DNA of 64,000 nt. Source: Tessaracoccus oleiagri (GTDB lineage: Bacteria > Actinomycetota > Actinomycetes > Propionibacteriales > Propionibacteriaceae). Made by a program: the position numbers and the translations under genes. Location of the stretch: the NCBI RefSeq assembly GCF_900103275.1, contig NZ_FNGP01000001.1:868001-932000 (forward strand), read 5' to 3'. This document shows, in pieces, positions 1-64,000 of this stretch (position 1 is the first letter of the stretch; each line of letters begins with the position of its first letter). The notes under the pieces are model-generated. The model did no database searches, was not told the DNA's origin, and saw only the letters and a program-made list of their open reading frames with translations.

Positions 1-1800
1 CCGATGCTCGCCTGGGTGCCGGCGGCGGTCGGCTACCTCGTCGCCGCGCTGTTCGGCGCGACGGTGGCGCTCTGGCCGGTCCCGAGCGGGCTGGCGTTCT
101 TCGTCGTCGTCCTCGTGTGGACGACGTGGCGCCGGCAGACCGTCCGCGACCACCTCTCCGACTCCCGGATCACGTTCAAGCCGGTGCGGGTCGGGCTGGC
201 GCTCGCGATGCTGTTGGTGGCAGGGGGTGCCGGCGTCGCGCTGGCCCCGGTGCTGGCCGGGACGGCGGAGCGCGACAACCTGCGCGCGCACGTCGAGATC
301 CCCATCGAGTTGACCGAGCACCGTTCGCCGCTCCAGGCGTTCCGGGCCAACATCACCAAGCACCGCGCGGAGACCCTGTTCGAGGTGCGCGGCGCCAGGC
401 CCGGCGACATCGTGCGCCTCGCCACCCTCGACACCTACGACGGGCTCGCCTACCGCGTCTCCACCAAGGAGACGGCGGTGCGGCCCGAGACGTCGTTCAA
501 GCGCGTCGGCCAGTGGATCGCCGACGACACCCCGGGCGAGGACCTCGACGCGTCGATCACGGTCCACGGCTACGACGGGGTGTGGGTGCCGACAATCGGC
601 CGCACGATCTCTGTGCGCTTCCAGGGCGACCGGTCGATCCCGCTCGGTGAGAACTTCTTCTACAACCACGCCACCGGGACCGCGGTCGACGTCGCCGGGC
701 TGCGGGCCGGTGACGCGTACGCGCTCGAGTCGCGCGTCCCGACGCGGCCCTCGAAGGCGGAGATCGGCGAGGCGACCGCGGGCCGCATCCCGCAGCCGCG
801 GATCACCGGCGCGCCCGACCAGGTGCGCGTGCTCGCGCTCCGCTGGACCGAGGGCATCTCGGGCGCCGGCGCGCAGGCGCTTCGGCTCGAGGAGCAGCTC
901 CAGCAGGGGTACTTCAGCCACGGGCAGCCCGACGAGGTCACCTCCGTCCCCGGCCACTCCCAGCACCGCATCGCCGAGCTGCTCGCGGACCCCGCGCTGA
1001 TGATCGGCGACCACGAGCAGTACGCGGTCGCGATGGCGCTGATGGCCCGCGAGCTCGGCATCCCCGCGCGCGTCCTGTACGGCTACCAGGTGGACGACTC
1101 GCCACAGGTCACCGGCGACGACGTGGGCGCCTGGCCCGAGTTGTACCTCGACGGGCTCGGCTGGGTGCGGTTCGACCCGACGCCGCCGAAGGACCGCGTC
1201 GCCGACGACATCGAGCCGCCCGAGCCGCCGAAGCCGCAGCCGTACGTCGAGAACCCGCCACCGCCGCCGCTGAAGCCGGACGTGCCGCCGCCCGACGAGC
1301 AACTGCCGATCGACCAGGGCGAGCCGCCGTCGCAGGAGACGACGATCGACTGGGCGCAGGTGGGGGCCATGATGCTCATCGCCGGCATCCCGCTGCTGAC
1401 GATCGTCGTGCCGATCGCGTTGGTGCTGGGCCTCAAGTGGCGCCGGCGGGTCCGCCGGCGCAACGACCCGGAGGTCGCCAACCGGGTGGCGGGGGCGTGG
1501 CTGGAGCTCGTCGACAAGGCGCGCGACCTCGGCCGGTCGCCGTCGTTCTCCGCCACGCGGTCGGAGCAGGCGGAGCAGCTGACGGCCTCGTTCCCGCGGG
1601 TCACGCAGAAGGCGGACCTGGTCGCCCTGGCGAAGGAGGCCGACTGGCTGGTCTTCGCGCCCGGCGAGCCGGCCGAGCGCGTCGCGTCCGAGTACTGGCG
1701 GGAGACGGGCGCCGCCCGGGGCGGGATGCGCCGCTCCGTCGGGTGGCTGAAGTGGGTGCTCTCGGGCTTGTCGACGAAGTCATTCCGGAGGACCAAGTAG
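1..1800 (+). CDS. Transglutaminase-like membrane protein (TgpA/DUF3488 type), 5' truncated by window edge
   Basis: The open frame runs in from the left edge. The first Met (position 4) lies inside a hydrophobic stretch, so the true start and several N-terminal helices are probably upstream; full-length relatives usually exceed 700 residues against 598 here. After two membrane segments comes an extracytoplasmic region with a transglutaminase-like fold (about residues 330-395), a proline-rich stretch (about 400-440), one more membrane helix (about 450-475) and a cytoplasmic tail, the TgpA layout. The transglutaminase core reads GDHEQYA then GAWPELYLDGLGW, so the catalytic Cys and His of active enzymes appear replaced. 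In actinobacteria this family usually sits in MoxR-DUF58-TgpA operons; here an RDD-FHA gene follows. A role in cell-envelope assembly is inference. Confidence 0.85.
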   Translation, partial: PMLAWVPAAVGYLVAALFGATVALWPVPSGLAFFVVVLVWTTWRRQTVRDHLSDSRITFKPVRVGLALAMLLVAGGAGVALAPVLAGTAERDNLRAHVEIPIELTEHRSPLQAFRANITKHRAETLFEVRGARPGDIVRLATLDTYDGLAYRVSTKETAVRPETSFKRVGQWIADDTPGEDLDASITVHGYDGVWVPTIGRTISVRFQGDRSIPLGENFFYNHATGTAVDVAGLRAGDAYALESRVPTRPSKAEIGEATAGRIPQPRITGAPDQVRVLALRWTEGISGAGAQALRLEEQLQQGYFSHGQPDEVTSVPGHSQHRIAELLADPALMIGDHEQYAVAMALMARELGIPARVLYGYQVDDSPQVTGDDVGAWPELYLDGLGWVRFDPTPPKDRVADDIEPPEPPKPQPYVENPPPPPLKPDVPPPDEQLPIDQGEPPSQETTIDWAQVGAMMLIAGIPLLTIVVPIALVLGLKWRRRVRRRNDPEVANRVAGAWLELVDKARDLGRSPSFSATRSEQAEQLTASFPRVTQKADLVALAKEADWLVFAPGEPAERVASEYWRETGAARGGMRRSVGWLKWVLSGLSTKSFRRTK

Positions 1801-1850
1801 ATGGTCGATCCCGCCGACAACTATCCTGTCCGGAGAAAGGGGATGTTTGC

Positions 1851-3149
1851 GTGAGTCGTTTGATCCCGAGGGGCCACGAGGTCGCCGGATTGGGACGCCG
1901 ATTCCTGGCGTTCGTGATCGACTCCGTGCCGGTACTGGTCATCCCCGTGGTGCTGTGGCTGGTGTTCCGCTCGTCCGCCGAGCCGGCCGTGGTGCTGGTG
2001 TCCACCATCGCGGCCGCCGTTCTCGGCCTCGCCTACGGGCTGTTCCAGTGGTGGGCCTACGCGACGCGCGGCGCGGGTCTCGGCGCGCGTGCCGCCGGCC
2101 TCCAGCTCGTCGGCCTCGCTGACGGGCAGCCCATCGGGTGGTGGCGCGTGTTCTTGCGCCAACTGATCTTCTCGGCGCTGATGGCCACCGTCGTGGGCGG
2201 CATCGCGCTCGTCGTCTTCCTCGTGATCCACGAGCGCCGCCAGGGGTGGCACGACGTCGCCGTCAAGTCCGTGCTCGTCCAGCCGAAGGCGGGCTCCGAG
2301 CCGAGGAAGGCGCCGACCCGGGCGCACAGGGCGACGACGAGCACCGTCGGCCTCCCGCCGCACCTCGCCGACGCGTTCAGCCCCGAGGCCAACCGCCAGT
2401 CCGAGTGGGCGCCCCGGCCGGGCGTGCAGCAGGCCTACTCGCGGGCCTTTGGGGAGCGCCCCCTGTCGGCGCAGTCCCAGCCGCAGCCGCACTCGCAGCC
2501 CCCGCAGGCCGCGCCGCAGCAGGTGCCGCCGTACACGTCGCCGCAGCAGTGGCAGCCGCAGGGGCAGCCGTCCGCCCCGTCGCAGCCCAACTCGCTCCCG
2601 CCCGCGCCGCACCCCGAGCCGGGCCTGCCCCAGCGCACCACCCCGCAGGCCGGCTGGATCCCGATGCCCACGCCCACCTCGGTGCTGGAGCCCACGCAGT
2701 CGCAGTCCATCCGCGTGCGCGCCCGGCAGTTCGGCGACGTGGAGGAGAACGAGGGCACGACGATCGCGCCGCTGCCCAACTCGGACTCGGGCCGCCCCGG
2801 CGACGAGGGCTGGTACCTCCGGCTCGACGACGGCCGCGAGGTCGATCTCAACGTCACCGTCCTCCTGGGCCGCAACCCGCAGCGCGGCGACGATGACCCC
2901 GAGGTGCACTTGGTCCCGTCGAGCGGCGACGGGCGGATGATCTCCCGCACCCACGTGCTGATCGGCACCGATCCCCGCGGCGTGTTCATCGTCGACCGCG
3001 GCTCCACCAACGGCACCGCCGTGGTCACCGCCGCCGGCGAGCTCGAGCCCGCCCCCGCCGGGGTGCAGATGCGGGTGCGCGACGGGCAGCAGGTCTCCTA
3101 CGGCAACCGCTGGTTCACGGTGCTCCGGCGCCCCGCCCGGCACCTGTAG
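1851..3149 (+). CDS. RDD-family membrane protein with C-terminal FHA domain
   Basis: A GTG start at 1851 follows a GGAGAAAGGGG ribosome-binding region. The N-terminal 140 residues form an RDD domain with three hydrophobic helices. A long linker rich in Pro, Gln and Ser (about residues 200-300) leads to a C-terminal forkhead-associated domain (about 325-430) with the expected GR, SRTH and STNGT motifs that bind phosphothreonine peptides. The gene starts 50 nt after the transglutaminase-like gene and probably shares its transcript. Inference: a membrane-anchored phosphopeptide receptor linked to Ser/Thr-kinase signalling at the envelope, as for other actinobacterial FHA proteins. No partner kinase is visible in the window. 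Confidence 0.88.
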   Translation: MSRLIPRGHEVAGLGRRFLAFVIDSVPVLVIPVVLWLVFRSSAEPAVVLVSTIAAAVLGLAYGLFQWWAYATRGAGLGARAAGLQLVGLADGQPIGWWRVFLRQLIFSALMATVVGGIALVVFLVIHERRQGWHDVAVKSVLVQPKAGSEPRKAPTRAHRATTSTVGLPPHLADAFSPEANRQSEWAPRPGVQQAYSRAFGERPLSAQSQPQPHSQPPQAAPQQVPPYTSPQQWQPQGQPSAPSQPNSLPPAPHPEPGLPQRTTPQAGWIPMPTPTSVLEPTQSQSIRVRARQFGDVEENEGTTIAPLPNSDSGRPGDEGWYLRLDDGREVDLNVTVLLGRNPQRGDDDPEVHLVPSSGDGRMISRTHVLIGTDPRGVFIVDRGSTNGTAVVTAAGELEPAPAGVQMRVRDGQQVSYGNRWFTVLRRPARHL

Positions 3150-3181
3150 CTGGTCTATCTTCCGGTTGGCCTGTCAGCATG

Positions 3182-3230
3182 CAAAAAACCTGCCGGATCC
3201 GGCAGGTTTTTCGTGCGCAGGCAGGTAAAA
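3182..3230 (+). repeat. Dispersed repeat copy 1, also a bidirectional terminator
   Basis: Positions 3184-3211 form a perfect 28-nt palindrome centred on GGATCC, with A-tract and T-tract ends, between two convergent genes. It fits a rho-independent terminator for both. The right half and downstream bases (core GCAGGTTTTTCG-N6-GGCAGGT, 3202-3226) recur at 12517-12541 and 24819-24843, so this is also one copy of a repeat family. Copies 1 and 3 stay similar for about 20 bases beyond the core. Confidence 0.75.
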
Positions 3231-3245
3231 CCGTCGGGGCCGCGC

Positions 3246-3821
3246 TCAGACCTCCGTGCGCTGGAAGTTCAGGTGCGAGCGCGACGGCGTCGGCCCCCGC
3301 TGGCCCTGGTAGCGCGACCCGTACTTGTCCGACCCGTACGGGTGCAGCGCCTCGGAGCTCAGCCGGAAGAAGCAGAGCTGGCCGATCTTCATGCCGGGCC
3401 AGAGCTTGATCGGCAGCGTCGCCATGTTCGACAGCTCGAGCGTCACGTGCCCGGAGAAGCCGGGGTCGATGAAGCCGGCGGTGGAGTGGGTCAGCAGGCC
3501 GAGGCGGCCGAGCGACGACTTGCCCTCCAGCCGCGCCGCCACCGTCGTGCCCAGCGTGACCAGCTCGAGCGTCGACGCCAGCGCGAACTCGCCGGGGTGC
3601 AGCACGAACGGCTCGCCCGCGGGCACCTCGATGAGCCGCGTGAGTTCGGGCTGCTCCAGGGCGGGGTCGATAGTGGGGTAGCGGTGGTTCTCGAAGACGC
3701 GGAAGTACTTGTCGAGGCGCACGTCGACGCTCGAGGGCTGGACCATGGCGGGATCCCACGGGTCGAGCGCGATGGCACCCTCGTCGGCACCCTGCAGAAT
3801 GTCTCGGTCGCTGAGCAGCAT
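3246..3821 (-). CDS. dcd: dCTP deaminase (likely bifunctional with dUTPase)
   Basis: The 191-residue protein converts dCTP to dUTP and, in the actinobacterial bifunctional form known from Mycobacterium tuberculosis, on to dUMP and pyrophosphate. It supplies the precursor for dTMP and keeps dUTP low. The N-terminus MLLSDRDI, the KSSLGR segment (about residues 101-106) and the active-site region ending in Glu129 are typical of Dcd, and the length matches the family. The gene is divergent from deoC (69 nt between starts) and convergent with the RDD-FHA gene, the two ends separated by a strong palindromic terminator. Confidence 0.95.
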
Positions 3822-3890
3822 GACCTGAGCCTAGTGAGTCCGCGTACCTCGCACCACCACGGCCCGGATGGCGGCGCTAGTCTCTGTCCC

Positions 3891-4559
3891 ATGAGCATTT
3901 CCCGCGACGATCTGGCGAAGCTGATCGACCACACCCTCCTGAAGACCGACGCCACCCGCGCGCAGGTCTCGGCGCTCGTCGCCGAGGCCCGGGAGCTGGG
4001 CACCTATTCGATCTGCGTGTCGCCGTCGATGCTGCCGATCACTGACGAGCTCGGCGACGTGAAGGTCGCCACCGTCTGCGGCTTCCCGTCGGGCAACCAT
4101 TCCGCCGCCATCAAGGCCGCCGAGGCCCGCGAGGCCACCGCGAACGGTGCCGACGAGGTCGACATGGTGATCAACATCGGCCTCCTCAAGGAGGGCCGGG
4201 CCGACGCCGTCGAGGAGGAGATCCGCGCCGTCCGTGAGGCCACCGGTGGGCTGCTGAAGGTGATCATCGAGTCGGCGGCGCTGACCGATGATGAGATCGT
4301 CGCCGCCTGCCGGGCCGCCGAGGCCGCGGGCGCCGACTACGTGAAGACCTCCACCGGCTTCCACGCCGCCGGCGGCGCCAGCGTCCACGCCGTCGAGCTG
4401 ATGGCCCGCACCGTAGGCGGGCGCCTCGGGATCAAGGCCTCCGGCGGCATCCGCGACTTCGAGACCGCGGCGGCGATGGTCGACGCCGGCGCAACCCGTT
4501 TCGGGCTGTCCGGCTCGCGCGCGGTGCTCGACGGGGCCACCGCCGAGGGCGACTACTGA
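3891..4559 (+). CDS. deoC: Deoxyribose-phosphate aldolase
   Basis: The 222-residue TIM-barrel class I aldolase cleaves 2-deoxy-D-ribose 5-phosphate to glyceraldehyde 3-phosphate and acetaldehyde in deoxynucleoside catabolism. The Schiff-base lysine is Lys152 in YVKTSTGF, with Asp91 in DEVDMVIN and Lys182 in IKASGG as the accompanying catalytic residues. The ATG at 3891 matches the usual N-terminus. Divergent from dcd, so two nucleotide-metabolism genes share a short promoter region. Its 3' end overlaps the convergent histidine kinase gene by 7 nt. Confidence 0.96.
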
Positions 4560-5944
4560 GCATCGGCGGGCAGGTTCGCCAGGGGTAGCCGGACGCCGAA
4601 CTGCGTCCGGCCCGGCCGCGACTCCACGCGCACCTGGCCGCCGAACGACTCCACCTGCGCCTTCACGATCGCGAGCCCGAGCCCGGTGGAGTGCGCCTCG
4701 CTGTGGCGGCGGGCGTCGTCGGCGCGGGTGAACCGCTCGAACACGCGCGGCAGCACGTCGGGGCTGATGCCCGGTCCGTCGTCGGTGACCGTGATGACGC
4801 CCGACGGGGTCACCTCCGTCAACACGGTGGTGCCGGGCGGCGTGTGGTTGCGCGCGTTGCTGAGGAGGTTCACCATCACCTGCTGCAACTGGTCCGCGCC
4901 CGCCAGCACCACGACCGGCTCGTCGGGCAGCGACAGCCGCCACACGTGGTCCACCGACGAGGCCCGCGCGTCGGAGACGGCGTTCAGCACCACCTCGACC
5001 GCGTCGACGGGGACGGGGGCCTGCTGCTGCTGGGAGTCCAGCCGGGCCAGCATCATCATGTCGTCCACCAGCTTGCGCATCCGCCGGGACTCGGCGGAGA
5101 TGCGGCCCAGCGCGAAGGTGGTGTTCTCGTCGAGGCCCTCGGCGTGCCCCTCCACCAGCTCGGAGTAGCCGTGAATGGCGGCGAGTGGGTTGCGGAGTTC
5201 GTGGGACGCGTCGGCGACGAAGCGCCGCAACTTCTGCTCCGACGCCTCGCGGGCCCCCAGCGCGTGCTCGACGTTGTCGAGCATGTGGTTGAAGGCGCTG
5301 CCCACGCGCGCCACCTCGTGCTCGGGCGGCAGGTCGTCGATCCCGACGCGCGGCACCGCGACGGGGCCGCGGTCGAGACGGAGCTGGGAGACGGTCTCGG
5401 CGGTGTGGGTGAGGGAGTCGAGCGGACGGGTGGCGCGCTTGATGAGCGTCCGGGTGATGAGCACCGTGCCGAGGACGGCGAGCACCGAGATCGACAGCGC
5501 CGAGATGCTCAGCGCGATCATCGTGCGGTCGATGCCGGCGGTCGGGAGTCCCACGACGAGGATGCTCGAGCCCATGCCGTGTTCCACGTTCACGCGGTAG
5601 CGACCGAGCGTCGGGATGTGGACGGTCTGCTCGCCGGGCGGGAGTTCCAGGAGCGCGCTCACCCCCTCGCGGACCTCGCTGACGTCACCGCGGCCCACCA
5701 GGCTGGCGTAGAGCGTGCCGTTGTGGGACTGCCCGACGAGGATCGTGCCCACCGGGATGCCGGGGTTGCGCACGTTCGGCCCGCCGCCCTGGACGCGCAG
5801 CGGGATGGACTGGATGTCGCGGTCGAGCTGGTTGATCAGCAGGTTCTGGGCCACGAGCATCGTCATGGCGGCGAGCAGCAGCGCCATGACGGCCGTGGTG
5901 AGCGCCACCCGGGTCTGGATCTGGCGCTCGAGGGTGCGTCTCAT
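4553..5944 (-). CDS. Two-component sensor histidine kinase
   Basis: The 463-residue membrane kinase has an N-terminal helix (about residues 13-35), an extracytoplasmic sensor region, a second helix (about 141-163), a HAMP-like linker, a HisKA domain with phospho-acceptor His248 in ASHELRNP, and an ATPase domain with the N-box NLLSNARNH and glycine-rich DGPGI and TGLGL motifs. The ATG at 5944 overlaps the response regulator stop by 4 nt, so regulator and kinase are translationally coupled. The overall form resembles actinobacterial PrrB/MprB-type kinases. The signal is not evident from the sequence. Confidence 0.93.
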
Positions 5945-6666
5945 GTGCCCGCCGGTTTGAGCACGTACCCGGCGCCGCGCATGGTGTGGATCATCGGGTC
6001 TCGGCCGGCGTCGATCTTCTTGCGCAGGTAGGAGATGTAGAGCTCGACGACGTTCGCCTGGCCGCCGAAGTCGTAGCTCCACACGCGGTCGAGGATCTGC
6101 GCCTTGCTGAGGACCCGCTTGGGGTTGCGCATCAGGAACCGCAGCAGCTCGAACTCGGTGGCGGTCAGGTGGATCGGCTCCCCGCTGCGGGTCACCTCGT
6201 GGGACTCCTCGTCGAGGATGAGGTCGCCGACGATCAGCTGCGAGTCCGGGCGGATCGTCGTCGCGCCCGTCCGGCGGAGCAGACCCCTGAGCCGCGCGAT
6301 CACCTCCTCCAGCGAGAAGGGCTTGGTGACGTAGTCGTCGCCGCCGGCGGTGAGCCCCGCGATGCGGTCGGACACCCCGTCGCGGGCGGTGAGGAAGATG
6401 ACCGGCACGTCGGGCTGGTCGGCGCGGATGCGGCGCATCACCTCGAGGCCGTCGAAATCGGGGAGCATCATGTCCAGGACGATCGCGTCGGGGCCGACCT
6501 CGCGGGCCACCTTCACGGCCTCGGTGCCGGTCGTGGCGGTGGAGACGTCCCAGCCCTCGTAGCGCATGGCCATCGCGAGCAGCTCGATCAGGCTGGGCTC
6601 ATCGTCGACGGTGAGGACCCGGATCGGCGTGCCGTCCGGGCGGCGCAGAGGTTCGGAGGTGGCCAT
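5941..6666 (-). CDS. OmpR/PhoB-family response regulator
   Basis: The 241-residue protein has a receiver domain (about residues 15-130) with the acidic pair Asp21/Asp22, phospho-acceptor Asp65, Thr93 and Lys115, followed by a winged-helix DNA-binding domain (about 145-238) of the OmpR class with a conserved ending around RGAGYVLKP. It is the first gene of a two-gene operon with the histidine kinase. The gene downstream of its promoter on the same strand, the DoxX gene, lies only 33 nt upstream, so read-through from the DoxX gene is possible. Confidence 0.94.
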   Translation of the reverse strand: MATSEPLRRPDGTPIRVLTVDDEPSLIELLAMAMRYEGWDVSTATTGTEAVKVAREVGPDAIVLDMMLPDFDGLEVMRRIRADQPDVPVIFLTARDGVSDRIAGLTAGGDDYVTKPFSLEEVIARLRGLLRRTGATTIRPDSQLIVGDLILDEESHEVTRSGEPIHLTATEFELLRFLMRNPKRVLSKAQILDRVWSYDFGGQANVVELYISYLRKKIDAGRDPMIHTMRGAGYVLKPAGT

Positions 6667-6699
6667 GCCACCACTGTGGCACGACCGACAGGGTCCGGG

Positions 6700-7227
6700 C
6701 TATGGGTTCGCTGTGGGTTTCCTGTGAAACACCGTCTCCTCATTGGGTTCCAGCGGGGGCGGTGGCGGCGGAGGCGGCGCATGGGTCGTGTCGACCTTCG
6801 AGCGGCGCTCCCCGGGCACGCGGAAGAGGTTGTCGACGCCGAGGCGCCCCGACCCGAACGCCAGGAACAGGAGCCCGATCGCGGCGAGCGCCAGGCTGTA
6901 CTCGTAGCCGCCCTCGTGCTGGTAGAGACCGTTGTCCCACTTGCGGTACCACGCCACCCCACCGTTCAGGACCAGCATGCCGAGCCCGACGAGGGGGGTC
7001 CCCAGGCCGAAGATCAGCAGCACGCCGCCCGCGAGTTCGAACGCGGTGACGAGCCAGGCGAGGGCCTGCGTGGCGGGGAGGTCGGCCTGCTCCAGGACGT
7101 CCTGCTGCGCCTGCACCCCGCTCACCTGCCAGCGGTACCAGCCCCGCGCGAGGAGGATCGCCCCGATCGCTATCCGGGCGAGCAGCAGCGCCACGTCGCG
7201 GAAACCCCTGACGAACGATCTCAACAT
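6700..7227 (-). CDS. DoxX-family membrane protein
   Basis: The 175-residue protein has four predicted hydrophobic segments typical of DoxX/DoxD proteins, with the early LARIAIGAILLARGW motif and an ELAGGVLLIFG helix. A proline-run tail (eight consecutive Pro, about residues 152-159) leads to a basic C-terminus, an unusual addition. Members are linked to membrane redox or thiol stress functions in actinobacteria, but substrate assignments are weak. It lies between the NDH-2 gene and the response regulator on the same strand, so it may respond to the same respiratory conditions. That link is inference. Confidence 0.82.
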   Translation of the reverse strand: MLRSFVRGFRDVALLLARIAIGAILLARGWYRWQVSGVQAQQDVLEQADLPATQALAWLVTAFELAGGVLLIFGLGTPLVGLGMLVLNGGVAWYRKWDNGLYQHEGGYEYSLALAAIGLLFLAFGSGRLGVDNLFRVPGERRSKVDTTHAPPPPPPPPLEPNEETVFHRKPTANP

Positions 7228-7275
7228 GGGTCCACGCTAGTGGGCGGCGCGGCGGCGGGCTGGGGTTTCGCCCGG

Positions 7276-8619
7276 TCAGTCCTCCTGCGGCGGCTCGCCG
7301 CGCATCAGCTTGGCGGAGCTGCCCTTGCCGAGGCGCGCGATCGCGAGGCGGCCGATCAGCTGCTGGTTCGTGACCACCCGCTGGGAGCGTCCGTTGCTGA
7401 TGAACGTGAGCGCCCAGCTCAGCAGCGTGGTGACGCGCTGCTTGAAACCGGCGATGTAGAGCAGGTGGAGGAACAGCCACATCACCCAGGCGATGAAGCC
7501 GGTGATCTCGAACTTGCCGACCTTCACCACGGCCGAGAACTTCGCGATCGTGGCCATCGAGCCGCGGTCGCGGTACTTGAAGGGCCCCGGCCGGGGCTTG
7601 CCCTCCACGTCGGCGGCGATGGTCTTCGCGACGTGCTTGGCGGACTGGATGGCGCCCTGCGCCACGCCCGGGACGCCGGGGAAGCTCATCAGGTCGCCAA
7701 TCACGAACACCTCGGGGTGCCCGGGGATGGTGAGGTCCTCGTTCACGACGACGCGCCCCGCCCTGTCGAGTTCGGCGCCGCTCTGCTCGGCCAACGTCCT
7801 GCCGAGCTCGTTGCCCTGGACGCCCGCCGCCCACACCTTGCAGAACGACTCGATGTGCTCCTCGCGCCCGTCCTTGAACTTCAGCGTGACGCCGGCGTCG
7901 GTGACGTCGGTGACGAACGCCCCGAGCCTCACCTCGACGCCCAGCTTCTCGAGCTTCCGCTCGGTCTCCTTGCCGAGGCTCTCGCCGAACGCCGGCAGCA
8001 CCTGGTCGACGGCGTCGACCAGGATGACGCGGGCGTCGCGGGGGTCGTAGTTGCGAAATTCCTTGGCGAGGGTCGCCGCGGCGAGCTCGCGGATCTGGCC
8101 GGCCATCTCGACGCCGGTCGGCCCTGCGCCGACCACGACGAAGGTGAGGGCACGTCGTCGGTCCTCGCCCTCCAGGAACTCGGCCATCTCGAACGCCTTC
8201 AGGATGCGCGCGCGCAGCTCGAGGGCGTCGTCGATGGTCTTCATGCCGGGGGCGTACGTGGCGAAGTGGTCATTGCCGAAGAACGACTGCCCGGCGCCCG
8301 CGGCGACGATCAGCGAGTCGTACTCGGTCTCGTGGCGGGAGTCGTGGAAGCGCCAGTAGACCTTGCGTTGCTCGAGGTCGACGTTCTCGACCAGGCCGAG
8401 GAGCACGCCGACGTTCTTCTGCCGGCGGAGGATCTCGCGGGTGGTGGGGGCGATCTCGCCCTCGCTGAGCACGCCGGTGGCCACCTGGTACAGCAGCGGC
8501 TGGAAGAGGTGGGTGGTGGTCTTCGCGATGAGGGTGATGTCGGTCTCGACGCCCTTGAGCGCCTTGGACGCGAACAGGCCCCCGAAGCCGGAGCCGATGA
8601 TGACGGTGCGGTGGGTCAT
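7276..8619 (-). CDS. ndh: Type II NADH dehydrogenase (NAD(P)/FAD-dependent oxidoreductase)
   Basis: The 447-residue flavoprotein is expected to oxidise NADH and reduce quinone at the cytoplasmic membrane face without pumping protons. It has an FAD-binding GSGFGG motif near the N-terminus, a second Rossmann motif VVGAGPTGVE for NADH, the FQPLLYQVATG segment typical of NDH-2, an AAGV motif, and a hydrophobic C-terminal stretch suited to membrane attachment. The ATG at 8619 overlaps the stop of the upstream VOC gene by 4 nt, so the two are translationally coupled. Confidence 0.92.
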   Translation of the reverse strand: MTHRTVIIGSGFGGLFASKALKGVETDITLIAKTTTHLFQPLLYQVATGVLSEGEIAPTTREILRRQKNVGVLLGLVENVDLEQRKVYWRFHDSRHETEYDSLIVAAGAGQSFFGNDHFATYAPGMKTIDDALELRARILKAFEMAEFLEGEDRRRALTFVVVGAGPTGVEMAGQIRELAAATLAKEFRNYDPRDARVILVDAVDQVLPAFGESLGKETERKLEKLGVEVRLGAFVTDVTDAGVTLKFKDGREEHIESFCKVWAAGVQGNELGRTLAEQSGAELDRAGRVVVNEDLTIPGHPEVFVIGDLMSFPGVPGVAQGAIQSAKHVAKTIAADVEGKPRPGPFKYRDRGSMATIAKFSAVVKVGKFEITGFIAWVMWLFLHLLYIAGFKQRVTTLLSWALTFISNGRSQRVVTNQQLIGRLAIARLGKGSSAKLMRGEPPQED

Positions 8620-8993
8620 GAGACGCTTTCGTGGAGCTGGACGTAATTGCCGTGCTCGTCGTCGATGAGGACGGAGCGGCCGGACGGGTCGGTCATCACG
8701 TCGCCGACGACGCTCACGCCGGCCTCGCGGAGGCGCGCGATGTCGGCGTCGAGGTCGTCGGAGCCGAAGACGATGGCAGGAAGGCCGCGTTCGTAGACGG
8801 CGGCGCGGTACGGTTCGGCGATCTCGGGATCGCTGGGCTCGAGCAGGAGCCCGACGTCCTGGCCGGGCGCGTGCACGACGAAGAGCATGCCCTCGGGCAT
8901 CGCCACCAGAGTCTCGAATCCAAGCTTGCCGGTGTAGAACTCGTGGGCGCTCGCCGGATCCGTCACGTGGACGCTGCACATTTTCAGCTGCAT
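8616..8993 (-). CDS. VOC-superfamily (glyoxalase/bleomycin resistance-like) protein
   Basis: A 125-residue protein when the ATG at 8993 is used; a TTG at 9026 could extend it by 11 residues. It shows two beta-alpha-beta-beta-beta halves of the vicinal oxygen chelate fold, with VHVTDPASAHEFYTGKLGF at the start and the ending DDEHGNYVQLHE that often carries metal-binding Glu. The substrate cannot be told. It overlaps the NDH-2 gene by 4 nt, which suggests linked expression and perhaps a detoxification role beside the respiratory chain. That role is inference. Confidence 0.82.
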   Translation of the reverse strand: MQLKMCSVHVTDPASAHEFYTGKLGFETLVAMPEGMLFVVHAPGQDVGLLLEPSDPEIAEPYRAAVYERGLPAIVFGSDDLDADIARLREAGVSVVGDVMTDPSGRSVLIDDEHGNYVQLHESVS

Positions 8994-9099
8994 TCCGTCA
9001 GGGTACGTCGCGGGGGGCGCAGACAACAGATCCGTCCCGACGTGCGGTGATCCCCGCCGCTAAGCTCGGCTTTGTTGCCGGAAACTAGGACGGAAGCTC

Positions 9100-10467
9100 A
9101 TGCCAGTGCGGACCACAGGTCGCCCCGCGGCATGGATCCTGACCGGCCTGTTGGCGGTGCTGCTCGTCGTGGCGGCCCAGTTCTTCGACGCGCCCGGACT
9201 GCTGGAGCGGCGGGCGACGTGGTGGCGGCCGATGGTGCAGCTGCCGGCGCACCTGCTGTTGCTGCTGGCGTGGTGGCAGCTGGGGCCCGGTTACCGTCGC
9301 CCCCTCCTCGCGGCGTCGATCTGGTCGCTGCCGCTGCTGTTCGTGCTGCCGCTGCACTCCCGCGACGCGTACAGCTACGCCGCCCAGGGGTGGCTGATGG
9401 CGCACGGTCAGAACCCGTACCTCGTGCCCTCCGGCGACGCCGGCACCTCCGGGTTGCTGGTGGGCGTGCACTGGTTCGAGACGACGTCGGTGTACCCCAG
9501 CCTGTCGCTGGAGATCTTCGGGCTCGTGGCGCGGCTGTTCGACTTCCACCCGTACTGGGCCGCCGTCGGGATGCGGCTGCCCAACGTCGTGGCGTTCGTC
9601 GTGCTGGCGTGGGCGGTGGCGAAATTGGCCGGTCACTACGGCGTCTCGCGGCGGCTCGCCTGGTGGTGGGGCGTGGCCAACCCGATCCTGCTGGTGCAGT
9701 GGGTCGGTGGTGTGCACAACGACGCGCTCATGATCGCGCTGGTCGCGGTGGCGGCCGTCCTCATGGTGCGGCGCGACTGGTGGTCGCTCGCGCTCGGCGG
9801 CATCGCCCTCGGGCTGGGCATGGGGATCAAGCAGTCGGCGGCATTGGCGGGGCTGGGCCTGGTGGCCGTCGCCTGGGAGTCCCGGCTGCGAGACGGCCGC
9901 CGGGGCTGGTGGCGACTGCTCGGGACCGCGGTGGTGCCGGGCTCGACGACGATCGTCACCTTCCTCGTCGTGTCCCTGGCGAGCGGGCTCGGGTTCGGCT
10001 GGACCGCCTCGACCGCCGGAAACCCCATCTCGGCGACGAGCAACGCGCCGCTGTCGTGGGTTGCCTCGTTCGGCCGCTACCACGAGCTCGCGGAGGTGGA
10101 GACGGTCAACGCCACGGTGACCACCGTGTCGCTCGTGCTGATGGTGGGCGCCATCGTCGCCCTGTACGTGTGGATCGGGCCGAAGGCCGACGACGCCGGC
10201 CGCCCTTGGCTGTTCCTGATCCTGTCGCTGCTCACGTTCGGGGCGCTCGGCCCGGCGCTCCAGCCGTGGTACCTCACGTGGATCATCCCGTTCTACGCGT
10301 TCGCGAAGCTCCGCGACGAGTGGCGCCTGGCGTGGTGGCTGCTGCTGGCCGGCTTCACGATGCTCCCGCCGCTGCAGGACCTGATGCCGCCGTACGTCGC
10401 CATGGGGGTGGTGGCCGTCCCACTGCTTGGATTCGTATGGTGGTGGCGCCGACGGGCCGCTGAGTAG
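9100..10467 (+). CDS. MptB-like polyprenol-phosphomannose-dependent alpha-1,6-mannosyltransferase
   Basis: The 455-residue integral membrane protein has about 12 hydrophobic segments. Asp89 in HSRDAYSYAAQG, followed by HGQNPY, is the loop-1 signature of GT-C mannosyltransferases using a lipid-phosphate donor. The later motifs GGVHNDALM and GIKQSAAL are characteristic of the MptA/MptB family, which builds the alpha-1,6-mannan core of lipomannan and related lipoglycans in actinobacteria. It precedes thrC by 9 nt on the same strand, a close spacing without an obvious functional link. The family is clear; the exact acceptor is not. Confidence 0.85.
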   Translation: MPVRTTGRPAAWILTGLLAVLLVVAAQFFDAPGLLERRATWWRPMVQLPAHLLLLLAWWQLGPGYRRPLLAASIWSLPLLFVLPLHSRDAYSYAAQGWLMAHGQNPYLVPSGDAGTSGLLVGVHWFETTSVYPSLSLEIFGLVARLFDFHPYWAAVGMRLPNVVAFVVLAWAVAKLAGHYGVSRRLAWWWGVANPILLVQWVGGVHNDALMIALVAVAAVLMVRRDWWSLALGGIALGLGMGIKQSAALAGLGLVAVAWESRLRDGRRGWWRLLGTAVVPGSTTIVTFLVVSLASGLGFGWTASTAGNPISATSNAPLSWVASFGRYHELAEVETVNATVTTVSLVLMVGAIVALYVWIGPKADDAGRPWLFLILSLLTFGALGPALQPWYLTWIIPFYAFAKLRDEWRLAWWLLLAGFTMLPPLQDLMPPYVAMGVVAVPLLGFVWWWRRRAAE

Positions 10468-10476
10468 GCTGGCGGC

Positions 10477-11901
10477 GTGCGTTACTTTTCGACGAGGGGC
10501 GCCGGCCCGCGCCGGTTCACCGACATCCTGCTCGAGGGCCTAGCCCCCGACGGCGGCCTCTACCTGCCCGAGACCTACCCGAGCGTCGACGCGGCGCAGC
10601 TCGAGGTGTGGAGCCGGCTGCTCCGCCGCGACGGGTACGCCGCCCTTGCGTACGAGGTGGTGCGGCTCTTCGTCGACGACATCCCCGATGAGGACCTCCG
10701 CGGCATCTGCGAGCGCGCGTACGCGCCGGAGAAGTTCGCGCACCCCGACGTGGTGCCGGTGACGGAGATGTCGGACGGCACTTGGCTGGTGCACCTGTCG
10801 AACGGCCCGTCGGCGGCGTTCAAGGACATGGCCATGCTGCTGCTCGGCGAGCTGTTCGCCTACGAGCTCGGCCGCCGCGGCCAGGAACTGAACATCCTCG
10901 GCGCCACCTCCGGCGACACGGGCTCGTCGGCCGAGTACGCGATGCTCGGCAAGCCCGGCGTGCGCGTCTTCATGCTGTCGCCCGCCGGCCGGATGTCCGA
11001 GTTCCAGCAGGCGCAGATGTTCTCCATCGACGACCCCGCGATCGTCAACATCGTCGTCGACGGGGTGTTCGACGACTGCCAGGACATCGTCAAGGCCGTC
11101 AACGCGGACGCCGCGTTCAAGGCGGACTATTCGCTGGGCGCGGTCAACTCCATCAACTGGGCCCGGCTGCTCGCGCAGATCGTCTACTACGTCGCCGCCT
11201 GGCTCAGGATCACCGACGCCGAGGGCCCGGCCGCCCGGGTGAGCTTCACGGTGCCGACGGGGAACTTCGGCAACATCGCCGCCGGCCACATCGCCCGCGA
11301 GATGGGGCTGCCGATCACGCAGTTGGTGCTGGCGACCAACGAGAACAACGTGCTCGAGGAGTTCTTCACCACCGGCGTCTACCGGCCGCGGCCGGGCGCG
11401 CTCCAGACGAGCTCACCGTCGATGGACATCTCCAAGGCCTCCAACTTCGAGCGGTTCGTGTTCGACCTCGTCGGACGCAGCCCGGAGCGGACGCGCGAGC
11501 TGTTCGTCGACAGGCTGCAGGCCGACGGGTTCTTCGACCTCTCCGGCGACCCGGCCTTCCTCCGGTTGCGCGACCGGTTCGGCTTCGTCGCCGGACACTC
11601 CACCCACGCCGACCGGCTGACGACGATCCGCCGCGTCCACGAGGCCGGCGAGGGGCTCGTCGACCCGCACACGGCGGACGCCCTGCACGTCGCGCGTGCG
11701 CTCGGGGAGGGGGTGACGGCGGTCCTCGAGACCGCGCTGCCGGTGAAGTTCTCGGAGACGATCGAGGCTGCGGTGGGCATCGTGCCGGACCGGCCGGAGC
11801 GCTTCGTCGGGCTCGAGGACAAGCGGCGGCACACCGTCGAGGCACCCAACGACCCGGAGGCGATCAAGGAGATCATCCGCCGTACGGTCGCCGGGGACTG
11901 A
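10477..11901 (+). CDS. thrC: Threonine synthase
   Basis: The 474-residue PLP enzyme converts O-phosphohomoserine to threonine, the last step of the pathway. The GTG start at 10477 gives the typical MRYFSTRG N-terminus. Lys116 in GPSAAFKDMAM is the PLP Schiff-base lysine, and the phosphate-binding loop reads ATSGDTGSSAEYAM. The length matches the longer bacterial and fungal-type threonine synthases. Other thr genes (hom, thrB) are not next to it, which is common in this group. It ends 3 nt before the convergent DUF1697 gene, with no room for a terminator. Confidence 0.96.
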   Translation: MRYFSTRGAGPRRFTDILLEGLAPDGGLYLPETYPSVDAAQLEVWSRLLRRDGYAALAYEVVRLFVDDIPDEDLRGICERAYAPEKFAHPDVVPVTEMSDGTWLVHLSNGPSAAFKDMAMLLLGELFAYELGRRGQELNILGATSGDTGSSAEYAMLGKPGVRVFMLSPAGRMSEFQQAQMFSIDDPAIVNIVVDGVFDDCQDIVKAVNADAAFKADYSLGAVNSINWARLLAQIVYYVAAWLRITDAEGPAARVSFTVPTGNFGNIAAGHIAREMGLPITQLVLATNENNVLEEFFTTGVYRPRPGALQTSSPSMDISKASNFERFVFDLVGRSPERTRELFVDRLQADGFFDLSGDPAFLRLRDRFGFVAGHSTHADRLTTIRRVHEAGEGLVDPHTADALHVARALGEGVTAVLETALPVKFSETIEAAVGIVPDRPERFVGLEDKRRHTVEAPNDPEAIKEIIRRTVAGD

Positions 11902-11904
11902 TCC

Positions 11905-12438
11905 TCAGCACCACTTCCGCGCGATGGTGTCGATGACGTTGAAGTTGCGGTTGGTGGTCACGCCCAGTGCGGCGGCGGCAGCCGCCACGACGGTGTTGCC
12001 CTGATGCTCGGGCGTGAGGAGCACGTGGATTGCGCGGCCGCGTACGACGACCTCGCCGGTCGGTGTGCTCGTGGCCTCCAGCGCGGCTGCCTGATCTTTT
12101 GTCGGCTCGTCCTTGAGCAACTCGACGTACTGGCGCTCGACCGCAGGCCGCGCCGCGCGGAGCTCAGCGCCGACCCGCGCGATCTCGGCGAACTCCTTGG
12201 GCGTGAAGACGATGGTGCGCACCTCGAAACCGCGGTCGGCGAGGAAGGCGCGCTCCAGTGCCTCCTCGATCCGCGCCCGCGAGCGCATGGAGGTGGAGAA
12301 CCGCACATTGCCGGTGTTGATGTGAGTCTCGACGTCAGTGAAGCCAACTCCCTCGACCACGCGCTGGATGTCGGCCTTCGGGAACTTGCGGTTCGCCCCC
12401 AGGTTTATCGCCCGCAGGAACGCGAGATAGGTGCCCAT
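11905..12438 (-). CDS. DUF1697 domain protein
   Basis: The 177-residue soluble protein matches the DUF1697 family: YLAFLRAINLGANRK at the start, the HINTGNV motif near residue 40, and the C-terminal RNFNVIDTIAR. The family has no established function. The gene is monocistronic and convergent with thrC. Upstream it faces the DUF222/HNH gene across a 256-nt intergenic region holding repeat copy 2. Confidence 0.88.
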   Translation of the reverse strand: MGTYLAFLRAINLGANRKFPKADIQRVVEGVGFTDVETHINTGNVRFSTSMRSRARIEEALERAFLADRGFEVRTIVFTPKEFAEIARVGAELRAARPAVERQYVELLKDEPTKDQAAALEATSTPTGEVVVRGRAIHVLLTPEHQGNTVVAAAAAALGVTTNRNFNVIDTIARKWC

Positions 12439-12479
12439 CCATCCTCCCTATGGTCTGCGGGTTTGTTTGCGCCGGATTG

Positions 12480-12550
12480 GTTTACCTGCCTCCGTCCGAT
12501 TTACCTGCCGTATTCAGCAGGTTTTTCGACTTTTGGCAGGTGGCAAGTTC
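12480..12550 (+). repeat. Dispersed repeat copy 2
   Basis: The core GCAGGTTTTTCG-N6-GGCAGGT lies at 12517-12541 and matches copies at 3202 and 24819 with exactly the same 6-nt spacer length but a different spacer (ACTTTT). Two TTTACCTGCC-type stretches just upstream (12481-12490 and 12500-12509) are the reverse complement of the GGCAGGTAAA that flanks the other copies, so inverted arms surround the core. The rest of the 256-nt region 12439-12694 shows nothing else recognisable except possible promoters for the divergent genes. Confidence 0.6.
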
Positions 12551-12694
12551 GTTTCACCCGGCCCATACTGCCACCGTCATGACTGCCGAGGAAGTGTCGC
12601 TGCATCGCCCGGTGGCCCAATTGGTCCGGCACGTCATTTGTCCGCAATTCGATCCACTGACCGTGGGCTCAGAACTGCTCAAAGAGAATTTCTG

Positions 12695-14185
12695 ATGCGG
12701 TCCGGTCGGGAACGCCTTTTGTCAGAGGTGGCTGATCTAATAGACCACATGAGCGATTCACTGCGGAGTCTGGAGGGCGCGATCGATGCCGCGCTGTCGG
12801 ATCTTCGCGCGCTTCGGATCGGCGGCGAGGAGGACGTGGCCGAGGTGAAGGCGGTGTTGGCTCGGCTGGAGGTCGCGGAGGCGCGGCTTGCCGGGCTGCG
12901 GCTGCAGTTGATCGGGGAAGCGCAAGCTGCGGGGGCTGCGGCCGCGGTGGACCAGGTTCGCAACTCGCCGCGCACCACCAGCGGCCAGGCCTCCGGCGTG
13001 CTCCGGTTGGGGAGGGACCTCGCGGACCGGTTCTGGGTCCTCGCCGACGCGCTGGCCGAAGGAGCGATCTCGGTCGCGCAGGCGGAGGCGATCATTACCG
13101 GGCTGAAGCGCCTCCCTTCCGCGCTCGGCCGCCACGACCTCGAGCGGTGCCAGCGGCAACTCCTGACCTTCTGCGACGAGCTCGGGCCAGCGGAGCTCAC
13201 CGTCGCGGCACTTCGGATGTGGGAACTGCTGGACCCCGACGGCGCCGACGAACTCGAAGCCACCCGCCTGGAGCGTGAGGAGCGGCTCGCGAAGGCCGGC
13301 CGCGCGTTCAAGATGACTCCGGACCATCACGGCTCGATGCGCCTGTCGGGCCAGCTCCCGACGGCCGACGCCGCGCTGCTGCAGGCGCAGTTAGATGCGC
13401 TGATGCCACCCGCGTCGTCATACGTTGACGAGGGCGGGGAGGTGCCGGGCCCGGAGACCCGCCGGGCGGATGCGTTGATGCGCTTGGCGGGGATCGCGGC
13501 CGCCTCCGGCGAGGTCCCGGCTCAGGGCGGGGACCGTCCCCACGTGCAGATCACGCTGCCGTTGTCCCTTCTCACCGACGGGCTCGGCGCCGCAGGCGTG
13601 TTCGGGTTCGGCGACGAGTCGTTGTCGGCGGGGGAGGCGCGTCGGATGGCGTGCGACGCCGGCCTCATCCCGCTCGTCCTGGGCTCCGACTCCCAGCCCC
13701 TCGACGTGGGCCGGGAGTACCGGCTCGTCCCCAAGGGGCTGCGGGCGGCGCTGACGCATCGGGACCAGGGTTGCGTGTTCCCGCACTGCACCGCCCGGCC
13801 CGCGGCCTGCGAGGCGCACCACATCCAGCCGTGGTGGGCCGGCGGGGACACGTCGCTGCAGAATCTCGTGCTCCTTTGCCCGCACCATCACCGGCTGGTC
13901 GAGCCGGACCCCGAGCGGGCACCCGAGTGGCAGTGGGAGGTCACCATCGACGAGGCCACCGGCAGACCGGTCTTCGTCCCGCCGCGCCACGTCGACCCGG
14001 CCCGCAGGCCACGACAACACCCCCGCTTCCGCCTCCAAGACCTGACGGCCCCACCACCCGACGAGGGACCAGTCTGCCCCGAGCCGGATCCATGGCGCCC
14101 GCCAGACGAGGACCCATGGCACCAACTCGATCCGCTCGGTTCCGGTATGACCGGACATGCCGCGGGCCAGTCCTACGGGGCGTAG
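12695..14185 (+). CDS. DUF222 domain-containing HNH endonuclease (13E12-repeat family)
   Basis: The ATG at 12695 is preferred (496 residues). A later ATG at 12749 is possible, and the frame is open upstream without a good start. The N-terminal two thirds is the helical DUF222 domain. The C-terminal third is an HNH nuclease module, with a Cys pair in CVFPHC, then CEAHHIQPWW and CPHHHRL carrying the metal and catalytic histidines. Proteins of this type occur in many copies in actinobacterial genomes and are related to the REP13E12 proteins of mycobacteria. Mobility is suspected but their role is unsettled. The Pro-rich C-terminal tail (last 60 residues) is variable. The position beside a dispersed repeat and among accessory genes fits a mobile or recently gained segment. 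Confidence 0.88.
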   Translation: MRSGRERLLSEVADLIDHMSDSLRSLEGAIDAALSDLRALRIGGEEDVAEVKAVLARLEVAEARLAGLRLQLIGEAQAAGAAAAVDQVRNSPRTTSGQASGVLRLGRDLADRFWVLADALAEGAISVAQAEAIITGLKRLPSALGRHDLERCQRQLLTFCDELGPAELTVAALRMWELLDPDGADELEATRLEREERLAKAGRAFKMTPDHHGSMRLSGQLPTADAALLQAQLDALMPPASSYVDEGGEVPGPETRRADALMRLAGIAAASGEVPAQGGDRPHVQITLPLSLLTDGLGAAGVFGFGDESLSAGEARRMACDAGLIPLVLGSDSQPLDVGREYRLVPKGLRAALTHRDQGCVFPHCTARPAACEAHHIQPWWAGGDTSLQNLVLLCPHHHRLVEPDPERAPEWQWEVTIDEATGRPVFVPPRHVDPARRPRQHPRFRLQDLTAPPPDEGPVCPEPDPWRPPDEDPWHQLDPLGSGMTGHAAGQSYGA

Positions 14186-14245
14186 TATTCATGCTGGTCG
14201 AAGGTGGACAACTGGGTTCGCCCGTCCGTTTGGGGGTGTGTGACT

Positions 14246-15022
14246 GTGGTCACGTTGCAGGAGAAATATCCCGTCTGGCACGCGGTGGCGTGGATCGCCA
14301 TCTACGTCATCACGGTCAACGTGGGCGACTTGCTCTCTGAAATGGCAGGAGAGCCGAACTCGGTGACTAGTGCTCTCCTGGTCCTGCTTTCGTTGTGGTT
14401 GGTTGTCGATCTGCGGCGACGTGGCTGGCTGGGTTACTACGGTGTCCGCCCGCTACGTCGAGAGGATTTCCAGTCGATGCTGCTATACCTGCCGCTCCTC
14501 CTGATCGTCTCACTGCAATTCACCAAAGGATTCAAGGAAGATCTCACCTTCACGGCAGTACTGCTCATCATCGTGCTGATGGTCTGTGTCGGCTTCCTCG
14601 AGGAACTCATCTTCCGGGGAATGCTGCTACGTGGCATCCAGCGCACCAGCACGCTCACGCGCGCGATCGTGATCTCGGGCGTCACCTTCGGCATCGGACA
14701 CGTGGTGAACCTCGCCCGTGGGATGACACCGCTAGAGCAGGCCATCCAGGTCGGCTTCGGCGTGGTCCTCGGCATCGTCCTGGCGCTGCTCTTCGTCGTC
14801 ACCGGGACCATCGTCCCGCTTATCGTGTTCCATGCGCTGCTCAACATCAGCGGGAACATCACCCTGGGTGACCCCACGGCAGACCTGATCATGCTCGCTG
14901 CCACCACTGTCGTCTGTGTGGGCTACGCGCTCTACCTGATGGCCGTGCTGCGGCGGAAGGGCCCCGCCGAGGCAATAGCGCAGCCAGCCCCTACGATGCC
15001 CGCAACGGTTGCGGTCGTCTGA
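14246..15022 (+). CDS. CPBP-family intramembrane metalloprotease (CAAX protease-like, Abi)
   Basis: A polytopic membrane protein of about 258 residues. Starts at GTG 14204, 14240 and 14246 are in frame; 14246 has the best spacing (9 nt) from a GGGGG stretch. The motif EELIFRG (Glu119, Glu120, Arg124), a His in FGIGHVVN (His152) and a third in FHALLN are the metal-binding and catalytic residues of the CPBP (Rce1/Abi) family. Bacterial members serve in bacteriocin self-immunity or maturation, or in unknown membrane proteolysis. No bacteriocin precursor is visible nearby. Base composition is lower in GC than the flanking core genes, consistent with transfer. Confidence 0.85.
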   Translation: MVTLQEKYPVWHAVAWIAIYVITVNVGDLLSEMAGEPNSVTSALLVLLSLWLVVDLRRRGWLGYYGVRPLRREDFQSMLLYLPLLLIVSLQFTKGFKEDLTFTAVLLIIVLMVCVGFLEELIFRGMLLRGIQRTSTLTRAIVISGVTFGIGHVVNLARGMTPLEQAIQVGFGVVLGIVLALLFVVTGTIVPLIVFHALLNISGNITLGDPTADLIMLAATTVVCVGYALYLMAVLRRKGPAEAIAQPAPTMPATVAVV

Positions 15023-15094
15023 TCGATCTGCCCCGAGAACGCGAGGGCGGCGCGTCGGATGCCCGCCGCGCCGCCCCTGCAGTTGGAGCGCCAC

Positions 15095-15982
15095 TCAGCC
15101 GATGACGATGAGTTCCGCCTCCTCGGGCACGGACGACGCGGCCACCGTGTCGAGGATCCACTGCTGGGCCGCAGCGGTGTCGACACGGTAGGCGAAGTCG
15201 ATGCCCCGGCAGTAGGAGTTGAGCCCGAACGAAGTCACCGCGACGATCAGGTTGGACTCGTAGCCCCCGAGGAAGATCGGCCCGCCGGAGTCGCCCGAAC
15301 ACGTGCCGCCCTTCCCCTTGCCGTTGCCGACCGTCTGGACGTTGAAGCCCGCGTTGTTCTGGCTGTTGAGGTTGGTGATCTTCCCCTGCGCCATGAGCCG
15401 GCTGCGGAACGACTCGACCCCCACCGGGCTGCTGTAGGACAATCCGTACCCACTCGCGGTCACGGTGAGGTTCTGGAGACCGCGTTGGGTGGCGAGAGCG
15501 TCGAGCATGCCCACCTCGGCCAACTGGCCGTACTCCTCCAGATAGATGGGCTGGTCCAGGATCACCAGGCCGAGGTCCTTGGTGTCGGGGAACGAGGCGA
15601 AGTCGTCGAAGCCCCAGTTGTAGAGCTCGTCAGAGGTGGCGCACAGTGTCCCCAGCGTGCCCTCGGCACAGCCATCGGGGTAGCCGCTGCTCGCGGGCTC
15701 GCCCGTCTCCGTGTTGTAGTCGGCGCCAGCGTCCTGCTGGAACCAGATGACGGCAGTGTCGGCGCCGTCGGTGCAGTGACCGGCCGTCAGGAAGACGCTG
15801 GGCGACAGCAGGGAGCCGGAGCAGCGCCCGGTGAACTCGCCCTCTTCGTCGTAGAACGCCACGAGGCCCACGAAGGGGTGCTCGTCATCGGGTACGTAAT
15901 TGCCGGTGATCGCGTGGCCGGGCGCGATCGTCATGGCCAGCAGCACCAGCGCTCCGGCCAAGCTCGTCAGTATTCGTCTCAT
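15095..15982 (-). CDS. Secreted trypsin-like serine protease (S1 family)
   Basis: The 295-residue protein starts with a signal peptide (MRR, then a hydrophobic core, cleavage likely after GHA near residue 24). The S1 catalytic triad is visible as His69 in TAGHC, Asp136 in TKDLGLVILD and Ser232 in GDSGGP, and four or more cysteines suit extracellular disulfides. The substrate is unknown. No sorting signal or C-terminal anchor is present, so it is probably released. It is monocistronic in the 12.4-16.6 kb accessory stretch. The 174 nt upstream (15983-16156) shows only short CCCCTCGTC direct repeats. Confidence 0.88.
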   Translation of the reverse strand: MRRILTSLAGALVLLAMTIAPGHAITGNYVPDDEHPFVGLVAFYDEEGEFTGRCSGSLLSPSVFLTAGHCTDGADTAVIWFQQDAGADYNTETGEPASSGYPDGCAEGTLGTLCATSDELYNWGFDDFASFPDTKDLGLVILDQPIYLEEYGQLAEVGMLDALATQRGLQNLTVTASGYGLSYSSPVGVESFRSRLMAQGKITNLNSQNNAGFNVQTVGNGKGKGGTCSGDSGGPIFLGGYESNLIVAVTSFGLNSYCRGIDFAYRVDTAAAQQWILDTVAASSVPEEAELIVIG

Positions 15983-16156
15983 CTCTCACCCCTCGTCCAT
16001 GAAGCCCCTCGTCGGGCCCCTCGGTGTATGGGGTGACAGTAAGCGCTCCCCCCGGCCACCGGCGGCCGAATGGGTCACCATTCTCTGCCGATCTGCACCT
16101 TCCCAGACGTCGTCCGGCGGGTTACTGTGCAACCAAGCGCTATTCGAGGGGGGAAC

Positions 16157-16630
16157 ATGAACAGCGAACGTATCGTCGTCGAATTCACCGAGCAGACGCT
16201 CGAGGCGGGTGAGAGCGCCAAGGCGCCGCTCGAGACCCTGCAGTCGTCGCTCGACGCGAAGGCGGTCGAGTTGGACGTCAGGGGGCTGCCGGACAATCCA
16301 CCCAATGCTGTCGCGTGGTGGCTGGCTGCCTGGTACGGGATCAAGGTCGTCGCAAAGTTCGTCGTCGATCACGACGACACCTGGAACGCGATCACCACGT
16401 TCATCGCCGACGTGATGGACGGGCACCTGAAGGATGGCTGGGTCAAGATCGAGGTGGCGGCCGACGGCACGGTGACTCACTCAACCCACAAGGGCAACGA
16501 GCATCCGGAGGGTTCGATCGTCACGGTGAAGGACGGCAAGGAGGAGGTTCGTCAATCGGACGCCGCCCAATTCACGCGGGAGCACTTCCTGAAGGCGCTC
16601 CGAGAAGTCCTCAAGAACCTCTTGTCATAG
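16157..16630 (+). CDS. Hypothetical protein, no family recognised
   Basis: The 157-residue protein begins at ATG 16157 behind a strong GAGGGGGG ribosome-binding site. It has an N-terminal strand-rich segment, a Trp-rich helical stretch (AWWLAAWYG, about residues 53-61) that may be amphipathic or membrane-associated, and a charged C-terminus with the helix FLKALREVLKNLL. No signal peptide is seen. It lies between a secreted protease and the P450 gene and overlaps the P450 3' end by 6 nt. No function can be assigned. Confidence 0.7.
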   Translation: MNSERIVVEFTEQTLEAGESAKAPLETLQSSLDAKAVELDVRGLPDNPPNAVAWWLAAWYGIKVVAKFVVDHDDTWNAITTFIADVMDGHLKDGWVKIEVAADGTVTHSTHKGNEHPEGSIVTVKDGKEEVRQSDAAQFTREHFLKALREVLKNLLS

Positions 16631-17818
16631 AACGAGCCCGAAGCCGCGCAGGGCGTAACCGGCGACGAGGTCGTCCCACCCCAACGTCGGGCGGCTGAGG
16701 ATCCTCGGTTCGCGGCGCAGCAGGGTGGTGAGCAGCACGTCGGTCTCGAGGATGGCGAGCGGCTGCCCGGGGCACTTGTGCGCGCCGTCGCCGAAGCTCA
16801 GGCCCGCGCGGTCGACGCCCTGCGCCACGTCGCGCCCGGGGCAGAGCGACAGGGGCTCCTCGCCAACGGCCTGCGGATCCGCATTGGCGGGGCGGATGCA
16901 CACGTCGACGAGGTCGCCCGGCGGAATCGTCCACGACTTGTCGCCGTCGCTGATGGCCACCTCCTCCTGCACCCGCCGGTACAGGTGCCCGACCACCGGC
17001 TCGAGGCGGATGACCTCGGTGAGGATCGCGAGCCGCTCGGGCTCGTCGGCGACGAGGTAGCGCGCCCGAAGCCGGTCGTCGTCCAGGAGATGCCAACACG
17101 CCATCGCGATGAACTCGCGCGTGGTGACCATGCCGGCGGTGCCGTAGGTGACGCACTCGACGAGGATGTCGAGGTTCGAGTAGCCCTCCGCGATGAGGTG
17201 GCTCACGACGTCCTCGCGCGGCTCCCTGCGCCGAGCCTTGACGGCCGGGCGCACGTCGGCGAACCAGAACCGGGCGATGGGTGCGAGCCCGTTGAACGCC
17301 GCCGCGGCCCACTGCCGCTTCGACCGTCCGAGGCCCGGTTTGGTGATGTCGAAGGGCGGCTGGTTGAAGAACGTCACCAGCCGCCGGCTCATGCCTCGGA
17401 TGTCGGATTCGGTGAGCCCGACGACCTCCCGCGTCACCTCCACCGAGTAGTGCAGCGCCAGCTCGTCGACGGTGCACCGCCCGGCCGCGACGGCCTCGTC
17501 GACCAGCCGCTCGGCGCTCGCGCGCATGAGGTCGCGGTACCGGGACGACACCACCTTCGGCGCGAAGAACCGCGCGACCTTCTTGCGCTGCTGGTCGTGC
17601 AGCTCGCCGTCGGAGAAGAGGATCGGGTGGTGCTTCGTGTAGCCCTTGGGCACGTACTCCGCGGTGAAGCCGGCCTGCGTCGTCGCGTGCCGGGCCTGGA
17701 GCACCTGGCGGGCGGCGGCCAGCGACCGGATCCGCCACACGTGCCCGACCCGCTCGACGCGGGGGCCGTCGGCCTCGTCCGGCCTGTTGCTGCGACGGGT
17801 GGGTGCTGGCTGCTCCAT
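16625..17818 (-). CDS. Cytochrome P450, probable carotenoid-cluster hydroxylase
   Basis: The 397-residue soluble class I type P450 has the I-helix AGMVTT (residues 228-233, oxygen activation), the K-helix EVIR (Glu268 to Arg271) and the heme loop FGDGAHKCPG with axial Cys349. It is divergent from the crtT-like/crtU-like pair by 92 nt. In Brevibacterium linens a P450 in the carotenoid cluster has been linked to the 3-hydroxylation of isorenieratene, so hydroxylation of an aryl carotenoid is a reasonable inference here. Ferredoxin and reductase partners are not in the window. Confidence 0.85.
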   Translation of the reverse strand: MEQPAPTRRSNRPDEADGPRVERVGHVWRIRSLAAARQVLQARHATTQAGFTAEYVPKGYTKHHPILFSDGELHDQQRKKVARFFAPKVVSSRYRDLMRASAERLVDEAVAAGRCTVDELALHYSVEVTREVVGLTESDIRGMSRRLVTFFNQPPFDITKPGLGRSKRQWAAAAFNGLAPIARFWFADVRPAVKARRREPREDVVSHLIAEGYSNLDILVECVTYGTAGMVTTREFIAMACWHLLDDDRLRARYLVADEPERLAILTEVIRLEPVVGHLYRRVQEEVAISDGDKSWTIPPGDLVDVCIRPANADPQAVGEEPLSLCPGRDVAQGVDRAGLSFGDGAHKCPGQPLAILETDVLLTTLLRREPRILSRPTLGWDDLVAGYALRGFGLVL

Positions 17819-17910
17819 GATGCGTCTCCCGGCTCTGGTTGTCCCCAGACTAGGGCCTTTCTGGTAGACAATGCCTAGAGGCCGAACGGCCGTCCGAGGG
17901 AGGACCCACC

Positions 17911-18621
17911 GTGCACAACGTCCGCACCGCCTTCGACCGCGGCGCCGGCCGCTACGACCTCCTCACCTCCCTCAATCCCGGCTACCACCGCCACCTCCGT
18001 TCCGCCGCCCGCGAGCTCCGCCGCCGCATCGGGACGCCCGGCCGGCACCGGCTGATGGACCTGGCCTGCGGCTCCGGCTCCTCCACGCGCGCGCTCCTCG
18101 CCGCCGGCCCCGCGAGCATCCTCGGGCTCGACGCGTCGGAGGGCATGCTCGCGGAAGCGCGCCGCAAGCGCTGGCCCGACGGGGTGCGCTTCGCCCACGC
18201 GGTGTGCGGCAACCTCGACGTCGACTCGCTCGGGCCGGACAGCCGCGACGGGATCTTCGCGGCGTACCTGTTCCGCAACGTGCCGGAGTCGACGCGCGAC
18301 GCGGCCGTGCGCGAGACGTTCGACCTCCTGCGCCCGGGCGGCTGGCTCGTCGCGCAGGAATACTCGGTGGCCGGCGACCCGGGAGCCGCCCGCCGCTGGG
18401 ACGTGATCAGCCGCTCCATCATCATTCCGCTGGCCGTGATGGTCGACGGCAACCCCGACCTCTACCACTACCTCTGGCGCAGCGTGCACGAGTTCGACTC
18501 CACCGCCCGGTTCATGCGCCGCCTCTCGGACGCCGGCTTCATCGACGTCGCCACCCGCACCGTCCCCGGATGGCAGCGTGGCATCCTGCACACGTTCGTC
18601 GCCCGCAAACCTGAGGAGTGA
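17911..18621 (+). CDS. Class I SAM-dependent methyltransferase (CrtT-like position)
   Basis: The 236-residue protein has a GTG start at 17911 behind GAGGGAGGA. It resembles UbiE/CrtT methyltransferases: YDLLTSLNPGYH near the start, the SAM-binding loop LMDLACGSGSS (about residues 48-58), the acidic GLDASEGML strand end, and LRPGGWLVAQEY. It sits directly upstream of the crtU-like gene, the same pairing as crtT-crtU in the Streptomyces griseus carotenoid cluster. CrtT's own role there is not firmly established. An alternative is a quinone methyltransferase, but the context favours carotenoids. Confidence 0.82.
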   Translation: MHNVRTAFDRGAGRYDLLTSLNPGYHRHLRSAARELRRRIGTPGRHRLMDLACGSGSSTRALLAAGPASILGLDASEGMLAEARRKRWPDGVRFAHAVCGNLDVDSLGPDSRDGIFAAYLFRNVPESTRDAAVRETFDLLRPGGWLVAQEYSVAGDPGAARRWDVISRSIIIPLAVMVDGNPDLYHYLWRSVHEFDSTARFMRRLSDAGFIDVATRTVPGWQRGILHTFVARKPEE

Positions 18622-18623
18622 CC

Positions 18624-20138
18624 ATGGCCATCCGGAGGCACCGACAGGACCTGCCCGGCCGCGACCCGCGCGCCGTCCGGCACCCCGCGCCCAAGGGCCG
18701 CTACCGGCTCACCGACCATCGCCATGTCGTGGTGGTGGGCGGCGGCATCGCGGGCCTCGCGGCCGCCACCGTGCTGGCCGAGCGAGGGGTGCGGGTGACG
18801 CTGCTCGAGGCGGGGGAGCGGCTCGGCGGCCGGGTGGCCGCGTGGCCGCTCGGCGACGGCCGCACGATGAGCCGCGGCTTCCACGCCTTCTTCCGCCAGT
18901 ACTACAACCTGCGCGGCCTCCTGAAGCGCACCGATCCGGACCTCGACCGGCTGATCCCGGTGGACGACTACCCGCTCCAGCGCCCCGACGGGCTGCGCGA
19001 CTCCTTCACCAACCTGCCGAAGACGCCGCCGTGGAGCATCCTCGGCTTCGTCCTGCAGAGCCCCACCTTCCCGGTGCGGGCCCTCGCCGACGTCGACCTG
19101 AAGGCCGCCACCGAGCTCATCCGGGTCTCGTTCCCGCGCACGTTCAGCGACTACGACGACGAGTCCGCCGCCCAGTTCCTGGACCGGCTGCGCTTCCCGG
19201 CGGCCGCCCGCGACCTCGCCCTCGAGGTGTTCGCCCGCTCCTTCTTCGCCGACCCGTCGAACTTCTCGGCCGCCGAGCTCGTCGCCATGTTCCACACCTA
19301 CTTCCTCGGCTCGGCCGAGGGGCTGCTGTTCGACGTGCCCGATGACGACTACGACACCGCCCTCTGGCAGCCGCTCGGGAACCTCCTGCGCGAGCTCGGC
19401 GCCGACGTGCGCACCGGTGCCCGCGCCGAGAAGGTGGCGGTCCGCGACGACGGCGCCACGGTCACCCTGGCCGACGGCAGCACGCTGGAGGCCGACGCGG
19501 TCGTCGTCGCCACCGACCCGGCTCCGGCGCGTGGGCTGGTCGCCGGTCTGGAGGCCGAGGGCGGCGAGGCGTGGCGGGACTCCGTCGCCGCGACGGTCAA
19601 CGCGCCGCCCTTCGTCGTGGTGCGGCTCTGGTACGACGGCAAGGTCGACGCGGACCGGCCGGCCTTCGTGGCCACCAGCGGCTACGGGCCCTTGGACAAC
19701 GTCTCGGTCCTGGAGCGCTTCGAGGCCGGGGCCGCGCGCTGGTCCGACGAGGAGGGCGGCTCCGTCGTTGAACTGCACGCCTACGCCTGCGACGAGTCCG
19801 CGCTCGCCGACCCGCAGCCCGTCGTCGACGCGCTGGAACGCGAGCTGCACCGCATCTTCCCGGAGACCGAGTCGCTGGGCGTCCGTCACCGTGAGGTGCT
19901 GGTCCGCGACGACTGCACGCTCATCACCCCGGGTCGCTGGACCGACCGGCCCGGCGTCGAGACCCCCTGGCCGCGGCTGGCGCTGGCCGGCGACTGGGTG
20001 CGCTGCGACTACCCCGTCGCCCTCATGGAGCGCGCCACCACCACCGGCTACCTCGCCGCCAACGCGCTGCTGCGCCAGTGGGGCGTGGCCGGCCAAGATA
20101 TCTGGACCGTCCCGATGCGGGGGCTGATCCCCTCCTAG
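18624..20138 (+). CDS. crtU: CrtU-like carotenoid desaturase/methyltransferase (isorenieratene synthase type)
   Basis: The 504-residue FAD protein would turn beta-ionone rings into aromatic phi-rings by desaturation with methyl migration. The ATG at 18624 is preferred for its spacing from GAGGAG; a GTG at 18618 overlapping the upstream stop is possible. The dinucleotide-binding motif is VVVGGGIAGLAA. RGFHAFFRQYYNLR, FARSFFADPSNFS and MFHTYFLGSAEGLLFD are, as I recall, hallmarks of actinobacterial CrtU, as opposed to CrtI. The C-terminus carries the usual LAGDWVRCDYPVALMERA segment. The required beta-cyclase gene is not seen in this window. The 3' end overlaps crtB by 4 nt, convergent. Confidence 0.8.
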   Translation: MAIRRHRQDLPGRDPRAVRHPAPKGRYRLTDHRHVVVVGGGIAGLAAATVLAERGVRVTLLEAGERLGGRVAAWPLGDGRTMSRGFHAFFRQYYNLRGLLKRTDPDLDRLIPVDDYPLQRPDGLRDSFTNLPKTPPWSILGFVLQSPTFPVRALADVDLKAATELIRVSFPRTFSDYDDESAAQFLDRLRFPAAARDLALEVFARSFFADPSNFSAAELVAMFHTYFLGSAEGLLFDVPDDDYDTALWQPLGNLLRELGADVRTGARAEKVAVRDDGATVTLADGSTLEADAVVVATDPAPARGLVAGLEAEGGEAWRDSVAATVNAPPFVVVRLWYDGKVDADRPAFVATSGYGPLDNVSVLERFEAGAARWSDEEGGSVVELHAYACDESALADPQPVVDALERELHRIFPETESLGVRHREVLVRDDCTLITPGRWTDRPGVETPWPRLALAGDWVRCDYPVALMERATTTGYLAANALLRQWGVAGQDIWTVPMRGLIPS

Positions 20139-21031
20139 GTGGAGAAGCTCGGCACCTTCGGGTCGAGCACCATCGCGCGGGCGAACTCGCCCAGCTTCTC
20201 GCGCCCGGGGACGCGGTGGCGGCCGTGGAAGACGTCGTAGTCGGCGGCCTCGATGCGGTCGAGGATGCGGGAGTAGAGCACGAGCGCGGTCCCGACGCAG
20301 CGCCGTGAGGCGCGCGGCAGGTGGGGGAGCCCCTCGGCGCCGTGGGCGTAGAGCTCGCGGTTGCGGCGGAGCTGCTGGGCCATGAAGCTGCGCCACTCGG
20401 GCGTCACCGTCCGCTGCCACGGGTCGGCGCCGTGCGCGGCCAGCTCGTCGGCGGGCAGGTAGACGCGGCCGCGGTCGAGGTCCTCGTCGATGTCGCGGAT
20501 GAAGTTCGTGAGCTGGAAAGCCAGGCCGAGGCTGCGGGCCGGCTCCTTCGCCGCCGGCGAGAGCGGCTCGAGCACCGGCAGCATCATCTCCCCGATCACC
20601 GCGGCCGACCCCTCCATGTAGCCGTCGCGCAACGCCTCCCACGTCGGCCACGAGGTCTCGGTGAGGTCCAGTGCCATGGCGTGGAAGAACCGGTCGAAGC
20701 AGTCGCGCGGGGTGCCCCGGCGCTGCACGCTGTCCACGACGGCGGCGAGCACTGGCTCGTCGGAGTGGCCCCGGTCGAGGGCCTCGTAGAACCAGTCGCG
20801 GAACCGTTCGAGCCGCTCGGCGGGCGTACCCTCATGCGGCACCGCGTCGTCGACCCGCTCCGGCTCGTCGACGATGTCGTCCGCGAGCCGGCACAGCGCG
20901 TAGATCGTGTACACGTCGCGGCGCTGCCGCATCGGCAACAGCAGCGCGCCCCAGTAGTACGTCGTGCCGTACTCCTTCGTGAGCTCGGCGCAGCGGGCGT
21001 AACCCTTGCGGAGCAGTTCGTCGCGGCTCAT
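20135..21031 (-). CDS. crtB: Phytoene synthase
   Basis: The 298-residue enzyme condenses two geranylgeranyl diphosphates to 15-cis-phytoene. The first aspartate-rich motif is DDIVD (51-55) and the second RDIDED (179-184), with YTIYALCRLAD and FQLTNFIRD contexts typical of bacterial CrtB. The ATG at 21031 overlaps the crtI stop by 4 nt, making it the last gene of the idi/crtE-crtI-crtB operon. It is convergent with the crtU-like gene. Confidence 0.95.
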   Translation of the reverse strand: MSRDELLRKGYARCAELTKEYGTTYYWGALLLPMRQRRDVYTIYALCRLADDIVDEPERVDDAVPHEGTPAERLERFRDWFYEALDRGHSDEPVLAAVVDSVQRRGTPRDCFDRFFHAMALDLTETSWPTWEALRDGYMEGSAAVIGEMMLPVLEPLSPAAKEPARSLGLAFQLTNFIRDIDEDLDRGRVYLPADELAAHGADPWQRTVTPEWRSFMAQQLRRNRELYAHGAEGLPHLPRASRRCVGTALVLYSRILDRIEAADYDVFHGRHRVPGREKLGEFARAMVLDPKVPSFST

Positions 21032-22494
21032 CGGAGGCGGTCGATCCGGTCGGCGGCGAGCTTGCCGGAGACGAGCACCATCGGGATCCCCACGCCGGGG
21101 ACGGTGCCGGAGCCGGCGAACACGAGCCCGGGCACCCGGCGGTCGACGTTGGCGGGCCGGAAGGGCCCCGTCTGCCGGAAGGTGTGCGCCAGCGCGAACG
21201 GGGCGCCGGCCGCGAGCCCCTGCTGCTCCCACTCCACCGGCGTCACCAGGTGCTCGGTGACGATGTCGGTGGGGTAGCCCTCGGCGCGGAGAAAGGCCAG
21301 CAGCCGCTCCCGCATCCGTGGCGCCTCCTGGGCCCAGTCGATGCGGCCGACCTGGAGGTTCGGCGTGGGCTCGAGCACGTAGAGGGTGTGGCAGCCGTCG
21401 GGGGCGGCGGTGTCGTCGTCGAGCGACGGCACGCACACCAGCCGCGACGGGTCGCGCATCGGCCGGCCGCTGTGCAGCAGGTCGGTGAACGCCTCGTCCC
21501 ACGCCTCGCCGAAGTGGATGTTGTGGTGGCCCTTGTCCTCGGGGATCTCGCCCCGCACGCCGAGGTGCCACACCACGGCCGACGGAGAGTACGAGCCCTT
21601 GCGCACCACGCGGGGCGGGCGCACGTCGGGCAGCAGCTTCTCGTACGCGACGGGCAGGTCGACGGTGCACACGACCGCCTGTGCCGGGATGATCTCACCG
21701 TCCTCCAACTCGACGCCAGACGCGCGGCCGTCGCCCGTCCGGGCGATGCTGCGCACCGGCGACGACCAGCGGAACGTGACGCCCGCCTCCTCGGCCGCCC
21801 GCGCCATGGCCTCGGGGACGGCGCGCATGCCGCCCTCCGGGAACCAGACGCCCTCGATCGAGTCCATGTAGGTGATCACGGCGTAGATCGCCAGCGCCTG
21901 CGCCGGGGCGAGGCCCGCGTACATGGCTTGGAAGCTGAAGATGCGGTGGAGTCGCTCGTCCTGGAAGCGGCGTGCGATCGCCGGGCCGAGCCGACCGAAG
22001 CCGCCCAGCCGGACCAGCTCGAGCGCCGCCCGCGGGTTGCGCAGCAGGTCGAGTGGTGTGTCGAAGTTGGCGTCGATGAAGTTGGGCATCTCGGCGATGT
22101 AGAGCTTCCTGAGCCACACGACGAACTCGTCGAAGGCTGCCGCGTCGAGGGAGCCCGACTCCTTCGCGATCTCCTCCCGCATACGCTTGTGCTCGTGCCA
22201 CACGCGCAGCGTCGAGCCGTCGGCGAAGAAGGCCCGGTAGGCGGGGTCGAGCAGCTTGAGCGTCACGTAGTCCGACGTGCGGCGCCCGATCGCCCGGAAC
22301 GCGTCGTCGAGCAGGTCCACCATGGTGAACACGGTGGGCCCGGTGTCGAACGCGAAGCCGTCCTGGCGCAGGACGCCGTTGCGCCCGCCCGGGGTGGCCT
22401 CGCGCTCCACGACGGTGACGTCGTGCCCGCGCCCGGCGAGGTGCATGGCGGCGGACAGGCCCGAGAGCCCCGCCCCGACGACGGCGACCTTCAC
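21028..22494 (-). CDS. crtI: Phytoene desaturase
   Basis: The 488-residue FAD enzyme introduces double bonds into phytoene to give lycopene or a related polyene. A GTG start at 22494 gives an immediate dinucleotide-binding motif VGAGLSGLSAA. DTGPTVFTM follows near residue 50, and the C-terminal VFAGSGTVPGVGIPMVLVSG is the CrtI signature. It overlaps the fused isomerase/prenyltransferase gene upstream and crtB downstream by 4 nt each, so the three genes form a tightly coupled operon. The number of desaturation steps cannot be read from sequence. Confidence 0.95.
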   Translation of the reverse strand: MKVAVVGAGLSGLSAAMHLAGRGHDVTVVEREATPGGRNGVLRQDGFAFDTGPTVFTMVDLLDDAFRAIGRRTSDYVTLKLLDPAYRAFFADGSTLRVWHEHKRMREEIAKESGSLDAAAFDEFVVWLRKLYIAEMPNFIDANFDTPLDLLRNPRAALELVRLGGFGRLGPAIARRFQDERLHRIFSFQAMYAGLAPAQALAIYAVITYMDSIEGVWFPEGGMRAVPEAMARAAEEAGVTFRWSSPVRSIARTGDGRASGVELEDGEIIPAQAVVCTVDLPVAYEKLLPDVRPPRVVRKGSYSPSAVVWHLGVRGEIPEDKGHHNIHFGEAWDEAFTDLLHSGRPMRDPSRLVCVPSLDDDTAAPDGCHTLYVLEPTPNLQVGRIDWAQEAPRMRERLLAFLRAEGYPTDIVTEHLVTPVEWEQQGLAAGAPFALAHTFRQTGPFRPANVDRRVPGLVFAGSGTVPGVGIPMVLVSGKLAADRIDRLR

Positions 22495-24128
22495 GATTCC
22501 CTCCAGGCTGCGGTGCGGGCGGCCTCGCGGAGTCCGGCGACCCCGTCGGGATCCAACGACGACGACGCCAGGTGGGCGAACGCCGACTCCATCCGCTTGT
22601 CGATCAGGCGCTCGACCTCGTCGCGCACGCCCGCCTCCACGAGCGCGCGCTGCAGGATGGCCACGTCGTCGTCGCGCATCCGCTCCGACCCCATGCGGGC
22701 GAGCCGGTCCGCGTCCTCGCCGACGAGCCGCCCGGCGGCGAGCGCCATGATGACGGTCTCCTTGCCCTCGGCGAGGTCGTCGCCCGACGGCTTCCCGGTC
22801 CGGGCCGGGTCGCCCCAGGCCCCGAGGATGTCGTCGCGGTAGGCGAACGCCTGGCCGATGTCCTCGCCCGCGCGCATCAGGGCATCGAGCGCCTCGTCCG
22901 AGGCCCCGGCGGCCAGGGCGCCCAGCTGCAGCGGACGGGTGACGGTGTAGGCACCGGACTTCAGTCTGGCCACGGCCTTGGCGTGCATGAGGTCGCGCCG
23001 GCCGGCGGCGGCGCTCGTCAGGTCGGCGCGCTGGCCGACGATGAGCTCGATGCAGAGGTCGTACCAAGCGCGGCGCAGGCGCTCGGGGAGCCGGTCCATC
23101 AGGGCGTCGGCGAGGGTGTGCGCGAGGTCGCCCAGCAGTATCGCCAAGTTCTCGCCGAACCGCGCCGGCTCGCCGGTCTTCGCCGAGGCGCGGTGCCACT
23201 CCGCGGCCTCGACGTGCGCCGTCGGCCGGTTGCGGCGCGAGTCGGAGCAGTCCATCACGTCGTCGTGGATGAGCGCGAAGAGGTGCAACGTCTCGAGCGC
23301 GGCGGCCGCCTGCATCATGCTGCGGTAGCCGGCCCGGCCGGGAACCCCGCCTGCCGCGACGAAGCCCCAGTAGGTCATGGCGACGCGGAAGCGCTTGCCG
23401 CCCGCCAGCATGATCGACTCCAGCCACTGCGGCAGGTCCTCGGGCAGCACGTCCACGCCGATGTCGCCGGCGAACCGGTTCCAGGTGTCGCCGAGCCGCT
23501 GCAGTTCCTGGACGATGAGGGCATCCACCTCGGCGAGGCAGGCCGCGACGTCCGACGGCGAGCGCGGCGGGCCGCCGATCAGGCGCGGCAGCTTCGGCGC
23601 GAGTTGCGCCACCTGCAGGACCGCCCACGGGCTGTACACGTCGGGGACGGCGGTGATGCCGCTGACGAACGACTCCCAGTCCACCCACCGGTAGTCCATG
23701 ACCTCGCCGGGGTGCGGCGTCGGCTCGGAGTCGACGAAGGCCAGGTACACCGGGCAGATCTCGTTCTCGACCACGCCGCTCGCGTCGACGGCGCGGTACC
23801 GGAAGTCGGGCAGCGCCTTGGTGAGCATCTGCACGTCGAGCCCCAACTCCTCGCGGACCCGCCTGCGGATGGCGTCCTCCATGGCCTCGCCGGGGCGCGG
23901 GTGGCCGCAGCAGGAGTTCGTCCACACGCCCGGCCAGGTGAGCTTGTCGATGGCGCGCCGCGTGAGCAGCACTCGGCCCTGCGCGTCGAACAGGTACGTG
24001 GAGAACGCGAGGTGCAGGGGGGTGTCGGTGCCGTGCACCTCGAGCCTCGCGGCCTCGCCGGCCGGCCGGCCATCCTCGTCGAGGAGAACCACGCAGTCCC
24101 CGTCGATCGCGTGCCTAGATCGCTTCAT
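22491..24128 (-). CDS. Fusion: isopentenyl-diphosphate isomerase (type I) + geranylgeranyl diphosphate synthase-like
   Basis: One uninterrupted 545-residue frame encodes two enzymes. Residues 1-175 are a Nudix-fold Idi that isomerises IPP and DMAPP, with the catalytic Cys74 in NSCCGHP and acidic residues Glu121/Glu123 in VVENEICP. After a short linker (about 176-205) comes an all-helical trans-prenyl diphosphate synthase. Its first motif is DDVMD (289-293), its second DDILGAWGD (432-440), and GGKRFR (243-248) binds IPP. The product is inferred to be geranylgeranyl diphosphate because crtI and crtB follow with 4-nt overlaps. Each half has close to the normal length for its family and no internal start is needed. 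The start overlaps the upstream GNAT gene by 14 nt. A sequencing error joining two genes is possible but unlikely, as both motif sets are intact. Confidence 0.9.
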   Translation of the reverse strand: MKRSRHAIDGDCVVLLDEDGRPAGEAARLEVHGTDTPLHLAFSTYLFDAQGRVLLTRRAIDKLTWPGVWTNSCCGHPRPGEAMEDAIRRRVREELGLDVQMLTKALPDFRYRAVDASGVVENEICPVYLAFVDSEPTPHPGEVMDYRWVDWESFVSGITAVPDVYSPWAVLQVAQLAPKLPRLIGGPPRSPSDVAACLAEVDALIVQELQRLGDTWNRFAGDIGVDVLPEDLPQWLESIMLAGGKRFRVAMTYWGFVAAGGVPGRAGYRSMMQAAAALETLHLFALIHDDVMDCSDSRRNRPTAHVEAAEWHRASAKTGEPARFGENLAILLGDLAHTLADALMDRLPERLRRAWYDLCIELIVGQRADLTSAAAGRRDLMHAKAVARLKSGAYTVTRPLQLGALAAGASDEALDALMRAGEDIGQAFAYRDDILGAWGDPARTGKPSGDDLAEGKETVIMALAAGRLVGEDADRLARMGSERMRDDDVAILQRALVEAGVRDEVERLIDKRMESAFAHLASSSLDPDGVAGLREAARTAAWRES

Positions 24129-24672
24129 CTACCAAGACTCCCACCCCGTCAGTCCCCACGTCGGGGTTCCGGACCATCCGGATCATCTGCATGTTCCCGA
24201 ACCCGACCGCAATCTTGCCGTAGCCGTCCGGCGCGAAGCCGTGCTTCTCGTAGAAGCGGATGGCGCGCGGGTTCTCGGTCATCGTCCAGAGGTAGGCGGC
24301 CTCGCCGTCGGGCAGCACCGCCTCCAGCATCGCGGTGCCCAGGCCGCTGCCGTGGGTGCCGGGCATGGTGAAGAGCGTCTTGAGGTAGCGGGTGACCGAC
24401 GGCCAGACGAAGGACGGGTCGTCGGGCTGCTCCCAGTGCTCCGGGCCGTCGCCGGCCATCCCCACCGCGACGATGTTGCCCCAGGCGTTCTTGGCCACCA
24501 TCACGCGGTCGGTCTTCAGCATGTCCGGGATGCGCGCGTCGAGGCTGTCGTAGAGCTGGGCCGTGAAGTCGCCTTGCGCGTAGGGCGCGTACGTCGCTGC
24601 TTGCATGACGATGTGCGCCTTGGCCACGGACGCCACCTCGTCGGGGTCCATGGGCGCTATTTCGAACCTCAC
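24115..24672 (-). CDS. GNAT-family N-acetyltransferase
   Basis: About 185 residues from GTG 24672; an ATG at 24702 would add ten residues but has no ribosome-binding site. The acetyl-CoA pyrophosphate-binding region reads GTHGSGLGTAML (about residues 115-126), followed by the typical ENPRAIRFYEKHGF C-terminal helix. The substrate is unknown. Its 3' end overlaps the start of the fused Idi-prenyltransferase gene by 14 nt, so it probably heads the carotenoid operon, although a direct metabolic role there is not obvious. Confidence 0.85.
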   Translation of the reverse strand: MRFEIAPMDPDEVASVAKAHIVMQAATYAPYAQGDFTAQLYDSLDARIPDMLKTDRVMVAKNAWGNIVAVGMAGDGPEHWEQPDDPSFVWPSVTRYLKTLFTMPGTHGSGLGTAMLEAVLPDGEAAYLWTMTENPRAIRFYEKHGFAPDGYGKIAVGFGNMQMIRMVRNPDVGTDGVGVLVDEAI

Positions 24673-24805
24673 AAGCTCATACTGCCAAGCCACACAAGTC
24701 ATCGGTGCATTCGTGTATCGAAAACGTGGGGCCGGGATGGTGGCTCGATGGCCGCGGGACGGCTTGGCCTGCCTCCCTCGAAGGCGCCCGCCTCCCTGCG
24801 ATTCG

Positions 24806-24855
24806 CCCGCCGGATCCGGCAGGTTTTTCGATCGCGGGCAGGTAAACCCGACGGC
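24806..24855 (+). repeat. Dispersed repeat copy 3
   Basis: The core GCAGGTTTTTCG-N6-GGCAGGT lies at 24819-24843 with spacer ATCGCG. The flanks match copy 1: GCCGGATCCG before the core and AAAC-CCG-ACGG after it. This copy lies between the divergent starts of the GNAT gene and nadE, where a terminator would not be expected, so termination alone does not explain the element. The rest of region 24673-24926 shows nothing distinctive. Confidence 0.6.
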
Positions 24856-24926
24856 GTGCCCCCGGCCCCAGTGCCCACCGCCCGGGCAACCCGTCCCGCG
24901 CCCCGCTGCGAAGGTAGGCTCTCGCC

Positions 24927-25742
24927 ATGCGTGCTTTGCAAGCGGAAATCATCGCGGAGATGGGCGTCAAGCCGACGATCGACCCGGCGGAGGAGGTCGA
25001 GCGCAGGATCCAGTTCCTGATCGACTACGCCGCGGCGGCCAACGCCCAGGGCTTCGTCCTGGGCATCTCGGGCGGCGTGGACTCCACGCTGGCCGGCCGG
25101 ATGGCGCAGCTGGCGGTCGAGCGAATGGGCGACCACGCGAACTTCGTCGGCGTCCGCCTCCCCTACGGGGTGCAACTCGACGAGGAGGACGCGCAGGCAG
25201 CCATGGACTTCGTCGGTGCCCGCACGTCGGTGACGATCAACATCCGCGACGCGGTCGACGGGATGGAGAACGCCTACGAGTCGGGCCTCGGCAAGCAGAT
25301 CACTGACTTCAACAAGGGCAACGTCAAGGCCCGCTCCCGGATGATCGCCCAGTACGCGATCGCCGGCGACCACGGCCTGCTCGTCATCGGCACCGACCAC
25401 GGCGCCGAGTCGGTCACGGGGTTCTTCACCAAGTACGGCGACGGCGGCGCGGACATCCTGCCGCTCTTCGGGCTCAACAAGCGGCAGATACGGTCCATGC
25501 TCGAGTACATGGGCGCGCCCGCGTTCCTGTACGAGAAGCTGCCCACCGCCGACCTGCTGGACGACAAGCCGCTCCAAGCCGACGAGGCCGAGCTCGGCCT
25601 CGACTACGACGACATCGACGACTACCTCGAGGGCAGGGAGATCGACGAGGAGATCGCGGCCAGGATCGAGGCCATCTGGAAGCGGAGCCGGCACAAGCGG
25701 ACAACGCCCGTGTCGATCCTCGACGACTGGTGGCGCGACTGA
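24927..25742 (+). CDS. nadE: NH3-dependent NAD+ synthetase
   Basis: The 271-residue enzyme amidates deamido-NAD+ to NAD+ using ammonia and ATP. It carries the PP-loop SGGVDST (48-54), plus GTDHGAESVTGF and FTKYGDGGADILPL motifs of NadE. It lacks the N-terminal nitrilase (glutaminase) domain of the long mycobacterial form, so it is the short ammonia-dependent type. A C-terminal KRSRHKR segment is typical. It is monocistronic, with its promoter region shared with the divergent GNAT gene and holding repeat copy 3. Confidence 0.96.
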   Translation: MRALQAEIIAEMGVKPTIDPAEEVERRIQFLIDYAAAANAQGFVLGISGGVDSTLAGRMAQLAVERMGDHANFVGVRLPYGVQLDEEDAQAAMDFVGARTSVTINIRDAVDGMENAYESGLGKQITDFNKGNVKARSRMIAQYAIAGDHGLLVIGTDHGAESVTGFFTKYGDGGADILPLFGLNKRQIRSMLEYMGAPAFLYEKLPTADLLDDKPLQADEAELGLDYDDIDDYLEGREIDEEIAARIEAIWKRSRHKRTTPVSILDDWWRD

Positions 25743-25785
25743 AGCGCCCGCGCCGTCGCGGGGCGGTCTGGCTACACTTGGACCC

Positions 25786-26400
25786 ATGTCCGAGATGCAG
25801 GGGAGCCGGCGGCTCCGTGCCAGTGATGAGGAACGCGACTACGTCCTGCACCTGCTGCAGCTGGCCCACGCGGCCGGGCGGCTCGACGTCGTCGAGCTGA
25901 ACGACCGCCAGGACCGCGCGCTGACCGCCAAGTTCTCGGACGAGTTCATCGAGCTGCTGGAGGACCTGCCCGAGGGCAGGGAGGTCGTCGCCGTCCTGCG
26001 GCCCACCGTCGCGCCCGCCCCGTCGCGCCCGGGCCCGTCGTCCGTCCTGCGCGCCATCGCCTCACCCGGAACGGCCAACCAGAGCATCGCGATCCTCTCC
26101 GGCAAGGACATGATGGTGCCGCCCGGCGTGACCCGCTACCACCTGATGTCCTTCATGGGCGGCGACAACGTGGACCTCAGTGAGGCGCTCCAGCCGGGGG
26201 TGGTGCTCATCATCGAATCGCAGTCCGTCCTCGGCGGATCGACGATCAAGGTGCCGCCCGGCGTCAATGTCGTCGACGAGAGCCAGTCCGTCATGGGCGG
26301 GAACACCGTGAAGCGCTCCGCGCGCGGCGACGGCTCCCGGGGGACGCTCGTGCTGCGCGGCATCTCGATCATGGGCGGGAACACGGTCAAGCTCGCCTGA
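25786..26400 (+). CDS. DUF1707 domain protein with LiaF-like C-terminal beta-helix
   Basis: The 204-residue protein begins with a DUF1707 (SHOCT-like) helical domain (LRASDEERDYVLHLLQLAHAAG, split here as two helices, about residues 8-55). A Pro-rich linker leads to a C-terminal region of repeated IMGGNTVK-type units resembling the cell-wall-active antibiotic response domain of LiaF/DUF2154 proteins. Such proteins are common in actinobacteria and are thought to sense or respond to envelope stress. No membrane helix is seen. The stop overlaps the following Nudix start (TGATG), so both are co-translated. Confidence 0.85.
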   Translation: MSEMQGSRRLRASDEERDYVLHLLQLAHAAGRLDVVELNDRQDRALTAKFSDEFIELLEDLPEGREVVAVLRPTVAPAPSRPGPSSVLRAIASPGTANQSIAILSGKDMMVPPGVTRYHLMSFMGGDNVDLSEALQPGVVLIIESQSVLGGSTIKVPPGVNVVDESQSVMGGNTVKRSARGDGSRGTLVLRGISIMGGNTVKLA

Positions 26401-26951
26401 TGCCGCACCTCCACACGCAGCCCGACGGGCACGACCTGACGGCGTCGGCGTTCGTCTTCCGGGAGGCCGGCGACGGCCCGGAGGTGTTGGTGCACCTGCA
26501 CCGCAAGCTCGGGCTCCTGTTGCAGCCGGGCGGCCACGTCGAGCCGACCGAGAACCCGTGGCAGGCCCTGGCGCACGAGCTCAGGGAGGAGACCGGCTTC
26601 CACCTCGAGCAGCTCATGGTCCTGCAACCGCTCCTGCCCGTGCAGGGCCTCACCCATGACAACCCGCACCCGCTGCCCGCGTTCCTGAACACCCACGAGG
26701 TTGGCTCCGGCCACTTCCACACGGACCTCGTCTACGCGCTCGTCGCCGACGAGCCGCCCCGCGATGCGCCGGGGGACGGCGAGTCGCTCGACCTGCGCTG
26801 GCTCACGGCGGAGGCCCTGGCCGCGCAGCCGGAGGCGCCCGGCGACGTGGCCGCCGTCGTCTCGATGTTGGTCCGCGACGTGGTGCCGCACTGGCACCGG
26901 CTGCCCGCGTCGCAGTGGCCACTGGAGACCAGGCGGTCGCCGCGCAGATGA
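26400..26951 (+). CDS. Nudix hydrolase
   Basis: The 183-residue protein contains a Nudix box around residues 43-65 (GGHVEPTE, then ELREETG). The usual Arg-Glu pair reads His-Glu at the HELREETG position, so the arginine is replaced while the metal-binding EE is kept. Members hydrolyse nucleoside diphosphates linked to other groups; the substrate cannot be told. The N-terminal part resembles Nudix proteins acting on small NDP-sugars or damaged nucleotides. It is the second gene of a pair with the DUF1707 gene. Confidence 0.87.
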   Translation: MPHLHTQPDGHDLTASAFVFREAGDGPEVLVHLHRKLGLLLQPGGHVEPTENPWQALAHELREETGFHLEQLMVLQPLLPVQGLTHDNPHPLPAFLNTHEVGSGHFHTDLVYALVADEPPRDAPGDGESLDLRWLTAEALAAQPEAPGDVAAVVSMLVRDVVPHWHRLPASQWPLETRRSPRR

Positions 26952-26957
26952 ACCGAC

Positions 26958-26978
26958 CCTGAGTCGCTCCGGCTCAAC
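26958..26978. promoter_or_regulatory. Distal HAIR-like HspR operator (imperfect)
   Basis: The sequence CCTGAGT-N7-GCTCAAC matches the HspR inverted repeat CTTGAGT-N7-ACTCAAG at 11 of 14 positions. It lies 53 bp upstream of a better copy before dnaK. Two spaced HAIR boxes are common at actinobacterial dnaK promoters. Confidence 0.55.
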
Positions 26979-26983
26979 TTTCT

Positions 26984-27012
26984 TTGAATGAGTCCGCGCC
27001 ATGTGGTTAACT
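26984..27012 (+). promoter_or_regulatory. Candidate vegetative promoter of the dnaK operon
   Basis: A -35 box TTGAAT (26984-26989) and a weak -10 box TTAACT (27007-27012) are separated by exactly 17 nt. The pair lies between two HAIR boxes, with the proximal HAIR overlapping the -10, so HspR binding would occlude polymerase. Confidence 0.5.
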
Positions 27013-27031
27013 TGAGTCAACCCCGCTCAAG
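27011..27031. promoter_or_regulatory. Proximal HAIR operator for HspR
   Basis: CTTGAGT-N7-GCTCAAG matches the HAIR consensus at 13 of 14 positions. It lies 34 bp before the dnaK start. The repressor gene hspR is the last gene of the same operon, giving the standard actinobacterial feedback loop in which DnaK acts as co-repressor. Confidence 0.88.
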
Positions 27032-27065
27032 GGAAACCTGAACGAACGTAACTGGAGGAACCCCC

Positions 27066-28933
<1,868 letters not shown>

Positions 28934-28937
<4 letters not shown>

Positions 28938-29560
28938 GCGAATTTCGCGAAGACGAGGCCGTGGTGGAGGGGACCGAGGAGTTCCTTCCCCCGGCCTCGG
29001 CCGGTGATACGGAGAAGGTAGAGATCGTCGAGGAGGAGGCCAAGGAGGGTGTGGAGGAGTTCCTCCCGCCACAGACCGGGGCCGACGACGCGGCAACCGA
29101 GCCTGCCGCGGAAACGGTCGAGGCCGAGGCGGCCACCGTCGACTACGAGGCGCTCGTCGCAGAACGCACCGCGGATCTGCAGCGGGTCCACGCCGAGTAC
29201 GCGAACTACAAGAAGCGCGTCGACCGTGACCGCGGCCTCGCCCGCCAGGCGGGCATCGAGGCCGTGATGACGGACATGATGCCGGTGCTCGACGCCATCC
29301 AGCTCGCGCAGCAGCACGACGACCTGGCCGAGGGGTCGCGGATGATCATCGACGAACTCAGGAAGGTCACCACCAAGCACGGCCTGGTGACGTTCGGTGA
29401 GGTCGGCGAGGAGTTCAACCCGGTGCGGCACGAGGCGCTCATGCAGCTGCCGCTCGACGAGCCGGTGCAGGTGGTCACCATCTCGCAGGTGATCCAGCCG
29501 GGCTACGAGCTGCACGGCCGGGTCATCCGCCCGGCGCGCGTCGCCGTCGCAAACCCGTAA
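28934..29560 (+). CDS. grpE: Nucleotide exchange factor GrpE
   Basis: The 208-residue protein releases ADP from DnaK. A GTG start overlaps the dnaK stop by 4 nt. An acidic, disordered N-terminal 55 residues with duplicated EEFLPP segments precedes the coiled-coil (about 60-115, with [12 protein letters not shown]), followed by the C-terminal beta domain with [12 protein letters not shown]. The repeat of EEFLPP in the N-terminal tail is a small local feature without known meaning. Confidence 0.96.
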
Positions 29561-29577
29561 GCCAGGGAAGGGCACAG

Positions 29578-30729
29578 ATGAGCACGAAGGATTGGATCGA
29601 GAAGGACTACTACAAGGTCCTCGGCGTGTCCAAGAGCGCTTCGGCCGAGGAGATCCGCAAGGCGTTCCGGAAGATCGCGTCCGAGAACCACCCTGACCGC
29701 AACCCCGGCGACAAGAAGGCCGAGGCGCGCTTCAAGGAGGCGTCCGAGGCCAACTCCGTGCTCAGCAACCCCGACAAGCGCAAGGAGTACGACGAGGCCC
29801 GCAGCCTGTTCGGCGGCGCCGGCTTCCGGTTCCCGAAGCCGGGCACCCACCAGCAGGCCACCGGGTTCGAGGACCTGTTCCGCAACGCCTCCGGGGGCGC
29901 TGCGGGCGGGTTCGGCGACATCTTCGGCAACCTGTTCGGCGGCAGCCCCACCACCCGCCGCGCCACCACCCGGGGGCCGCGGCGCGGCGCCGACGTGGAG
30001 GCTCGGGCCACGCTGTCGTTCGAGCAGGCGGTCGAGGGCACGACCGTGTCCCTGCGGACGGTCTCCGACCGCCCCTGCCCGTCCTGCCGGGGCACCGGCG
30101 CGAAGGCGGGGACCCTGCCCAAGGTGTGCCCCACCTGTGAGGGCTCCGGCATGAAGTCCTCCGACGCGGGCGGCGTGTTCTCGCTGTCCGAGCCGTGCCC
30201 GGACTGCCTGGGCCGCGGCCTGATCGTCGAGGAGGCGTGCCCCGACTGCGACGGTTCCGGGCGAGGCAAGTCGACGAACACCATGCAGGTCCGCATCCCC
30301 GCCGGGGTGCAGGACGGCCAGCGCGTGCGCATCAAGGGCAAGGGCGCGGCGGGGGAGAACGGCGGCGCCCCGGGAGACCTGTACGTCGAGGTGTCCGTCA
30401 CCCCGCACAAGCTCTTCGGGCGCAGCGGCGCCAACCTCACGCTCGACGTGCCCGTCACCATCGGCGAGGCGTCGCTGGGCGCGGACATCACGGTGCCGAC
30501 GCTGGGCGGCGCCAACGTGAAGCTGCGCATCCCGCCGGGCACGCCGAACGGCCGCACCCTCCGCGTCCGCGGCAAGGGTGTGCGCAAGCCCGACGGCTCG
30601 TACGGCGACCTGCTGGTCACCGTGAAGGTCCAGGTGCCCGAGGACCTGAGCGAGGAGGCCAAGGAGGCGCTCAAGGCGTTCACCGAGGCCTCGCACCAGG
30701 CCAACCCGCGGGCCGACCTCTTCGGGTGA
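29578..30729 (+). CDS. dnaJ: Chaperone DnaJ (Hsp40)
   Basis: The 383-residue co-chaperone stimulates DnaK ATPase. The J-domain (about residues 8-75) has the HPD motif in ENHPDRNPG. A Gly/Phe-rich segment follows, then four CxxCxGxG zinc-finger repeats (CPSCRGTG, CPTCEGSG, CPDCLGRG, CPDCDGSG) and the C-terminal substrate domains. The fusion order and hspR partner identify the DnaJ1 paralogue of actinobacteria. It starts 17 nt after grpE. Confidence 0.97.
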   Translation: MSTKDWIEKDYYKVLGVSKSASAEEIRKAFRKIASENHPDRNPGDKKAEARFKEASEANSVLSNPDKRKEYDEARSLFGGAGFRFPKPGTHQQATGFEDLFRNASGGAAGGFGDIFGNLFGGSPTTRRATTRGPRRGADVEARATLSFEQAVEGTTVSLRTVSDRPCPSCRGTGAKAGTLPKVCPTCEGSGMKSSDAGGVFSLSEPCPDCLGRGLIVEEACPDCDGSGRGKSTNTMQVRIPAGVQDGQRVRIKGKGAAGENGGAPGDLYVEVSVTPHKLFGRSGANLTLDVPVTIGEASLGADITVPTLGGANVKLRIPPGTPNGRTLRVRGKGVRKPDGSYGDLLVTVKVQVPEDLSEEAKEALKAFTEASHQANPRADLFG

Positions 30730-30734
30730 CCGGC

Positions 30735-31148
30735 ATGGACAACCTGCCACAGCCGTTCGACCCGGACGCGGCCGTCTTCCCTGTCTCCATCGCCGCGTCG
30801 CTCGCCGAGATGCACCCCCAGACGCTGCGCGGCTACGACCGCCTCGGGCTCGTCGTCCCGCAGCGAGCGCGGGGCCGCGGACGCCGTTATTCGTTGCGCG
30901 ACATCGCAAAGCTGCGCCACGTGCAGCAACTCTCGCAGGGCGAGGGCATCAACCTCGAGGGCATCCGCCGCATCCTCGCGCTCGAGGACGAGGTGGAGAC
31001 GCTCCGCGACCAGGTGGAGTGGCTCGGCGACACCCTTCGCCGGCTGCAGTCCACCGGCATCAGCCGGGTCTTCACCGCCGACGAGCACGGCAGCATCCAC
31101 CACGGCCGCTACCGGGCCCGCAAACCGCGACAGATCACCTGGCCCTGA
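30735..31148 (+). CDS. hspR: Heat-shock repressor HspR (MerR family)
   Basis: The 137-residue MerR-type regulator represses the dnaK operon by binding HAIR sequences with DnaK as co-repressor. The helix-turn-helix reads MHPQTLRGYDRLGL, followed by the wing GRGRRYSLRDI and a C-terminal coiled-coil. The ATG at 30735 is used; a GTG at 30726 overlapping the dnaJ stop would add three residues. The C-terminal extension beyond the coiled coil (about residues 105-137) is basic. Confidence 0.95.
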   Translation: MDNLPQPFDPDAAVFPVSIAASLAEMHPQTLRGYDRLGLVVPQRARGRGRRYSLRDIAKLRHVQQLSQGEGINLEGIRRILALEDEVETLRDQVEWLGDTLRRLQSTGISRVFTADEHGSIHHGRYRARKPRQITWP

Positions 31149-31203
31149 CGGCGTCTCGCCGGGGCCCCGTCGGCCCCGGGGCCCGGTGGCGTAGAGTCGC
31201 TCT

Positions 31204-32259
31204 GTGGAAATTCTGGCGAGAAGCGGCGACCCCTTCGACGGTGCGCCGACCGATTCCCCCTGCTACCGCATCCCCGCACTGACGCGCTCCTCCTCCGGGC
31301 GGCTCGTGCTCGTCTACGACGTGCGCACCTCCCCGCTCGACCTCCCCGGTCCCAACGGCATGGCCGTGCGCACGAGCGACGACGACGGCGCCACCTGGTC
31401 CGATCCGCGCTGGCTCCGCGAGCACGACGGCGGGTGGGGCTGCGGCGACGCCTCCCTCATCGCCCTGCCGGGCGGGCAGTTGCTGTGCTGGTACGTCGGC
31501 AGCGACGGCACGTCGTTCTGGGACGACCAGCGCCCCGGCGCCGACTGGACCGTCTGGGTGGCCCGCTCCGCCGACGACGGCGAGACCTGGGTCCACGCCG
31601 ACGTGACCGGCTTCGTCTGGCCCGACGACGGCGGCTGCCTCTTCGCGTCCTCCGGCAACGGCATCGTCCTCGGCTCGGGCCGCATCCTGCAGCCGCTCGT
31701 CATCCGCCGCAGGGGCACGCAGGAGCGCTACTGCGCGATGGCGATCTCCGACGACGACGGCGTCCACTGGCGCCTGGGCAGGCCGGTCGAGGGCTGCGAC
31801 GAGACGAAGGTGGCCCAACTGCCCGACGGGACGGTCGTCCTGCACAGCCGCAGCACCCCGTCGCGGCTGTTCGCGATCTCCCACGACGACGGCGAGAGCT
31901 TCACCGTCGCCGCCGCCGACCTTCCCGACCCCGGCTGCAACGGCGGCCTCACCACGCTCCCCAACGGGCAGCTGGCCAGCACGCTGGTGTTCCCGGACGG
32001 CGGCGAACCGATCGACGTGGACCTGCCGGACCCCACCGGGGGCCGGGGCGCCACGTCGGGCCCCGTGTGGGAGGACCGCCGCAACCTGGTCCTGCGCGTC
32101 GGCCACCCCGGTGACTGGAGCGAGCCGCAGGTGATCGACCCTGGCCTCGCCGCCTACTCGGTGGCGGTCGCCCTGCCCGACGGGTCCGTCGCCGTCGCGT
32201 GGGAGTACGGCGCCTACGACGGCATCCGCTTCGACAGGGTCCGCATCCCGACCCGCTGA
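31204..32259 (+). CDS. Sialidase family (GH33-like) exo-alpha-sialidase, intracellular
   Basis: The 351-residue protein is a six-bladed beta-propeller with four Asp-box repeats (TSDDDGATW, SADDGETW, SDDDGVHW and a degenerate SHDDGESF). Arg22 in the N-terminal YRIPAL motif is the first residue of the sialidase arginine triad, and the Asp in VYDVRTS and the Glu in CDETK fit catalytic positions. No signal peptide or anchor is present, so it probably acts inside the cell on imported sugars, unlike most bacterial sialidases. It may act on another acidic sugar. It is the last gene before a strong terminator and near the uronate operon, which it faces convergently. Confidence 0.8.
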   Translation: MEILARSGDPFDGAPTDSPCYRIPALTRSSSGRLVLVYDVRTSPLDLPGPNGMAVRTSDDDGATWSDPRWLREHDGGWGCGDASLIALPGGQLLCWYVGSDGTSFWDDQRPGADWTVWVARSADDGETWVHADVTGFVWPDDGGCLFASSGNGIVLGSGRILQPLVIRRRGTQERYCAMAISDDDGVHWRLGRPVEGCDETKVAQLPDGTVVLHSRSTPSRLFAISHDDGESFTVAAADLPDPGCNGGLTTLPNGQLASTLVFPDGGEPIDVDLPDPTGGRGATSGPVWEDRRNLVLRVGHPGDWSEPQVIDPGLAAYSVAVALPDGSVAVAWEYGAYDGIRFDRVRIPTR

Positions 32260-32270
32260 GCCGACGAAGA

Positions 32271-32308
32271 GAACCCCCGGCGGCCGATCGGATCGGCGCC
32301 GGGGGTTC
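32271..32308. terminator. Bidirectional hairpin terminator
   Basis: The arms GAACCCCCGGC and GCCGGGGGTTC pair around a 16-nt loop, between the convergent sialidase and uxuB-like genes. A short T-run (TGCTTTTC) follows on the plus strand. Confidence 0.8.
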
Positions 32309-32323
32309 CGTGCTTTTCTCGGG

Positions 32324-33724
32324 TCAGGCGAGCAGCTGCTCAGCGGCCTCCGCGATGGCCCGCACCAGCTCGGTGTCGCCGGCCAGGTCGGGGGCCACGA
32401 AGCCGAGCACGTTGGCGGCGTCCTCCTCGAGCGTGCCGCCGACGAGCGCCACCACCTTGTCCTTGGCCGCGTCCTTCACGGGTGCCCCGTGGCCGCGCAG
32501 GTGCAGCAGCCAGGCGGCGACCGCCGTCACGGCCGCCTTCGGCGTCTCGCCCTGCGCGCGGAAGCGGCGGAGCGTCGGGACGATGCGCACAGCGATCTTC
32601 TGCGAGCCGTCGGCCGCGATCTGCGCCAGCAGGTGGCGGATGTTCGCGTTCTCGTAGCGCTCGACGAGCGCGGCCGCGTACTCCTCCCACGGGACGCTGA
32701 GCCCGGGGCCCGCCTCGGACCACCAGGTCTGCACGAGCTCGCGGACGCGCTCGTCAGCCATCCCCTCGGAGACGGTCTCGATACCGAGGATCGGGCCGGC
32801 GTAGGCCATCAGGGAGTGGGAGCCGTTGAGCATCCAAAGCTTGCGCTGCTCGTAGGGCTCCACCTCGTCGACGATCTGCACGCCGGCGGACTCCCAGTCG
32901 GGCCGCCCGGCGGGGAACTGCCCGCTGATGACCCACTCGCTGAACGGCTCGGTCGGGACCGGCGCCGCGTCGTGGTAGCCCTGGGCGGCCTCCACGTCGG
33001 CGATCTCGGTGTCGGTCGTGGCCGGGGTGATGCGGTCGACCATCGAGGTGGCCCAGGCGACGTTCTCGCCCATCCAGTCCACCAGCGACGAGTCGGTGGC
33101 GGCTGCGGCGTCGCGGACGACGCGGCCGAACGCCTCGCCGTTGTCCGGGATGTTGTCGCAGGGGAGGATCGTGAGTGGCCCGACGCCGGCCGCGCGTCGC
33201 GCCAGGAGCCCGGCCATCACGCGGACGGGGGAGGTGACGACCTGCAGCGCCGCGATGTCCTCGACCGACGGGGCACCGTTCTCGAGCAGCTCGCGCACCG
33301 CGATGAGGTCGGCCGCGACCGCCGCGTCGGCGACGTCCAGGGACCCGTCGGAAGCCCGGTAGTAGCCGGCCTCGGTGACGGTGGAGGTCACGACCGCGAG
33401 CTCCGGTGACGCGAAGTAGCGCACGAGCGCGGCGAAGTCGGAAGCCGGGTGGACGTGCGAGACCGACGAGATGACCTCGTAGGAGTCGCCCTCGGCGCCC
33501 TTGGTGACCAGCGTGTACAGGCCGTCCTGCGGGGTCAGCAGCTCGGCCATGGTGGGACGGCGGCCGGTGAAGGCCGCGATGCCCCAGTCGTCGCGGTCGG
33601 AGGCGTGCTCGGTGTACCAGGCCTGGTGGGCACGGGTGAAGTTGCCCAGGCCCAGGTGGACGATGCGCACGGGGGCGGCCGGGCGTCCGAACTGGCTACG
33701 CGTGAGGGCGGGTACGGCGGTCAT
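32324..33724 (-). CDS. uxuB: Mannitol dehydrogenase-family protein, probable D-mannonate oxidoreductase (fructuronate reductase)
   Basis: The 466-residue NAD-dependent enzyme belongs to the polyol-specific long-chain dehydrogenases. The N-terminal IVHLGLGNFTRAHQAWY binds NAD, and the catalytic signature is KLWMLNGSHS (Lys, Asn, His). As the partner of UxaC in the same operon it would reduce D-fructuronate to D-mannonate. Tagaturonate reduction (UxaB) or a polyol dehydrogenase role are alternatives that sequence alone cannot exclude. It lies 35 nt after uxaC and is the last gene of a six-gene minus-strand operon that begins with larE. Confidence 0.82.
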   Translation of the reverse strand: MTAVPALTRSQFGRPAAPVRIVHLGLGNFTRAHQAWYTEHASDRDDWGIAAFTGRRPTMAELLTPQDGLYTLVTKGAEGDSYEVISSVSHVHPASDFAALVRYFASPELAVVTSTVTEAGYYRASDGSLDVADAAVAADLIAVRELLENGAPSVEDIAALQVVTSPVRVMAGLLARRAAGVGPLTILPCDNIPDNGEAFGRVVRDAAAATDSSLVDWMGENVAWATSMVDRITPATTDTEIADVEAAQGYHDAAPVPTEPFSEWVISGQFPAGRPDWESAGVQIVDEVEPYEQRKLWMLNGSHSLMAYAGPILGIETVSEGMADERVRELVQTWWSEAGPGLSVPWEEYAAALVERYENANIRHLLAQIAADGSQKIAVRIVPTLRRFRAQGETPKAAVTAVAAWLLHLRGHGAPVKDAAKDKVVALVGGTLEEDAANVLGFVAPDLAGDTELVRAIAEAAEQLLA

Positions 33725-33759
33725 GGTGTTCCTTTCTGAAGAGTCCGGGTCCCGGAATC

Positions 33760-35178
33760 TCACAACTTGAAGGCGCGCTTCGGCTGGGTGGTGACGAGCT
33801 CGACGGCGGTCTCGGCCGCCTCGTCGAGGCTCAGGCGGTGCTCCGCGACCAGCCCGGCGAGGTACGCCGAGTCGACGCGGCGGGCGGCGTCGTGGCGCGC
33901 CGGGATGGAGCAGAAGGCGCGCGTGTCGTCGATGAAGCCGGAGCCCTTGTGCAGCGTGCCGTAGCCGGTGGTGGCGCGGCGGAACCGCATCATGGCGTCG
34001 TTCTCGTCGATGAACCACCAGGGGGCGCCGATGTACATGCCGCGGTACCAGCCGGCCAGCGGGGCGAGCTCGCGGGAGTAGACCGTCTCGTCCATGGTGA
34101 ACACGACGAGCTGGAACCCGTCGGCGTTGCCGTAGGCGGAGAGGATCGGCTGGAGGGAGGCGGCGAACTCCACCGGCAGCGGCACGTCGCCGCCGACGTC
34201 GGCGCCGTAGCGCTCGAAGGTGGCGGTGTCGTGGTTGCGGTACACGGCCGGGTGCAGCGTCATGACGAGCCCGTCCTCGACGGCCAGTCGGGCCTGCTCG
34301 TTGACCATGTGGGCGCGCAGCGCGTCGCCCTCGTCGACGGTGATCTCGCCGGCGAGCGCCCGGGCGAAGAGGCGCTCGGCCTCGGCGTCCGCCAGCCGCT
34401 CGCAGCGGGCGTCGCGGTGCGAGTGGTCCGATGACACGGCGCCGTGGTCGACGAAGTAGCGGCGGCGGATGCGCATGGCCTCCACGTGGTCGGCATAGCT
34501 GCCGATCTCCACGCCCGCGGCCTCGCCGAGCTGCTTGGTCAGCTCCACCCAGCCGGCGCGGGCGGGCTCGAGGTACTTGTCGGGGCGGAACGTCGGCACG
34601 ACGCGGCTGTCCCACGTCGGGTCGTCGACGAGCTGCTGGTGCCCGGCGAGGTCGTCGCAGGGGTCGTCGGTGGTGGCGAGGAAGTCGATGTTGAAGCGCT
34701 TGTACAGCGCGCGGGGCTTGTACTCGTCGGTGCCGAGGCGCTCGAGGATCTGGTCGTAGATCCGGTCGGCGGTCTCGGCGGAGGGCCGGACGTCGATGCC
34801 GAACACGTCGACGAACTGCGACTCGAACCAGAACTGCACCTGGGTGCCGCGGAACACCTTCCAGTTGGAGCAGAAGATGCGGAACGCCTCACGCGACTTC
34901 TCGGGGCTCATGGGGGAGCCGACCGGGACGCCGAGGTCCTCGAGCTCCACGCCCGCGACGCTGTGCAGCAGACGGTTGGTGTAGTGGTCCGGCGTCAGCA
35001 GGAGCGTGGTCGGGTCGGTGAAGGGGGTGTCGTCGGCGAGCCACTGCACCGGCACGTGGCCGTGGGGGGAGATGATCGGGAGGTCGGCGACGCGGGCGTA
35101 CAGCTCGCGGGCGATCTCGCGGGTCGCCGGGTCGGCCGGGAAGAGCCGGTCGGGGTGCAGGGTGAGCGGTTCGGGCAT
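33760..35178 (-). CDS. uxaC: Glucuronate/galacturonate isomerase
   Basis: The 472-residue metal-dependent aldose-ketose isomerase converts D-glucuronate to D-fructuronate and D-galacturonate to D-tagaturonate. It shows the UxaC N-terminus (LHPDRLFPADP), the metal ligand pair in SPHGHVP (about residues 38-44), and HSHRDARCERLAD further on. The length is typical. It is preceded by the LacI regulator with a 6-nt gap and followed by the uxuB-like gene. Neither mannonate dehydratase (uxuA) nor KDPG aldolase is seen in the window. Confidence 0.94.
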   Translation of the reverse strand: MPEPLTLHPDRLFPADPATREIARELYARVADLPIISPHGHVPVQWLADDTPFTDPTTLLLTPDHYTNRLLHSVAGVELEDLGVPVGSPMSPEKSREAFRIFCSNWKVFRGTQVQFWFESQFVDVFGIDVRPSAETADRIYDQILERLGTDEYKPRALYKRFNIDFLATTDDPCDDLAGHQQLVDDPTWDSRVVPTFRPDKYLEPARAGWVELTKQLGEAAGVEIGSYADHVEAMRIRRRYFVDHGAVSSDHSHRDARCERLADAEAERLFARALAGEITVDEGDALRAHMVNEQARLAVEDGLVMTLHPAVYRNHDTATFERYGADVGGDVPLPVEFAASLQPILSAYGNADGFQLVVFTMDETVYSRELAPLAGWYRGMYIGAPWWFIDENDAMMRFRRATTGYGTLHKGSGFIDDTRAFCSIPARHDAARRVDSAYLAGLVAEHRLSLDEAAETAVELVTTQPKRAFKL

Positions 35179-35184
35179 CGGATT

Positions 35185-36243
35185 TCACTCCATCTTCTGG
35201 CGGGGTAGGTGTGTGGTCGGACGTGCCGGTCCGACGCTGTCCCTCAGGTGCAGGTCCATGGGGACGACGATCGTCTCCGCACTCGGGGCGGAGCGGTGTC
35301 GCAGCTGGGTGATGAGGGCGCGCGCGGCGCGCATGCCGATCTGGCTGGTGGAGGGTGCGACGCTGGTGAGCGTCGGGGTGGTCAGCACCGACGAGATCGA
35401 GTTGTCGACGCCGGCCACGGACACGTCCTGGGGGACGCGCAGCCCGGAGCGCTGCACCGACTTCATGAAGCCGATGGCCATCATGTCGTTGTAGCCGATG
35501 ACCGCCGACGTGGGGTGCTCCATCCAGGCGGCCGCGGCAGCGACTCCGCCGTCGAGCGAGGGGGCGTAGGGCCCGATGCGCCGCACCACGAGGTTGAGCT
35601 CGTGGCAGGCCTCGGAGACGGCGCGCCACCGCACCCCGTCGGCCCAGGAGGCGGCGGGCCCCGCGATGTAGGTGAAGCGCGTGTGCCCGAGCGAGGCGAG
35701 GTGCTCGACGAGGCGCCGCATCCCGCGCGGGGTGTCGGCGACGATGGAGGGCAGGCCCGCGATGATGCGGTTGACGGACGCGACCGGCCGGACCTTCACG
35801 ATCTGCGTGATCGCGGAGTCGCTCAGCCGGGACGCGCCCAGCACGAGCCCGTCGACGAGCGGCGCGAGCCGGCTGATGCTCTCGCGCTCGATCTTGGCGT
35901 CCTCGCGGGTGTCGATCAGCAGGACGGAGTAGCCGTGCTCGGCGGCCTCGTTCTGGAAGCCCTTCATGATGTGGGCGAACACGGGGTTGGCGACGTCCGC
36001 AACGACGAAGCCGAGCGTGTTCGTCGCGACGCCGGCCTTGTTCTGCGCCAGCGGTTTGGCGCGGTAGCCGAGCTCCTGCGCGGTGGCGCGGATCCGCTCC
36101 GCGGTGTCGGCGTTGACGCGGCCGGGCCGCGCGAACGTCCGCGACACCGTCGACGGCGCGACGCCCGCCACCCGGGCGATGTCGTAGATGGTGACTTTCT
36201 TCCTGCGTATCGGGGTGTCAGTCGGAACTTCGTCGTCCGTCAT
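35185..36243 (-). CDS. LacI-family transcriptional regulator
   Basis: The 352-residue protein has an N-terminal helix-turn-helix (VTIYDIARVAGVAPSTVSR, about residues 16-34) with a hinge helix after NADTAERIRATAQELGY, followed by a periplasmic-binding-protein-like effector domain. The ATG at 36243 overlaps the larC stop by 4 nt, so it is co-transcribed with the nickel-pincer genes and uxaC. Likely a local repressor responding to a sugar acid. Candidate sites in the cluster include the perfect palindrome at 43911-43922. Confidence 0.93.
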   Translation of the reverse strand: MTDDEVPTDTPIRRKKVTIYDIARVAGVAPSTVSRTFARPGRVNADTAERIRATAQELGYRAKPLAQNKAGVATNTLGFVVADVANPVFAHIMKGFQNEAAEHGYSVLLIDTREDAKIERESISRLAPLVDGLVLGASRLSDSAITQIVKVRPVASVNRIIAGLPSIVADTPRGMRRLVEHLASLGHTRFTYIAGPAASWADGVRWRAVSEACHELNLVVRRIGPYAPSLDGGVAAAAAWMEHPTSAVIGYNDMMAIGFMKSVQRSGLRVPQDVSVAGVDNSISSVLTTPTLTSVAPSTSQIGMRAARALITQLRHRSAPSAETIVVPMDLHLRDSVGPARPTTHLPRQKME

Positions 36244-37652
36244 CTCCGTACGCCCCCTTCCTCCTCCGGCCAGGGCGCGCCGGGGTAGAGCCCGGCGGCC
36301 CAGGCGACAGACTGTGCCTGGGTGAGCGCCACGCGCTGCGCGACGCCAAGGTGTTCGGCGAGTTGTTCCACGTCGATGAACTCGGCGGTGGCCTGCTGGA
36401 TGGTGTGCCCGACGCCCTCGCCGGACACCTTGATGCGGACGCTGAAGCCCTCGACCTCGACCGGGATCCAGACCCGCTCGAGCACGCGGCGGTGCATCGG
36501 GGCCGTGATGCGCACCCCGATCGTCGACGTGTGGGTGACGAGGGCGTCGGCGACGTAGTCGACGCAGTCCGCGGGCGCGATCGCGGTGATCGTGTGCGCC
36601 GGGCGGCCCTTCTTCATGATGATCGGGACGAGCCACGCGTCGACGGCGCCGGCGTCGAGGAGCCGGTCGATGACGGCTGGCCAGACGCGCGGGTCGAGGT
36701 CGTCGACGTTGGCCGAGACCTCGTGGATGGTGGTCTCGGGGCGGTCGCCCTGGGTCTGGGCCGTGGCGGGTCGCGGCCTCTCGACCACCTCATCGCCGAC
36801 GGTGGCGCGCAGCACGCCGGCGCGGTCGGCCCGGACCTTGGACCCCGCGCCGATGCCGATGTTGCGCAGCGTCATCTTCGGCAGCGGTTCGACGGCGTCG
36901 CAGATCGCGCGGAGCAGGGCGAGCCCGGTCGGGGTGCACAGTTCGCCTGCCTCCGGCGGGCCGCCGGCCTCCACCTGCCACCCGCGGGCGAGTTGGAGCA
37001 CGGCCGGCGGCGGGACGGTGAGCAGGCCGTGCTGGGTGTTGACGGTGCCGGTGCCGACGGCGACGACCGAGCAGGTCGCGCGGCCGATGCCGAGGGTGCG
37101 GACAGCTTCCGCGACGCCGACCATGTCGCCGATCGAGTCGAGGGCGCCGACCTCGTGGAAGTGGACGTCTTCGACCTCCACGCCGTGGACGTGCGCCTCC
37201 GCACGGGCGAGCCGCCGGAACGCGTCGAGCGCGAGCTCGCGGGTCTCGTCGGGAACCCCGTCCACCGAGAGCATCGCCTCGATGTCCGACAGGTGCCGCG
37301 CGGGCGGGTCGACCTCGTCGGCGATGACGTCGACCTTCATCGCCTGGAACGGGCCGCGCTCCACCCGTCGCCACTGGAGGTGCAGCTTGCCCGGCGCGAC
37401 GAGCTGCAGCACCGCGGCGACGCTGGCCGCGTCCGCGCCCGCGTCGAGCAGCGCGCCGAGCAGCATGTCGCCGCTGGCGCCCTGGCTGGCGTCGATCCAC
37501 AGCCGACGTCGCGGCGCGCCCTCGTCCACCCACAGCTTCCCGGCGGGGATCACGGTGCCCGGCGCGACGATGTCACCGTCGGCGGTGGTGATGCCGTCGG
37601 GGAGCGACTTCGGGTGATGGTGGTGGTGGCCGCCGGCGTGGTTGTCATGCAT
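36240..37652 (-). CDS. larC: Nickel-pincer cofactor biosynthesis protein LarC (nickel insertion)
   Basis: The 470-residue cyclometallase inserts nickel into the pyridinium bis-thiocarboxylate mononucleotide made by LarB and LarE, giving the NPN cofactor of LarA enzymes. It carries LWIDASQGASGDMLLGALLD, HFHEVGALDSIGD and GELCTPTG motifs of LarC, and a C-terminal domain with SANVDDLDPRVW. A His-rich N-terminus (MHDNHAGGHHHHHPK) probably binds nickel. In Lactiplantibacillus plantarum larC is split and joined by programmed frameshifting; here both parts are one open frame. It overlaps larB by 8 nt and lacI by 4 nt. Confidence 0.94.
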   Translation of the reverse strand: MHDNHAGGHHHHHPKSLPDGITTADGDIVAPGTVIPAGKLWVDEGAPRRRLWIDASQGASGDMLLGALLDAGADAASVAAVLQLVAPGKLHLQWRRVERGPFQAMKVDVIADEVDPPARHLSDIEAMLSVDGVPDETRELALDAFRRLARAEAHVHGVEVEDVHFHEVGALDSIGDMVGVAEAVRTLGIGRATCSVVAVGTGTVNTQHGLLTVPPPAVLQLARGWQVEAGGPPEAGELCTPTGLALLRAICDAVEPLPKMTLRNIGIGAGSKVRADRAGVLRATVGDEVVERPRPATAQTQGDRPETTIHEVSANVDDLDPRVWPAVIDRLLDAGAVDAWLVPIIMKKGRPAHTITAIAPADCVDYVADALVTHTSTIGVRITAPMHRRVLERVWIPVEVEGFSVRIKVSGEGVGHTIQQATAEFIDVEQLAEHLGVAQRVALTQAQSVAWAAGLYPGAPWPEEEGGVRR

Positions 37653-38322
37653 GGGGTTTGTCCTTCGGGGCGGCGATCTGGGCGGCGAGGTGGCCTGCGC
37701 CGTAGCCGTTGTCGATGTTGACGACACCGACGCCGGGGGAGCAGGAGTTGAGCATGGAGAGCAGCGCGGAGACGCCCTCGAAGGCGACGCCGTAGCCCAC
37801 GGAGGTGGGCACCGCCACGACGGGGCAGGCGACGAGCCCGGCGACGACGGGCACGAGTGCCGCGTCCATGCCGGCGACCGCGACCACCACGTCCGCCGAG
37901 CGGAGCACGTCGCGCTTGGAGAGGATGCGGTCGAGGCCGGCCACGCCCACGTCGACCACCTCCGTGACCTCGCGCCCGAGGTACCGGGCGGTGAGGGTGG
38001 CCTCGCGGGCGACGCGCAGGTCGGCGGTGCCGGCGCACACGACGACTACGCGGCCGCCCGTCGGCCGCGGCGGCTCGGCCGGCCACGCGATGAGCGACGA
38101 GGTCTCGTCGTGGTGGGCGTCCGGGAGCTCGGCGAGGACGACCTCCGCCTGCTCCGGGCTGACGCGCGTGAACAGCACGGGGCCGAGGTCCTGCCGGGCC
38201 GCGCGCTCCCGCCAGGCGCGGGTGATCTCGACGAGCTGCGCGACGGACTTGCCCTGGCAGAGCACCGCCTCGGGGTAGCCGCGGCGGGCGTAGCGGTCGA
38301 AGTCGAGGGTGGCGACGCTCAT
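37645..38322 (-). CDS. larB: Nickel-pincer cofactor biosynthesis protein LarB
   Basis: The 225-residue carboxylase/hydrolase acts on nicotinic acid adenine dinucleotide: it carboxylates the pyridinium ring and releases AMP to give pyridinium biscarboxylate mononucleotide. It resembles PurE in its C-terminal half, with VVVCAGTADLRVAREA, AGMDAALVPVVAGL and VPTSVGYG. The ATG at 38322 overlaps the larE stop by 4 nt. It is the second enzyme-coding gene of the larE-larB-larC-lacI-uxaC-uxuB run. Confidence 0.95.
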   Translation of the reverse strand: MSVATLDFDRYARRGYPEAVLCQGKSVAQLVEITRAWRERAARQDLGPVLFTRVSPEQAEVVLAELPDAHHDETSSLIAWPAEPPRPTGGRVVVVCAGTADLRVAREATLTARYLGREVTEVVDVGVAGLDRILSKRDVLRSADVVVAVAGMDAALVPVVAGLVACPVVAVPTSVGYGVAFEGVSALLSMLNSCSPGVGVVNIDNGYGAGHLAAQIAAPKDKPHA

Positions 38323-39200
38323 GCGGCACCCGGCCTGGCGGTGAGCAACTGCAGCGTGAAGGCGCCGGACTGGATGCCGGCGAGGTCGAGCACCGCGTGC
38401 TTGAAGCCCGCGGCGCGGACGGCGGCCAGGAGCCGCTCCCGACGCTCGTCGTCCGCGACCAGCGCGAACTCGGACGAGGGCACCTCGATCCGGGCGATGT
38501 CGCCGTGGTGGCGGACCCGGCAGTCGGAGAACCCGGCGGCCAGGACAGCGTCCTCGGCCGCGTCGACCTGCAAGAGCTTCTCGGCGGTGACGGGCTCGCC
38601 GTGCGGGACGCGGCTGGCGAGGCACGGTGCCGCGGGCTTGTCGGCGCTGCTCAGCCCGAGCGCGCGGGCGATGGCCCGCACGTCGGCCTTCGTGGCGCCG
38701 GCGGACGCCAGCGGGTGCAGGACGCGGTGCTCACGGGCGGCGCGGGCGCCGGGGCGGTCGGGGCGCGCGGCGTCGTCGAGGTTCTCGCCGTAGGCGATGG
38801 CGTCCAGCCGCAGGCGGCCGACGAGGTCGTCGTCGAGGCGGGTGAACAGCTCGTCCTTGCAGAAGTAGCAGCGGTCGACGGGGTTCGCCGCGTACTGCGG
38901 GTTGTCGAGCTCGCGGGTCTCCACCTCCACGAGCGGCAGGCCCAACTCGTCGGCCTGGCGGGTGGCGAGGCGCCGCTCGCGCTTCGCCAGCGACGGGGAG
39001 ACCGCCATCAACAGCGTGGTGCAGTCGGGCCCGACGGCCCGGGCGGTCAGGGCAGCGAGCACGGTGGAGTCGACGCCGCCGGAGTAGGCGACGCCGACGC
39101 GGGCGCGCGGCCCCGCGGCGTCGCGGATGTCTCGGGCGACGCCGTCGGCGATCCGCTGCAGGTCCGGCTGCAGTTGGATGAACAGGTCGGTGGTGGTCAT
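38319..39200 (-). CDS. larE: ATP-dependent sulfur transferase LarE
   Basis: The 293-residue PP-loop ATPase (SGGVDST, residues 40-46) activates the carboxylates of the LarB product and replaces oxygen with sulfur. Cys193 in APCLASRVPHG corresponds to the sulfur-donor cysteine of the family. Two further cysteines, Cys111 and Cys114 in RCYFCK, form a CxxC motif; together with Cys193 they could bind an iron-sulfur cluster, as reported for some non-sacrificial LarE proteins. This is inference. The ATG at 39200 lies 5 nt after a 23-codon upstream reading frame and heads the enzyme part of the operon. Confidence 0.93.
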   Translation of the reverse strand: MTTTDLFIQLQPDLQRIADGVARDIRDAAGPRARVGVAYSGGVDSTVLAALTARAVGPDCTTLLMAVSPSLAKRERRLATRQADELGLPLVEVETRELDNPQYAANPVDRCYFCKDELFTRLDDDLVGRLRLDAIAYGENLDDAARPDRPGARAAREHRVLHPLASAGATKADVRAIARALGLSSADKPAAPCLASRVPHGEPVTAEKLLQVDAAEDAVLAAGFSDCRVRHHGDIARIEVPSSEFALVADDERRERLLAAVRAAGFKHAVLDLAGIQSGAFTLQLLTARPGAA

Positions 39201-39205
39201 GGTGC

Positions 39206-39277
39206 TCAGGAGCCCTCCCCGTCGATGCCGTCCGGGCCAGGGACGGTCCTCAGGACCGACCGGCGGATTCTCAGCAT
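39206..39277 (-). CDS. Candidate 23-codon leader peptide upstream of larE
   Basis: A short frame MLRIRRSVLRTVPGPD... (23 residues) has a strong AAGGGAG ribosome-binding site five bases before its ATG and ends 5 nt before larE. larE has no equally well-placed site of its own, so larE translation may depend on coupling to this frame. The peptide is basic at the N-terminus and acidic at the C-terminus. Function is unknown. It could be a regulatory leader or a chance frame. Confidence 0.45.
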   Translation of the reverse strand: MLRIRRSVLRTVPGPDGIDGEGS

Positions 39278-39509
39278 GTTGGCTCCCTTGCGCGTGGGCT
39301 GCAGGTATCTACCTCGACAATTCGACCACGTTTCCATGGCGGTCAGGCGAGAATTGCCGTTTGTTGCAGCAATGGGGCGGGCGGCGGGGCGACCCCGCCG
39401 GAGCCTGGGTGCGCGGCCGCTTGCCGTGTGTTGCCAGTCCTGACACGGCCCCCCGGAGGGGGCCTGACAGTACAGTGGGCGCAACGGACCACGCGAGAGG
39501 GAGACGCAG
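39278..39509. promoter_or_regulatory. Divergent intergenic region with two near-identical TTGCC-N5-TTGC sites
   Basis: Between the lar operon leader and the first Gfo/Idh gene lie TTGCCGTTTGTTGC (39354-39367) and TTGCCGTGTGTTGC (39421-39434), identical at 13 of 14 positions and 67 bp apart. Similar sites occur before other genes of the cluster. They may be operators for the divergent promoters. A GC-rich hairpin (39443-39461) and no clear -10/-35 pair were seen. Confidence 0.4.
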
Positions 39510-40589
39510 TTGAGCAAGGACGGAATGAACTACGCACCGGACCCGATTCCGAACCCGGTCGTCGAGCCCGGCGACTTCCCCTTCGCGGTCACGGGGCTGC
39601 ACCACGGCCACATCTTCGGCATGGTCAACGGGCTGCTCGGCGCCGGCGCCACGCTGAAGTCGGTCTACGACGACGACCCGGAGATGGTGGCCGCATTCAA
39701 GACGATGTTCCCCGACGTGCACGTCGCCTCCAGCGAGGAGGAGCTCCTCGCCGACGAGGAGATCAAGCTCGTCGCGGCCGCTGACATCCCCAACCTCCGG
39801 GCCGACCTCGGCATCCGCGTGATGGAGGCCGGCAAGGACTACTTCACCGACAAGACGCCGATGACCACGCTCGACCAGCTGGCGCGCGCCCGCGAGGCCG
39901 TGGAGCGGACGGGCCAGAAGTTCAACGTCTACTACTCCGAGCGGCTGCACGTCGAGGCCTCCGTCATGGCCGGGCAGCTGGTCCGCGACGGTGCCATCGG
40001 GCGCGTCATCCAGGTGCTGAACCTCGGCCCGCACCGCCTCAACGCCGACTCCCGCCCTGACTGGTTCTTCGACAAGGAGCAGTACGGCGGCATCCTCGCC
40101 GACATCGGCAGCCACAACTGCGAGCAGATCCTGTACTTCACGGGTGCGAAGGACGCCGAGATCACCGACGCGGCGATCGCCAACTACAACCACCCGCAGT
40201 TCCCCGAGCTGGACGACTTCGGCAACGCCACCCTCGTGTGCGACAACGGTGCGACGGGCTACTTCCGCGTCGACTGGTTCACCCCCGACGGCCTGTCGGT
40301 CTGGGGCGACGGCCGCTCCTTCCTGCTCGGCACCGAGGGCTACATCGAGCTGCGCAAGTACGTTAATGTCACCACCGACGACGGCCCCGACAACGTCTTC
40401 ATGGTCAATGGGGACGGCGAGCACCGCTTCAACGCCAACGGCAAGGTGGGCTACCCCTTCTTCGGCGAGATGGTCCTCGACTGCCTCAACCGCACAGAGG
40501 AGGCCATGACGCAGGAGCACATCTTCAAGTCGGTGGAGCTCGCGCTGAAGGCGCAGGAGCGTGCGCGGGTCCTCACCGCACAGTCCTGA
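39510..40589 (+). CDS. Gfo/Idh/MocA-family oxidoreductase, divergent type
   Basis: The 359-residue protein begins at a TTG behind GAGAGGGAG. It has the two-domain architecture of the family, but the nucleotide loop reads TGLHHGHIFGM rather than GxGxxG, and the usual EKP reads DKTP. The catalytic region has GGILADIGSHNCEQ, with the His of the family's DxxxH-type site. These changes mark a separate subfamily with no function that I know of; other members I recall share the GLxHGHIxGM and DKTP features. Probably oxidises or reduces a sugar or sugar-acid hydroxyl with NAD(P). It precedes a second Gfo/Idh gene by 102 nt on the same strand. Confidence 0.82.
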   Translation: MSKDGMNYAPDPIPNPVVEPGDFPFAVTGLHHGHIFGMVNGLLGAGATLKSVYDDDPEMVAAFKTMFPDVHVASSEEELLADEEIKLVAAADIPNLRADLGIRVMEAGKDYFTDKTPMTTLDQLARAREAVERTGQKFNVYYSERLHVEASVMAGQLVRDGAIGRVIQVLNLGPHRLNADSRPDWFFDKEQYGGILADIGSHNCEQILYFTGAKDAEITDAAIANYNHPQFPELDDFGNATLVCDNGATGYFRVDWFTPDGLSVWGDGRSFLLGTEGYIELRKYVNVTTDDGPDNVFMVNGDGEHRFNANGKVGYPFFGEMVLDCLNRTEEAMTQEHIFKSVELALKAQERARVLTAQS

Positions 40590-40691
40590 GCCTCGTGGCC
40601 CGGCCTCCCCTGCAACTTTCGGCAAGGGGAGGCCGACAACTGCAATCCGGCATAGATTCGACGGAAACCCAGGAACAAGGAGGTCCGAAAC

Positions 40692-41861
40692 ATGACGGAG
40701 CAGGTACGGCTCGGCATCATCGGCTTCGGCGCACAGGGCGGCTTCTACGGCTCGCTCGTCGCCGACGGCAGGGTGCCCAACATCACCGTCGCCGCGGTGT
40801 GCGACATCGACGAGGCCAAGCGGGAAGCGGTCGCCAAGGTGCTGCCGGAGGCGAAGTTCTACGACAACCACGTCGCGATGCTCGAGAGCGGCGACGTGGA
40901 CGCGGTCGTGATCTGCGTTCCCCACTACCTCCACCCCGAGATGGCGATCGACGCCATGGAGCGCGACCTCCACGTCCTCGTGGACAAGCCGGCCGGCGTG
41001 TACACGGCGCAAGTCGAGAAGATGAACGAGTTCGCGAAGTCGAAGCCCGAGCTGACCTTCGCGATCATGTTCAACCAGCGCAACAACCCGCTCTACCAGT
41101 ACGTCCGCGAGCTCGTCGCCTCCGGTGAGCTGGGCGCCCTGCGCCGCAGCAACTGGATCATCACGACGTGGTGGCGGCCGCAGGGCTACTACGAGCAGAG
41201 CGAATGGCGCGCGACGTGGGGCGGCGAGGGCGGCGGGGTGCTCGTCAACCAGGCCCCGCACCAACTCGACCTGTGGCAGTGGATCTGTGGCGTGCCGAAG
41301 TCGGTCTACGCCAAGGCGTCCTTCGGGTTCCGCCGCAACATCGCGGTGGAGGACGAGGTGACCGCGCTCGTCGACTACGGGGAGGGCGCGACCGGCACCT
41401 TCGTCACCGCGACGCACGACCTCGTCGGCACCGACCGGTTCGAGATCCTCCTCGACGGCGGCAAGATCGTCGTCGACAACAGCAAGACGGTCACCGTCAC
41501 CAAGCTGGACAAGCCCGAGCGCGAGCTGTCGGACCAGATGACGATGGAGGACGTGAAGCAGCTCTTCATGGGCAAGCTCGACCCGAGCACCCTGTACACG
41601 CAGGAGACCAAGGAGTTCGAGTCACCGTGGGGTGAGCAGCACGCGGGCGTCCTCGTGAACTTCGCGGCCAACATCCTCGACGGGACCGAGCTCATCGCGC
41701 CCGGCGCCGACGGCATCAACGGCGTGCGCCTGGCCAACGCCATCCACCTGTCCAGCTGGACCGGCGAGGAGGTGCCGCTGGAGGGCACCTCCGAGCGCTA
41801 CCTCGAAGAGCTCAACAAGCGCATCCGCGAAGAGGGCAAGTTCCCCGAGCGCGAGGCCTGA
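40692..41861 (+). CDS. Gfo/Idh/MocA-family NAD(P)-dependent oxidoreductase
   Basis: The 389-residue protein starts at ATG 40692 after AAGGAGG. It has a standard Rossmann loop GIIGFGAQGGF, a DKPAG motif (Lys of the EKP position) and the catalytic segment NQAPHQLDLWQWICG. This form is common in clusters where sugars are oxidised at C3 before cleavage (for example levoglucosan and C-glycoside pathways), although related sequences act on inositols. The specific substrate is unknown. A TTGCC-N5-TTGC site on the minus strand (40612-40625) lies in its upstream region. It ends at a strong bidirectional terminator. Confidence 0.85.
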   Translation: MTEQVRLGIIGFGAQGGFYGSLVADGRVPNITVAAVCDIDEAKREAVAKVLPEAKFYDNHVAMLESGDVDAVVICVPHYLHPEMAIDAMERDLHVLVDKPAGVYTAQVEKMNEFAKSKPELTFAIMFNQRNNPLYQYVRELVASGELGALRRSNWIITTWWRPQGYYEQSEWRATWGGEGGGVLVNQAPHQLDLWQWICGVPKSVYAKASFGFRRNIAVEDEVTALVDYGEGATGTFVTATHDLVGTDRFEILLDGGKIVVDNSKTVTVTKLDKPERELSDQMTMEDVKQLFMGKLDPSTLYTQETKEFESPWGEQHAGVLVNFAANILDGTELIAPGADGINGVRLANAIHLSSWTGEEVPLEGTSERYLEELNKRIREEGKFPEREA

Positions 41862-41878
41862 CACCAGCCGAACGACGA

Positions 41879-41911
41879 GGGAGGGGGCGACCGTGACGGT
41901 CGCCCCCTCCC
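41879..41911. terminator. Bidirectional hairpin terminator
   Basis: Perfect 15-bp arms beginning GGGAGGGGGCGACC pair around a TGA loop between convergent genes. The A/T runs are weak, but the stem is very strong. Confidence 0.8.
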
Positions 41912-41930
41912 TTCGCGTTCCGGGCCGGGA

Positions 41931-42785
41931 CTAGAACTTGTCCTGGAAGCCCATCTTCACGAGGTTGTCGTGGGAGAGCTGCAGCGCCTCGAACGGGGCG
42001 CGGCCGTACGTCGCGTCCTGCTCGACGTACAGGTGCTTCGCGCCCACCTCCTCGGCCGCGGCGATCATCGCCGGGAAGTCGAGGTTGCCCTCGCCCACCT
42101 CGGCGAACTGCACGACGCCGAGGAAGTGCTGCATGAAGGCGCCGAAGTCCTTCTTGTCGTAGGCCTCGAACGCCTCGTCGCCCAGCAGCCCGATGCGGTA
42201 GTCCTTCAGGTGGACGAGGTCGACGACCCCGTCGTACTGCTTGAGGAAGCGGATGGGCTCGAGGCCGCCGCGGTGCACCCAGTGGAGGTCGATCTCGTAG
42301 CGCAGGTTGGGCGCCGTCTCGCGGATCAGGTCGAGGATGAACTGGCCGTCGATGCGCGCGAACTCGACGTGGTGGTTGTGGTAGCAGAGCGTGATGCCCT
42401 CGCCGGCGAGCCGCCTGGCCGCCTCGTCGGCGCGACGCGAGTAGTCGACGATGGTCTCGCGCGAACGCATGGCCTCGGGGGCCATCATGCCGATGCGGAC
42501 GAACGGCGCGCCGAGGCGCTTGGCGTCGGAGACGATCTTGTCCATCGTGCCGCTCAGGGAGTCCGCGCCCTCCGGCGCGTCGAGCGGTGCGGAGATCGCG
42601 GAGAACTCGAGCCCGAAGTCGCCCTTCGCGCGCTCCATCTCCGCGACGTTGTCGGGGGACATCGAGACCTGCGACAGCTCGAGGTTCCTGAAGCCGATCT
42701 CCGCGATCTGCTTGAGCGCTTCGTAGGTGCCGAGGCGGGTGAACTCCTCGCGCACCGTCATGACCTGCAGGCCGATTCTCGCCAT
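41931..42785 (-). CDS. Sugar phosphate isomerase/epimerase-like TIM-barrel protein
   Basis: The 284-residue protein belongs to the xylose isomerase-like/AP endonuclease 2 superfamily, with metal ligands in GITLCYHNHHVEF, LRYEIDLHWVHRGG and LVHLKDY, and the C-terminal YVEQDA. The N-terminus MARIGLQVMTVREEF is typical of IolE/IolH-like proteins paired with Gfo/Idh enzymes. Possible roles are a keto-sugar epimerase, an inosose dehydratase-like enzyme or a 3-keto-glycoside beta-eliminase. Its ATG overlaps the stop of the upstream Gfo/Idh gene by 1 nt, so the two work as a pair. Confidence 0.85.
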   Translation of the reverse strand: MARIGLQVMTVREEFTRLGTYEALKQIAEIGFRNLELSQVSMSPDNVAEMERAKGDFGLEFSAISAPLDAPEGADSLSGTMDKIVSDAKRLGAPFVRIGMMAPEAMRSRETIVDYSRRADEAARRLAGEGITLCYHNHHVEFARIDGQFILDLIRETAPNLRYEIDLHWVHRGGLEPIRFLKQYDGVVDLVHLKDYRIGLLGDEAFEAYDKKDFGAFMQHFLGVVQFAEVGEGNLDFPAMIAAAEEVGAKHLYVEQDATYGRAPFEALQLSHDNLVKMGFQDKF

Positions 42786-43813
42786 TACTGCTCCTTCGGT
42801 TGGGTTCTCTCGGGGTAACTCTGGTCGTAGACGTCGGCGATGATCTCCAGGCTCCTGCGCGCCTCGTCGGCGCTGATCCAGAAGCCCTCGTCGCTGCCGA
42901 GCTGGCTGTAGAAGTCACGGATGAGGTCCTCGTGCGAGGTGCCCCAGTAGTCGCGGCCGTCGCTGGACGCGGGTGCCGGGGTGATCCGCTCGGTCCGCCC
43001 GTCGGTGTGCGCGATGGTCAGGTCCTCGCCGATGCGGAACACGGCGGTGTCGGTGACGACCTCCACCAGGACGGAGTCGTTGATGGTGTGCGCGTTCGTC
43101 GCGTAGAAGATGCTCGTCGCGCCGCCGGCGTGCGTGAGGAGCATGTCCGCGGTGTCCTCCACCTCGATACTATCCGCCAGCGCGCGGGTGTGGGCGGCCC
43201 CGTCGACGCGCTCCACCGGGCCCACGAGCCACTGGAGGAGGTCGACGGTGTGGATGGCCTGGTTCATCAGGAGGCCGCCGCCGCTGTTCGCCCAGGTGCC
43301 GCGCCACGGCTTGCTCGCGTAGTACGCGGGGGTGCGGGTCCACATCACCGTGCCAGCCCCGCCGCGGATCGTGCCGAACTCCCCGGACGACAACCGCTCG
43401 CGCGCGATGCGCACCGGGGCGTTGTAGCGGTTCTGGAAGCAGACGCCGAGCTTCGCCGAGCTCGCCGCCTCTGCGGCGATGACCCGGTCCGCGGACGCGA
43501 GCGACTCCGCCAGCGGCTTCTCGGTGAGCACGTTCACGCCTGCCTCGAGGCAGGCGATGATGACCGGCGCGTGCTGGTCGTGCGGGGTGCAGACGTGGAC
43601 GACGTCGACCTGCTCGTTGGCGAGGAGCTCCTCGACCGAGGAGTACCCGGGCACGCCGTGCGCGGTTGCCGCGGCTTCACGGGCGACGGGGTCGACGTCG
43701 CACACCGCGACGAGCTCCGCCAGCTCGAGCTTGCGCAGGGCGGCCAGGTGGACCACCGAAATGTCTCCGCAGCCGACCACGGCCGCTCGATACGTCTGCA
43801 AGGCGTTCACCAC
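42785..43813 (-). CDS. Gfo/Idh/MocA-family oxidoreductase paired with TIM-barrel protein
   Basis: About 342 residues, starting at one of two adjacent GTG codons (43810 or 43813). The Rossmann loop is AVVGCGDISVVHL, the EKP motif is present (TEKPLAES), and the catalytic segment reads GGGLLMNQAIHTVDLLQWLVG. This is the third oxidoreductase of the family in 4.3 kb, and the three differ clearly from one another. First gene of a two-gene operon with the TIM-barrel gene, divergent from the GPH symporter across a region with a perfect 12-nt palindrome. Confidence 0.87.
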   Translation of the reverse strand: MVNALQTYRAAVVGCGDISVVHLAALRKLELAELVAVCDVDPVAREAAATAHGVPGYSSVEELLANEQVDVVHVCTPHDQHAPVIIACLEAGVNVLTEKPLAESLASADRVIAAEAASSAKLGVCFQNRYNAPVRIARERLSSGEFGTIRGGAGTVMWTRTPAYYASKPWRGTWANSGGGLLMNQAIHTVDLLQWLVGPVERVDGAAHTRALADSIEVEDTADMLLTHAGGATSIFYATNAHTINDSVLVEVVTDTAVFRIGEDLTIAHTDGRTERITPAPASSDGRDYWGTSHEDLIRDFYSQLGSDEGFWISADEARRSLEIIADVYDQSYPERTQPKEQ

Positions 43814-43867
43814 TCCAATCGACTGTACGTCTCAGGCTCGCACGCCGGGCGAGTGCGACGCAGGGGG

Positions 43868-43922
43868 TTGCCGGAAGTTGTCGCCCCGTACCCGGCCCGA
43901 TGCAAGACATGGCAACGTTGCC
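43868..43922. promoter_or_regulatory. Operator candidates between Gfo/Idh-3 and the GPH symporter
   Basis: GGCAACGTTGCC at 43911-43922 is a perfect palindrome with a central CG, the usual form of a LacI-family operator. TTGCCGGAAGTTGT at 43868-43881 fits the TTGCC-N5-TTG pattern seen elsewhere in the locus. Both lie in the 214-nt divergent promoter region. Confidence 0.45.
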
Positions 43923-44027
43923 GCATCGGGCGGCGGGATATGCAGAATATTGACAAGTCGCTGCCGGTGTGGCAGCCAACCGAAGTCCATACAGGGCGGC
44001 ACAGCAGCTGCCCGGAGCGGAGTCGCA

Positions 44028-45497
44028 ATGACCACCACACTCAGCGCATACAAGGGGAAGCTCAGCACTCGCCCCTTCGGCATGCGCGACAAGCTGGGCT
44101 ACATGTTCGGTGATTTCGGCAACGACTTCACCTTCATCCTCCAGTCCGCGTTCTTCATGCTGTTCTTCACCAACGTGGTGGGGATCAACCCGGCCCACGT
44201 CGGCCTCCTCCTGCTCGGCGCCCGCGTCCTCGACGGCTTCACCGACGTCGGCATGGGCATCATCGTCGACCGCCTCCCCGTGAAGGAGGGGCAGTACAAG
44301 TTCAAGCGCTGGATCAAGTACATCGCCATCCCGGTGGCCGTGGCCTCCGCGCTCATGTACATGTCCTTCGTCGCCGACTTCGACTCCTACGCGCTGAAGG
44401 TGACCTGGATGGTCGCCACCTACCTGCTGTGGGGCTCGATCTGCTACACGGCGATCAACATCCCCTACGGCTCCATGGCTTCCGTCGTCTCCGGCAACCC
44501 CGACGACCGCGCCCAGCTGTCCGTGTTCCGCTCCACCGGCGCCACGCTCGCCAACCTGGCGATCATGGCGATCCTGCCGCTGGTCGTGTACACGGTGAAC
44601 GCCGACGGCGTCTCGGTGCTGTCCGGCCCGCGCATGACGATGGCCGCCGTGGTCTGCTCCATCCTCGCCGTCGCCTGCTACGCGGTCTGCTTCGCCCTCG
44701 TCGAGGAGCGCGTCCCGTCGTCCGTCAAGGGCAAGGCCGAGGGCGGCCAGAGCATCGGCAAGATGCTCAGCACCGTGTTCACCAACAAGGCACTGCTCGG
44801 CCTCATCGCGGCGGCGCTCATCCTGCTGCTGACGTTCATGTTCCTGGGCGGCATCCTCGGCTACCTGTTCCTGAACTACTTCGGCGACGGCACCTGGCAG
44901 TCGCCGGCCTCGATCGCGGGCATCGCCCCGTCGCTGGTCCTGATCTTCATCTCGCCCTGGCTCGCCAAGCGCTTCGGCAAGGCCGAGGTCGGCATCGTCG
45001 CGATGTTCGTCGGCGGCGCCACCCTGCTCGTCGCGTACTTCCTGAAGATCGAGAACCCCGCCATCTGGATCGTCTTCTACGCCATCACGATGTTCGCCAT
45101 CCAGGTCTTCAACTTCCTGATCTGGGCGCTCATCACCGACGTCATCGACTACCAGGAGGTCCGCACCGGCTCCCGCGACGACGGCACCGTCTACGCCGTC
45201 TACTCCTGGGCCCGCAAGCTGGGGCAGGCCCTCGCCGGCGGCCTCATCGGCTTCGCGCTCGGCGCGGTCGGCTTCGACGCGGCGGTGGCCGCGGCGGGCG
45301 AGGCGCAGGCCGAGTCGGTTCAGCAGGGCATCTACATGCTGGCCAACCTGCTCCCGGGCATCGGCGCGATCCTCGTCGCCCTGGCCCTGCTCTTCCTCTA
45401 CCCGCTGAAGAAGAACAAGGTCGCCGAGAACGTGCGCATCCTCGAGGAGCGTCGCGTGGCGGCGGGCGTCGCCCCCCACTCGGACGACATGAAGTAA
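44028..45497 (+). CDS. GPH-family (glycoside-pentoside-hexuronide:cation) symporter
   Basis: The 489-residue membrane protein has about 12 transmembrane segments. The family motif near FGDFGNDF at the first helix and DGFTDVGMGIIVDR in loop 2-3 identify the GPH (melibiose/glucuronide) group of the major facilitator superfamily, and loop 10-11 has DVIDYQEVRTG. It would import a glycoside or hexuronide with a cation. The substrate is probably the glycoside handled by the surrounding genes. The ATG at 44028 follows GGAGCGGAG. Confidence 0.9.
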   Translation: MTTTLSAYKGKLSTRPFGMRDKLGYMFGDFGNDFTFILQSAFFMLFFTNVVGINPAHVGLLLLGARVLDGFTDVGMGIIVDRLPVKEGQYKFKRWIKYIAIPVAVASALMYMSFVADFDSYALKVTWMVATYLLWGSICYTAINIPYGSMASVVSGNPDDRAQLSVFRSTGATLANLAIMAILPLVVYTVNADGVSVLSGPRMTMAAVVCSILAVACYAVCFALVEERVPSSVKGKAEGGQSIGKMLSTVFTNKALLGLIAAALILLLTFMFLGGILGYLFLNYFGDGTWQSPASIAGIAPSLVLIFISPWLAKRFGKAEVGIVAMFVGGATLLVAYFLKIENPAIWIVFYAITMFAIQVFNFLIWALITDVIDYQEVRTGSRDDGTVYAVYSWARKLGQALAGGLIGFALGAVGFDAAVAAAGEAQAESVQQGIYMLANLLPGIGAILVALALLFLYPLKKNKVAENVRILEERRVAAGVAPHSDDMK

Positions 45498-45511
45498 CCA
45501 CCCCGAACGGC

Positions 45512-45541
45512 GAGGGCCTCCACCGATCGGTGGGGGCCCTC
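45512..45541. terminator. Bidirectional hairpin terminator
   Basis: GAGGGCC and GGCCCTC pair with an inner stem (CCACCGATCGGTGG) between the convergent symporter and LarA-like genes. Confidence 0.75.
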
Positions 45542-45559
45542 CTTCGTCGTATGGGGGAT

Positions 45560-46867
45560 TCAGGCGGGGAGCTTGCCGCGCTGCGCCTCCGTGCGGTGCA
45601 GCAGCTCGCCCGCGTGCGGAACGACCAGCGTGTCCGGGTCCGCCTCGAAGGCCGCGAGGTCCACGTCGGAGGGGTCGAGGTAGTTGAGGCTGATCCGCTC
45701 GACGACCTCGCGCGGGATCCCCGTCGCGAGCGTCACCGTGACGCGGTTGGTCTCCACGCCGGTCTCGGGGTCGTAGTCGCCCAGGCCGCGCAGGTGCGTC
45801 GAGTGGGCGAGTTCGCCCCACGGGTGGTCCTTGAACCGCTCCCACTGGCCGACGAAGTACTGGCGGTTGTGGTAGCCGATGTCCTCGATGCCCGGGTGCA
45901 TCACCGACACCTGCTTGATGTGCGGCGCATAGATGATGAGTTCGCCCCCGTCGGCGACGACGGGCTCGAGCTTGTAGAAGCCCTTGGCGCCGGTCCACAT
46001 GTCCTCGTACATCTCGGGGATTATCGAGACCACCCGCTTGTACGCCTTGGGCACGTACTTCACGTGCACCTGGCTCGACACCTCGGCGCACGCCTCCCAG
46101 GCGGCCCGCGAGTCGCCGAAGGCCATGAACTGCAGGTCGTCGCTGCCCGGCTTCACGATCATGCCGAGCAGGAGCTTCGTCGACGGGATCAGCTCGGCGG
46201 CCGCGTCGATCATCTGCCGGACGGGCGTGATGCCGGTGGTGCCGATCATCTCGAAGCTCGTGATGAGGGCGCCCACCCAGTGCGACATGTCGATCACGTC
46301 GTGCCCGGAGAGGCCGGGGAAGAAGTACTTGTTGCCGCCGGAGATGCCGACCACCTCGTGCGGCAGCACGGGGCCGAGGATGAGCGAGATGTCGGTGTCG
46401 ACCACCATCTTGTTGACGTGGACGGTCATGTCGCGGTCCGTGAGCCGGCCGCCCGTCAGCTCGCCGATCCGCGCCGCGGGGATGGTGCCGAGGTTCGCGA
46501 AGGTCTCCTCGTTGCGCCAGTCGTGGTTGAAGATCCTCCAGCCGGGGTAGGTCTCCTCGAACCGGCCGGGCTCGCAGCCCATCAGCTTCCCGATCGCGGC
46601 GTCGTTCATGTAGTCGTGGGTGCCCAGCGCGATCACGACGCGCACGTCGGCGGGGCGGTCGCCCAGCGCCTCGTGGACGATCTTCGTCACCACGTCCACC
46701 GGGGCGTGACGGGTCCCGTCGGGAACGATGAACGTCACGCGCTTGCCGTCGAAGTCGTAGGCGCGCAACTGCTCGAGGACGAACGCGCGGATCTGGTCGT
46801 GGCTGAGGACCTGATCGGGCCCGCCGATGCGGGCGGCCTCGTCGATCCCGGGGTAAAGGCTGGTCAT
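45560..46867 (-). CDS. LarA-like nickel-dependent hydroxyacid racemase/epimerase (DUF2088)
   Basis: The 435-residue enzyme uses the nickel-pincer nucleotide to move hydride at C2 of a 2-hydroxyacid. By motif and spacing the key LarA residues are present: Asp50 and Arg53 in PDGTR, His84 in ALGTH, His170 in LPHEVVG, Lys180 in GGNKYFFPG (cofactor attachment) and His196 in MSHW. Relatives include lactate racemase, malate racemase and a D-gluconate 2-epimerase. The context (uxaC, uxuB, a kinase and gnd, plus cofactor genes in the uronate operon) favours a sugar-acid 2-epimerase such as mannonate-gluconate, but this is inference. A nearby ldh makes lactate racemase the main alternative. It is monocistronic, between two hairpin terminators. 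Confidence 0.88.
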   Translation of the reverse strand: MTSLYPGIDEAARIGGPDQVLSHDQIRAFVLEQLRAYDFDGKRVTFIVPDGTRHAPVDVVTKIVHEALGDRPADVRVVIALGTHDYMNDAAIGKLMGCEPGRFEETYPGWRIFNHDWRNEETFANLGTIPAARIGELTGGRLTDRDMTVHVNKMVVDTDISLILGPVLPHEVVGISGGNKYFFPGLSGHDVIDMSHWVGALITSFEMIGTTGITPVRQMIDAAAELIPSTKLLLGMIVKPGSDDLQFMAFGDSRAAWEACAEVSSQVHVKYVPKAYKRVVSIIPEMYEDMWTGAKGFYKLEPVVADGGELIIYAPHIKQVSVMHPGIEDIGYHNRQYFVGQWERFKDHPWGELAHSTHLRGLGDYDPETGVETNRVTVTLATGIPREVVERISLNYLDPSDVDLAAFEADPDTLVVPHAGELLHRTEAQRGKLPA

Positions 46868-47041
46868 GAGCCATACCTACCACAGGGCGGTTCGCGGGTC
46901 TCTCCGCTGGGCCAAGTTGGCAAAAGGTGCCGTCGGGTCTCGGCCCGGCCAAGCCGCCAGCGATTCCTACTTGCACCAGCCATGCATCGCAGGTGTACGT
47001 AGGAAACGCAGGTGAACGTGGTGGGCGGGTAGGAACGACGA
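46868..47041. promoter_or_regulatory. larA-like promoter region
   Basis: This 174-nt stretch upstream of the LarA-like gene contains an imperfect TTGCC-N5 half (minus strand, 46910-46923) and short repeats of ACGTAGG/CGCAGGTG (46997-47020). No convincing -10 or -35 box was found. Confidence 0.25.
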
Positions 47042-47073
47042 ACGGCGCCGGGCCCCGAGGGGTCCGACGCCGT
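47042..47073 (-). terminator. Hairpin terminator after the kinase gene
   Basis: ACGGCG and CGCCGT arms enclose a nested CCCC/GGGG stem downstream of the PfkB-type gene. The trailing T-run is poor, so termination strength is uncertain. Confidence 0.5.
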
Positions 47074-47087
47074 CCGATGCGGTTTCG

Positions 47088-48161
47088 TCAGCGCTTGACG
47101 CGGGCGTTGCCCGACCAGATGGACCAGACCTGGTCCTCGTCGGCCGGTGCGCCGTAGTCGTAAATGCTGGTGGCCGCCAGCGCGCCGGTGGCCCAGCCGA
47201 ACTGCATGCACTGCTCGGGCTTCCAGCCCTTGAGGATGCCGTACAGCACGCCACCGATGGAGCCGTCGCCGCCGCCGATGCGGTCGATGACGTCGATGTC
47301 GCGGAGCTCGGCGACGTTGAACTCGCCCTCGCCCCACAGGATCATGCCCCACTTGTGCTGGTTGGCCGAGACGACCTCACGCAGCGATGTGCCGATGTAC
47401 TGCGCGTCCGGGTACTGCTCCTGGATGCGGCCGATCATCTGCTTGAACGACTCGATCTCCTCGGCGATGTCCTTGCCGCCGGCCTCGGGGCCCTGGATCC
47501 CCAGGCAGAGCTGGAAGTCCTCCTCGTTGCCGTACAGCACGTCGCAGAGGCTCGCGATCTCGCGGAACGCGGCCGACAGCTCCTCCTCGCGGCCCTTCCA
47601 GAAGGTGGCGCGGTAGTTGAGGTCGAAGCTGATCCGGGTGCCGTGCTCCTTGGCCTTGCGGGCCACCTCGACGCAGAACTTCGACGTCTCGGGCGACAGC
47701 GCGGCGATCAGGCCGGACAGGTGCAGGATCTTCACGCCCTCGTCACCGAACAGCTTGTCGAGGTCGAAGTCCTCGACCTTCAGCGTCCGTCCGACCTCAC
47801 CCGCGCGGTCGTTCCACACGCGCGGGCCGCGGCCTCCGTAGCCGGAGTCGGCGATGTTGAACTGGTGTCGGTAGCCCCAGGCGTCGCCCTGCGGCACGTC
47901 GGGGCCCTCGTACGCCATACCGCGGGCACGCAGGTTGGCCTTGATGAACGCCGAGATGGGCGAGCCCTCCACGAAGTTCGTCAGCACCTTGACCGGCAGG
48001 CCCAGGTGGGACGCCACGGAGGCGACGTTCGACTCGGCCGAGGTGGCCTGCATCAGGAAGCGGTCCGAGTAGTGGACCGGCTGGCGGTTCTCGGGGGTGA
48101 TCCGCACACCCATGGACGTGGGGGTGACGAGCGCCCACTTCGCGTCTTCACGCAACTGCAT
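47088..48161 (-). CDS. PfkB-family sugar-acid kinase (KDG kinase-like)
   Basis: The 357-residue kinase has the C-terminal PfkB signature as DRIGGGDGSIGG with catalytic base Asp299, slightly altered from the usual GAGDAF. FDLNYRATFW (about residues 179-188) is a feature of 2-keto-3-deoxygluconate kinases. Either it phosphorylates KDG or, as its place before gnd suggests, a related sugar acid such as gluconate. The latter is not a known activity of the PfkB kinases that I recall, so it is a hypothesis. It follows gnd by 21 nt on the same strand. Confidence 0.83.
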   Translation of the reverse strand: MQLREDAKWALVTPTSMGVRITPENRQPVHYSDRFLMQATSAESNVASVASHLGLPVKVLTNFVEGSPISAFIKANLRARGMAYEGPDVPQGDAWGYRHQFNIADSGYGGRGPRVWNDRAGEVGRTLKVEDFDLDKLFGDEGVKILHLSGLIAALSPETSKFCVEVARKAKEHGTRISFDLNYRATFWKGREEELSAAFREIASLCDVLYGNEEDFQLCLGIQGPEAGGKDIAEEIESFKQMIGRIQEQYPDAQYIGTSLREVVSANQHKWGMILWGEGEFNVAELRDIDVIDRIGGGDGSIGGVLYGILKGWKPEQCMQFGWATGALAATSIYDYGAPADEDQVWSIWSGNARVKR

Positions 48162-48182
48162 GTCGGTTCGGCTCCTCTCAGC

Positions 48183-49637
48183 TCACCACTGGACTTCGGC
48201 GCGGCCGTCTTCCGCCCACATGGTGTGGAAGGCGCCCTCGGCGTCGGTCCGCTGGTAGGTGTGGGCGCCGAAGAAGTCGCGCTGGCCCTGGATGAGGGCG
48301 GCGGGCAGACGCTCGGAGCGGACACCGTCGTAGTAGGACAGCGACGAGGAGAACACCGGCACCGGCACGCCGTGCAGGGTGGCCTGGGAGACGACGCGTC
48401 GCCAGGACGGCAGGGCGTCGACGATGCGCTCGTAGAAGTACGAGTCGCCGATCAGCAGGGGGAGCTTGGCGTCGGCGTCGTAGGCGCGGGTGATCTCGTT
48501 GAGGAACTGGGCCCGGATGATGCAGCCGCCGCGCCAGATGCGGGCGAGCGCGCCGAGGTTGATGTCCCAGCCGTAGGCCTCGGCCGCGGCCTGGATCTCG
48601 TTGAAGCCCTGCGAGTAGGCGACGAGCTTCGACGCGTAGAGCGCCTTGCGGACGTCCTCGATGAACGCCTCGCGGTCCTCGACGTTCCACTCCTGCGCCT
48701 CGCCGGCGAAGCCTTGGGCCGCCGCGCGCTGGGCGGGGGAGGAGGAGAGGCCGCGCGCGAACGTCGCCTCGCCGATGCCGGTCACCGGGACGCCGAGGTC
48801 GAGGGCGGTCTGCACGGTCCAGGCGCCGGTGCCCTTCTGGGCGGCGGCGTCGACGATCACGTCGACGAGCGGCTTGTCGGTCTTGGCGTCCACCTGACGG
48901 AGGACCTCGACGGAGACCTCCATGAGGTAGGAGTCGAGCTCGCCCTTGTTCCACTCGGCGAAGATGTCGGCGATCTCGGCGGGGCTCAGGCCCAGCGAGC
49001 GGCGCAGCAGGTCGTAGGCCTCGCCGATGACCTGCATGTCGGCGTACTCGATGCCGTTGTGGACCATCTTCACGAAGTGGCCGGCCCCGTCGGCGCCGAT
49101 GTAGGTGCAGCAGGGCTCGCCGTCGACGTGCGCGGAGATCTTCTCGAACATGGGACCGAGGCGGTCGTAGGACTGGGGGGAGCCGCCGGGCATGATCGAG
49201 GGGCCCCAGAGGGCGCCCTCCTCGCCGCCGGAGACGCCGGTGCCCACGAAGTGGAGGCCGCGCTCCTTGAGGGCGGCCTCGCGGCGGCGGGTGTCGGTGA
49301 ACAGCGAGTTGCCGCAGTCGACGATGATGTCGCCCTCCTCCATGCGGGAGGCGAGTTCCTCGATGACCGCGTCGGTGGGGGCGCCGGCCTTGACCATGAT
49401 GATGGCGACACGGGGACGCGACAGCGAGCCGACGAAGTCCTCCATGTTCTCGGAGGGGATGAACTCACCCTCGCTGCCGTGCTCGGTGTAGACCTCTTCG
49501 GTCTTGGCGCTGCTGCGGTTGTGGATGGCCACCTTGTAGCCATTGCGGGCAAGGTTGCGGGCGAGGTTCGAGCCCATCACACCCATGCCGGTGACGCCGA
49601 TGTCGGCGGAGGCGGGAGCGGGAATCGGAAGAGCCAT
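48183..49637 (-). CDS. gnd: 6-Phosphogluconate dehydrogenase, decarboxylating
   Basis: The 484-residue enzyme oxidises 6-phosphogluconate to ribulose 5-phosphate and CO2, usually with NADP. It has the N-terminal GMGVMGSNLARN, catalytic GVSGGEEGA, KMVHNGIEYADMQ (catalytic Lys), and the long C-terminal helical domain with GQRDFFGAHTYQR. The full length matches the long form. It heads a two-gene operon with the PfkB kinase, an arrangement that suggests 6-phosphogluconate is produced by the neighbouring enzyme. Confidence 0.96.
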   Translation of the reverse strand: MALPIPAPASADIGVTGMGVMGSNLARNLARNGYKVAIHNRSSAKTEEVYTEHGSEGEFIPSENMEDFVGSLSRPRVAIIMVKAGAPTDAVIEELASRMEEGDIIVDCGNSLFTDTRRREAALKERGLHFVGTGVSGGEEGALWGPSIMPGGSPQSYDRLGPMFEKISAHVDGEPCCTYIGADGAGHFVKMVHNGIEYADMQVIGEAYDLLRRSLGLSPAEIADIFAEWNKGELDSYLMEVSVEVLRQVDAKTDKPLVDVIVDAAAQKGTGAWTVQTALDLGVPVTGIGEATFARGLSSSPAQRAAAQGFAGEAQEWNVEDREAFIEDVRKALYASKLVAYSQGFNEIQAAAEAYGWDINLGALARIWRGGCIIRAQFLNEITRAYDADAKLPLLIGDSYFYERIVDALPSWRRVVSQATLHGVPVPVFSSSLSYYDGVRSERLPAALIQGQRDFFGAHTYQRTDAEGAFHTMWAEDGRAEVQW

Positions 49638-49881
49638 GTTCCATCCTTACTGAGAGTCTTCTAGTGGCTATAGCTTCGTCGGTCGGCAGGCGCCCTGAGG
49701 GAAGTTGCCAGTTCTTGCTCAGGGGCAGCGGCCGGTTGCCGCGCACGAAACGCGCGGCCCGCGGAGGGCTGGCGCCATCATCGGAAATTAACGGCAACTT
49801 TGACAACTCTGCTGGTTTTGTTGGTTCCCTAGAGGGTATCGCGATCAGGGGTACGCGAAGCCGACGAAGGAGTGAATGTTC
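49638..49881. promoter_or_regulatory. gnd-GH3 divergent promoter region
   Basis: This 244-nt region holds TTGCCAGTTCTTGC (49705-49718), fitting TTGCC-N5-TTGC, and a related GGCAACTTTGACAAC (49793-49807). A TTGACA (49800-49805) has no acceptable -10 at normal spacing. Promoters for gnd-kinase and GH3-HAD must lie here. Confidence 0.35.
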
Positions 49882-51645
49882 ATGGTGGACCTCAAAGCCC
49901 AGCCGTTCAATCTCGACGACGAGGGGGTGGCCTGGGTCGAGCAGACCATCGCCGCCATGACCGACGAGGAGAAGATCGGTCAGCTGTTCGTCAACATGGG
50001 GGCCGAGCGTACGGAGGAGTACCTCACCGGCGTCCTCGACACCTACCACATCGGCGCCGTGCGCTATCAGCCCAGCAAGGCGGAGGAGGTCTGGGAGCAG
50101 AACTACATCCTGCAGGCCAAGTCGAAGATCCCGATGCTGATCGCCGCCAACACGGAGGCCGGGGGCAACGGCGCTTGCACCGACGGCACGTACGTCGGCT
50201 GGGAGGCGAAGGTCGCCGCCACGGGGGACGTGCGCTACGCCTACGAGCTGGGACGCATCTCGGGCATCGAGGCCTCCGCCGTCGGCTGCAACTGGTCGTT
50301 CGCCCCGATCGTCGACATCTACCGCAACTGGCGCAACCCCATCGTCTCCCGCCGCACCTGGGGCGAGGACGCCGACCTGGTCCTCGAGATGAGCCTCGCC
50401 TACATGAAGGGCATCCAGGAGTCCGGCATCGCCCCCGCCGCCAAGCACTGGCCCGGCGACGGCATCGACGAGCGCGACCAGCACCTCTCGCAGGCCCCCA
50501 ACTGGCTCTCCACCGACGAGTGGGACGCCACCTTCGGCAAGCTCTACAAGGGCCTCTTCGACGCGGGCCTGCCGTCGCTGATGACCGGCCACATCGCGCT
50601 GCCCTCCTACCAGAAGCACTTCAACCCCGACATGCGCGACGAGGACATCCTCCCCGCCACGATCTCCAAGGAGATCAACACCAAGCTGCTCCGCGAGAAG
50701 CTCGGCTTCAACGGCGTCGTCGTGACGGACGCGTCGCACATGGTCGGCCTCACCGGCGCCGGCAAGCGCTCCGACCTCCTGCCCATGGCCATCGAGGCAG
50801 GTTGTGACCTGTGGCTCTTCTTCAACGACCCGGACGAGGACTTCCACTGGATGATGGAGGGCTGGAAGAGCGGCAAGCTCTCCGACAAGCGCCTCCACGA
50901 GGCGCTCACCCGCATCCTCGGGCTCAAGGCCATGCTCGGCCTCCACAAGCGGGAGCGCACCGAGCTGCTGCCCCCCAAGGAGGAGGCGCTGGCCCGCATC
51001 GGCCTCCCCGAGCACCAGAAGGTCGCGGAGGAGGTGGCGGACAAGGCCATCGCGCTCGTCAAGAACAAGCAGCCCGAGAACCTGCCGATCTCCACGGAGA
51101 AGTACCCGCGCGTGCTCGTCGTGCCCGTCGGCGCGGCCCCCAGCCCGTTCGCGATGATGGCCGAGGGCGCCGCCGGCCACCCCGCGGACAAGTTCGTCGA
51201 GCAGCTGAACGCGCGCGGCTACAAGGCCACCCGCTACGAGTCGCAGCTCGACAAGGTGCGCGGTAAGTCACCCGAGGAGGTCCGCCAGATCCTCGGCGAC
51301 GCGTACTCCGGCAAGTCGCCGATCTCGGACCTCACCGACAACTACGACCTCGTGATCTCCGTCGCCAACATCACCGGCCTCGGCCAGGCGATCGAGCGGC
51401 CCTACTGGCCCGGGACCAAGGGCACCCTCGACATGCCTTGGTACGTCCACGAGATCCCGACGATCCTCGTCTCCACCGCGTCGCCGAACGTCCTGCCCGA
51501 CATGGGGCAGGTCAAGACGTACATCAGCGCGTTCGACGACAAGGACTTCAACATCGAAATCCTCCTCGACAAGCTCGAGGGGAAGAGCGAGTTCGTCGGC
51601 AAGCCCGCCAACGAGATGTTCGTCTTCCCCGACACCCGGATCTGA
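49882..51645 (+). CDS. Glycoside hydrolase family 3 protein (NagZ-like active site)
   Basis: About 587 residues from ATG 49882 (AAGGAG nine bases upstream); ATG 49876 is also possible. It has an N-terminal GH3 barrel with the nucleophile Asp283 in VVTDASHM. KHWPGDG (188-194) is followed by a Asp199-x-His201 dyad, the arrangement seen in beta-N-acetylglucosaminidases of the NagZ type, some of which act as phosphorylases. A C-terminal second domain (about 380-587) is present. No signal peptide, so it is cytosolic. It is followed 10 nt later by a HAD phosphatase gene. It probably cleaves an imported glycoside; the sugar is not known. Confidence 0.87.
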   Translation: MVDLKAQPFNLDDEGVAWVEQTIAAMTDEEKIGQLFVNMGAERTEEYLTGVLDTYHIGAVRYQPSKAEEVWEQNYILQAKSKIPMLIAANTEAGGNGACTDGTYVGWEAKVAATGDVRYAYELGRISGIEASAVGCNWSFAPIVDIYRNWRNPIVSRRTWGEDADLVLEMSLAYMKGIQESGIAPAAKHWPGDGIDERDQHLSQAPNWLSTDEWDATFGKLYKGLFDAGLPSLMTGHIALPSYQKHFNPDMRDEDILPATISKEINTKLLREKLGFNGVVVTDASHMVGLTGAGKRSDLLPMAIEAGCDLWLFFNDPDEDFHWMMEGWKSGKLSDKRLHEALTRILGLKAMLGLHKRERTELLPPKEEALARIGLPEHQKVAEEVADKAIALVKNKQPENLPISTEKYPRVLVVPVGAAPSPFAMMAEGAAGHPADKFVEQLNARGYKATRYESQLDKVRGKSPEEVRQILGDAYSGKSPISDLTDNYDLVISVANITGLGQAIERPYWPGTKGTLDMPWYVHEIPTILVSTASPNVLPDMGQVKTYISAFDDKDFNIEILLDKLEGKSEFVGKPANEMFVFPDTRI

Positions 51646-51655
51646 TCGGAGCACC

Positions 51656-52561
51656 ATGACTGACGCGAAGCGACCCGAGCAGGCCCAGGCACTGGTGGAC
51701 TTCGGCCCCGAGAAGCGGTTCTTCGTCGGCATCGACTCCGACGGCTGCGCCATGGACGCGATGAACATCAAGCACCAGGAGTGCTTCACCCCGGCCTACA
51801 TCAAGTACTTCGACCTGCAGGCCGCGTCGACCCTCGTGCGCGAGACGGCGCTGTTCGTGAACCTCTACTCCACCACGCGCGGCCAGAACCGCTGGGTGGC
51901 GCTGGCCCGCCTGTTCGAGCTGCTCAAGCAGCGGCCCGAGGTGCTCGAACGCGGCGTGACGATCCCGGAGGGCAAGGAGCTGCAGAAGTTCCTCGACTCG
52001 GGCTATCCCCGCTCCGACAAGGGGATCGCCGCGTTCGCGGAGGAACACCCCTCCGACGAGATCCGCCAGTGCATCGAGTGGGGCAAGGGCGTCAACGAGT
52101 TGATCGCGTGGATGGTCCACGGCGCCGCCCCCTTCCCGGGCGTGCGGGAGGCCATCGAGGCCATGCAGGCGGAGGTGGACACCATCGTCGTGTCCGCCAC
52201 GCCCGTCGAGGCGCTCGAGCGCGAGTGGAACGAGCACGACCTCGCCAAGTACATGAAGGTCATCGCCGGGCAGGAGATGGGATCCAAGGCCGAGCACGTG
52301 CGCTGGGCGGCCAAGGACAAGTACGACCTCGACCACATCATGCTGATCGGCGACGCCCCCGGCGACCGGGACGCCGCCTTCAGCGAGGGCGTGCTGTTCT
52401 ACCCGATCAAGCCGGGGCTCGAGCGCGAGTCCTGGGCGAAGTTCAAGGACGAGGCGCTGCCACGCTTCCTGGCCGGCACCTACCGCGGCGCCTACCAGGA
52501 CCAGCTCGTCGCCGAGTACGAGGCGCTCCTGCCGGAGAAGCCCACCTGGCAGACCGTCTGA
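51656..52561 (+). CDS. HAD-superfamily phosphatase-like protein
   Basis: The 301-residue protein has the HAD core: Asp27 and Asp29 in GIDSDGC (motif I), VVSATP (motif II), a Lys in GSKAEH (motif III) and GDAPGDRDAA (motif IV). A large insert after motif I (about residues 35-140) is probably an alpha-helical cap. It acts on a phosphorylated small molecule; the cluster points to a sugar phosphate. It is translated 10 nt after the GH3 gene, so the two are likely one transcript, and this pairing is not one I recognise. Confidence 0.82.
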   Translation: MTDAKRPEQAQALVDFGPEKRFFVGIDSDGCAMDAMNIKHQECFTPAYIKYFDLQAASTLVRETALFVNLYSTTRGQNRWVALARLFELLKQRPEVLERGVTIPEGKELQKFLDSGYPRSDKGIAAFAEEHPSDEIRQCIEWGKGVNELIAWMVHGAAPFPGVREAIEAMQAEVDTIVVSATPVEALEREWNEHDLAKYMKVIAGQEMGSKAEHVRWAAKDKYDLDHIMLIGDAPGDRDAAFSEGVLFYPIKPGLERESWAKFKDEALPRFLAGTYRGAYQDQLVAEYEALLPEKPTWQTV

Positions 52562-52573
52562 CCGGCTGACCCG

Positions 52574-53533
52574 TCAGAGCGCCCGCTCGAGGCGCTCGGC
52601 GGTGTCCCGGATGGTGGCCGCGCTGGCGCGCAGGGCGGCGAGTTCGTCGTCGGAGAGCGGCAACTCGAGCTGCCGTCCCGCGCCGGCGGCGCTCACCACC
52701 GTCGGCACCGACATGCACATGCCCGACAGGCCGTACCAACCGTCGAGCCGGCGCGAGACCGGGAGGACGGCGTGCTCGTCGCGCAGGATCGCCTGCAGGA
52801 TGCGGGTCCCCGCCAGCCCGATCGCGTAGTTCGTGGCGCCCTTCCCGGCGATCACCTCGTAGGCCGCGTTGACGACCCGGTGCGCGATCTCGTCGCGCTT
52901 GGCCGCGCCGAGCCGTCCGGTGGATCGTTCCCAGTCGAGCAGCGGCACGCCGCCGATCGAGGAGGAGGTCCACAGCGGGATCTCGGTGTCGCCGTGCTCC
53001 CCGCACACGTAGGCGTGCACGTTGCTCACGGCGACGTCGCACTCCTCGGCGAGCAGCTGGCGGAGCCGCGACGAGTCGAGGACCGTGCCGGAGCCGATCA
53101 CCCGCTCCTGCGGCAGGCCGCTGATGTCGAGCGCCACCTGGGTTGTGACGTCGACGGGGTTGGTCACCAGCAGGAAGATCGCGTCGGGGGAGCGCTCGAC
53201 CAGGGGCGGGATCACGTGCGTCATCAGCCGGACCGTCGACTCCGCGAGGTCCAGCCGGGTCTGGCCCGGCTTCTGCTTCGCCCCGGCGGTGATCACGACC
53301 ACGTCGGAGTGCTCCGTCGCCGCCACGTCCGCCGAGCCCAGGATCGAGGCCTCCGGGAAGAACTGGCTGCCGTGGGCGAGGTCCAGCGCCTCAGCCTTCA
53401 CCTTCGCCTCGTTGACGTCCTGCAGGACCACCCGACGGGCCACCCCCGCCATGAGCGCGGCGTAGGCCAGCGACGACCCCACCGCGCCCGCACCGACGAT
53501 CGAAACCTTCGCGCCTTCTCGTTGCACAGTCAC
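52574..53533 (-). CDS. ldh: L-lactate dehydrogenase
   Basis: The 319-residue NAD enzyme interconverts pyruvate and L-lactate. It has the NAD motif GAGAVGSSLAYA, the specificity loop KQKPGQTRLDL (Gln for lactate rather than Arg for malate) and the catalytic His in GEHGDTE. A GTG start at 53533 gives the expected N-terminus. It is convergent with the HAD gene. L-lactate production beside a LarA-like gene makes lactate racemisation a possible alternative function for the latter. Confidence 0.94.
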   Translation of the reverse strand: MTVQREGAKVSIVGAGAVGSSLAYAALMAGVARRVVLQDVNEAKVKAEALDLAHGSQFFPEASILGSADVAATEHSDVVVITAGAKQKPGQTRLDLAESTVRLMTHVIPPLVERSPDAIFLLVTNPVDVTTQVALDISGLPQERVIGSGTVLDSSRLRQLLAEECDVAVSNVHAYVCGEHGDTEIPLWTSSSIGGVPLLDWERSTGRLGAAKRDEIAHRVVNAAYEVIAGKGATNYAIGLAGTRILQAILRDEHAVLPVSRRLDGWYGLSGMCMSVPTVVSAAGAGRQLELPLSDDELAALRASAATIRDTAERLERAL

Positions 53534-53666
53534 GGGGCCATCCTCTCAGGAGCCGCGGGCAGGGGCCCTCCCCACGCGGCGAGTCCCGGGGCACGCTCCC
53601 TGAGAGTTTCTTGAGATTCGGACGCGGGCCGAGGACGGCCAACGTGAAACCGCTAGTGTCGAGAGG

Positions 53667-55244
53667 GTGTCTCATTCGCCGCCACTCCTGTCCCGTACCG
53701 TAGGGCGTCGCCGAGCGCTGCAGTTCGGTGCGATCGGCGCCCTCGGCCTGACCGCCGGATGCACGTCCGCCAACGGTCCCGTCGCACTCCCCGAAGCAGC
53801 GGAACGTGGCCGACCGTCGCCCGGCGGCACCCTGCGGATCGCCCGCCCCGCCAACTCGCGTGCCGAAGGCCTGCACCCCGCCGCGTCGCTGTCCGCCTAC
53901 GAGTACTTGGGCGCGCTCTACAACCGGCTCGTGAAGCTCGACGAGGCCGGCACCCCGGTACCGGACCTCGCCCAGGACTGGGACGTCTCCGACGACGCGA
54001 TGCGCTGGACGTTCCGCATGCGCGACGGGGTGCAGTTCCACGACGGCCGCCGGTTCACGTCACGCGACGCGGCATACACAATCGCCCAGATCCTCGATCC
54101 CGACCTGGCCTCACCCCAGCTGGGAGTCCTGTCACCGGTGATGTCGGCAGGCGGGCTCAGGGCAAGCGATCCGACGACGCTGGTGATCGAGCTCGACGCC
54201 CCGCACTCGGACCTTCCCTCCCTGTTGTCCGCCTACCAGTGCTACGTGATCCCGGAGGACTCGGGCGCCGACATCGCCCGCAGCGGCGTGGGCACCGGCC
54301 CCTTCCGGCTCGACTCGTTCCGCCCCGGAGGCCGAGGCAGGGTCTTGGCGTACGAGGACCATTTCGCCGGACGCCCCACGCTCGACGAGATCGAGTTCTA
54401 CTCCGTCCAGGACACGCAGGCGCGCACCAACGCCCTCATCGCCGGGCAGGTCGACCTGCTCTCGCAGACGAACCTCGACTTCGCCAGCGCGCAGGTGGTG
54501 GCGGCCTCCAGCAAGGCCACCATCGCCCGCGTCAAGAACGGGCAGTGGTACACGATCCCGTTGCTCGCCACGAGCGAGGAGTTCTCCGACGTCCGGGTGC
54601 GGCAGGCGATCAAGCTCGCCTACGACCCTGCCCGGATCCTGGCCGTCGCAGCCCAAGGGCAGGGCACCGTCGGCAACGACAATCCGGTTCCGCCGACGGA
54701 CGCCACGTACCTCGACCTGCCGCACGAGCGGGATCCGGAGCGGGCCGCCGCGCTGCTGGCCGAAGTGGGTCGTCCGGACTTCCGGTTCGAGATCTCCACG
54801 TCGAGTCTCGACCCGGTGTTCACGCCCATGGCCGTCGCCTTCGTCAACTCGCTTCGCGAGGCCGGCATCCGGGCCAGCGTCCGCAACGAGTCGGCCGACT
54901 CGTACTACACCGAGGTCTGGATGCAGAAGCCCGCCATGGCCACGTACTGGTTCACCGGACGCCCGGTGGACCAGCTGCTCAACCAGATCTTCCGGTCGGG
55001 AAGTTCGTACAACGAGTCGGCGTGGTCCAACGAGACGTTCGACTCGGTGCTCGACGCGGCCAGGGCCGAAGTGGACCCGGAGCGCCGCAAGCAGCACTAC
55101 CAGGATGCGCAGCGACTGATCGTCGAGGAGGGCGCCACGCTCACCCCCATGTTCGCCGACCGGCTCGTGGGCATCTCGCGCGATGTGCTGAACTACCACG
55201 AGTACGGCTTCGAGTTCGACTACATCAACATCGGATTGCGGTGA
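53667..55244 (+). CDS. ABC transporter substrate-binding lipoprotein (peptide/nickel family)
   Basis: The 525-residue SBP_bac_5 protein has a twin-Arg-like GRRRALQ start and lipobox LTAGC with Cys32 as the lipidation site. Its body shows the family blocks near LAQDWDVSDDAMRWTFRMRDGVQFHDG. The start GTG 53667 has almost no leader, so the mRNA may be nearly leaderless. First gene of a five-gene operon with two permeases, a fused ATPase and a hydrolase. It imports peptides or similar compounds; nickel is less likely given the hydrolase partner. Confidence 0.9.
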   Translation: MSHSPPLLSRTVGRRRALQFGAIGALGLTAGCTSANGPVALPEAAERGRPSPGGTLRIARPANSRAEGLHPAASLSAYEYLGALYNRLVKLDEAGTPVPDLAQDWDVSDDAMRWTFRMRDGVQFHDGRRFTSRDAAYTIAQILDPDLASPQLGVLSPVMSAGGLRASDPTTLVIELDAPHSDLPSLLSAYQCYVIPEDSGADIARSGVGTGPFRLDSFRPGGRGRVLAYEDHFAGRPTLDEIEFYSVQDTQARTNALIAGQVDLLSQTNLDFASAQVVAASSKATIARVKNGQWYTIPLLATSEEFSDVRVRQAIKLAYDPARILAVAAQGQGTVGNDNPVPPTDATYLDLPHERDPERAAALLAEVGRPDFRFEISTSSLDPVFTPMAVAFVNSLREAGIRASVRNESADSYYTEVWMQKPAMATYWFTGRPVDQLLNQIFRSGSSYNESAWSNETFDSVLDAARAEVDPERRKQHYQDAQRLIVEEGATLTPMFADRLVGISRDVLNYHEYGFEFDYINIGLR

Positions 55245-55249
55245 CTGCG

Positions 55250-56209
55250 ATGACTCGAATGATCCTCACCAGACTCGGCACCGCCGTGCTCACCGTCCTG
55301 CTCGCGGCCACGCTCGTGTTCCTCGCGGTCCAGCTCCTCCCAGGTGACGTCGCCCAGCAGGTGTTGGGGCAGGACGCCACTCCCGAGGCGGTCGAGGCGA
55401 TGCGGACCGAGCTCGGCCTCGACCGCCCCGTCCTGACGCGTTACGGAGACTGGCTGCTCGGGCTCTTCACGGGCGACTTCGGAAACTCGCTAGTCACCCG
55501 CGAGCCCGTCGGTCCCGCACTCGGCCTGCGGCTCCGCAACACGCTGATGATCGCCGTCCCGACGTTCGTCCTCGGTGTGGCCCTCGCCGTCTACCTCGGC
55601 CTCGTTGCGGGCCTCAACCGCGACAAGGCACCGGACCGGGTGGCCTCCGGTCTGGCGCTCGTGGGCATGTCGATCCCCGAGTTCGTCACCGCCACGCTCG
55701 GGGTGCTGCTGTTGGCGGTGACCTTCCCGATCCTGCCCGCGGTGGTCATCGACGGCGACCAGGCGACGATGGGGGAATTGTTCCCCGCGACCATCCTCCC
55801 GATCATCGTGCTCACCATTTCCATGACCGCCTACATCCTCCGCATGACCCGTACCGGTGTGATCGACGCGATGGCGTCGGAGTTCGTGACCACGGCGATG
55901 CTCAAGGGGGTGCGGCGACGCGATGTCGTGATCCGCCATGCCCTCCCGACGGCCATCCTGCCCACGCTCAACGTGTTGGCGATCAACGTGGCCTGGCTCA
56001 TCGGCGGCGTCGTCGTCGTGGAAGCGGTGTTCAACTACCCCGGGCTCGGCTCCTACATGATCGAGGCGGTCCACAACCGCGACCTCCCGGTCATCCAGTC
56101 GGTGGCCATCGTGACCGCCATCATCTACTCGCTGGCGAACCTCGCGGCCGACCTCGGTGCCATGCTCCTCGACCCCCGGCAGCGCACGAGGCAGGAGGCA
56201 GCGGCATGA
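55250..56209 (+). CDS. ABC transporter permease (DppB type)
   Basis: About 319 residues with six hydrophobic segments. The N-terminal LLPGDVAQQVLG and ELGLDRPVLTRYGDWL are typical of DppB/OppB, and the cytoplasmic EAA loop reads TAMLKGVRRRDVVIRHALPTA. A GTG at 55241 overlapping the previous stop is an alternative start. It overlaps the second permease by 4 nt. Confidence 0.92.
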   Translation: MTRMILTRLGTAVLTVLLAATLVFLAVQLLPGDVAQQVLGQDATPEAVEAMRTELGLDRPVLTRYGDWLLGLFTGDFGNSLVTREPVGPALGLRLRNTLMIAVPTFVLGVALAVYLGLVAGLNRDKAPDRVASGLALVGMSIPEFVTATLGVLLLAVTFPILPAVVIDGDQATMGELFPATILPIIVLTISMTAYILRMTRTGVIDAMASEFVTTAMLKGVRRRDVVIRHALPTAILPTLNVLAINVAWLIGGVVVVEAVFNYPGLGSYMIEAVHNRDLPVIQSVAIVTAIIYSLANLAADLGAMLLDPRQRTRQEAAA

Positions 56210-57093
56210 CCGTCGAAGCAAAGACCCGCGAGGGGCTCGAAGCGCCCATCGAGCGGAAACCGAAGTTCCGGCTGGACAGCGGCAGCGCCACGTTGATCGT
56301 CGGATTGGTGCTCATCGCCATCCACCTCGTGATCGCACTCGCCGCACCGATCCTCACCCCGCACAACCCGACGCTGTCCGACCCGAGCCGTGCGCTCATG
56401 GGGCCTAGCGGCGAACACCTGCTGGGCACGGACCAGTACGGGCGCGACGTGCTGGCGCGCACCCTGTACGGCGGGCGGTTCGGGCTGCAGGTCACGTTCA
56501 TCGCCACGACGGTTACGGTGCTCCTCGGATCCGCCCTCGGTATCCTCAGCGCCTACCTCGGTGGCTGGTTCGACATGGTCGTGATGCGGCTCATCGATGC
56601 GGTGCTCGCGATCCCGTCGATCCTCGCGCTGCTCGTGGTGGTCACCGTGTTCGGCAACAGCATCCCCGTGATCGTGCTGGCCGTCACCGTTGTCTACACG
56701 CCCGCAGTGACGCGCGTGGTCCGGGGCGCCGCAATGGCGGTGGCACCACTCGACTTCGTCACGGCGGCGCGGGCCAGGGGCGAATCCGCCTTCTCGATCG
56801 TCGTGCGCGAGATCCTGCCCAACGTGCCGGGGGTCATGCTCGTGGAGTATGCGATGCGCGCCTCGTGGGCCGTGCTGCTGATCTCCACGCTGTCGTTCCT
56901 CGGCTTCGGTGCCAACCCACCCACCCCCGACTGGGGCCTGATGATCTCGGAAGGCAGGATGGCGATGACAGTCGTGCCCTGGGCGGTGCTCGCGCCGATC
57001 ATCGCGCTGTCCACGCTGGTGATCGGACTCAGCTCGGCCGCGGACGGCCTGTCCGGCCGCCTCGGTGTCGACCGTCTCTCGAAGGGAGCATGA
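56206..57093 (+). CDS. ABC transporter permease (DppC type)
   Basis: The 295-residue membrane protein matches DppC/OppC, with the GTDQYGRDVLARTLYGGR segment after the first helix and the EAA-loop ARARGESAFSIVVREILPNV. It pairs with the DppB-type permease, overlapping it by 4 nt, and overlaps the ATPase start by 4 nt (ATGA). Confidence 0.93.
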   Translation: MTVEAKTREGLEAPIERKPKFRLDSGSATLIVGLVLIAIHLVIALAAPILTPHNPTLSDPSRALMGPSGEHLLGTDQYGRDVLARTLYGGRFGLQVTFIATTVTVLLGSALGILSAYLGGWFDMVVMRLIDAVLAIPSILALLVVVTVFGNSIPVIVLAVTVVYTPAVTRVVRGAAMAVAPLDFVTAARARGESAFSIVVREILPNVPGVMLVEYAMRASWAVLLISTLSFLGFGANPPTPDWGLMISEGRMAMTVVPWAVLAPIIALSTLVIGLSSAADGLSGRLGVDRLSKGA

Positions 57094-58940
57094 CGATGAC
57101 GCGGTCCACCGACCCGTTCGTCCGTATCCAGGACCTCGCCATCAGCTACCGCACCGCGCAGGGCCGACCGCCGGTGCACGTCGTCCACGACGTCAGCCTG
57201 CAGGTGGAACTTGGCCAGACCCTCGCCATCGTCGGCGAGTCCGGCTCGGGCAAGTCGACCGTGGCGCGAACGCTGTTGGGTTACCTCCGACCGGGCTCGT
57301 TCGTGCGCGGGGGCTCGGTCACAGTGGGTGGCCAAGACGTCTTCGCGCTCAAGGGCCCCGAGCTGCGCGAGCTGCGCGGGGGGACCGTCGCACTGGTGGC
57401 GCAGAACGCGGGCCAGGCGCTGACCCCGTCGATGCGCATCGGCAAGCAGGTCGCCGAGGCGCTCACGGTGCACGGCGGCGCAGCATCCGACGAGCGCGTC
57501 GCGGAATTGCTGGACCAGGTGGCGCTGCCCAACCGACTGGCCCGCTCGTATCCGCATGAGCTCTCCGGCGGCCAGCAGCAGCGCGTCGCCATCGCCATGG
57601 CGGTCGCCGCGCGCCCGCAGGCCCTCGTGCTCGACGAACCCACCACCGCGCTCGACGTGGTCACCCAGGCCGGCGTGTTGCGGCTCCTCCGTGATCTCTC
57701 GGACGAACTCAACGCTGCCACGCTCCTGGTCTCGCACGATCTCGGCGTCGTTGCGGGCATGGCGGACGACGTTCTCGTCATGCGGGACGGCAGACAGGTG
57801 GAGTACCGGCCCGCGCGGGAGCTCTTCGCCGCCCCCGCCGACGACTACACCCGGATGCTGCTGGCCTCTGCCCCGCGGCTGACCGACGACGGTCTCGTCG
57901 AGGTTACCGACGACGGGACGCGACGCGTGCGCTCCCGGGTCGACGTCCGCGACACGGAGGCGCTGATTCGGGGCAGCGACGTCCGGGTCACCTATGGCCG
58001 TGGAAGCCGGGCGGTCCACGCCGTCAATGGCGTCGACCTCGAAGTGCGTCGGGGCGAAGTGGTCGCGCTCGTCGGCGAGTCCGGGTCCGGCAAATCCACA
58101 CTCGCCTGGTCCGTGGCCGGACTCACGCCCCCGAGCGGCGGCGCTCTGACCTATTCGGGTGGCGCTGCGACGGACCCGGAGGGGACCGAAGTCGCGGAGG
58201 CCGACCTCACCAAGCCTGTGCGCCGTCGTCCTCTGGGGCTGCGCCGCCGGATCCAGCTCGTCTTCCAGAACGCCGACACCGCGCTCAACCCGCGACTCAC
58301 GGTCGGCACATCGATCAGGCGGCCGCTGCAGCTGTTCCGCACCGCGCGCGGCAAGGAGAAGCAGCGCGTCGGGGAACTTCTGGGGCAAGTCGAGCTACCG
58401 GCGGAATTCGCGCGGCGTCTCCCTGGCCAGCTCTCCGGCGGCCAACGGCAGCGCATCGGGATCGCGCGGGCTCTCGCCGGCGACCCGACGGTCATCATCG
58501 CGGATGAGATCACCACCGCACTCGACGTGTCCGTGCAGGCCAGCGTCCTACGACTGCTCGACGACATCCGTCGCGAGAACCGACTCGCCTGCATCTTCAT
58601 CAGCCACGACCTCGCCGTGGTACGTGGCATCGCCGACCGGGTGCTCGTCATGCACGACGCGCTGGTCGTTGAGGAAGGGCTCACGGCGGCGGTGTTCGGG
58701 AACCCTCGCCACCCGTACACGAGGGAACTGCTGTCCGCAACGCTGGTGGTCCCCGACGGTGCGTCCGCCACGGCGCAAGGGCCTTCGGGGGATGCGGAGT
58801 GGGTGATGCAGGATCCCTTGGCGCAGGCCGGCTCTGAGCGAACCTGGAAACCGGACCCGGACGGTGCTTGGGAGGACCATGGTGACGGTCACCGATCACG
58901 TGCCTGGCTCCCGGTCGATGCCCCGTCGGAACACCCCTGA
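57090..58940 (+). CDS. Fused dual ABC ATPase (DppD-DppF type)
   Basis: The 616-residue protein joins two nucleotide-binding domains normally made as separate proteins. Each has a Walker A GESGSGKST (about residues 49-57 and 328-336), a signature LSGGQ (about 157 and 450) and a Walker B region with DEPTTAL or DEITTAL. It energises the peptide-type importer encoded just upstream. The signature of the second half reads LSGGQRQRIGIA. Fusion of the pair is known in actinobacteria and makes a single ATPase subunit. Confidence 0.94.
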   Translation: MTMTRSTDPFVRIQDLAISYRTAQGRPPVHVVHDVSLQVELGQTLAIVGESGSGKSTVARTLLGYLRPGSFVRGGSVTVGGQDVFALKGPELRELRGGTVALVAQNAGQALTPSMRIGKQVAEALTVHGGAASDERVAELLDQVALPNRLARSYPHELSGGQQQRVAIAMAVAARPQALVLDEPTTALDVVTQAGVLRLLRDLSDELNAATLLVSHDLGVVAGMADDVLVMRDGRQVEYRPARELFAAPADDYTRMLLASAPRLTDDGLVEVTDDGTRRVRSRVDVRDTEALIRGSDVRVTYGRGSRAVHAVNGVDLEVRRGEVVALVGESGSGKSTLAWSVAGLTPPSGGALTYSGGAATDPEGTEVAEADLTKPVRRRPLGLRRRIQLVFQNADTALNPRLTVGTSIRRPLQLFRTARGKEKQRVGELLGQVELPAEFARRLPGQLSGGQRQRIGIARALAGDPTVIIADEITTALDVSVQASVLRLLDDIRRENRLACIFISHDLAVVRGIADRVLVMHDALVVEEGLTAAVFGNPRHPYTRELLSATLVVPDGASATAQGPSGDAEWVMQDPLAQAGSERTWKPDPDGAWEDHGDGHRSRAWLPVDAPSEHP

Positions 58941-58955
58941 GGAGAGGACTTTCCA

Positions 58956-60986
58956 TTGCGTTACGTCACGCCCGACCAACTCCCGCGCCCGGTGCGCGTC
59001 GATCACGCCTGGATCCCCATGCCCGACGGGACACGCCTCCACGCTCGCATCTGGATCCCTGAGGATGCCGACGAGGACAAGCCGGTGCCCGCACTGCTGG
59101 AGTACCTGCCGTACCGCAAGGGCGACTGGACGGAGACCCGGGATCATGAGCGACACCCTTGGTTCGCCGGCCACGGCTACGCATCGATCCGAGTCGACAT
59201 CCGGGGCACCGGTGACTCCGAAGGTGTATACACCGACGAGTACTCGGAGTCGGAGTTGAGTGATGGCGAGTCGGTGCTGGCGTGGATCGCTGACCAGTCA
59301 TGGTGCACCGGCGATGTCGGGATGTTCGGCATCTCTTGGGGAGGGTTCAACAGCCTGCAGCTGGCGGCTCGACGTCCTGCCGCGCTGAAGGCGATCATCA
59401 CCGTCTGCTCCACCGACGATCGCTACGACAACGACGTGCATTACGTCGGCGGCTCCGTGCTCGGCGTGGACATGACCGCCTGGGCGGGCGCGGTGTTCGC
59501 ATTCATGACGCGCCCGCCGGACCCGATCCAGGTGGGCCGGGACTGGCGCCGGATGTGGCAGGAACGCCTGGACGGACTCTCCCTGCCCGTCGCCACCTGG
59601 CTCTCGCACCAGACCCGCGACGAGTACTGGAAACACGGCTCGGTGTGCGAGAACTACTCGGACATCGAGATCCCGGTCCTGACCGTCGGCGGGTGGGCGG
59701 ATCCCTACCACGACACGGTGCTGCGGCTCGTCGAGAACCTGCCGGGCGAGGTGAAGGGCCTGCTCGGTCCTTGGGCGCACCAGTACCCCGATCGCGCCGA
59801 CAGCCCCGGGCCCGCGATCGGTTTCCTGCAGGAATCGCTGCGCTGGTGGGATCGTTGGCTGAAGGGCGAGGCCAACGGTGTGGAGGACGAGGCCAACCTG
59901 CGTGTCTTCGTCGAGGGCTACCGGCCGCCGCAGGTGCGTTACGCCGACGTACCGGGCAACTGGATGGCGACGCCGTGGCCGTCACCCGAAGTGGGTGCAC
60001 GGGAGCACCGCTTCGACCGGGCGTCGGTACCGGTGCTCGACGGCTGGGTGACCGTCCGCACTGCTCAGCACAACGGCGTCGACAGCGGGCGGTTCTTCCC
60101 CTTCGGCAACGACACGGATCTCCCACCGGACCAGCGAGGCGATGACGGCCGCAGCGTCGCGTTGGACAGCGAGCCGCTCGCCGAGGACCTCACGTTGCTC
60201 GGCGTCGTCCGGACCCGTTTGCACATCGATTCCGACAAGCCGCGTGGCCAGGTGATAGTCCGCCTGTGCGACGTGGCGCCGGATGGTGCGTCGCGCCTGC
60301 TCGCCCGCGGCGTGATGAACTTGTCGGCCCGCCAGGGCCGCGACAAGGAGGTGCCCTGGGCCCCCGGAACGGCGGAGACCGTCGAGGTGCCACTCACCTC
60401 GGTCGGCGTGACCGTTCCGGCCGGGCACGTGCTTCGGTTCACAGTGTCGACGACGTACTGGCCGTGGGTCTGGCCGCACGCGGAGCCGCTCACCGTGCGA
60501 CTGAACCTCGAACGGAGCTCTGCCGAACTGCCACGCCTGGCGCCTGGGCGCGTACCCAGCGCCGACGAGGTCACGTTCGAGGAGCCCGAGCAGATGGAGC
60601 CGAAGCCGAAGCCGGCGTCCCCACCGTCGCCGGAGCGCACCCGGACCTCCAGGGAGGTGAGGTTCGACGTCGAGAAGAACACCTGGACGCTCGACGTGGA
60701 CCCCGGCTACGTGCCGATGAAGGTCCTCGACAACGGACTCGTCTACACGGAGGACTCGCGGGAGATCTACCGGATCACCGGCGACGACCCCACTTCCGCC
60801 GTCGCGATCTCGGAGTGGGACGTGCGGATGAGGCGCGACGACTGGAACGTGCGCACCACGACGTATCAAGAGGTCACAGCCACGTCCGAGGCCTTCCACA
60901 TCCGCGCGCGCATGACCGCGGAGAGCGATGGCGAACTGATCGCGGAGCGAACCTGGGATGAGCAAGTGCCCCGAACCGTCGGCTGA
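58956..60986 (+). CDS. CocE/NonD-family hydrolase (X-Pro dipeptidyl-peptidase-like, S15)
   Basis: The 676-residue alpha/beta hydrolase begins at a TTG start after GAGGAGAGG. The nucleophile elbow is GISWGG with Ser127, and the oxyanion region near DIRGTGDSEG is typical. A C-terminal jelly-roll domain (about 340-570) is that of CocE esterases and Xaa-Pro peptidases. No signal peptide, so it acts in the cytosol on the substrate brought in by the ABC importer 15 nt upstream, either a proline-containing peptide or an ester. Ordinary acyl ester hydrolysis is an equal alternative. Confidence 0.88.
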   Translation: MRYVTPDQLPRPVRVDHAWIPMPDGTRLHARIWIPEDADEDKPVPALLEYLPYRKGDWTETRDHERHPWFAGHGYASIRVDIRGTGDSEGVYTDEYSESELSDGESVLAWIADQSWCTGDVGMFGISWGGFNSLQLAARRPAALKAIITVCSTDDRYDNDVHYVGGSVLGVDMTAWAGAVFAFMTRPPDPIQVGRDWRRMWQERLDGLSLPVATWLSHQTRDEYWKHGSVCENYSDIEIPVLTVGGWADPYHDTVLRLVENLPGEVKGLLGPWAHQYPDRADSPGPAIGFLQESLRWWDRWLKGEANGVEDEANLRVFVEGYRPPQVRYADVPGNWMATPWPSPEVGAREHRFDRASVPVLDGWVTVRTAQHNGVDSGRFFPFGNDTDLPPDQRGDDGRSVALDSEPLAEDLTLLGVVRTRLHIDSDKPRGQVIVRLCDVAPDGASRLLARGVMNLSARQGRDKEVPWAPGTAETVEVPLTSVGVTVPAGHVLRFTVSTTYWPWVWPHAEPLTVRLNLERSSAELPRLAPGRVPSADEVTFEEPEQMEPKPKPASPPSPERTRTSREVRFDVEKNTWTLDVDPGYVPMKVLDNGLVYTEDSREIYRITGDDPTSAVAISEWDVRMRRDDWNVRTTTYQEVTATSEAFHIRARMTAESDGELIAERTWDEQVPRTVG

Positions 60987-61051
60987 GGCGGACTCCGCCG
61001 CTCGCTAGCATGAGCGCTCGACGCTTGCTGTCGGGAAAGGGATGGTTTCCG

Positions 61052-61984
61052 GTGAGCCGTTCGACGGTCCTCGGCTTCGGGTTCGTCATCCTCTCCGCCT
61101 TCTTCTTCGCCGTCTCCGGCCCCGTGGCCAAGGCGCTCTACGGCGCCGGCTGGACGCCCGGCTCGGTGGTGCTGCTCCGGCTGGTCGGGTCGGCGCTGCT
61201 CCTGGCAGTCCCGACGCTGGCGGCGCTGCACCGTCGCTGGCGGCTGGTGCGGAGACACGGGAAACTGCTGCTCGTCTACGGCGTCGTCTGCATGGCGGGG
61301 ATGCAGGGCACCTACTTCGTCGCCGTCCAGCACCTGAGCGTGGCGGTCGCGCTGCTGCTGCAGATGATGGGCGCGCCGCTGATCATCGTCGCCTGGCTGT
61401 GGGCCCGCTCGCGCCGACGGCCGGCCGCCATCACCGTCGTAGGGATCGTCGTGTCGCTCGCCGGGGTGCTGCTGGTGCTCGACCTCCGCGGCGCCACGCT
61501 GAGCGTTCCGGGGGTGGCGGCGGCGCTGGCGTCGGCGGCGTGCCTGGCGGTCTACTTCTTCGTCTCGTCGCACCAGTCGAACGCGATCCCGCCGTTGGCG
61601 TTCACCGGGCTGGGGATGCTCGTCGGCGCGCTCACCATCGGCGTGGCCGTCGCCACGGGGCTGATGAAGGGCCGCTTCTCGGCCTCCGAGGTCGACTTCG
61701 CTGGGGCGGTCGTCGGTTGGTGGCTCCCCGCCGGACTGTTGGTGGTGTTCACCGTGGGCGCCTACGTGTGCGGCATCGTCGGCCTGCGGCACATCGGCGC
61801 CACGGTCGGGTCGTTCCTCAACCTCGTCGAGGTGCCCTTCTCCGCGTTCGCCGCCTGGCTGGTCCTCGCCGAGGCGCTGACCCCGGCACAGATGGTCGGC
61901 GGCCTCGTGATCCTCGCGGGCACGGTCTTCGTCAAGCTGGGCGAGAGCCGTGCGGGGTCGCGCGTCGCCGTCGCTGCGGACTGA
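61052..61984 (+). CDS. EamA/DMT-family transporter
   Basis: About 310 residues from GTG 61052, nine bases after GGGAAAGGGA; an ATG at 61010 would extend it by 14 residues. It has ten hydrophobic segments in two EamA repeats, as in RhtA-like exporters of amino acids or other metabolites. The substrate is unknown. Monocistronic, 65 nt after the CocE gene, so it might still be read through from that operon. Confidence 0.87.
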   Translation: MSRSTVLGFGFVILSAFFFAVSGPVAKALYGAGWTPGSVVLLRLVGSALLLAVPTLAALHRRWRLVRRHGKLLLVYGVVCMAGMQGTYFVAVQHLSVAVALLLQMMGAPLIIVAWLWARSRRRPAAITVVGIVVSLAGVLLVLDLRGATLSVPGVAAALASAACLAVYFFVSSHQSNAIPPLAFTGLGMLVGALTIGVAVATGLMKGRFSASEVDFAGAVVGWWLPAGLLVVFTVGAYVCGIVGLRHIGATVGSFLNLVEVPFSAFAAWLVLAEALTPAQMVGGLVILAGTVFVKLGESRAGSRVAVAAD

Positions 61985-62006
61985 CGCGCGGCCCCGGCAC
62001 CGCGGC

Positions 62007-63884
62007 TCAGCGCGGGTCGATCACCTTCATCGCGACGTGCCACAGCTCGTCGTGGATCTCCTGCGGCACCTTCCGGCCGAGCGACCGCAGCCAGCGGCGG
62101 ATGCGCGGCAGCTCGTCCTTCCACTCCTGCTCCTGGTAGGAGATCACCTGGGCCAGGACGTCGGGCTCGATGTCGAGGCCCTCGACGTCGAGGTCGCCGG
62201 CGACGGGCAGCAGGCCCGCCGGGGTGTCCACCGCGCCGACCCTCTCCTCGATGCGCTCGACGATCCACTTCAGCACGCGCGAGTTCTCGCCGAAGCCGGG
62301 CCACATGAAGTTGCCCTCGCCGTCGCGGCGGAACCAGTTCACGTAGAAGATCTTCGGGAGCTTCTCCGGGTCGGTCTTGGTCTGCATGTTGATCCAGTGC
62401 TGCAGGTAGTCGCCGACGTGGTAGCCGATGAAGGGCAGCATCGCCATCGGGTCGCGACGCAGGACGCCGACGGCACCCGTCGCCGCGGCGGTGGTCTCCG
62501 ACGAGCAGGTGGCGCCCATGAAGACGCCGTGCTCCCAGTTGCGGGCCTGGGCGACGAGCGGGATGGTGTTTTCGCGGCGGCCGCCGAAGATGATCGCGTC
62601 GACGGGGACGCCGCGAGGGTCGTCGTACTCGGGCGCGATCGTGGGGATCTGGCGGATCGGGGTGCAGAAGCGGCTGTTCGGGTGGGCCGCCTTCTCGCCC
62701 TTGCGGCCACCCTCCGGGCCGCCCTCGGGGGTCCAGGACCGGCCCTTCCAGTCGGTGAGGTGCGCGGGGACCTCCTTGGTCATGCCCTCCCACCACACGT
62801 CGCCGTCGTCGGTGAGCGCGACGTTGGTGAACACCGAGTTGCCGGCATTGACGGCGGCCATGGCGTTGGGGTTGGTGGCCTCGCCGGTGCCGGGGGCGAC
62901 GCCGAACATGCCGTCCTCGGGGTTGATGGCCCAGAGGCGACCGTCCTCGCCGAAGCGCATCCAGACTATGTCGTCGCCTAGCGTCTCCGCCTTCCAGCCC
63001 GGGATGGTGGGCTGGATCATGGCCAGGTTGGTCTTGCCACAGGCCGACGGGAACGCGGCCGCGATGTTGTACGACTTGCCCTCGGGGGAGGTGAGCTTCA
63101 GCAGCAGCATGTGCTCGGCCATCCAGCCCTCGTCGCGGCCCATGACCGAGGCGATGCGCAGCGCGTAGCACTTCTTGCCCAACAGCGAGTTGCCGCCGTA
63201 GCCCGACCCGTAGCTCCAGATCGCCCGCTCCTCGGGGAAGTGGACGATGTACTTCTCGTCGTTGCACGGCCACGGCACGTCCTTGACGCCGTCCACGAGC
63301 GGCATGCCGACGGAGTGCAGGGCGGGGACGAAGAACGCGTTCTTCTCCTCCATCGCCTTCAGCGGGGCCTCGCCCATGCGGGTCATGATGCGCATCGAGA
63401 GCACGACGTAGGCGGAGTCGGTGATCTCGACGCCGAACTTCGGGTCCTCGGCGTCGATGTGGCCCATGCAGAAGGGGACGACGTACATCGTGCGGCCGGC
63501 CATGGAGCCGTCGTACAGCTTCGTCATGATCGTCTTCATCTGCTTCGGGTCCATCCAGTTGTTGGTGGGCCCGGCGTCGTTCTCGTCCTCGGAGCAGATG
63601 AACGTCTGGTCCTCGACGCGAGCCACGTCGTCGGGATCGGTCAGCACGTAGAGGGAGTTCGGCTTCTTCTCGTCGTTCAGGCGGCGGGCTGCGCCGCTGG
63701 CGATGAGCTGTTCGGCGAGGCGTGTGTACTCCTCGTCGGAGCCGTCACAGTAGTGGACGGCGGCCGGCTTGGTGAGGGTGGCGACCTCCTCCACCCAGCT
63801 GAGGATGCCGGGGTGGGTGGGGATGCGGCCCGTCGTGGGCAGGCCGGCGGTGGTGGTGGTGGACTCGAGGACTGACGCGGTCAT
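62007..63884 (-). CDS. pckG: Phosphoenolpyruvate carboxykinase (GTP)
   Basis: The 625-residue enzyme converts oxaloacetate and GTP to PEP and CO2 in gluconeogenesis and, in propionibacteria, at the PEP-oxaloacetate node. The GTP-type features are FPSACGKTN (phosphate-binding loop with the reactive Cys) and the PNSRFCTP segment. The ATG at 63884 follows GGAGT. The first 20 residues are Thr-rich, a short variable extension. Convergent with the EamA gene across 22 nt. Confidence 0.96.
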
Positions 63885-63969
63885 TCCACTCCTTTGGGAA
63901 GCGACTGGATCGTATACAGCCACCATAGACGCGTCCTCGGTCGAGATGAAAATTCAAGCTGTCCATGTC

Positions 63970-63998
63970 TTGACAAAAGACGTCCGATGCTTGATACT
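63970..63998 (+). promoter_or_regulatory. Candidate outward promoter at right edge
   Basis: TTGACA (63970-63975) and GATACT (63993-63998) are exactly 17 nt apart, a plausible vegetative promoter for a plus-strand gene beyond the window. The pckG promoter must lie in 63885-63969 on the other strand; no clear boxes were found there. Confidence 0.4.
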
Positions 63999-64000
63999 CA

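Follow-up and report, generated by a model that had tools for sequence, protein, structure and literature searches.

A probable glucuronate shunt with its own nickel-pincer cofactor genes in Tessaracoccus oleiagri

A gene cluster of Tessaracoccus oleiagri probably encodes a glucuronate shunt that carries its own cofactor genes, and in which epimerisation would come before phosphorylation. The cluster lies in a stretch of 64,000 nt (NCBI RefSeq GCF_900103275.1, NZ_FNGP01000001.1, positions 868,001 to 932,000), here called the window. Following probable uptake by a GPH symporter, UxaC would yield D-fructuronate and a UxuB-like reductase D-mannonate. LarB, LarE and LarC would make the nickel-pincer cofactor, to be loaded on a LarA-like enzyme that would invert C2 of D-mannonate to give D-gluconate; a PfkB kinase would then form 6-phosphogluconate, from which Gnd would produce ribulose 5-phosphate, CO2 and NADPH. 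What was observed is the set of genes, the conservation of key residues and of neighbourhoods, and a distribution that partly complements that of the mannonate dehydratases; we infer the substrates of all steps, that epimerisation precedes phosphorylation, and the regulation by LacI.

The locus and the upper pathway

Positions 32324-49637 hold uxaC, the UxuB-like reductase, a LarA-type epimerase, a kinase of predicted substrate and gnd, all five in one locus. The named genes are all present in the window, each with support from a curated model or Pfam:

32324..33724, minus strand: uxuB-like gene, mannitol-dehydrogenase family (Mannitol_dh and Mannitol_dh_C above cut-off; 33724 is the better start)
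33760..35178, minus strand: uxaC, glucuronate isomerase (NF002794 516.2 bits, cut-off 387; PF02614)
35185..36243, minus strand: LacI-family regulator (PF00356 and Peripla_BP_3)
36240..37553, minus strand: larC, nickel insertion (start 37553 or 37529; TIGR00299 183.1 bits, cut-off 90; NF052512 108.6, cut-off 50)
37645..38322, minus strand: larB, nickel-pincer cofactor synthesis (NF033503 266.8 bits, cut-off 175)
38319..39200, minus strand: larE, sacrificial sulfur transferase for the cofactor (TIGR00268 261.5 bits, cut-off 150)
39510..40589, plus strand: Gfo/Idh/MocA oxidoreductase, accessory (PF22725 and PF01408)
40692..41861, plus strand: Gfo/Idh/MocA oxidoreductase, accessory (PF01408; homologues in 5/40 LarA loci)
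41931..42785, minus strand: IolE-like TIM-barrel protein, accessory (PF01261 55.4 bits; homologues in 4/40 LarA loci)
42785..43813, minus strand: Gfo/Idh/MocA oxidoreductase, accessory (PF01408; homologues in 6/40 LarA loci)
44028..45497, plus strand: GPH-family symporter (start 44028 or 44082; TIGR00792 282 bits, cut-off 231.35)
45560..46867, minus strand: LarA-like putative hexonate 2-epimerase (PF09861 76.2 bits, cut-off 23.3)
47088..48161, minus strand: PfkB-family putative sugar-acid kinase (PF00294)
48183..49637, minus strand: gnd, NADP-dependent 6-phosphogluconate dehydrogenase (NF006765 736.6 bits, cut-off 413; TIGR00873 669.1, cut-off 426.7)

The first group, larE-larB-larC-lacI-uxaC-uxuB-like, had been described as an operon in an earlier, sequence-only reading. 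Its gene order and single strand are confirmed, and since the six genes share the minus strand with overlaps or short gaps, it is reasonable to regard them as one operon. The LarA-like, PfkB and gnd genes were likewise found where that reading had placed them, as a second group (gnd-pfkB-larA-like) on the same strand at a distance of 6 kb, with gaps of 21 bp between gnd and pfkB, and 220 bp between pfkB and larA. Between the two groups lie the GPH symporter and two Gfo/Idh genes on the plus strand, and the IolE-like and third Gfo/Idh genes on the minus strand.

UxaC passes the equivalog cut-off of its model and is the sole match in the genome. The UxuB-like protein reaches 271 bits with a D-arabinitol dehydrogenase model, which is below the cut-off of that model, and 241.9 bits with the fructuronate reductase model NF011611 (PRK15037), for which the cut-off is 603. 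Because its gene adjoins uxaC, we assign it the probable role of reducing fructuronate to D-mannonate; a homologue occurs in 18 of the 23 LarA loci that contain uxaC. The symporter, of which the next best model is a glucuronide transporter (203 bits, under the cut-off of 528), probably imports a glucuronide or hexuronate. The LacI-family protein, with homologues in 25/40 LarA loci, is predicted to be a probable local repressor. Searches for its operator, both among palindromes in the intergenic regions of the window and among 14-mers shared upstream of cluster genes from 24 sources, returned GC-rich noise only, and therefore we make no claim about a regulon.

The LarA-like enzyme, the kinase and Gnd

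The three cofactor genes larB, larC and larE all exceed curated cut-offs within the window, as is expected alongside a member of the LarA superfamily. The LarA-like enzyme itself has the Lar_N domain, the NPN-binding Arg, Lys and His, and the catalytic Asp, His, His and Lys of this superfamily. These NPN-binding and catalytic residues (D50, R53, H84, H170, K180, H196 and K295) are kept in 42/42 LarA loci, with their roles taken from PMC7583248 and from alignment with solved chains. For the GntE enzymes of LarAH groups 18-20, PMC7583248 describes an E-V/S loop after the catalytic His, a W in helix 11 and an A/V in helix 14. The first two of these signatures, which could be mapped with certainty, correspond to the E171-V172 loop and W291, both invariant over the same 42 loci. 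The nearest solved chain is 4nar, the GntE2 of Thermotoga maritima, at 198 bits compared to 39 for the lactate racemase 2yjg, with 35% identity across 382 aligned positions. The best model is NF052594 (group-18 hexonate epimerase), and as the score of 171.7 bits stays under its cut-off of 500, this denotes the nearest clade only, and no membership in that model's family. We consider the enzyme to be probably a nickel-pincer hexonate 2-epimerase acting on D-mannonate and D-gluconate. That it would be an ordinary lactate or malate racemase, located here by chance, is highly improbable: while an L-lactate dehydrogenase gene is found at 52574-53533, the lactate-racemase model yields only 59 bits against a cut-off of 460 and the malate-racemase model 92 against 500, and both the closeness to 4nar and the invariant GntE-type residues disfavour such a function.

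The gnd gene is the only full-length match in the genome, a second match being partial (96 bits, on contig C8). In sequence the kinase resembles KDG kinases, with the T. maritima KDG kinase 2afb as its nearest solved relative, and it is 31.7% identical to a PfkB protein that is encoded next to ManD and eda elsewhere in the genome. The KDG-kinase models are nevertheless far from reached (NF041332 98.1 of 440 bits, NF040938 41.7 of 400 and NF052444 35 of 400), and the best model, NF041633, scores 157.8 of 700. Being a PfkB protein, it belongs to neither the GntK (TIGR01313) nor the FGGY (TIGR01314) gluconokinases, and there is no GntK match over the TIGR01313 cut-off in the whole genome. We predict it to be a gluconate kinase, or else a mannonate kinase, with gluconate as a substrate that we infer. 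Orthologues are found in 11/40 LarA loci.

If it were a D-mannonate kinase, phosphorylation would come first, the LarA-like enzyme would be a nickel-pincer 6-phosphomannonate 2-epimerase, and free gluconate would not occur. Both activities were measured in extracts of Lactobacillus suebicus, with their genes unknown, and mannonate was not turned into gluconate within 0.5 h without ATP (PMC6978723). Furthermore, GntE-type enzymes are reported to have high KM values for free mannonate, at 17 and 120 mM (PMC7583248), and 9.4 and 3.8 mM (PMC11770544), and the kinase of the window falls outside the known gluconokinase families. GntE enzymes do, however, convert free mannonate and gluconate (PMC7583248; PMC11770544), and the kinases in similar neighbourhoods are of gluconokinase type by their best family match, although a GntK homologue was likewise suspected to be the mannonate kinase of L. 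suebicus (PMC6978723). We regard this order of events as unlikely. Were it true, it would provide genes for the two orphan L. suebicus activities, explain why known GntE enzymes have a high KM for the unphosphorylated acids, and add a phosphorylated sugar acid to the substrates of the nickel-pincer family.

Dehydratases, aldolases and neighbourhoods across the Propionibacteriaceae

The sequence-only reading had found neither uxuA nor a KDPG aldolase gene in the window, and had proposed to look for both in the whole genome. UxuA remains without a match throughout the T. oleiagri genome, and the three matches to the KDPG-aldolase family are all located outside the window. The genome does encode a mannonate dehydratase and a KDPG aldolase: ManD (689.5 bits, cut-off 550) adjoins eda (245 bits, cut-off 156) and the KDG-kinase-like PfkB gene at C1:715.6-718.6 kb, some 185-200 kb from the shunt cluster. 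An Entner-Doudoroff edd was considered and dropped, both PF00920 genes being dihydroxy-acid dehydratases. With this dehydratase, KDG-kinase-like and aldolase set at another locus, the bypass is not obligatory in this genome, where the shunt would operate beside it. The bypass of dehydratase, KDG kinase and KDPG aldolase agrees with the comparative data below, whereas its being the exclusive route in T. oleiagri is unsupported.

The LarA clade and the mannonate dehydratases are distributed in a partly complementary fashion over the 198 genomes of the family that we sampled. Defined by a single match of at least 289 bits, a threshold that removes 9 of 82 genomes for their weaker matches, the clade is present in 73 genomes. 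Of these, 67 carry uxaC, compared to 37 of the 125 genomes that lack it (p 1e-18 in a Fisher test that takes no account of relatedness). LarA and uxaC are divergent and less than 1 kb apart in 36 genomes, and 1-15 kb apart in 14 more; for the remaining LarA genes, uxaC is far away on the same contig (5), on another contig (12) or absent from the genome (6). Neither UxuA nor ManD was found in 36 of the 67 genomes with both LarA and uxaC, against 10 of the 37 with uxaC only (p 0.013), and the other 31 of the 67 have UxuA or ManD. Here, UxuA was counted if a single stretch reached at least 250 bits, which excludes 19 of 53 genomes, and ManD over its curated cut-off, with G096, among the 36, having a weaker ManD-family match. 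Within Tessaracoccus, a dehydratase is present in one of seven genomes with LarA and uxaC, namely the window's own, versus six of seven with uxaC only.

Fifteen of these 36 genomes are without a strong KDPG-aldolase match (E <=1e-15; 45 of 169 genomes have weaker matches only). Since the weak PF01081 match in the window's own genome turned out to be a distant member of the aldolase family, at 50.6 bits against a cut-off of 156, the 15 were split into nine without any match to the family (G032, G071, G072, G073, G081, G103, G131, G166 and G171) and six with a weak PF01081 match only (G029, G041, G045, G125, G147 and G148). Adding split UxuA matches over the Pfam cut-off changes the 36 to 35 and leaves the 15 as they are. 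Loss of KDPG aldolase is not enriched in LarA genomes, with a strong match in 51/67 versus 31/37 (p 0.46).

Around LarA, it is gnd, uxuB, larEBC and a kinase of the PfkB, FGGY or GntK type that recur, together with uxaC, in the comparison of gene order among relatives that had been suggested earlier. The gnd gene is present in 19/40 LarA loci; among 29 full-length neighbourhoods it was seen 15 times, where 0.18 would be expected (a rough figure that assumes one gnd per 3.2 Mb and ignores relatedness), and hence the co-occurrence is beyond chance. An FGGY kinase occurs in 4/40 loci, the two that were scanned matching the gluconokinase model best, and a GntK-type kinase directly follows LarA in 1/40. 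Elsewhere, GntK may be complementary to the other kinases, albeit by a weak test: of the genomes whose cluster holds a PfkB or FGGY kinase, 1/15 has it, compared to 76/183 of all others (p 0.011), and to 5/12 of those in which uxaC adjoins LarA but a kinase was not found (p 0.06). GntK-type genes also adjoin ManD or UxuA in G026, G035, G086 and G141.

These distributions bear on a further explanation, in which the lower half is classical: ManD would make KDG, the PfkB protein of the window would be a second KDG kinase, and the LarA-like enzyme would salvage gluconate or another hexonate into mannonate. The ManD, eda and PfkB set elsewhere in the genome and the resemblance of the window's kinase to KDG kinases are in favour, as are the KDG-kinase homologues in 3/40 LarA loci and the G049 locus, where LarA adjoins both KDG-kinase and KDPG-aldolase homologues. 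Yet the 36 genomes without either dehydratase, nine of them without any aldolase-family match, would be left without such a lower half. Moreover, the window-type kinase (82-98% identity) is kept in G029, G041 and G045, which have a weak aldolase-family match and no UxuA over the cut-off (20.6 of 23.7 bits in G045), ManD or GntK match, and neither ManD nor Eda exceeds the score threshold in the 23 LarA loci with uxaC, while gnd recurs as described. We hold a classical lower half to be quite improbable.

As the search for LarA relatives among named genomes yielded only six loci, the wider genome search behind the family-wide comparison and plasmid records were used in addition. The marine Saccharobesus litoralis has a GntK-LarA fusion with both halves over their cut-offs (TIGR01313 184.8 bits, NF052594 618.9), situated with larE, larB, gnd and uxaC. 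For strain CCB-QB4 of this species, a mannonate dehydratase gene and no growth on galacturonate are also reported in PMC7953866. Catenovulum adriaticum has the order uxaC-TRAP-GntK-LarA-larC-larE-larB, with gnd not found in the first stretch examined, and two Embleya records have uxuB-larE-larB-uxaC divergent from LarA-larC-lacI, with no kinase or gnd match in either stretch examined. Because the neighbourhoods recur, 36/67 genomes are without dehydratases, three kinase families occur in the clusters and GntK is fused to LarA, the sequence evidence partly supports the route from mannonate over gluconate and 6-phosphogluconate to ribulose 5-phosphate, and fits it better than the rivals tested.

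Implications and known systems

If the shunt is true, the nickel-pincer cofactor would be central to catabolism in an actinobacterial family. In many of its members it would take the place of mannonate dehydratase, KDG kinase and KDPG aldolase in glucuronate breakdown, and the products would be NADPH and pentose phosphate rather than pyruvate and triose phosphate. It would also predict a new specificity for a PfkB kinase, and candidate genes for two orphan activities. With few genes, the cluster makes a route testable that has hitherto been proposed mainly on genome context. For L. suebicus it has been argued that uronate is converted into ribulose 5-phosphate with no net change in redox state (PMC6978723), which is of interest for the use of uronate-rich plant sugars.

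The doubt voiced earlier, whether the route had been described before, can be settled: as an idea it was published for Thermotoga, and is credited to Rodionova et al. 2012 in PMC6978723 and PMC7583248, and GntE activity on mannonate was demonstrated in 2020 for relatives of the LarA-like enzyme (PMC7583248). Here it takes the form of a cluster that is for the most part self-contained, and that seems to replace the textbook route in many related genomes. Like the GntE/GntK/Gnd branch of T. maritima (via PMC6978723, PMC7583248 and PMC7953866), it would lead from the upper isomerase pathway to mannonate, then by means of a LarA-family epimerase and a gluconate kinase to Gnd and the pentose phosphate pathway. 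Unlike that branch, its kinase is a PfkB protein, larE-larB-larC lie inside the uxaC operon, its LarA is 35% identical to GntE2, and many relatives are without both mannonate dehydratases. The galacturonate-phosphoketolase route of L. suebicus (Valk et al. 2020, PMC6978723) similarly continues the upper isomerase pathway from mannonate to 6-phosphogluconate and ribulose 5-phosphate, but there the acid is phosphorylated before it is epimerised and genes have yet to be assigned, whereas the T. oleiagri cluster provides candidates. With GntE1 and GntE2 of LarAH groups 18-20 (PMC7583248), the LarA-like enzyme shares the catalytic and cofactor residues, the E-V/S loop and the W in helix 11, and it differs from group 18 in scoring 171.7 bits where that model requires 500. 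Finally, the upper half is identical to that of the classical UxaC-UxuB-UxuA (or ManD)-KdgK-Eda pathway, from which the cluster departs in having no dehydratase or aldolase, with ManD and Eda encoded elsewhere in the genome.

Gene cluster and epimerase

The sequence-only reading had proposed a shunt in which glucuronate would pass through mannonate, gluconate and 6-phosphogluconate to ribulose 5-phosphate, and matches to Pfam and NCBIfam models confirm its gene calls. The genes form two groups:

39200 to 32324, minus strand: larE, larB and larC (nickel-pincer cofactor synthesis), a LacI regulator, uxaC and a uxuB-like gene of the mannitol-dehydrogenase family, with overlaps or short gaps
49637 to 45560, minus strand: gnd, pfkB (47088-48161) and the LarA-like gene (45560-46867)

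Between the two groups the same models place genes for a GPH symporter, for three Gfo/Idh proteins and for an IolE-like protein, and a whole-genome search returned the gnd of the window as the sole full-length match. Homologues of the Gfo/Idh and IolE-like genes (39510-43813) also lie beside LarA elsewhere (Gfo3 in 6, Gfo2 in 5 and the IolE-like gene in 4 of 40 loci), and their products may be involved in the release or preparation of a glucuronide or inositol derivative. Further off in the window is what looks like an isoprenoid/carotenoid gene group: a single 545-residue frame with a NUDIX and a polyprenyl synthetase domain (22491-24128, minus strand), with a flavoprotein of the amine-oxidase type (18618-20138) and a P450 (16625-17818) nearby.

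The closest solved chain to the LarA-like protein is 4nar (198 bits, vs 39 for lactate racemase; 35% identity over 382 aligned positions), which PMC7583248 identifies as Thermotoga maritima GntE2. The cofactor-binding and catalytic residues named there, as well as the E-V loop and W that it gives as marks of groups 18-20, are invariant in all 42 LarA loci compared (45 matched loci minus three duplicates). Since the protein scores below the cut-off of the group-18 model, it is not filed in that model's family.

Distribution and the classical route

Among named genomes, six were found to carry a relative of the LarA-like gene: Tessaracoccus massiliensis (93% identical over the best segment), Propioniciclava, an Actinomycetales assembly and three metagenome assemblies, of which two are Propionibacterium and one is Propionibacteriaceae. 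We then searched 198 genomes of the family, taken to be Propionibacteriaceae, for LarA, UxuA, UxaC, ManD, GntK and KDPG aldolase. The LarA clade is present in 73, UxaC in 104 and both in 67; the two genes are divergent at a distance below 1 kb in 36 genomes and lie 1-15 kb from each other in 14 others; in 5 they share a contig but are far apart, and in 12 they are on different contigs. Both mannonate dehydratases, UxuA and ManD, are missing in 36 of the 67 (35 if split UxuA-like matches are counted), and a strong match to KDPG aldolase is also missing in 15 of these 36. Of those 15, nine gave no match at all (G032, G071, G072, G073, G081, G103, G131, G166, G171) and six keep a weak one (G029, G041, G045, G125, G147, G148), of a weakness that in the window's genome belongs to a remote homologue of the aldolase (50.6 bits against a cut-off of 156). 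G029, G045, G071 and G171 are single-contig assemblies of 99% completeness. The homologue in the window's genome, a KDPG-aldolase-family protein by TIGR01182, lies at 7091-7834 (minus strand) of the fetched stretch L006, about 15.1-15.8 kb on contig C1; PF01081 matches of similar strength are present in many family genomes.

Among genomes with UxaC but without the LarA clade, 27 of 37 carry UxuA or ManD, and three of those without the clade (G008, G026, G035) have manD beside or near uxaC instead. Within Tessaracoccus a dehydratase occurs in 1/7 genomes with both LarA and UxaC, vs 6/7 with UxaC alone. A simple replacement is disfavoured by the retention of a dehydratase in 31 of the 67 LarA- and UxaC-bearing genomes, and KDPG-aldolase loss alone is not enriched in LarA genomes (p 0.46; the genomes are related, so that p-values are indicative only). 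In one locus (L091, 9167-10498), from a genome without a uxaC match, the LarA gene lies in pieces in different frames while gnd and pfkB are still open: LarA has decayed there together with the loss of uxaC.

The proposed bypass of the classical route stood only in part. UxuA was not found in the whole genome of the strain (99.98% complete), but KDPG aldolase is encoded outside the cluster, its best copy (C1:715.6 kb) standing beside genes for a mannonate dehydratase of the ManD type (689.5 bits against a cut-off of 550) and for a PfkB protein that resembles KDG kinase. A read of 16 kb around ManD showed neither uxaC nor uxuB. Because all three steps are encoded, mannonate may also take the classical way here. 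The best-supported reading is the shunt, whose bypass is optional in this genome. A separate galactonate route of the DeLey-Doudoroff type is present at C1 32-35 kb (L005, 8023-11152), with galactonate dehydratase (DgoD), KDPGal aldolase, KDGal kinase and an ABC substrate-binding protein.

LarA neighbourhoods and the kinase

We compared 40 LarA loci from 39 genomes, mostly the top of the 75 matches to the clade that score 289 bits or more, excluding the window; each reaches at most 20 kb, and 11 fall short of 19.9 kb (contig ends; L076 was fetched shorter). LacI is found near LarA in 25, uxaC in 23, gnd in 19, the uxuB-like gene in 18, larE in 12, larB in 11 and larC in 8. In a frequent arrangement, (pfkB)-uxuB-uxaC and larA diverge, and lacI, gnd, larE, larB and larC lie alongside. 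Of the 23 loci holding uxaC, 18 contain uxuB, 14 gnd, 11 a PfkB, FGGY or GntK kinase and 9 one or more of the lar synthesis genes; neither ManD nor Eda passed its threshold in any of them. Two loci (L062, L065) carry beta-glucuronidase genes over cut-off. The 2.76 Mb genome G045 holds the gnd-pfkB-larA-larEBC cluster twice (L052, L057); the two LarA copies share 97% and 83% identity with that of the window, and a uxaC lies about 9-11 kb on in each case.

So what does the kinase phosphorylate? It belongs to a PfkB group of which the T. maritima KDG kinase (2afb) is the best solved relative, and shares 31.7% identity with the paralogue adjoining ManD and eda. Three observations favour gluconate or mannonate over KDG as its predicted substrate. 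Firstly, G029, G041 and G045 carry orthologues that are 82-98% identical to it; in these genomes UxuA is not over cut-off, ManD and a GntK match are absent, and only a weak aldolase-family match is present. Secondly, an FGGY kinase takes its place in four loci; for the two scanned, the gluconokinase model is the best match, at 330 and 372 bits, below its cut-off of 648.55. Thirdly, in G103 a GntK-type gluconokinase over cut-off starts inside the end of the LarA gene. Across the 40 loci, kinases near LarA number 11 of the window's PfkB type, 4 FGGY, 3 KDG-kinase homologues and 1 GntK. Caution is called for by the GntK-type genes that also adjoin ManD or UxuA in G026, G035, G086 and G141, and by the KDG-kinase and aldolase homologues near LarA in G049. 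A different LarA context is seen in L080 (G049) and L076 (G048), where a protein of about 180 residues with a P-loop, 65% identical between the loci and without an NCBIfam match, adjoins LarA and KDG-kinase homologues are also near.

Other lineages and known systems

A search of plasmid records for LarA matched nine. Two from Embleya (Streptomycetaceae) hold uxaC, larB, larE, uxuB-like, LarA (57%), larC and lacI inside 10 kb, and the 19 kb read gave no match to PfkB or gnd. In Saccharobesus litoralis CCB-QB4, a gammaproteobacterium from the sea, a plasmid encodes a 589-residue fusion of GntK (residues 3-157, 184.8 bits, cut-off 113.75) and hexonate epimerase (residues 171-581, 618.9 bits, cut-off 500), at L110 8479-10248. 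After its gene come larE, larB, a gene annotated as tagaturonate epimerase, gnd and uxaC, with no match to larC or uxuB in the stretch around it; the fusion is annotated as gluconokinase only. Catenovulum adriaticum has consecutive uxaC, TRAP transporter, GntK, LarA, larC, larE and larB, without gnd in the stretch read. Both LarA proteins share just 27-30% identity with that of the window, so the association is an independent or very old one. The available portions of the CCB-QB4 paper (PMC7953866) discuss the plasmid tagaturonate epimerase and Thermotoga GntE, not the fusion; they list a mannonate dehydratase, report no growth on galacturonate and doubt the function of the epimerase pathway.

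Our literature search named no such cluster in Propionibacteriaceae, which is weak evidence of absence given that most subscription journals fall outside its coverage. The biochemical idea of the shunt is already known. PMC6978723 and PMC7583248 trace the proposal that mannonate is epimerised to gluconate and enters the pentose phosphate pathway to Rodionova et al. 2012, and PMC7583248 gives D-mannonate/D-gluconate epimerisation as shown for T. maritima GntE2 and Corynebacterium glutamicum GntE1, noting a uronic-acid gene context for the group of GntE1; PMC11770544 adds LarAH15 and LarAH10. Our control genome of C. glutamicum has UxaC and GntK and no UxuA, ManD or PF01081 match. In Lactobacillus suebicus extracts, mannonate kinase and 6-phosphomannonate epimerase activities were measured, without genes (PMC6978723); for the present cluster, the substrates and the order of epimerisation and phosphorylation are predictions. 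What is new in relation to these systems is an operon with its own cofactor genes, mannonate dehydratases that are partly replaced across a family, interchangeable kinases and a GntK-LarA fusion.
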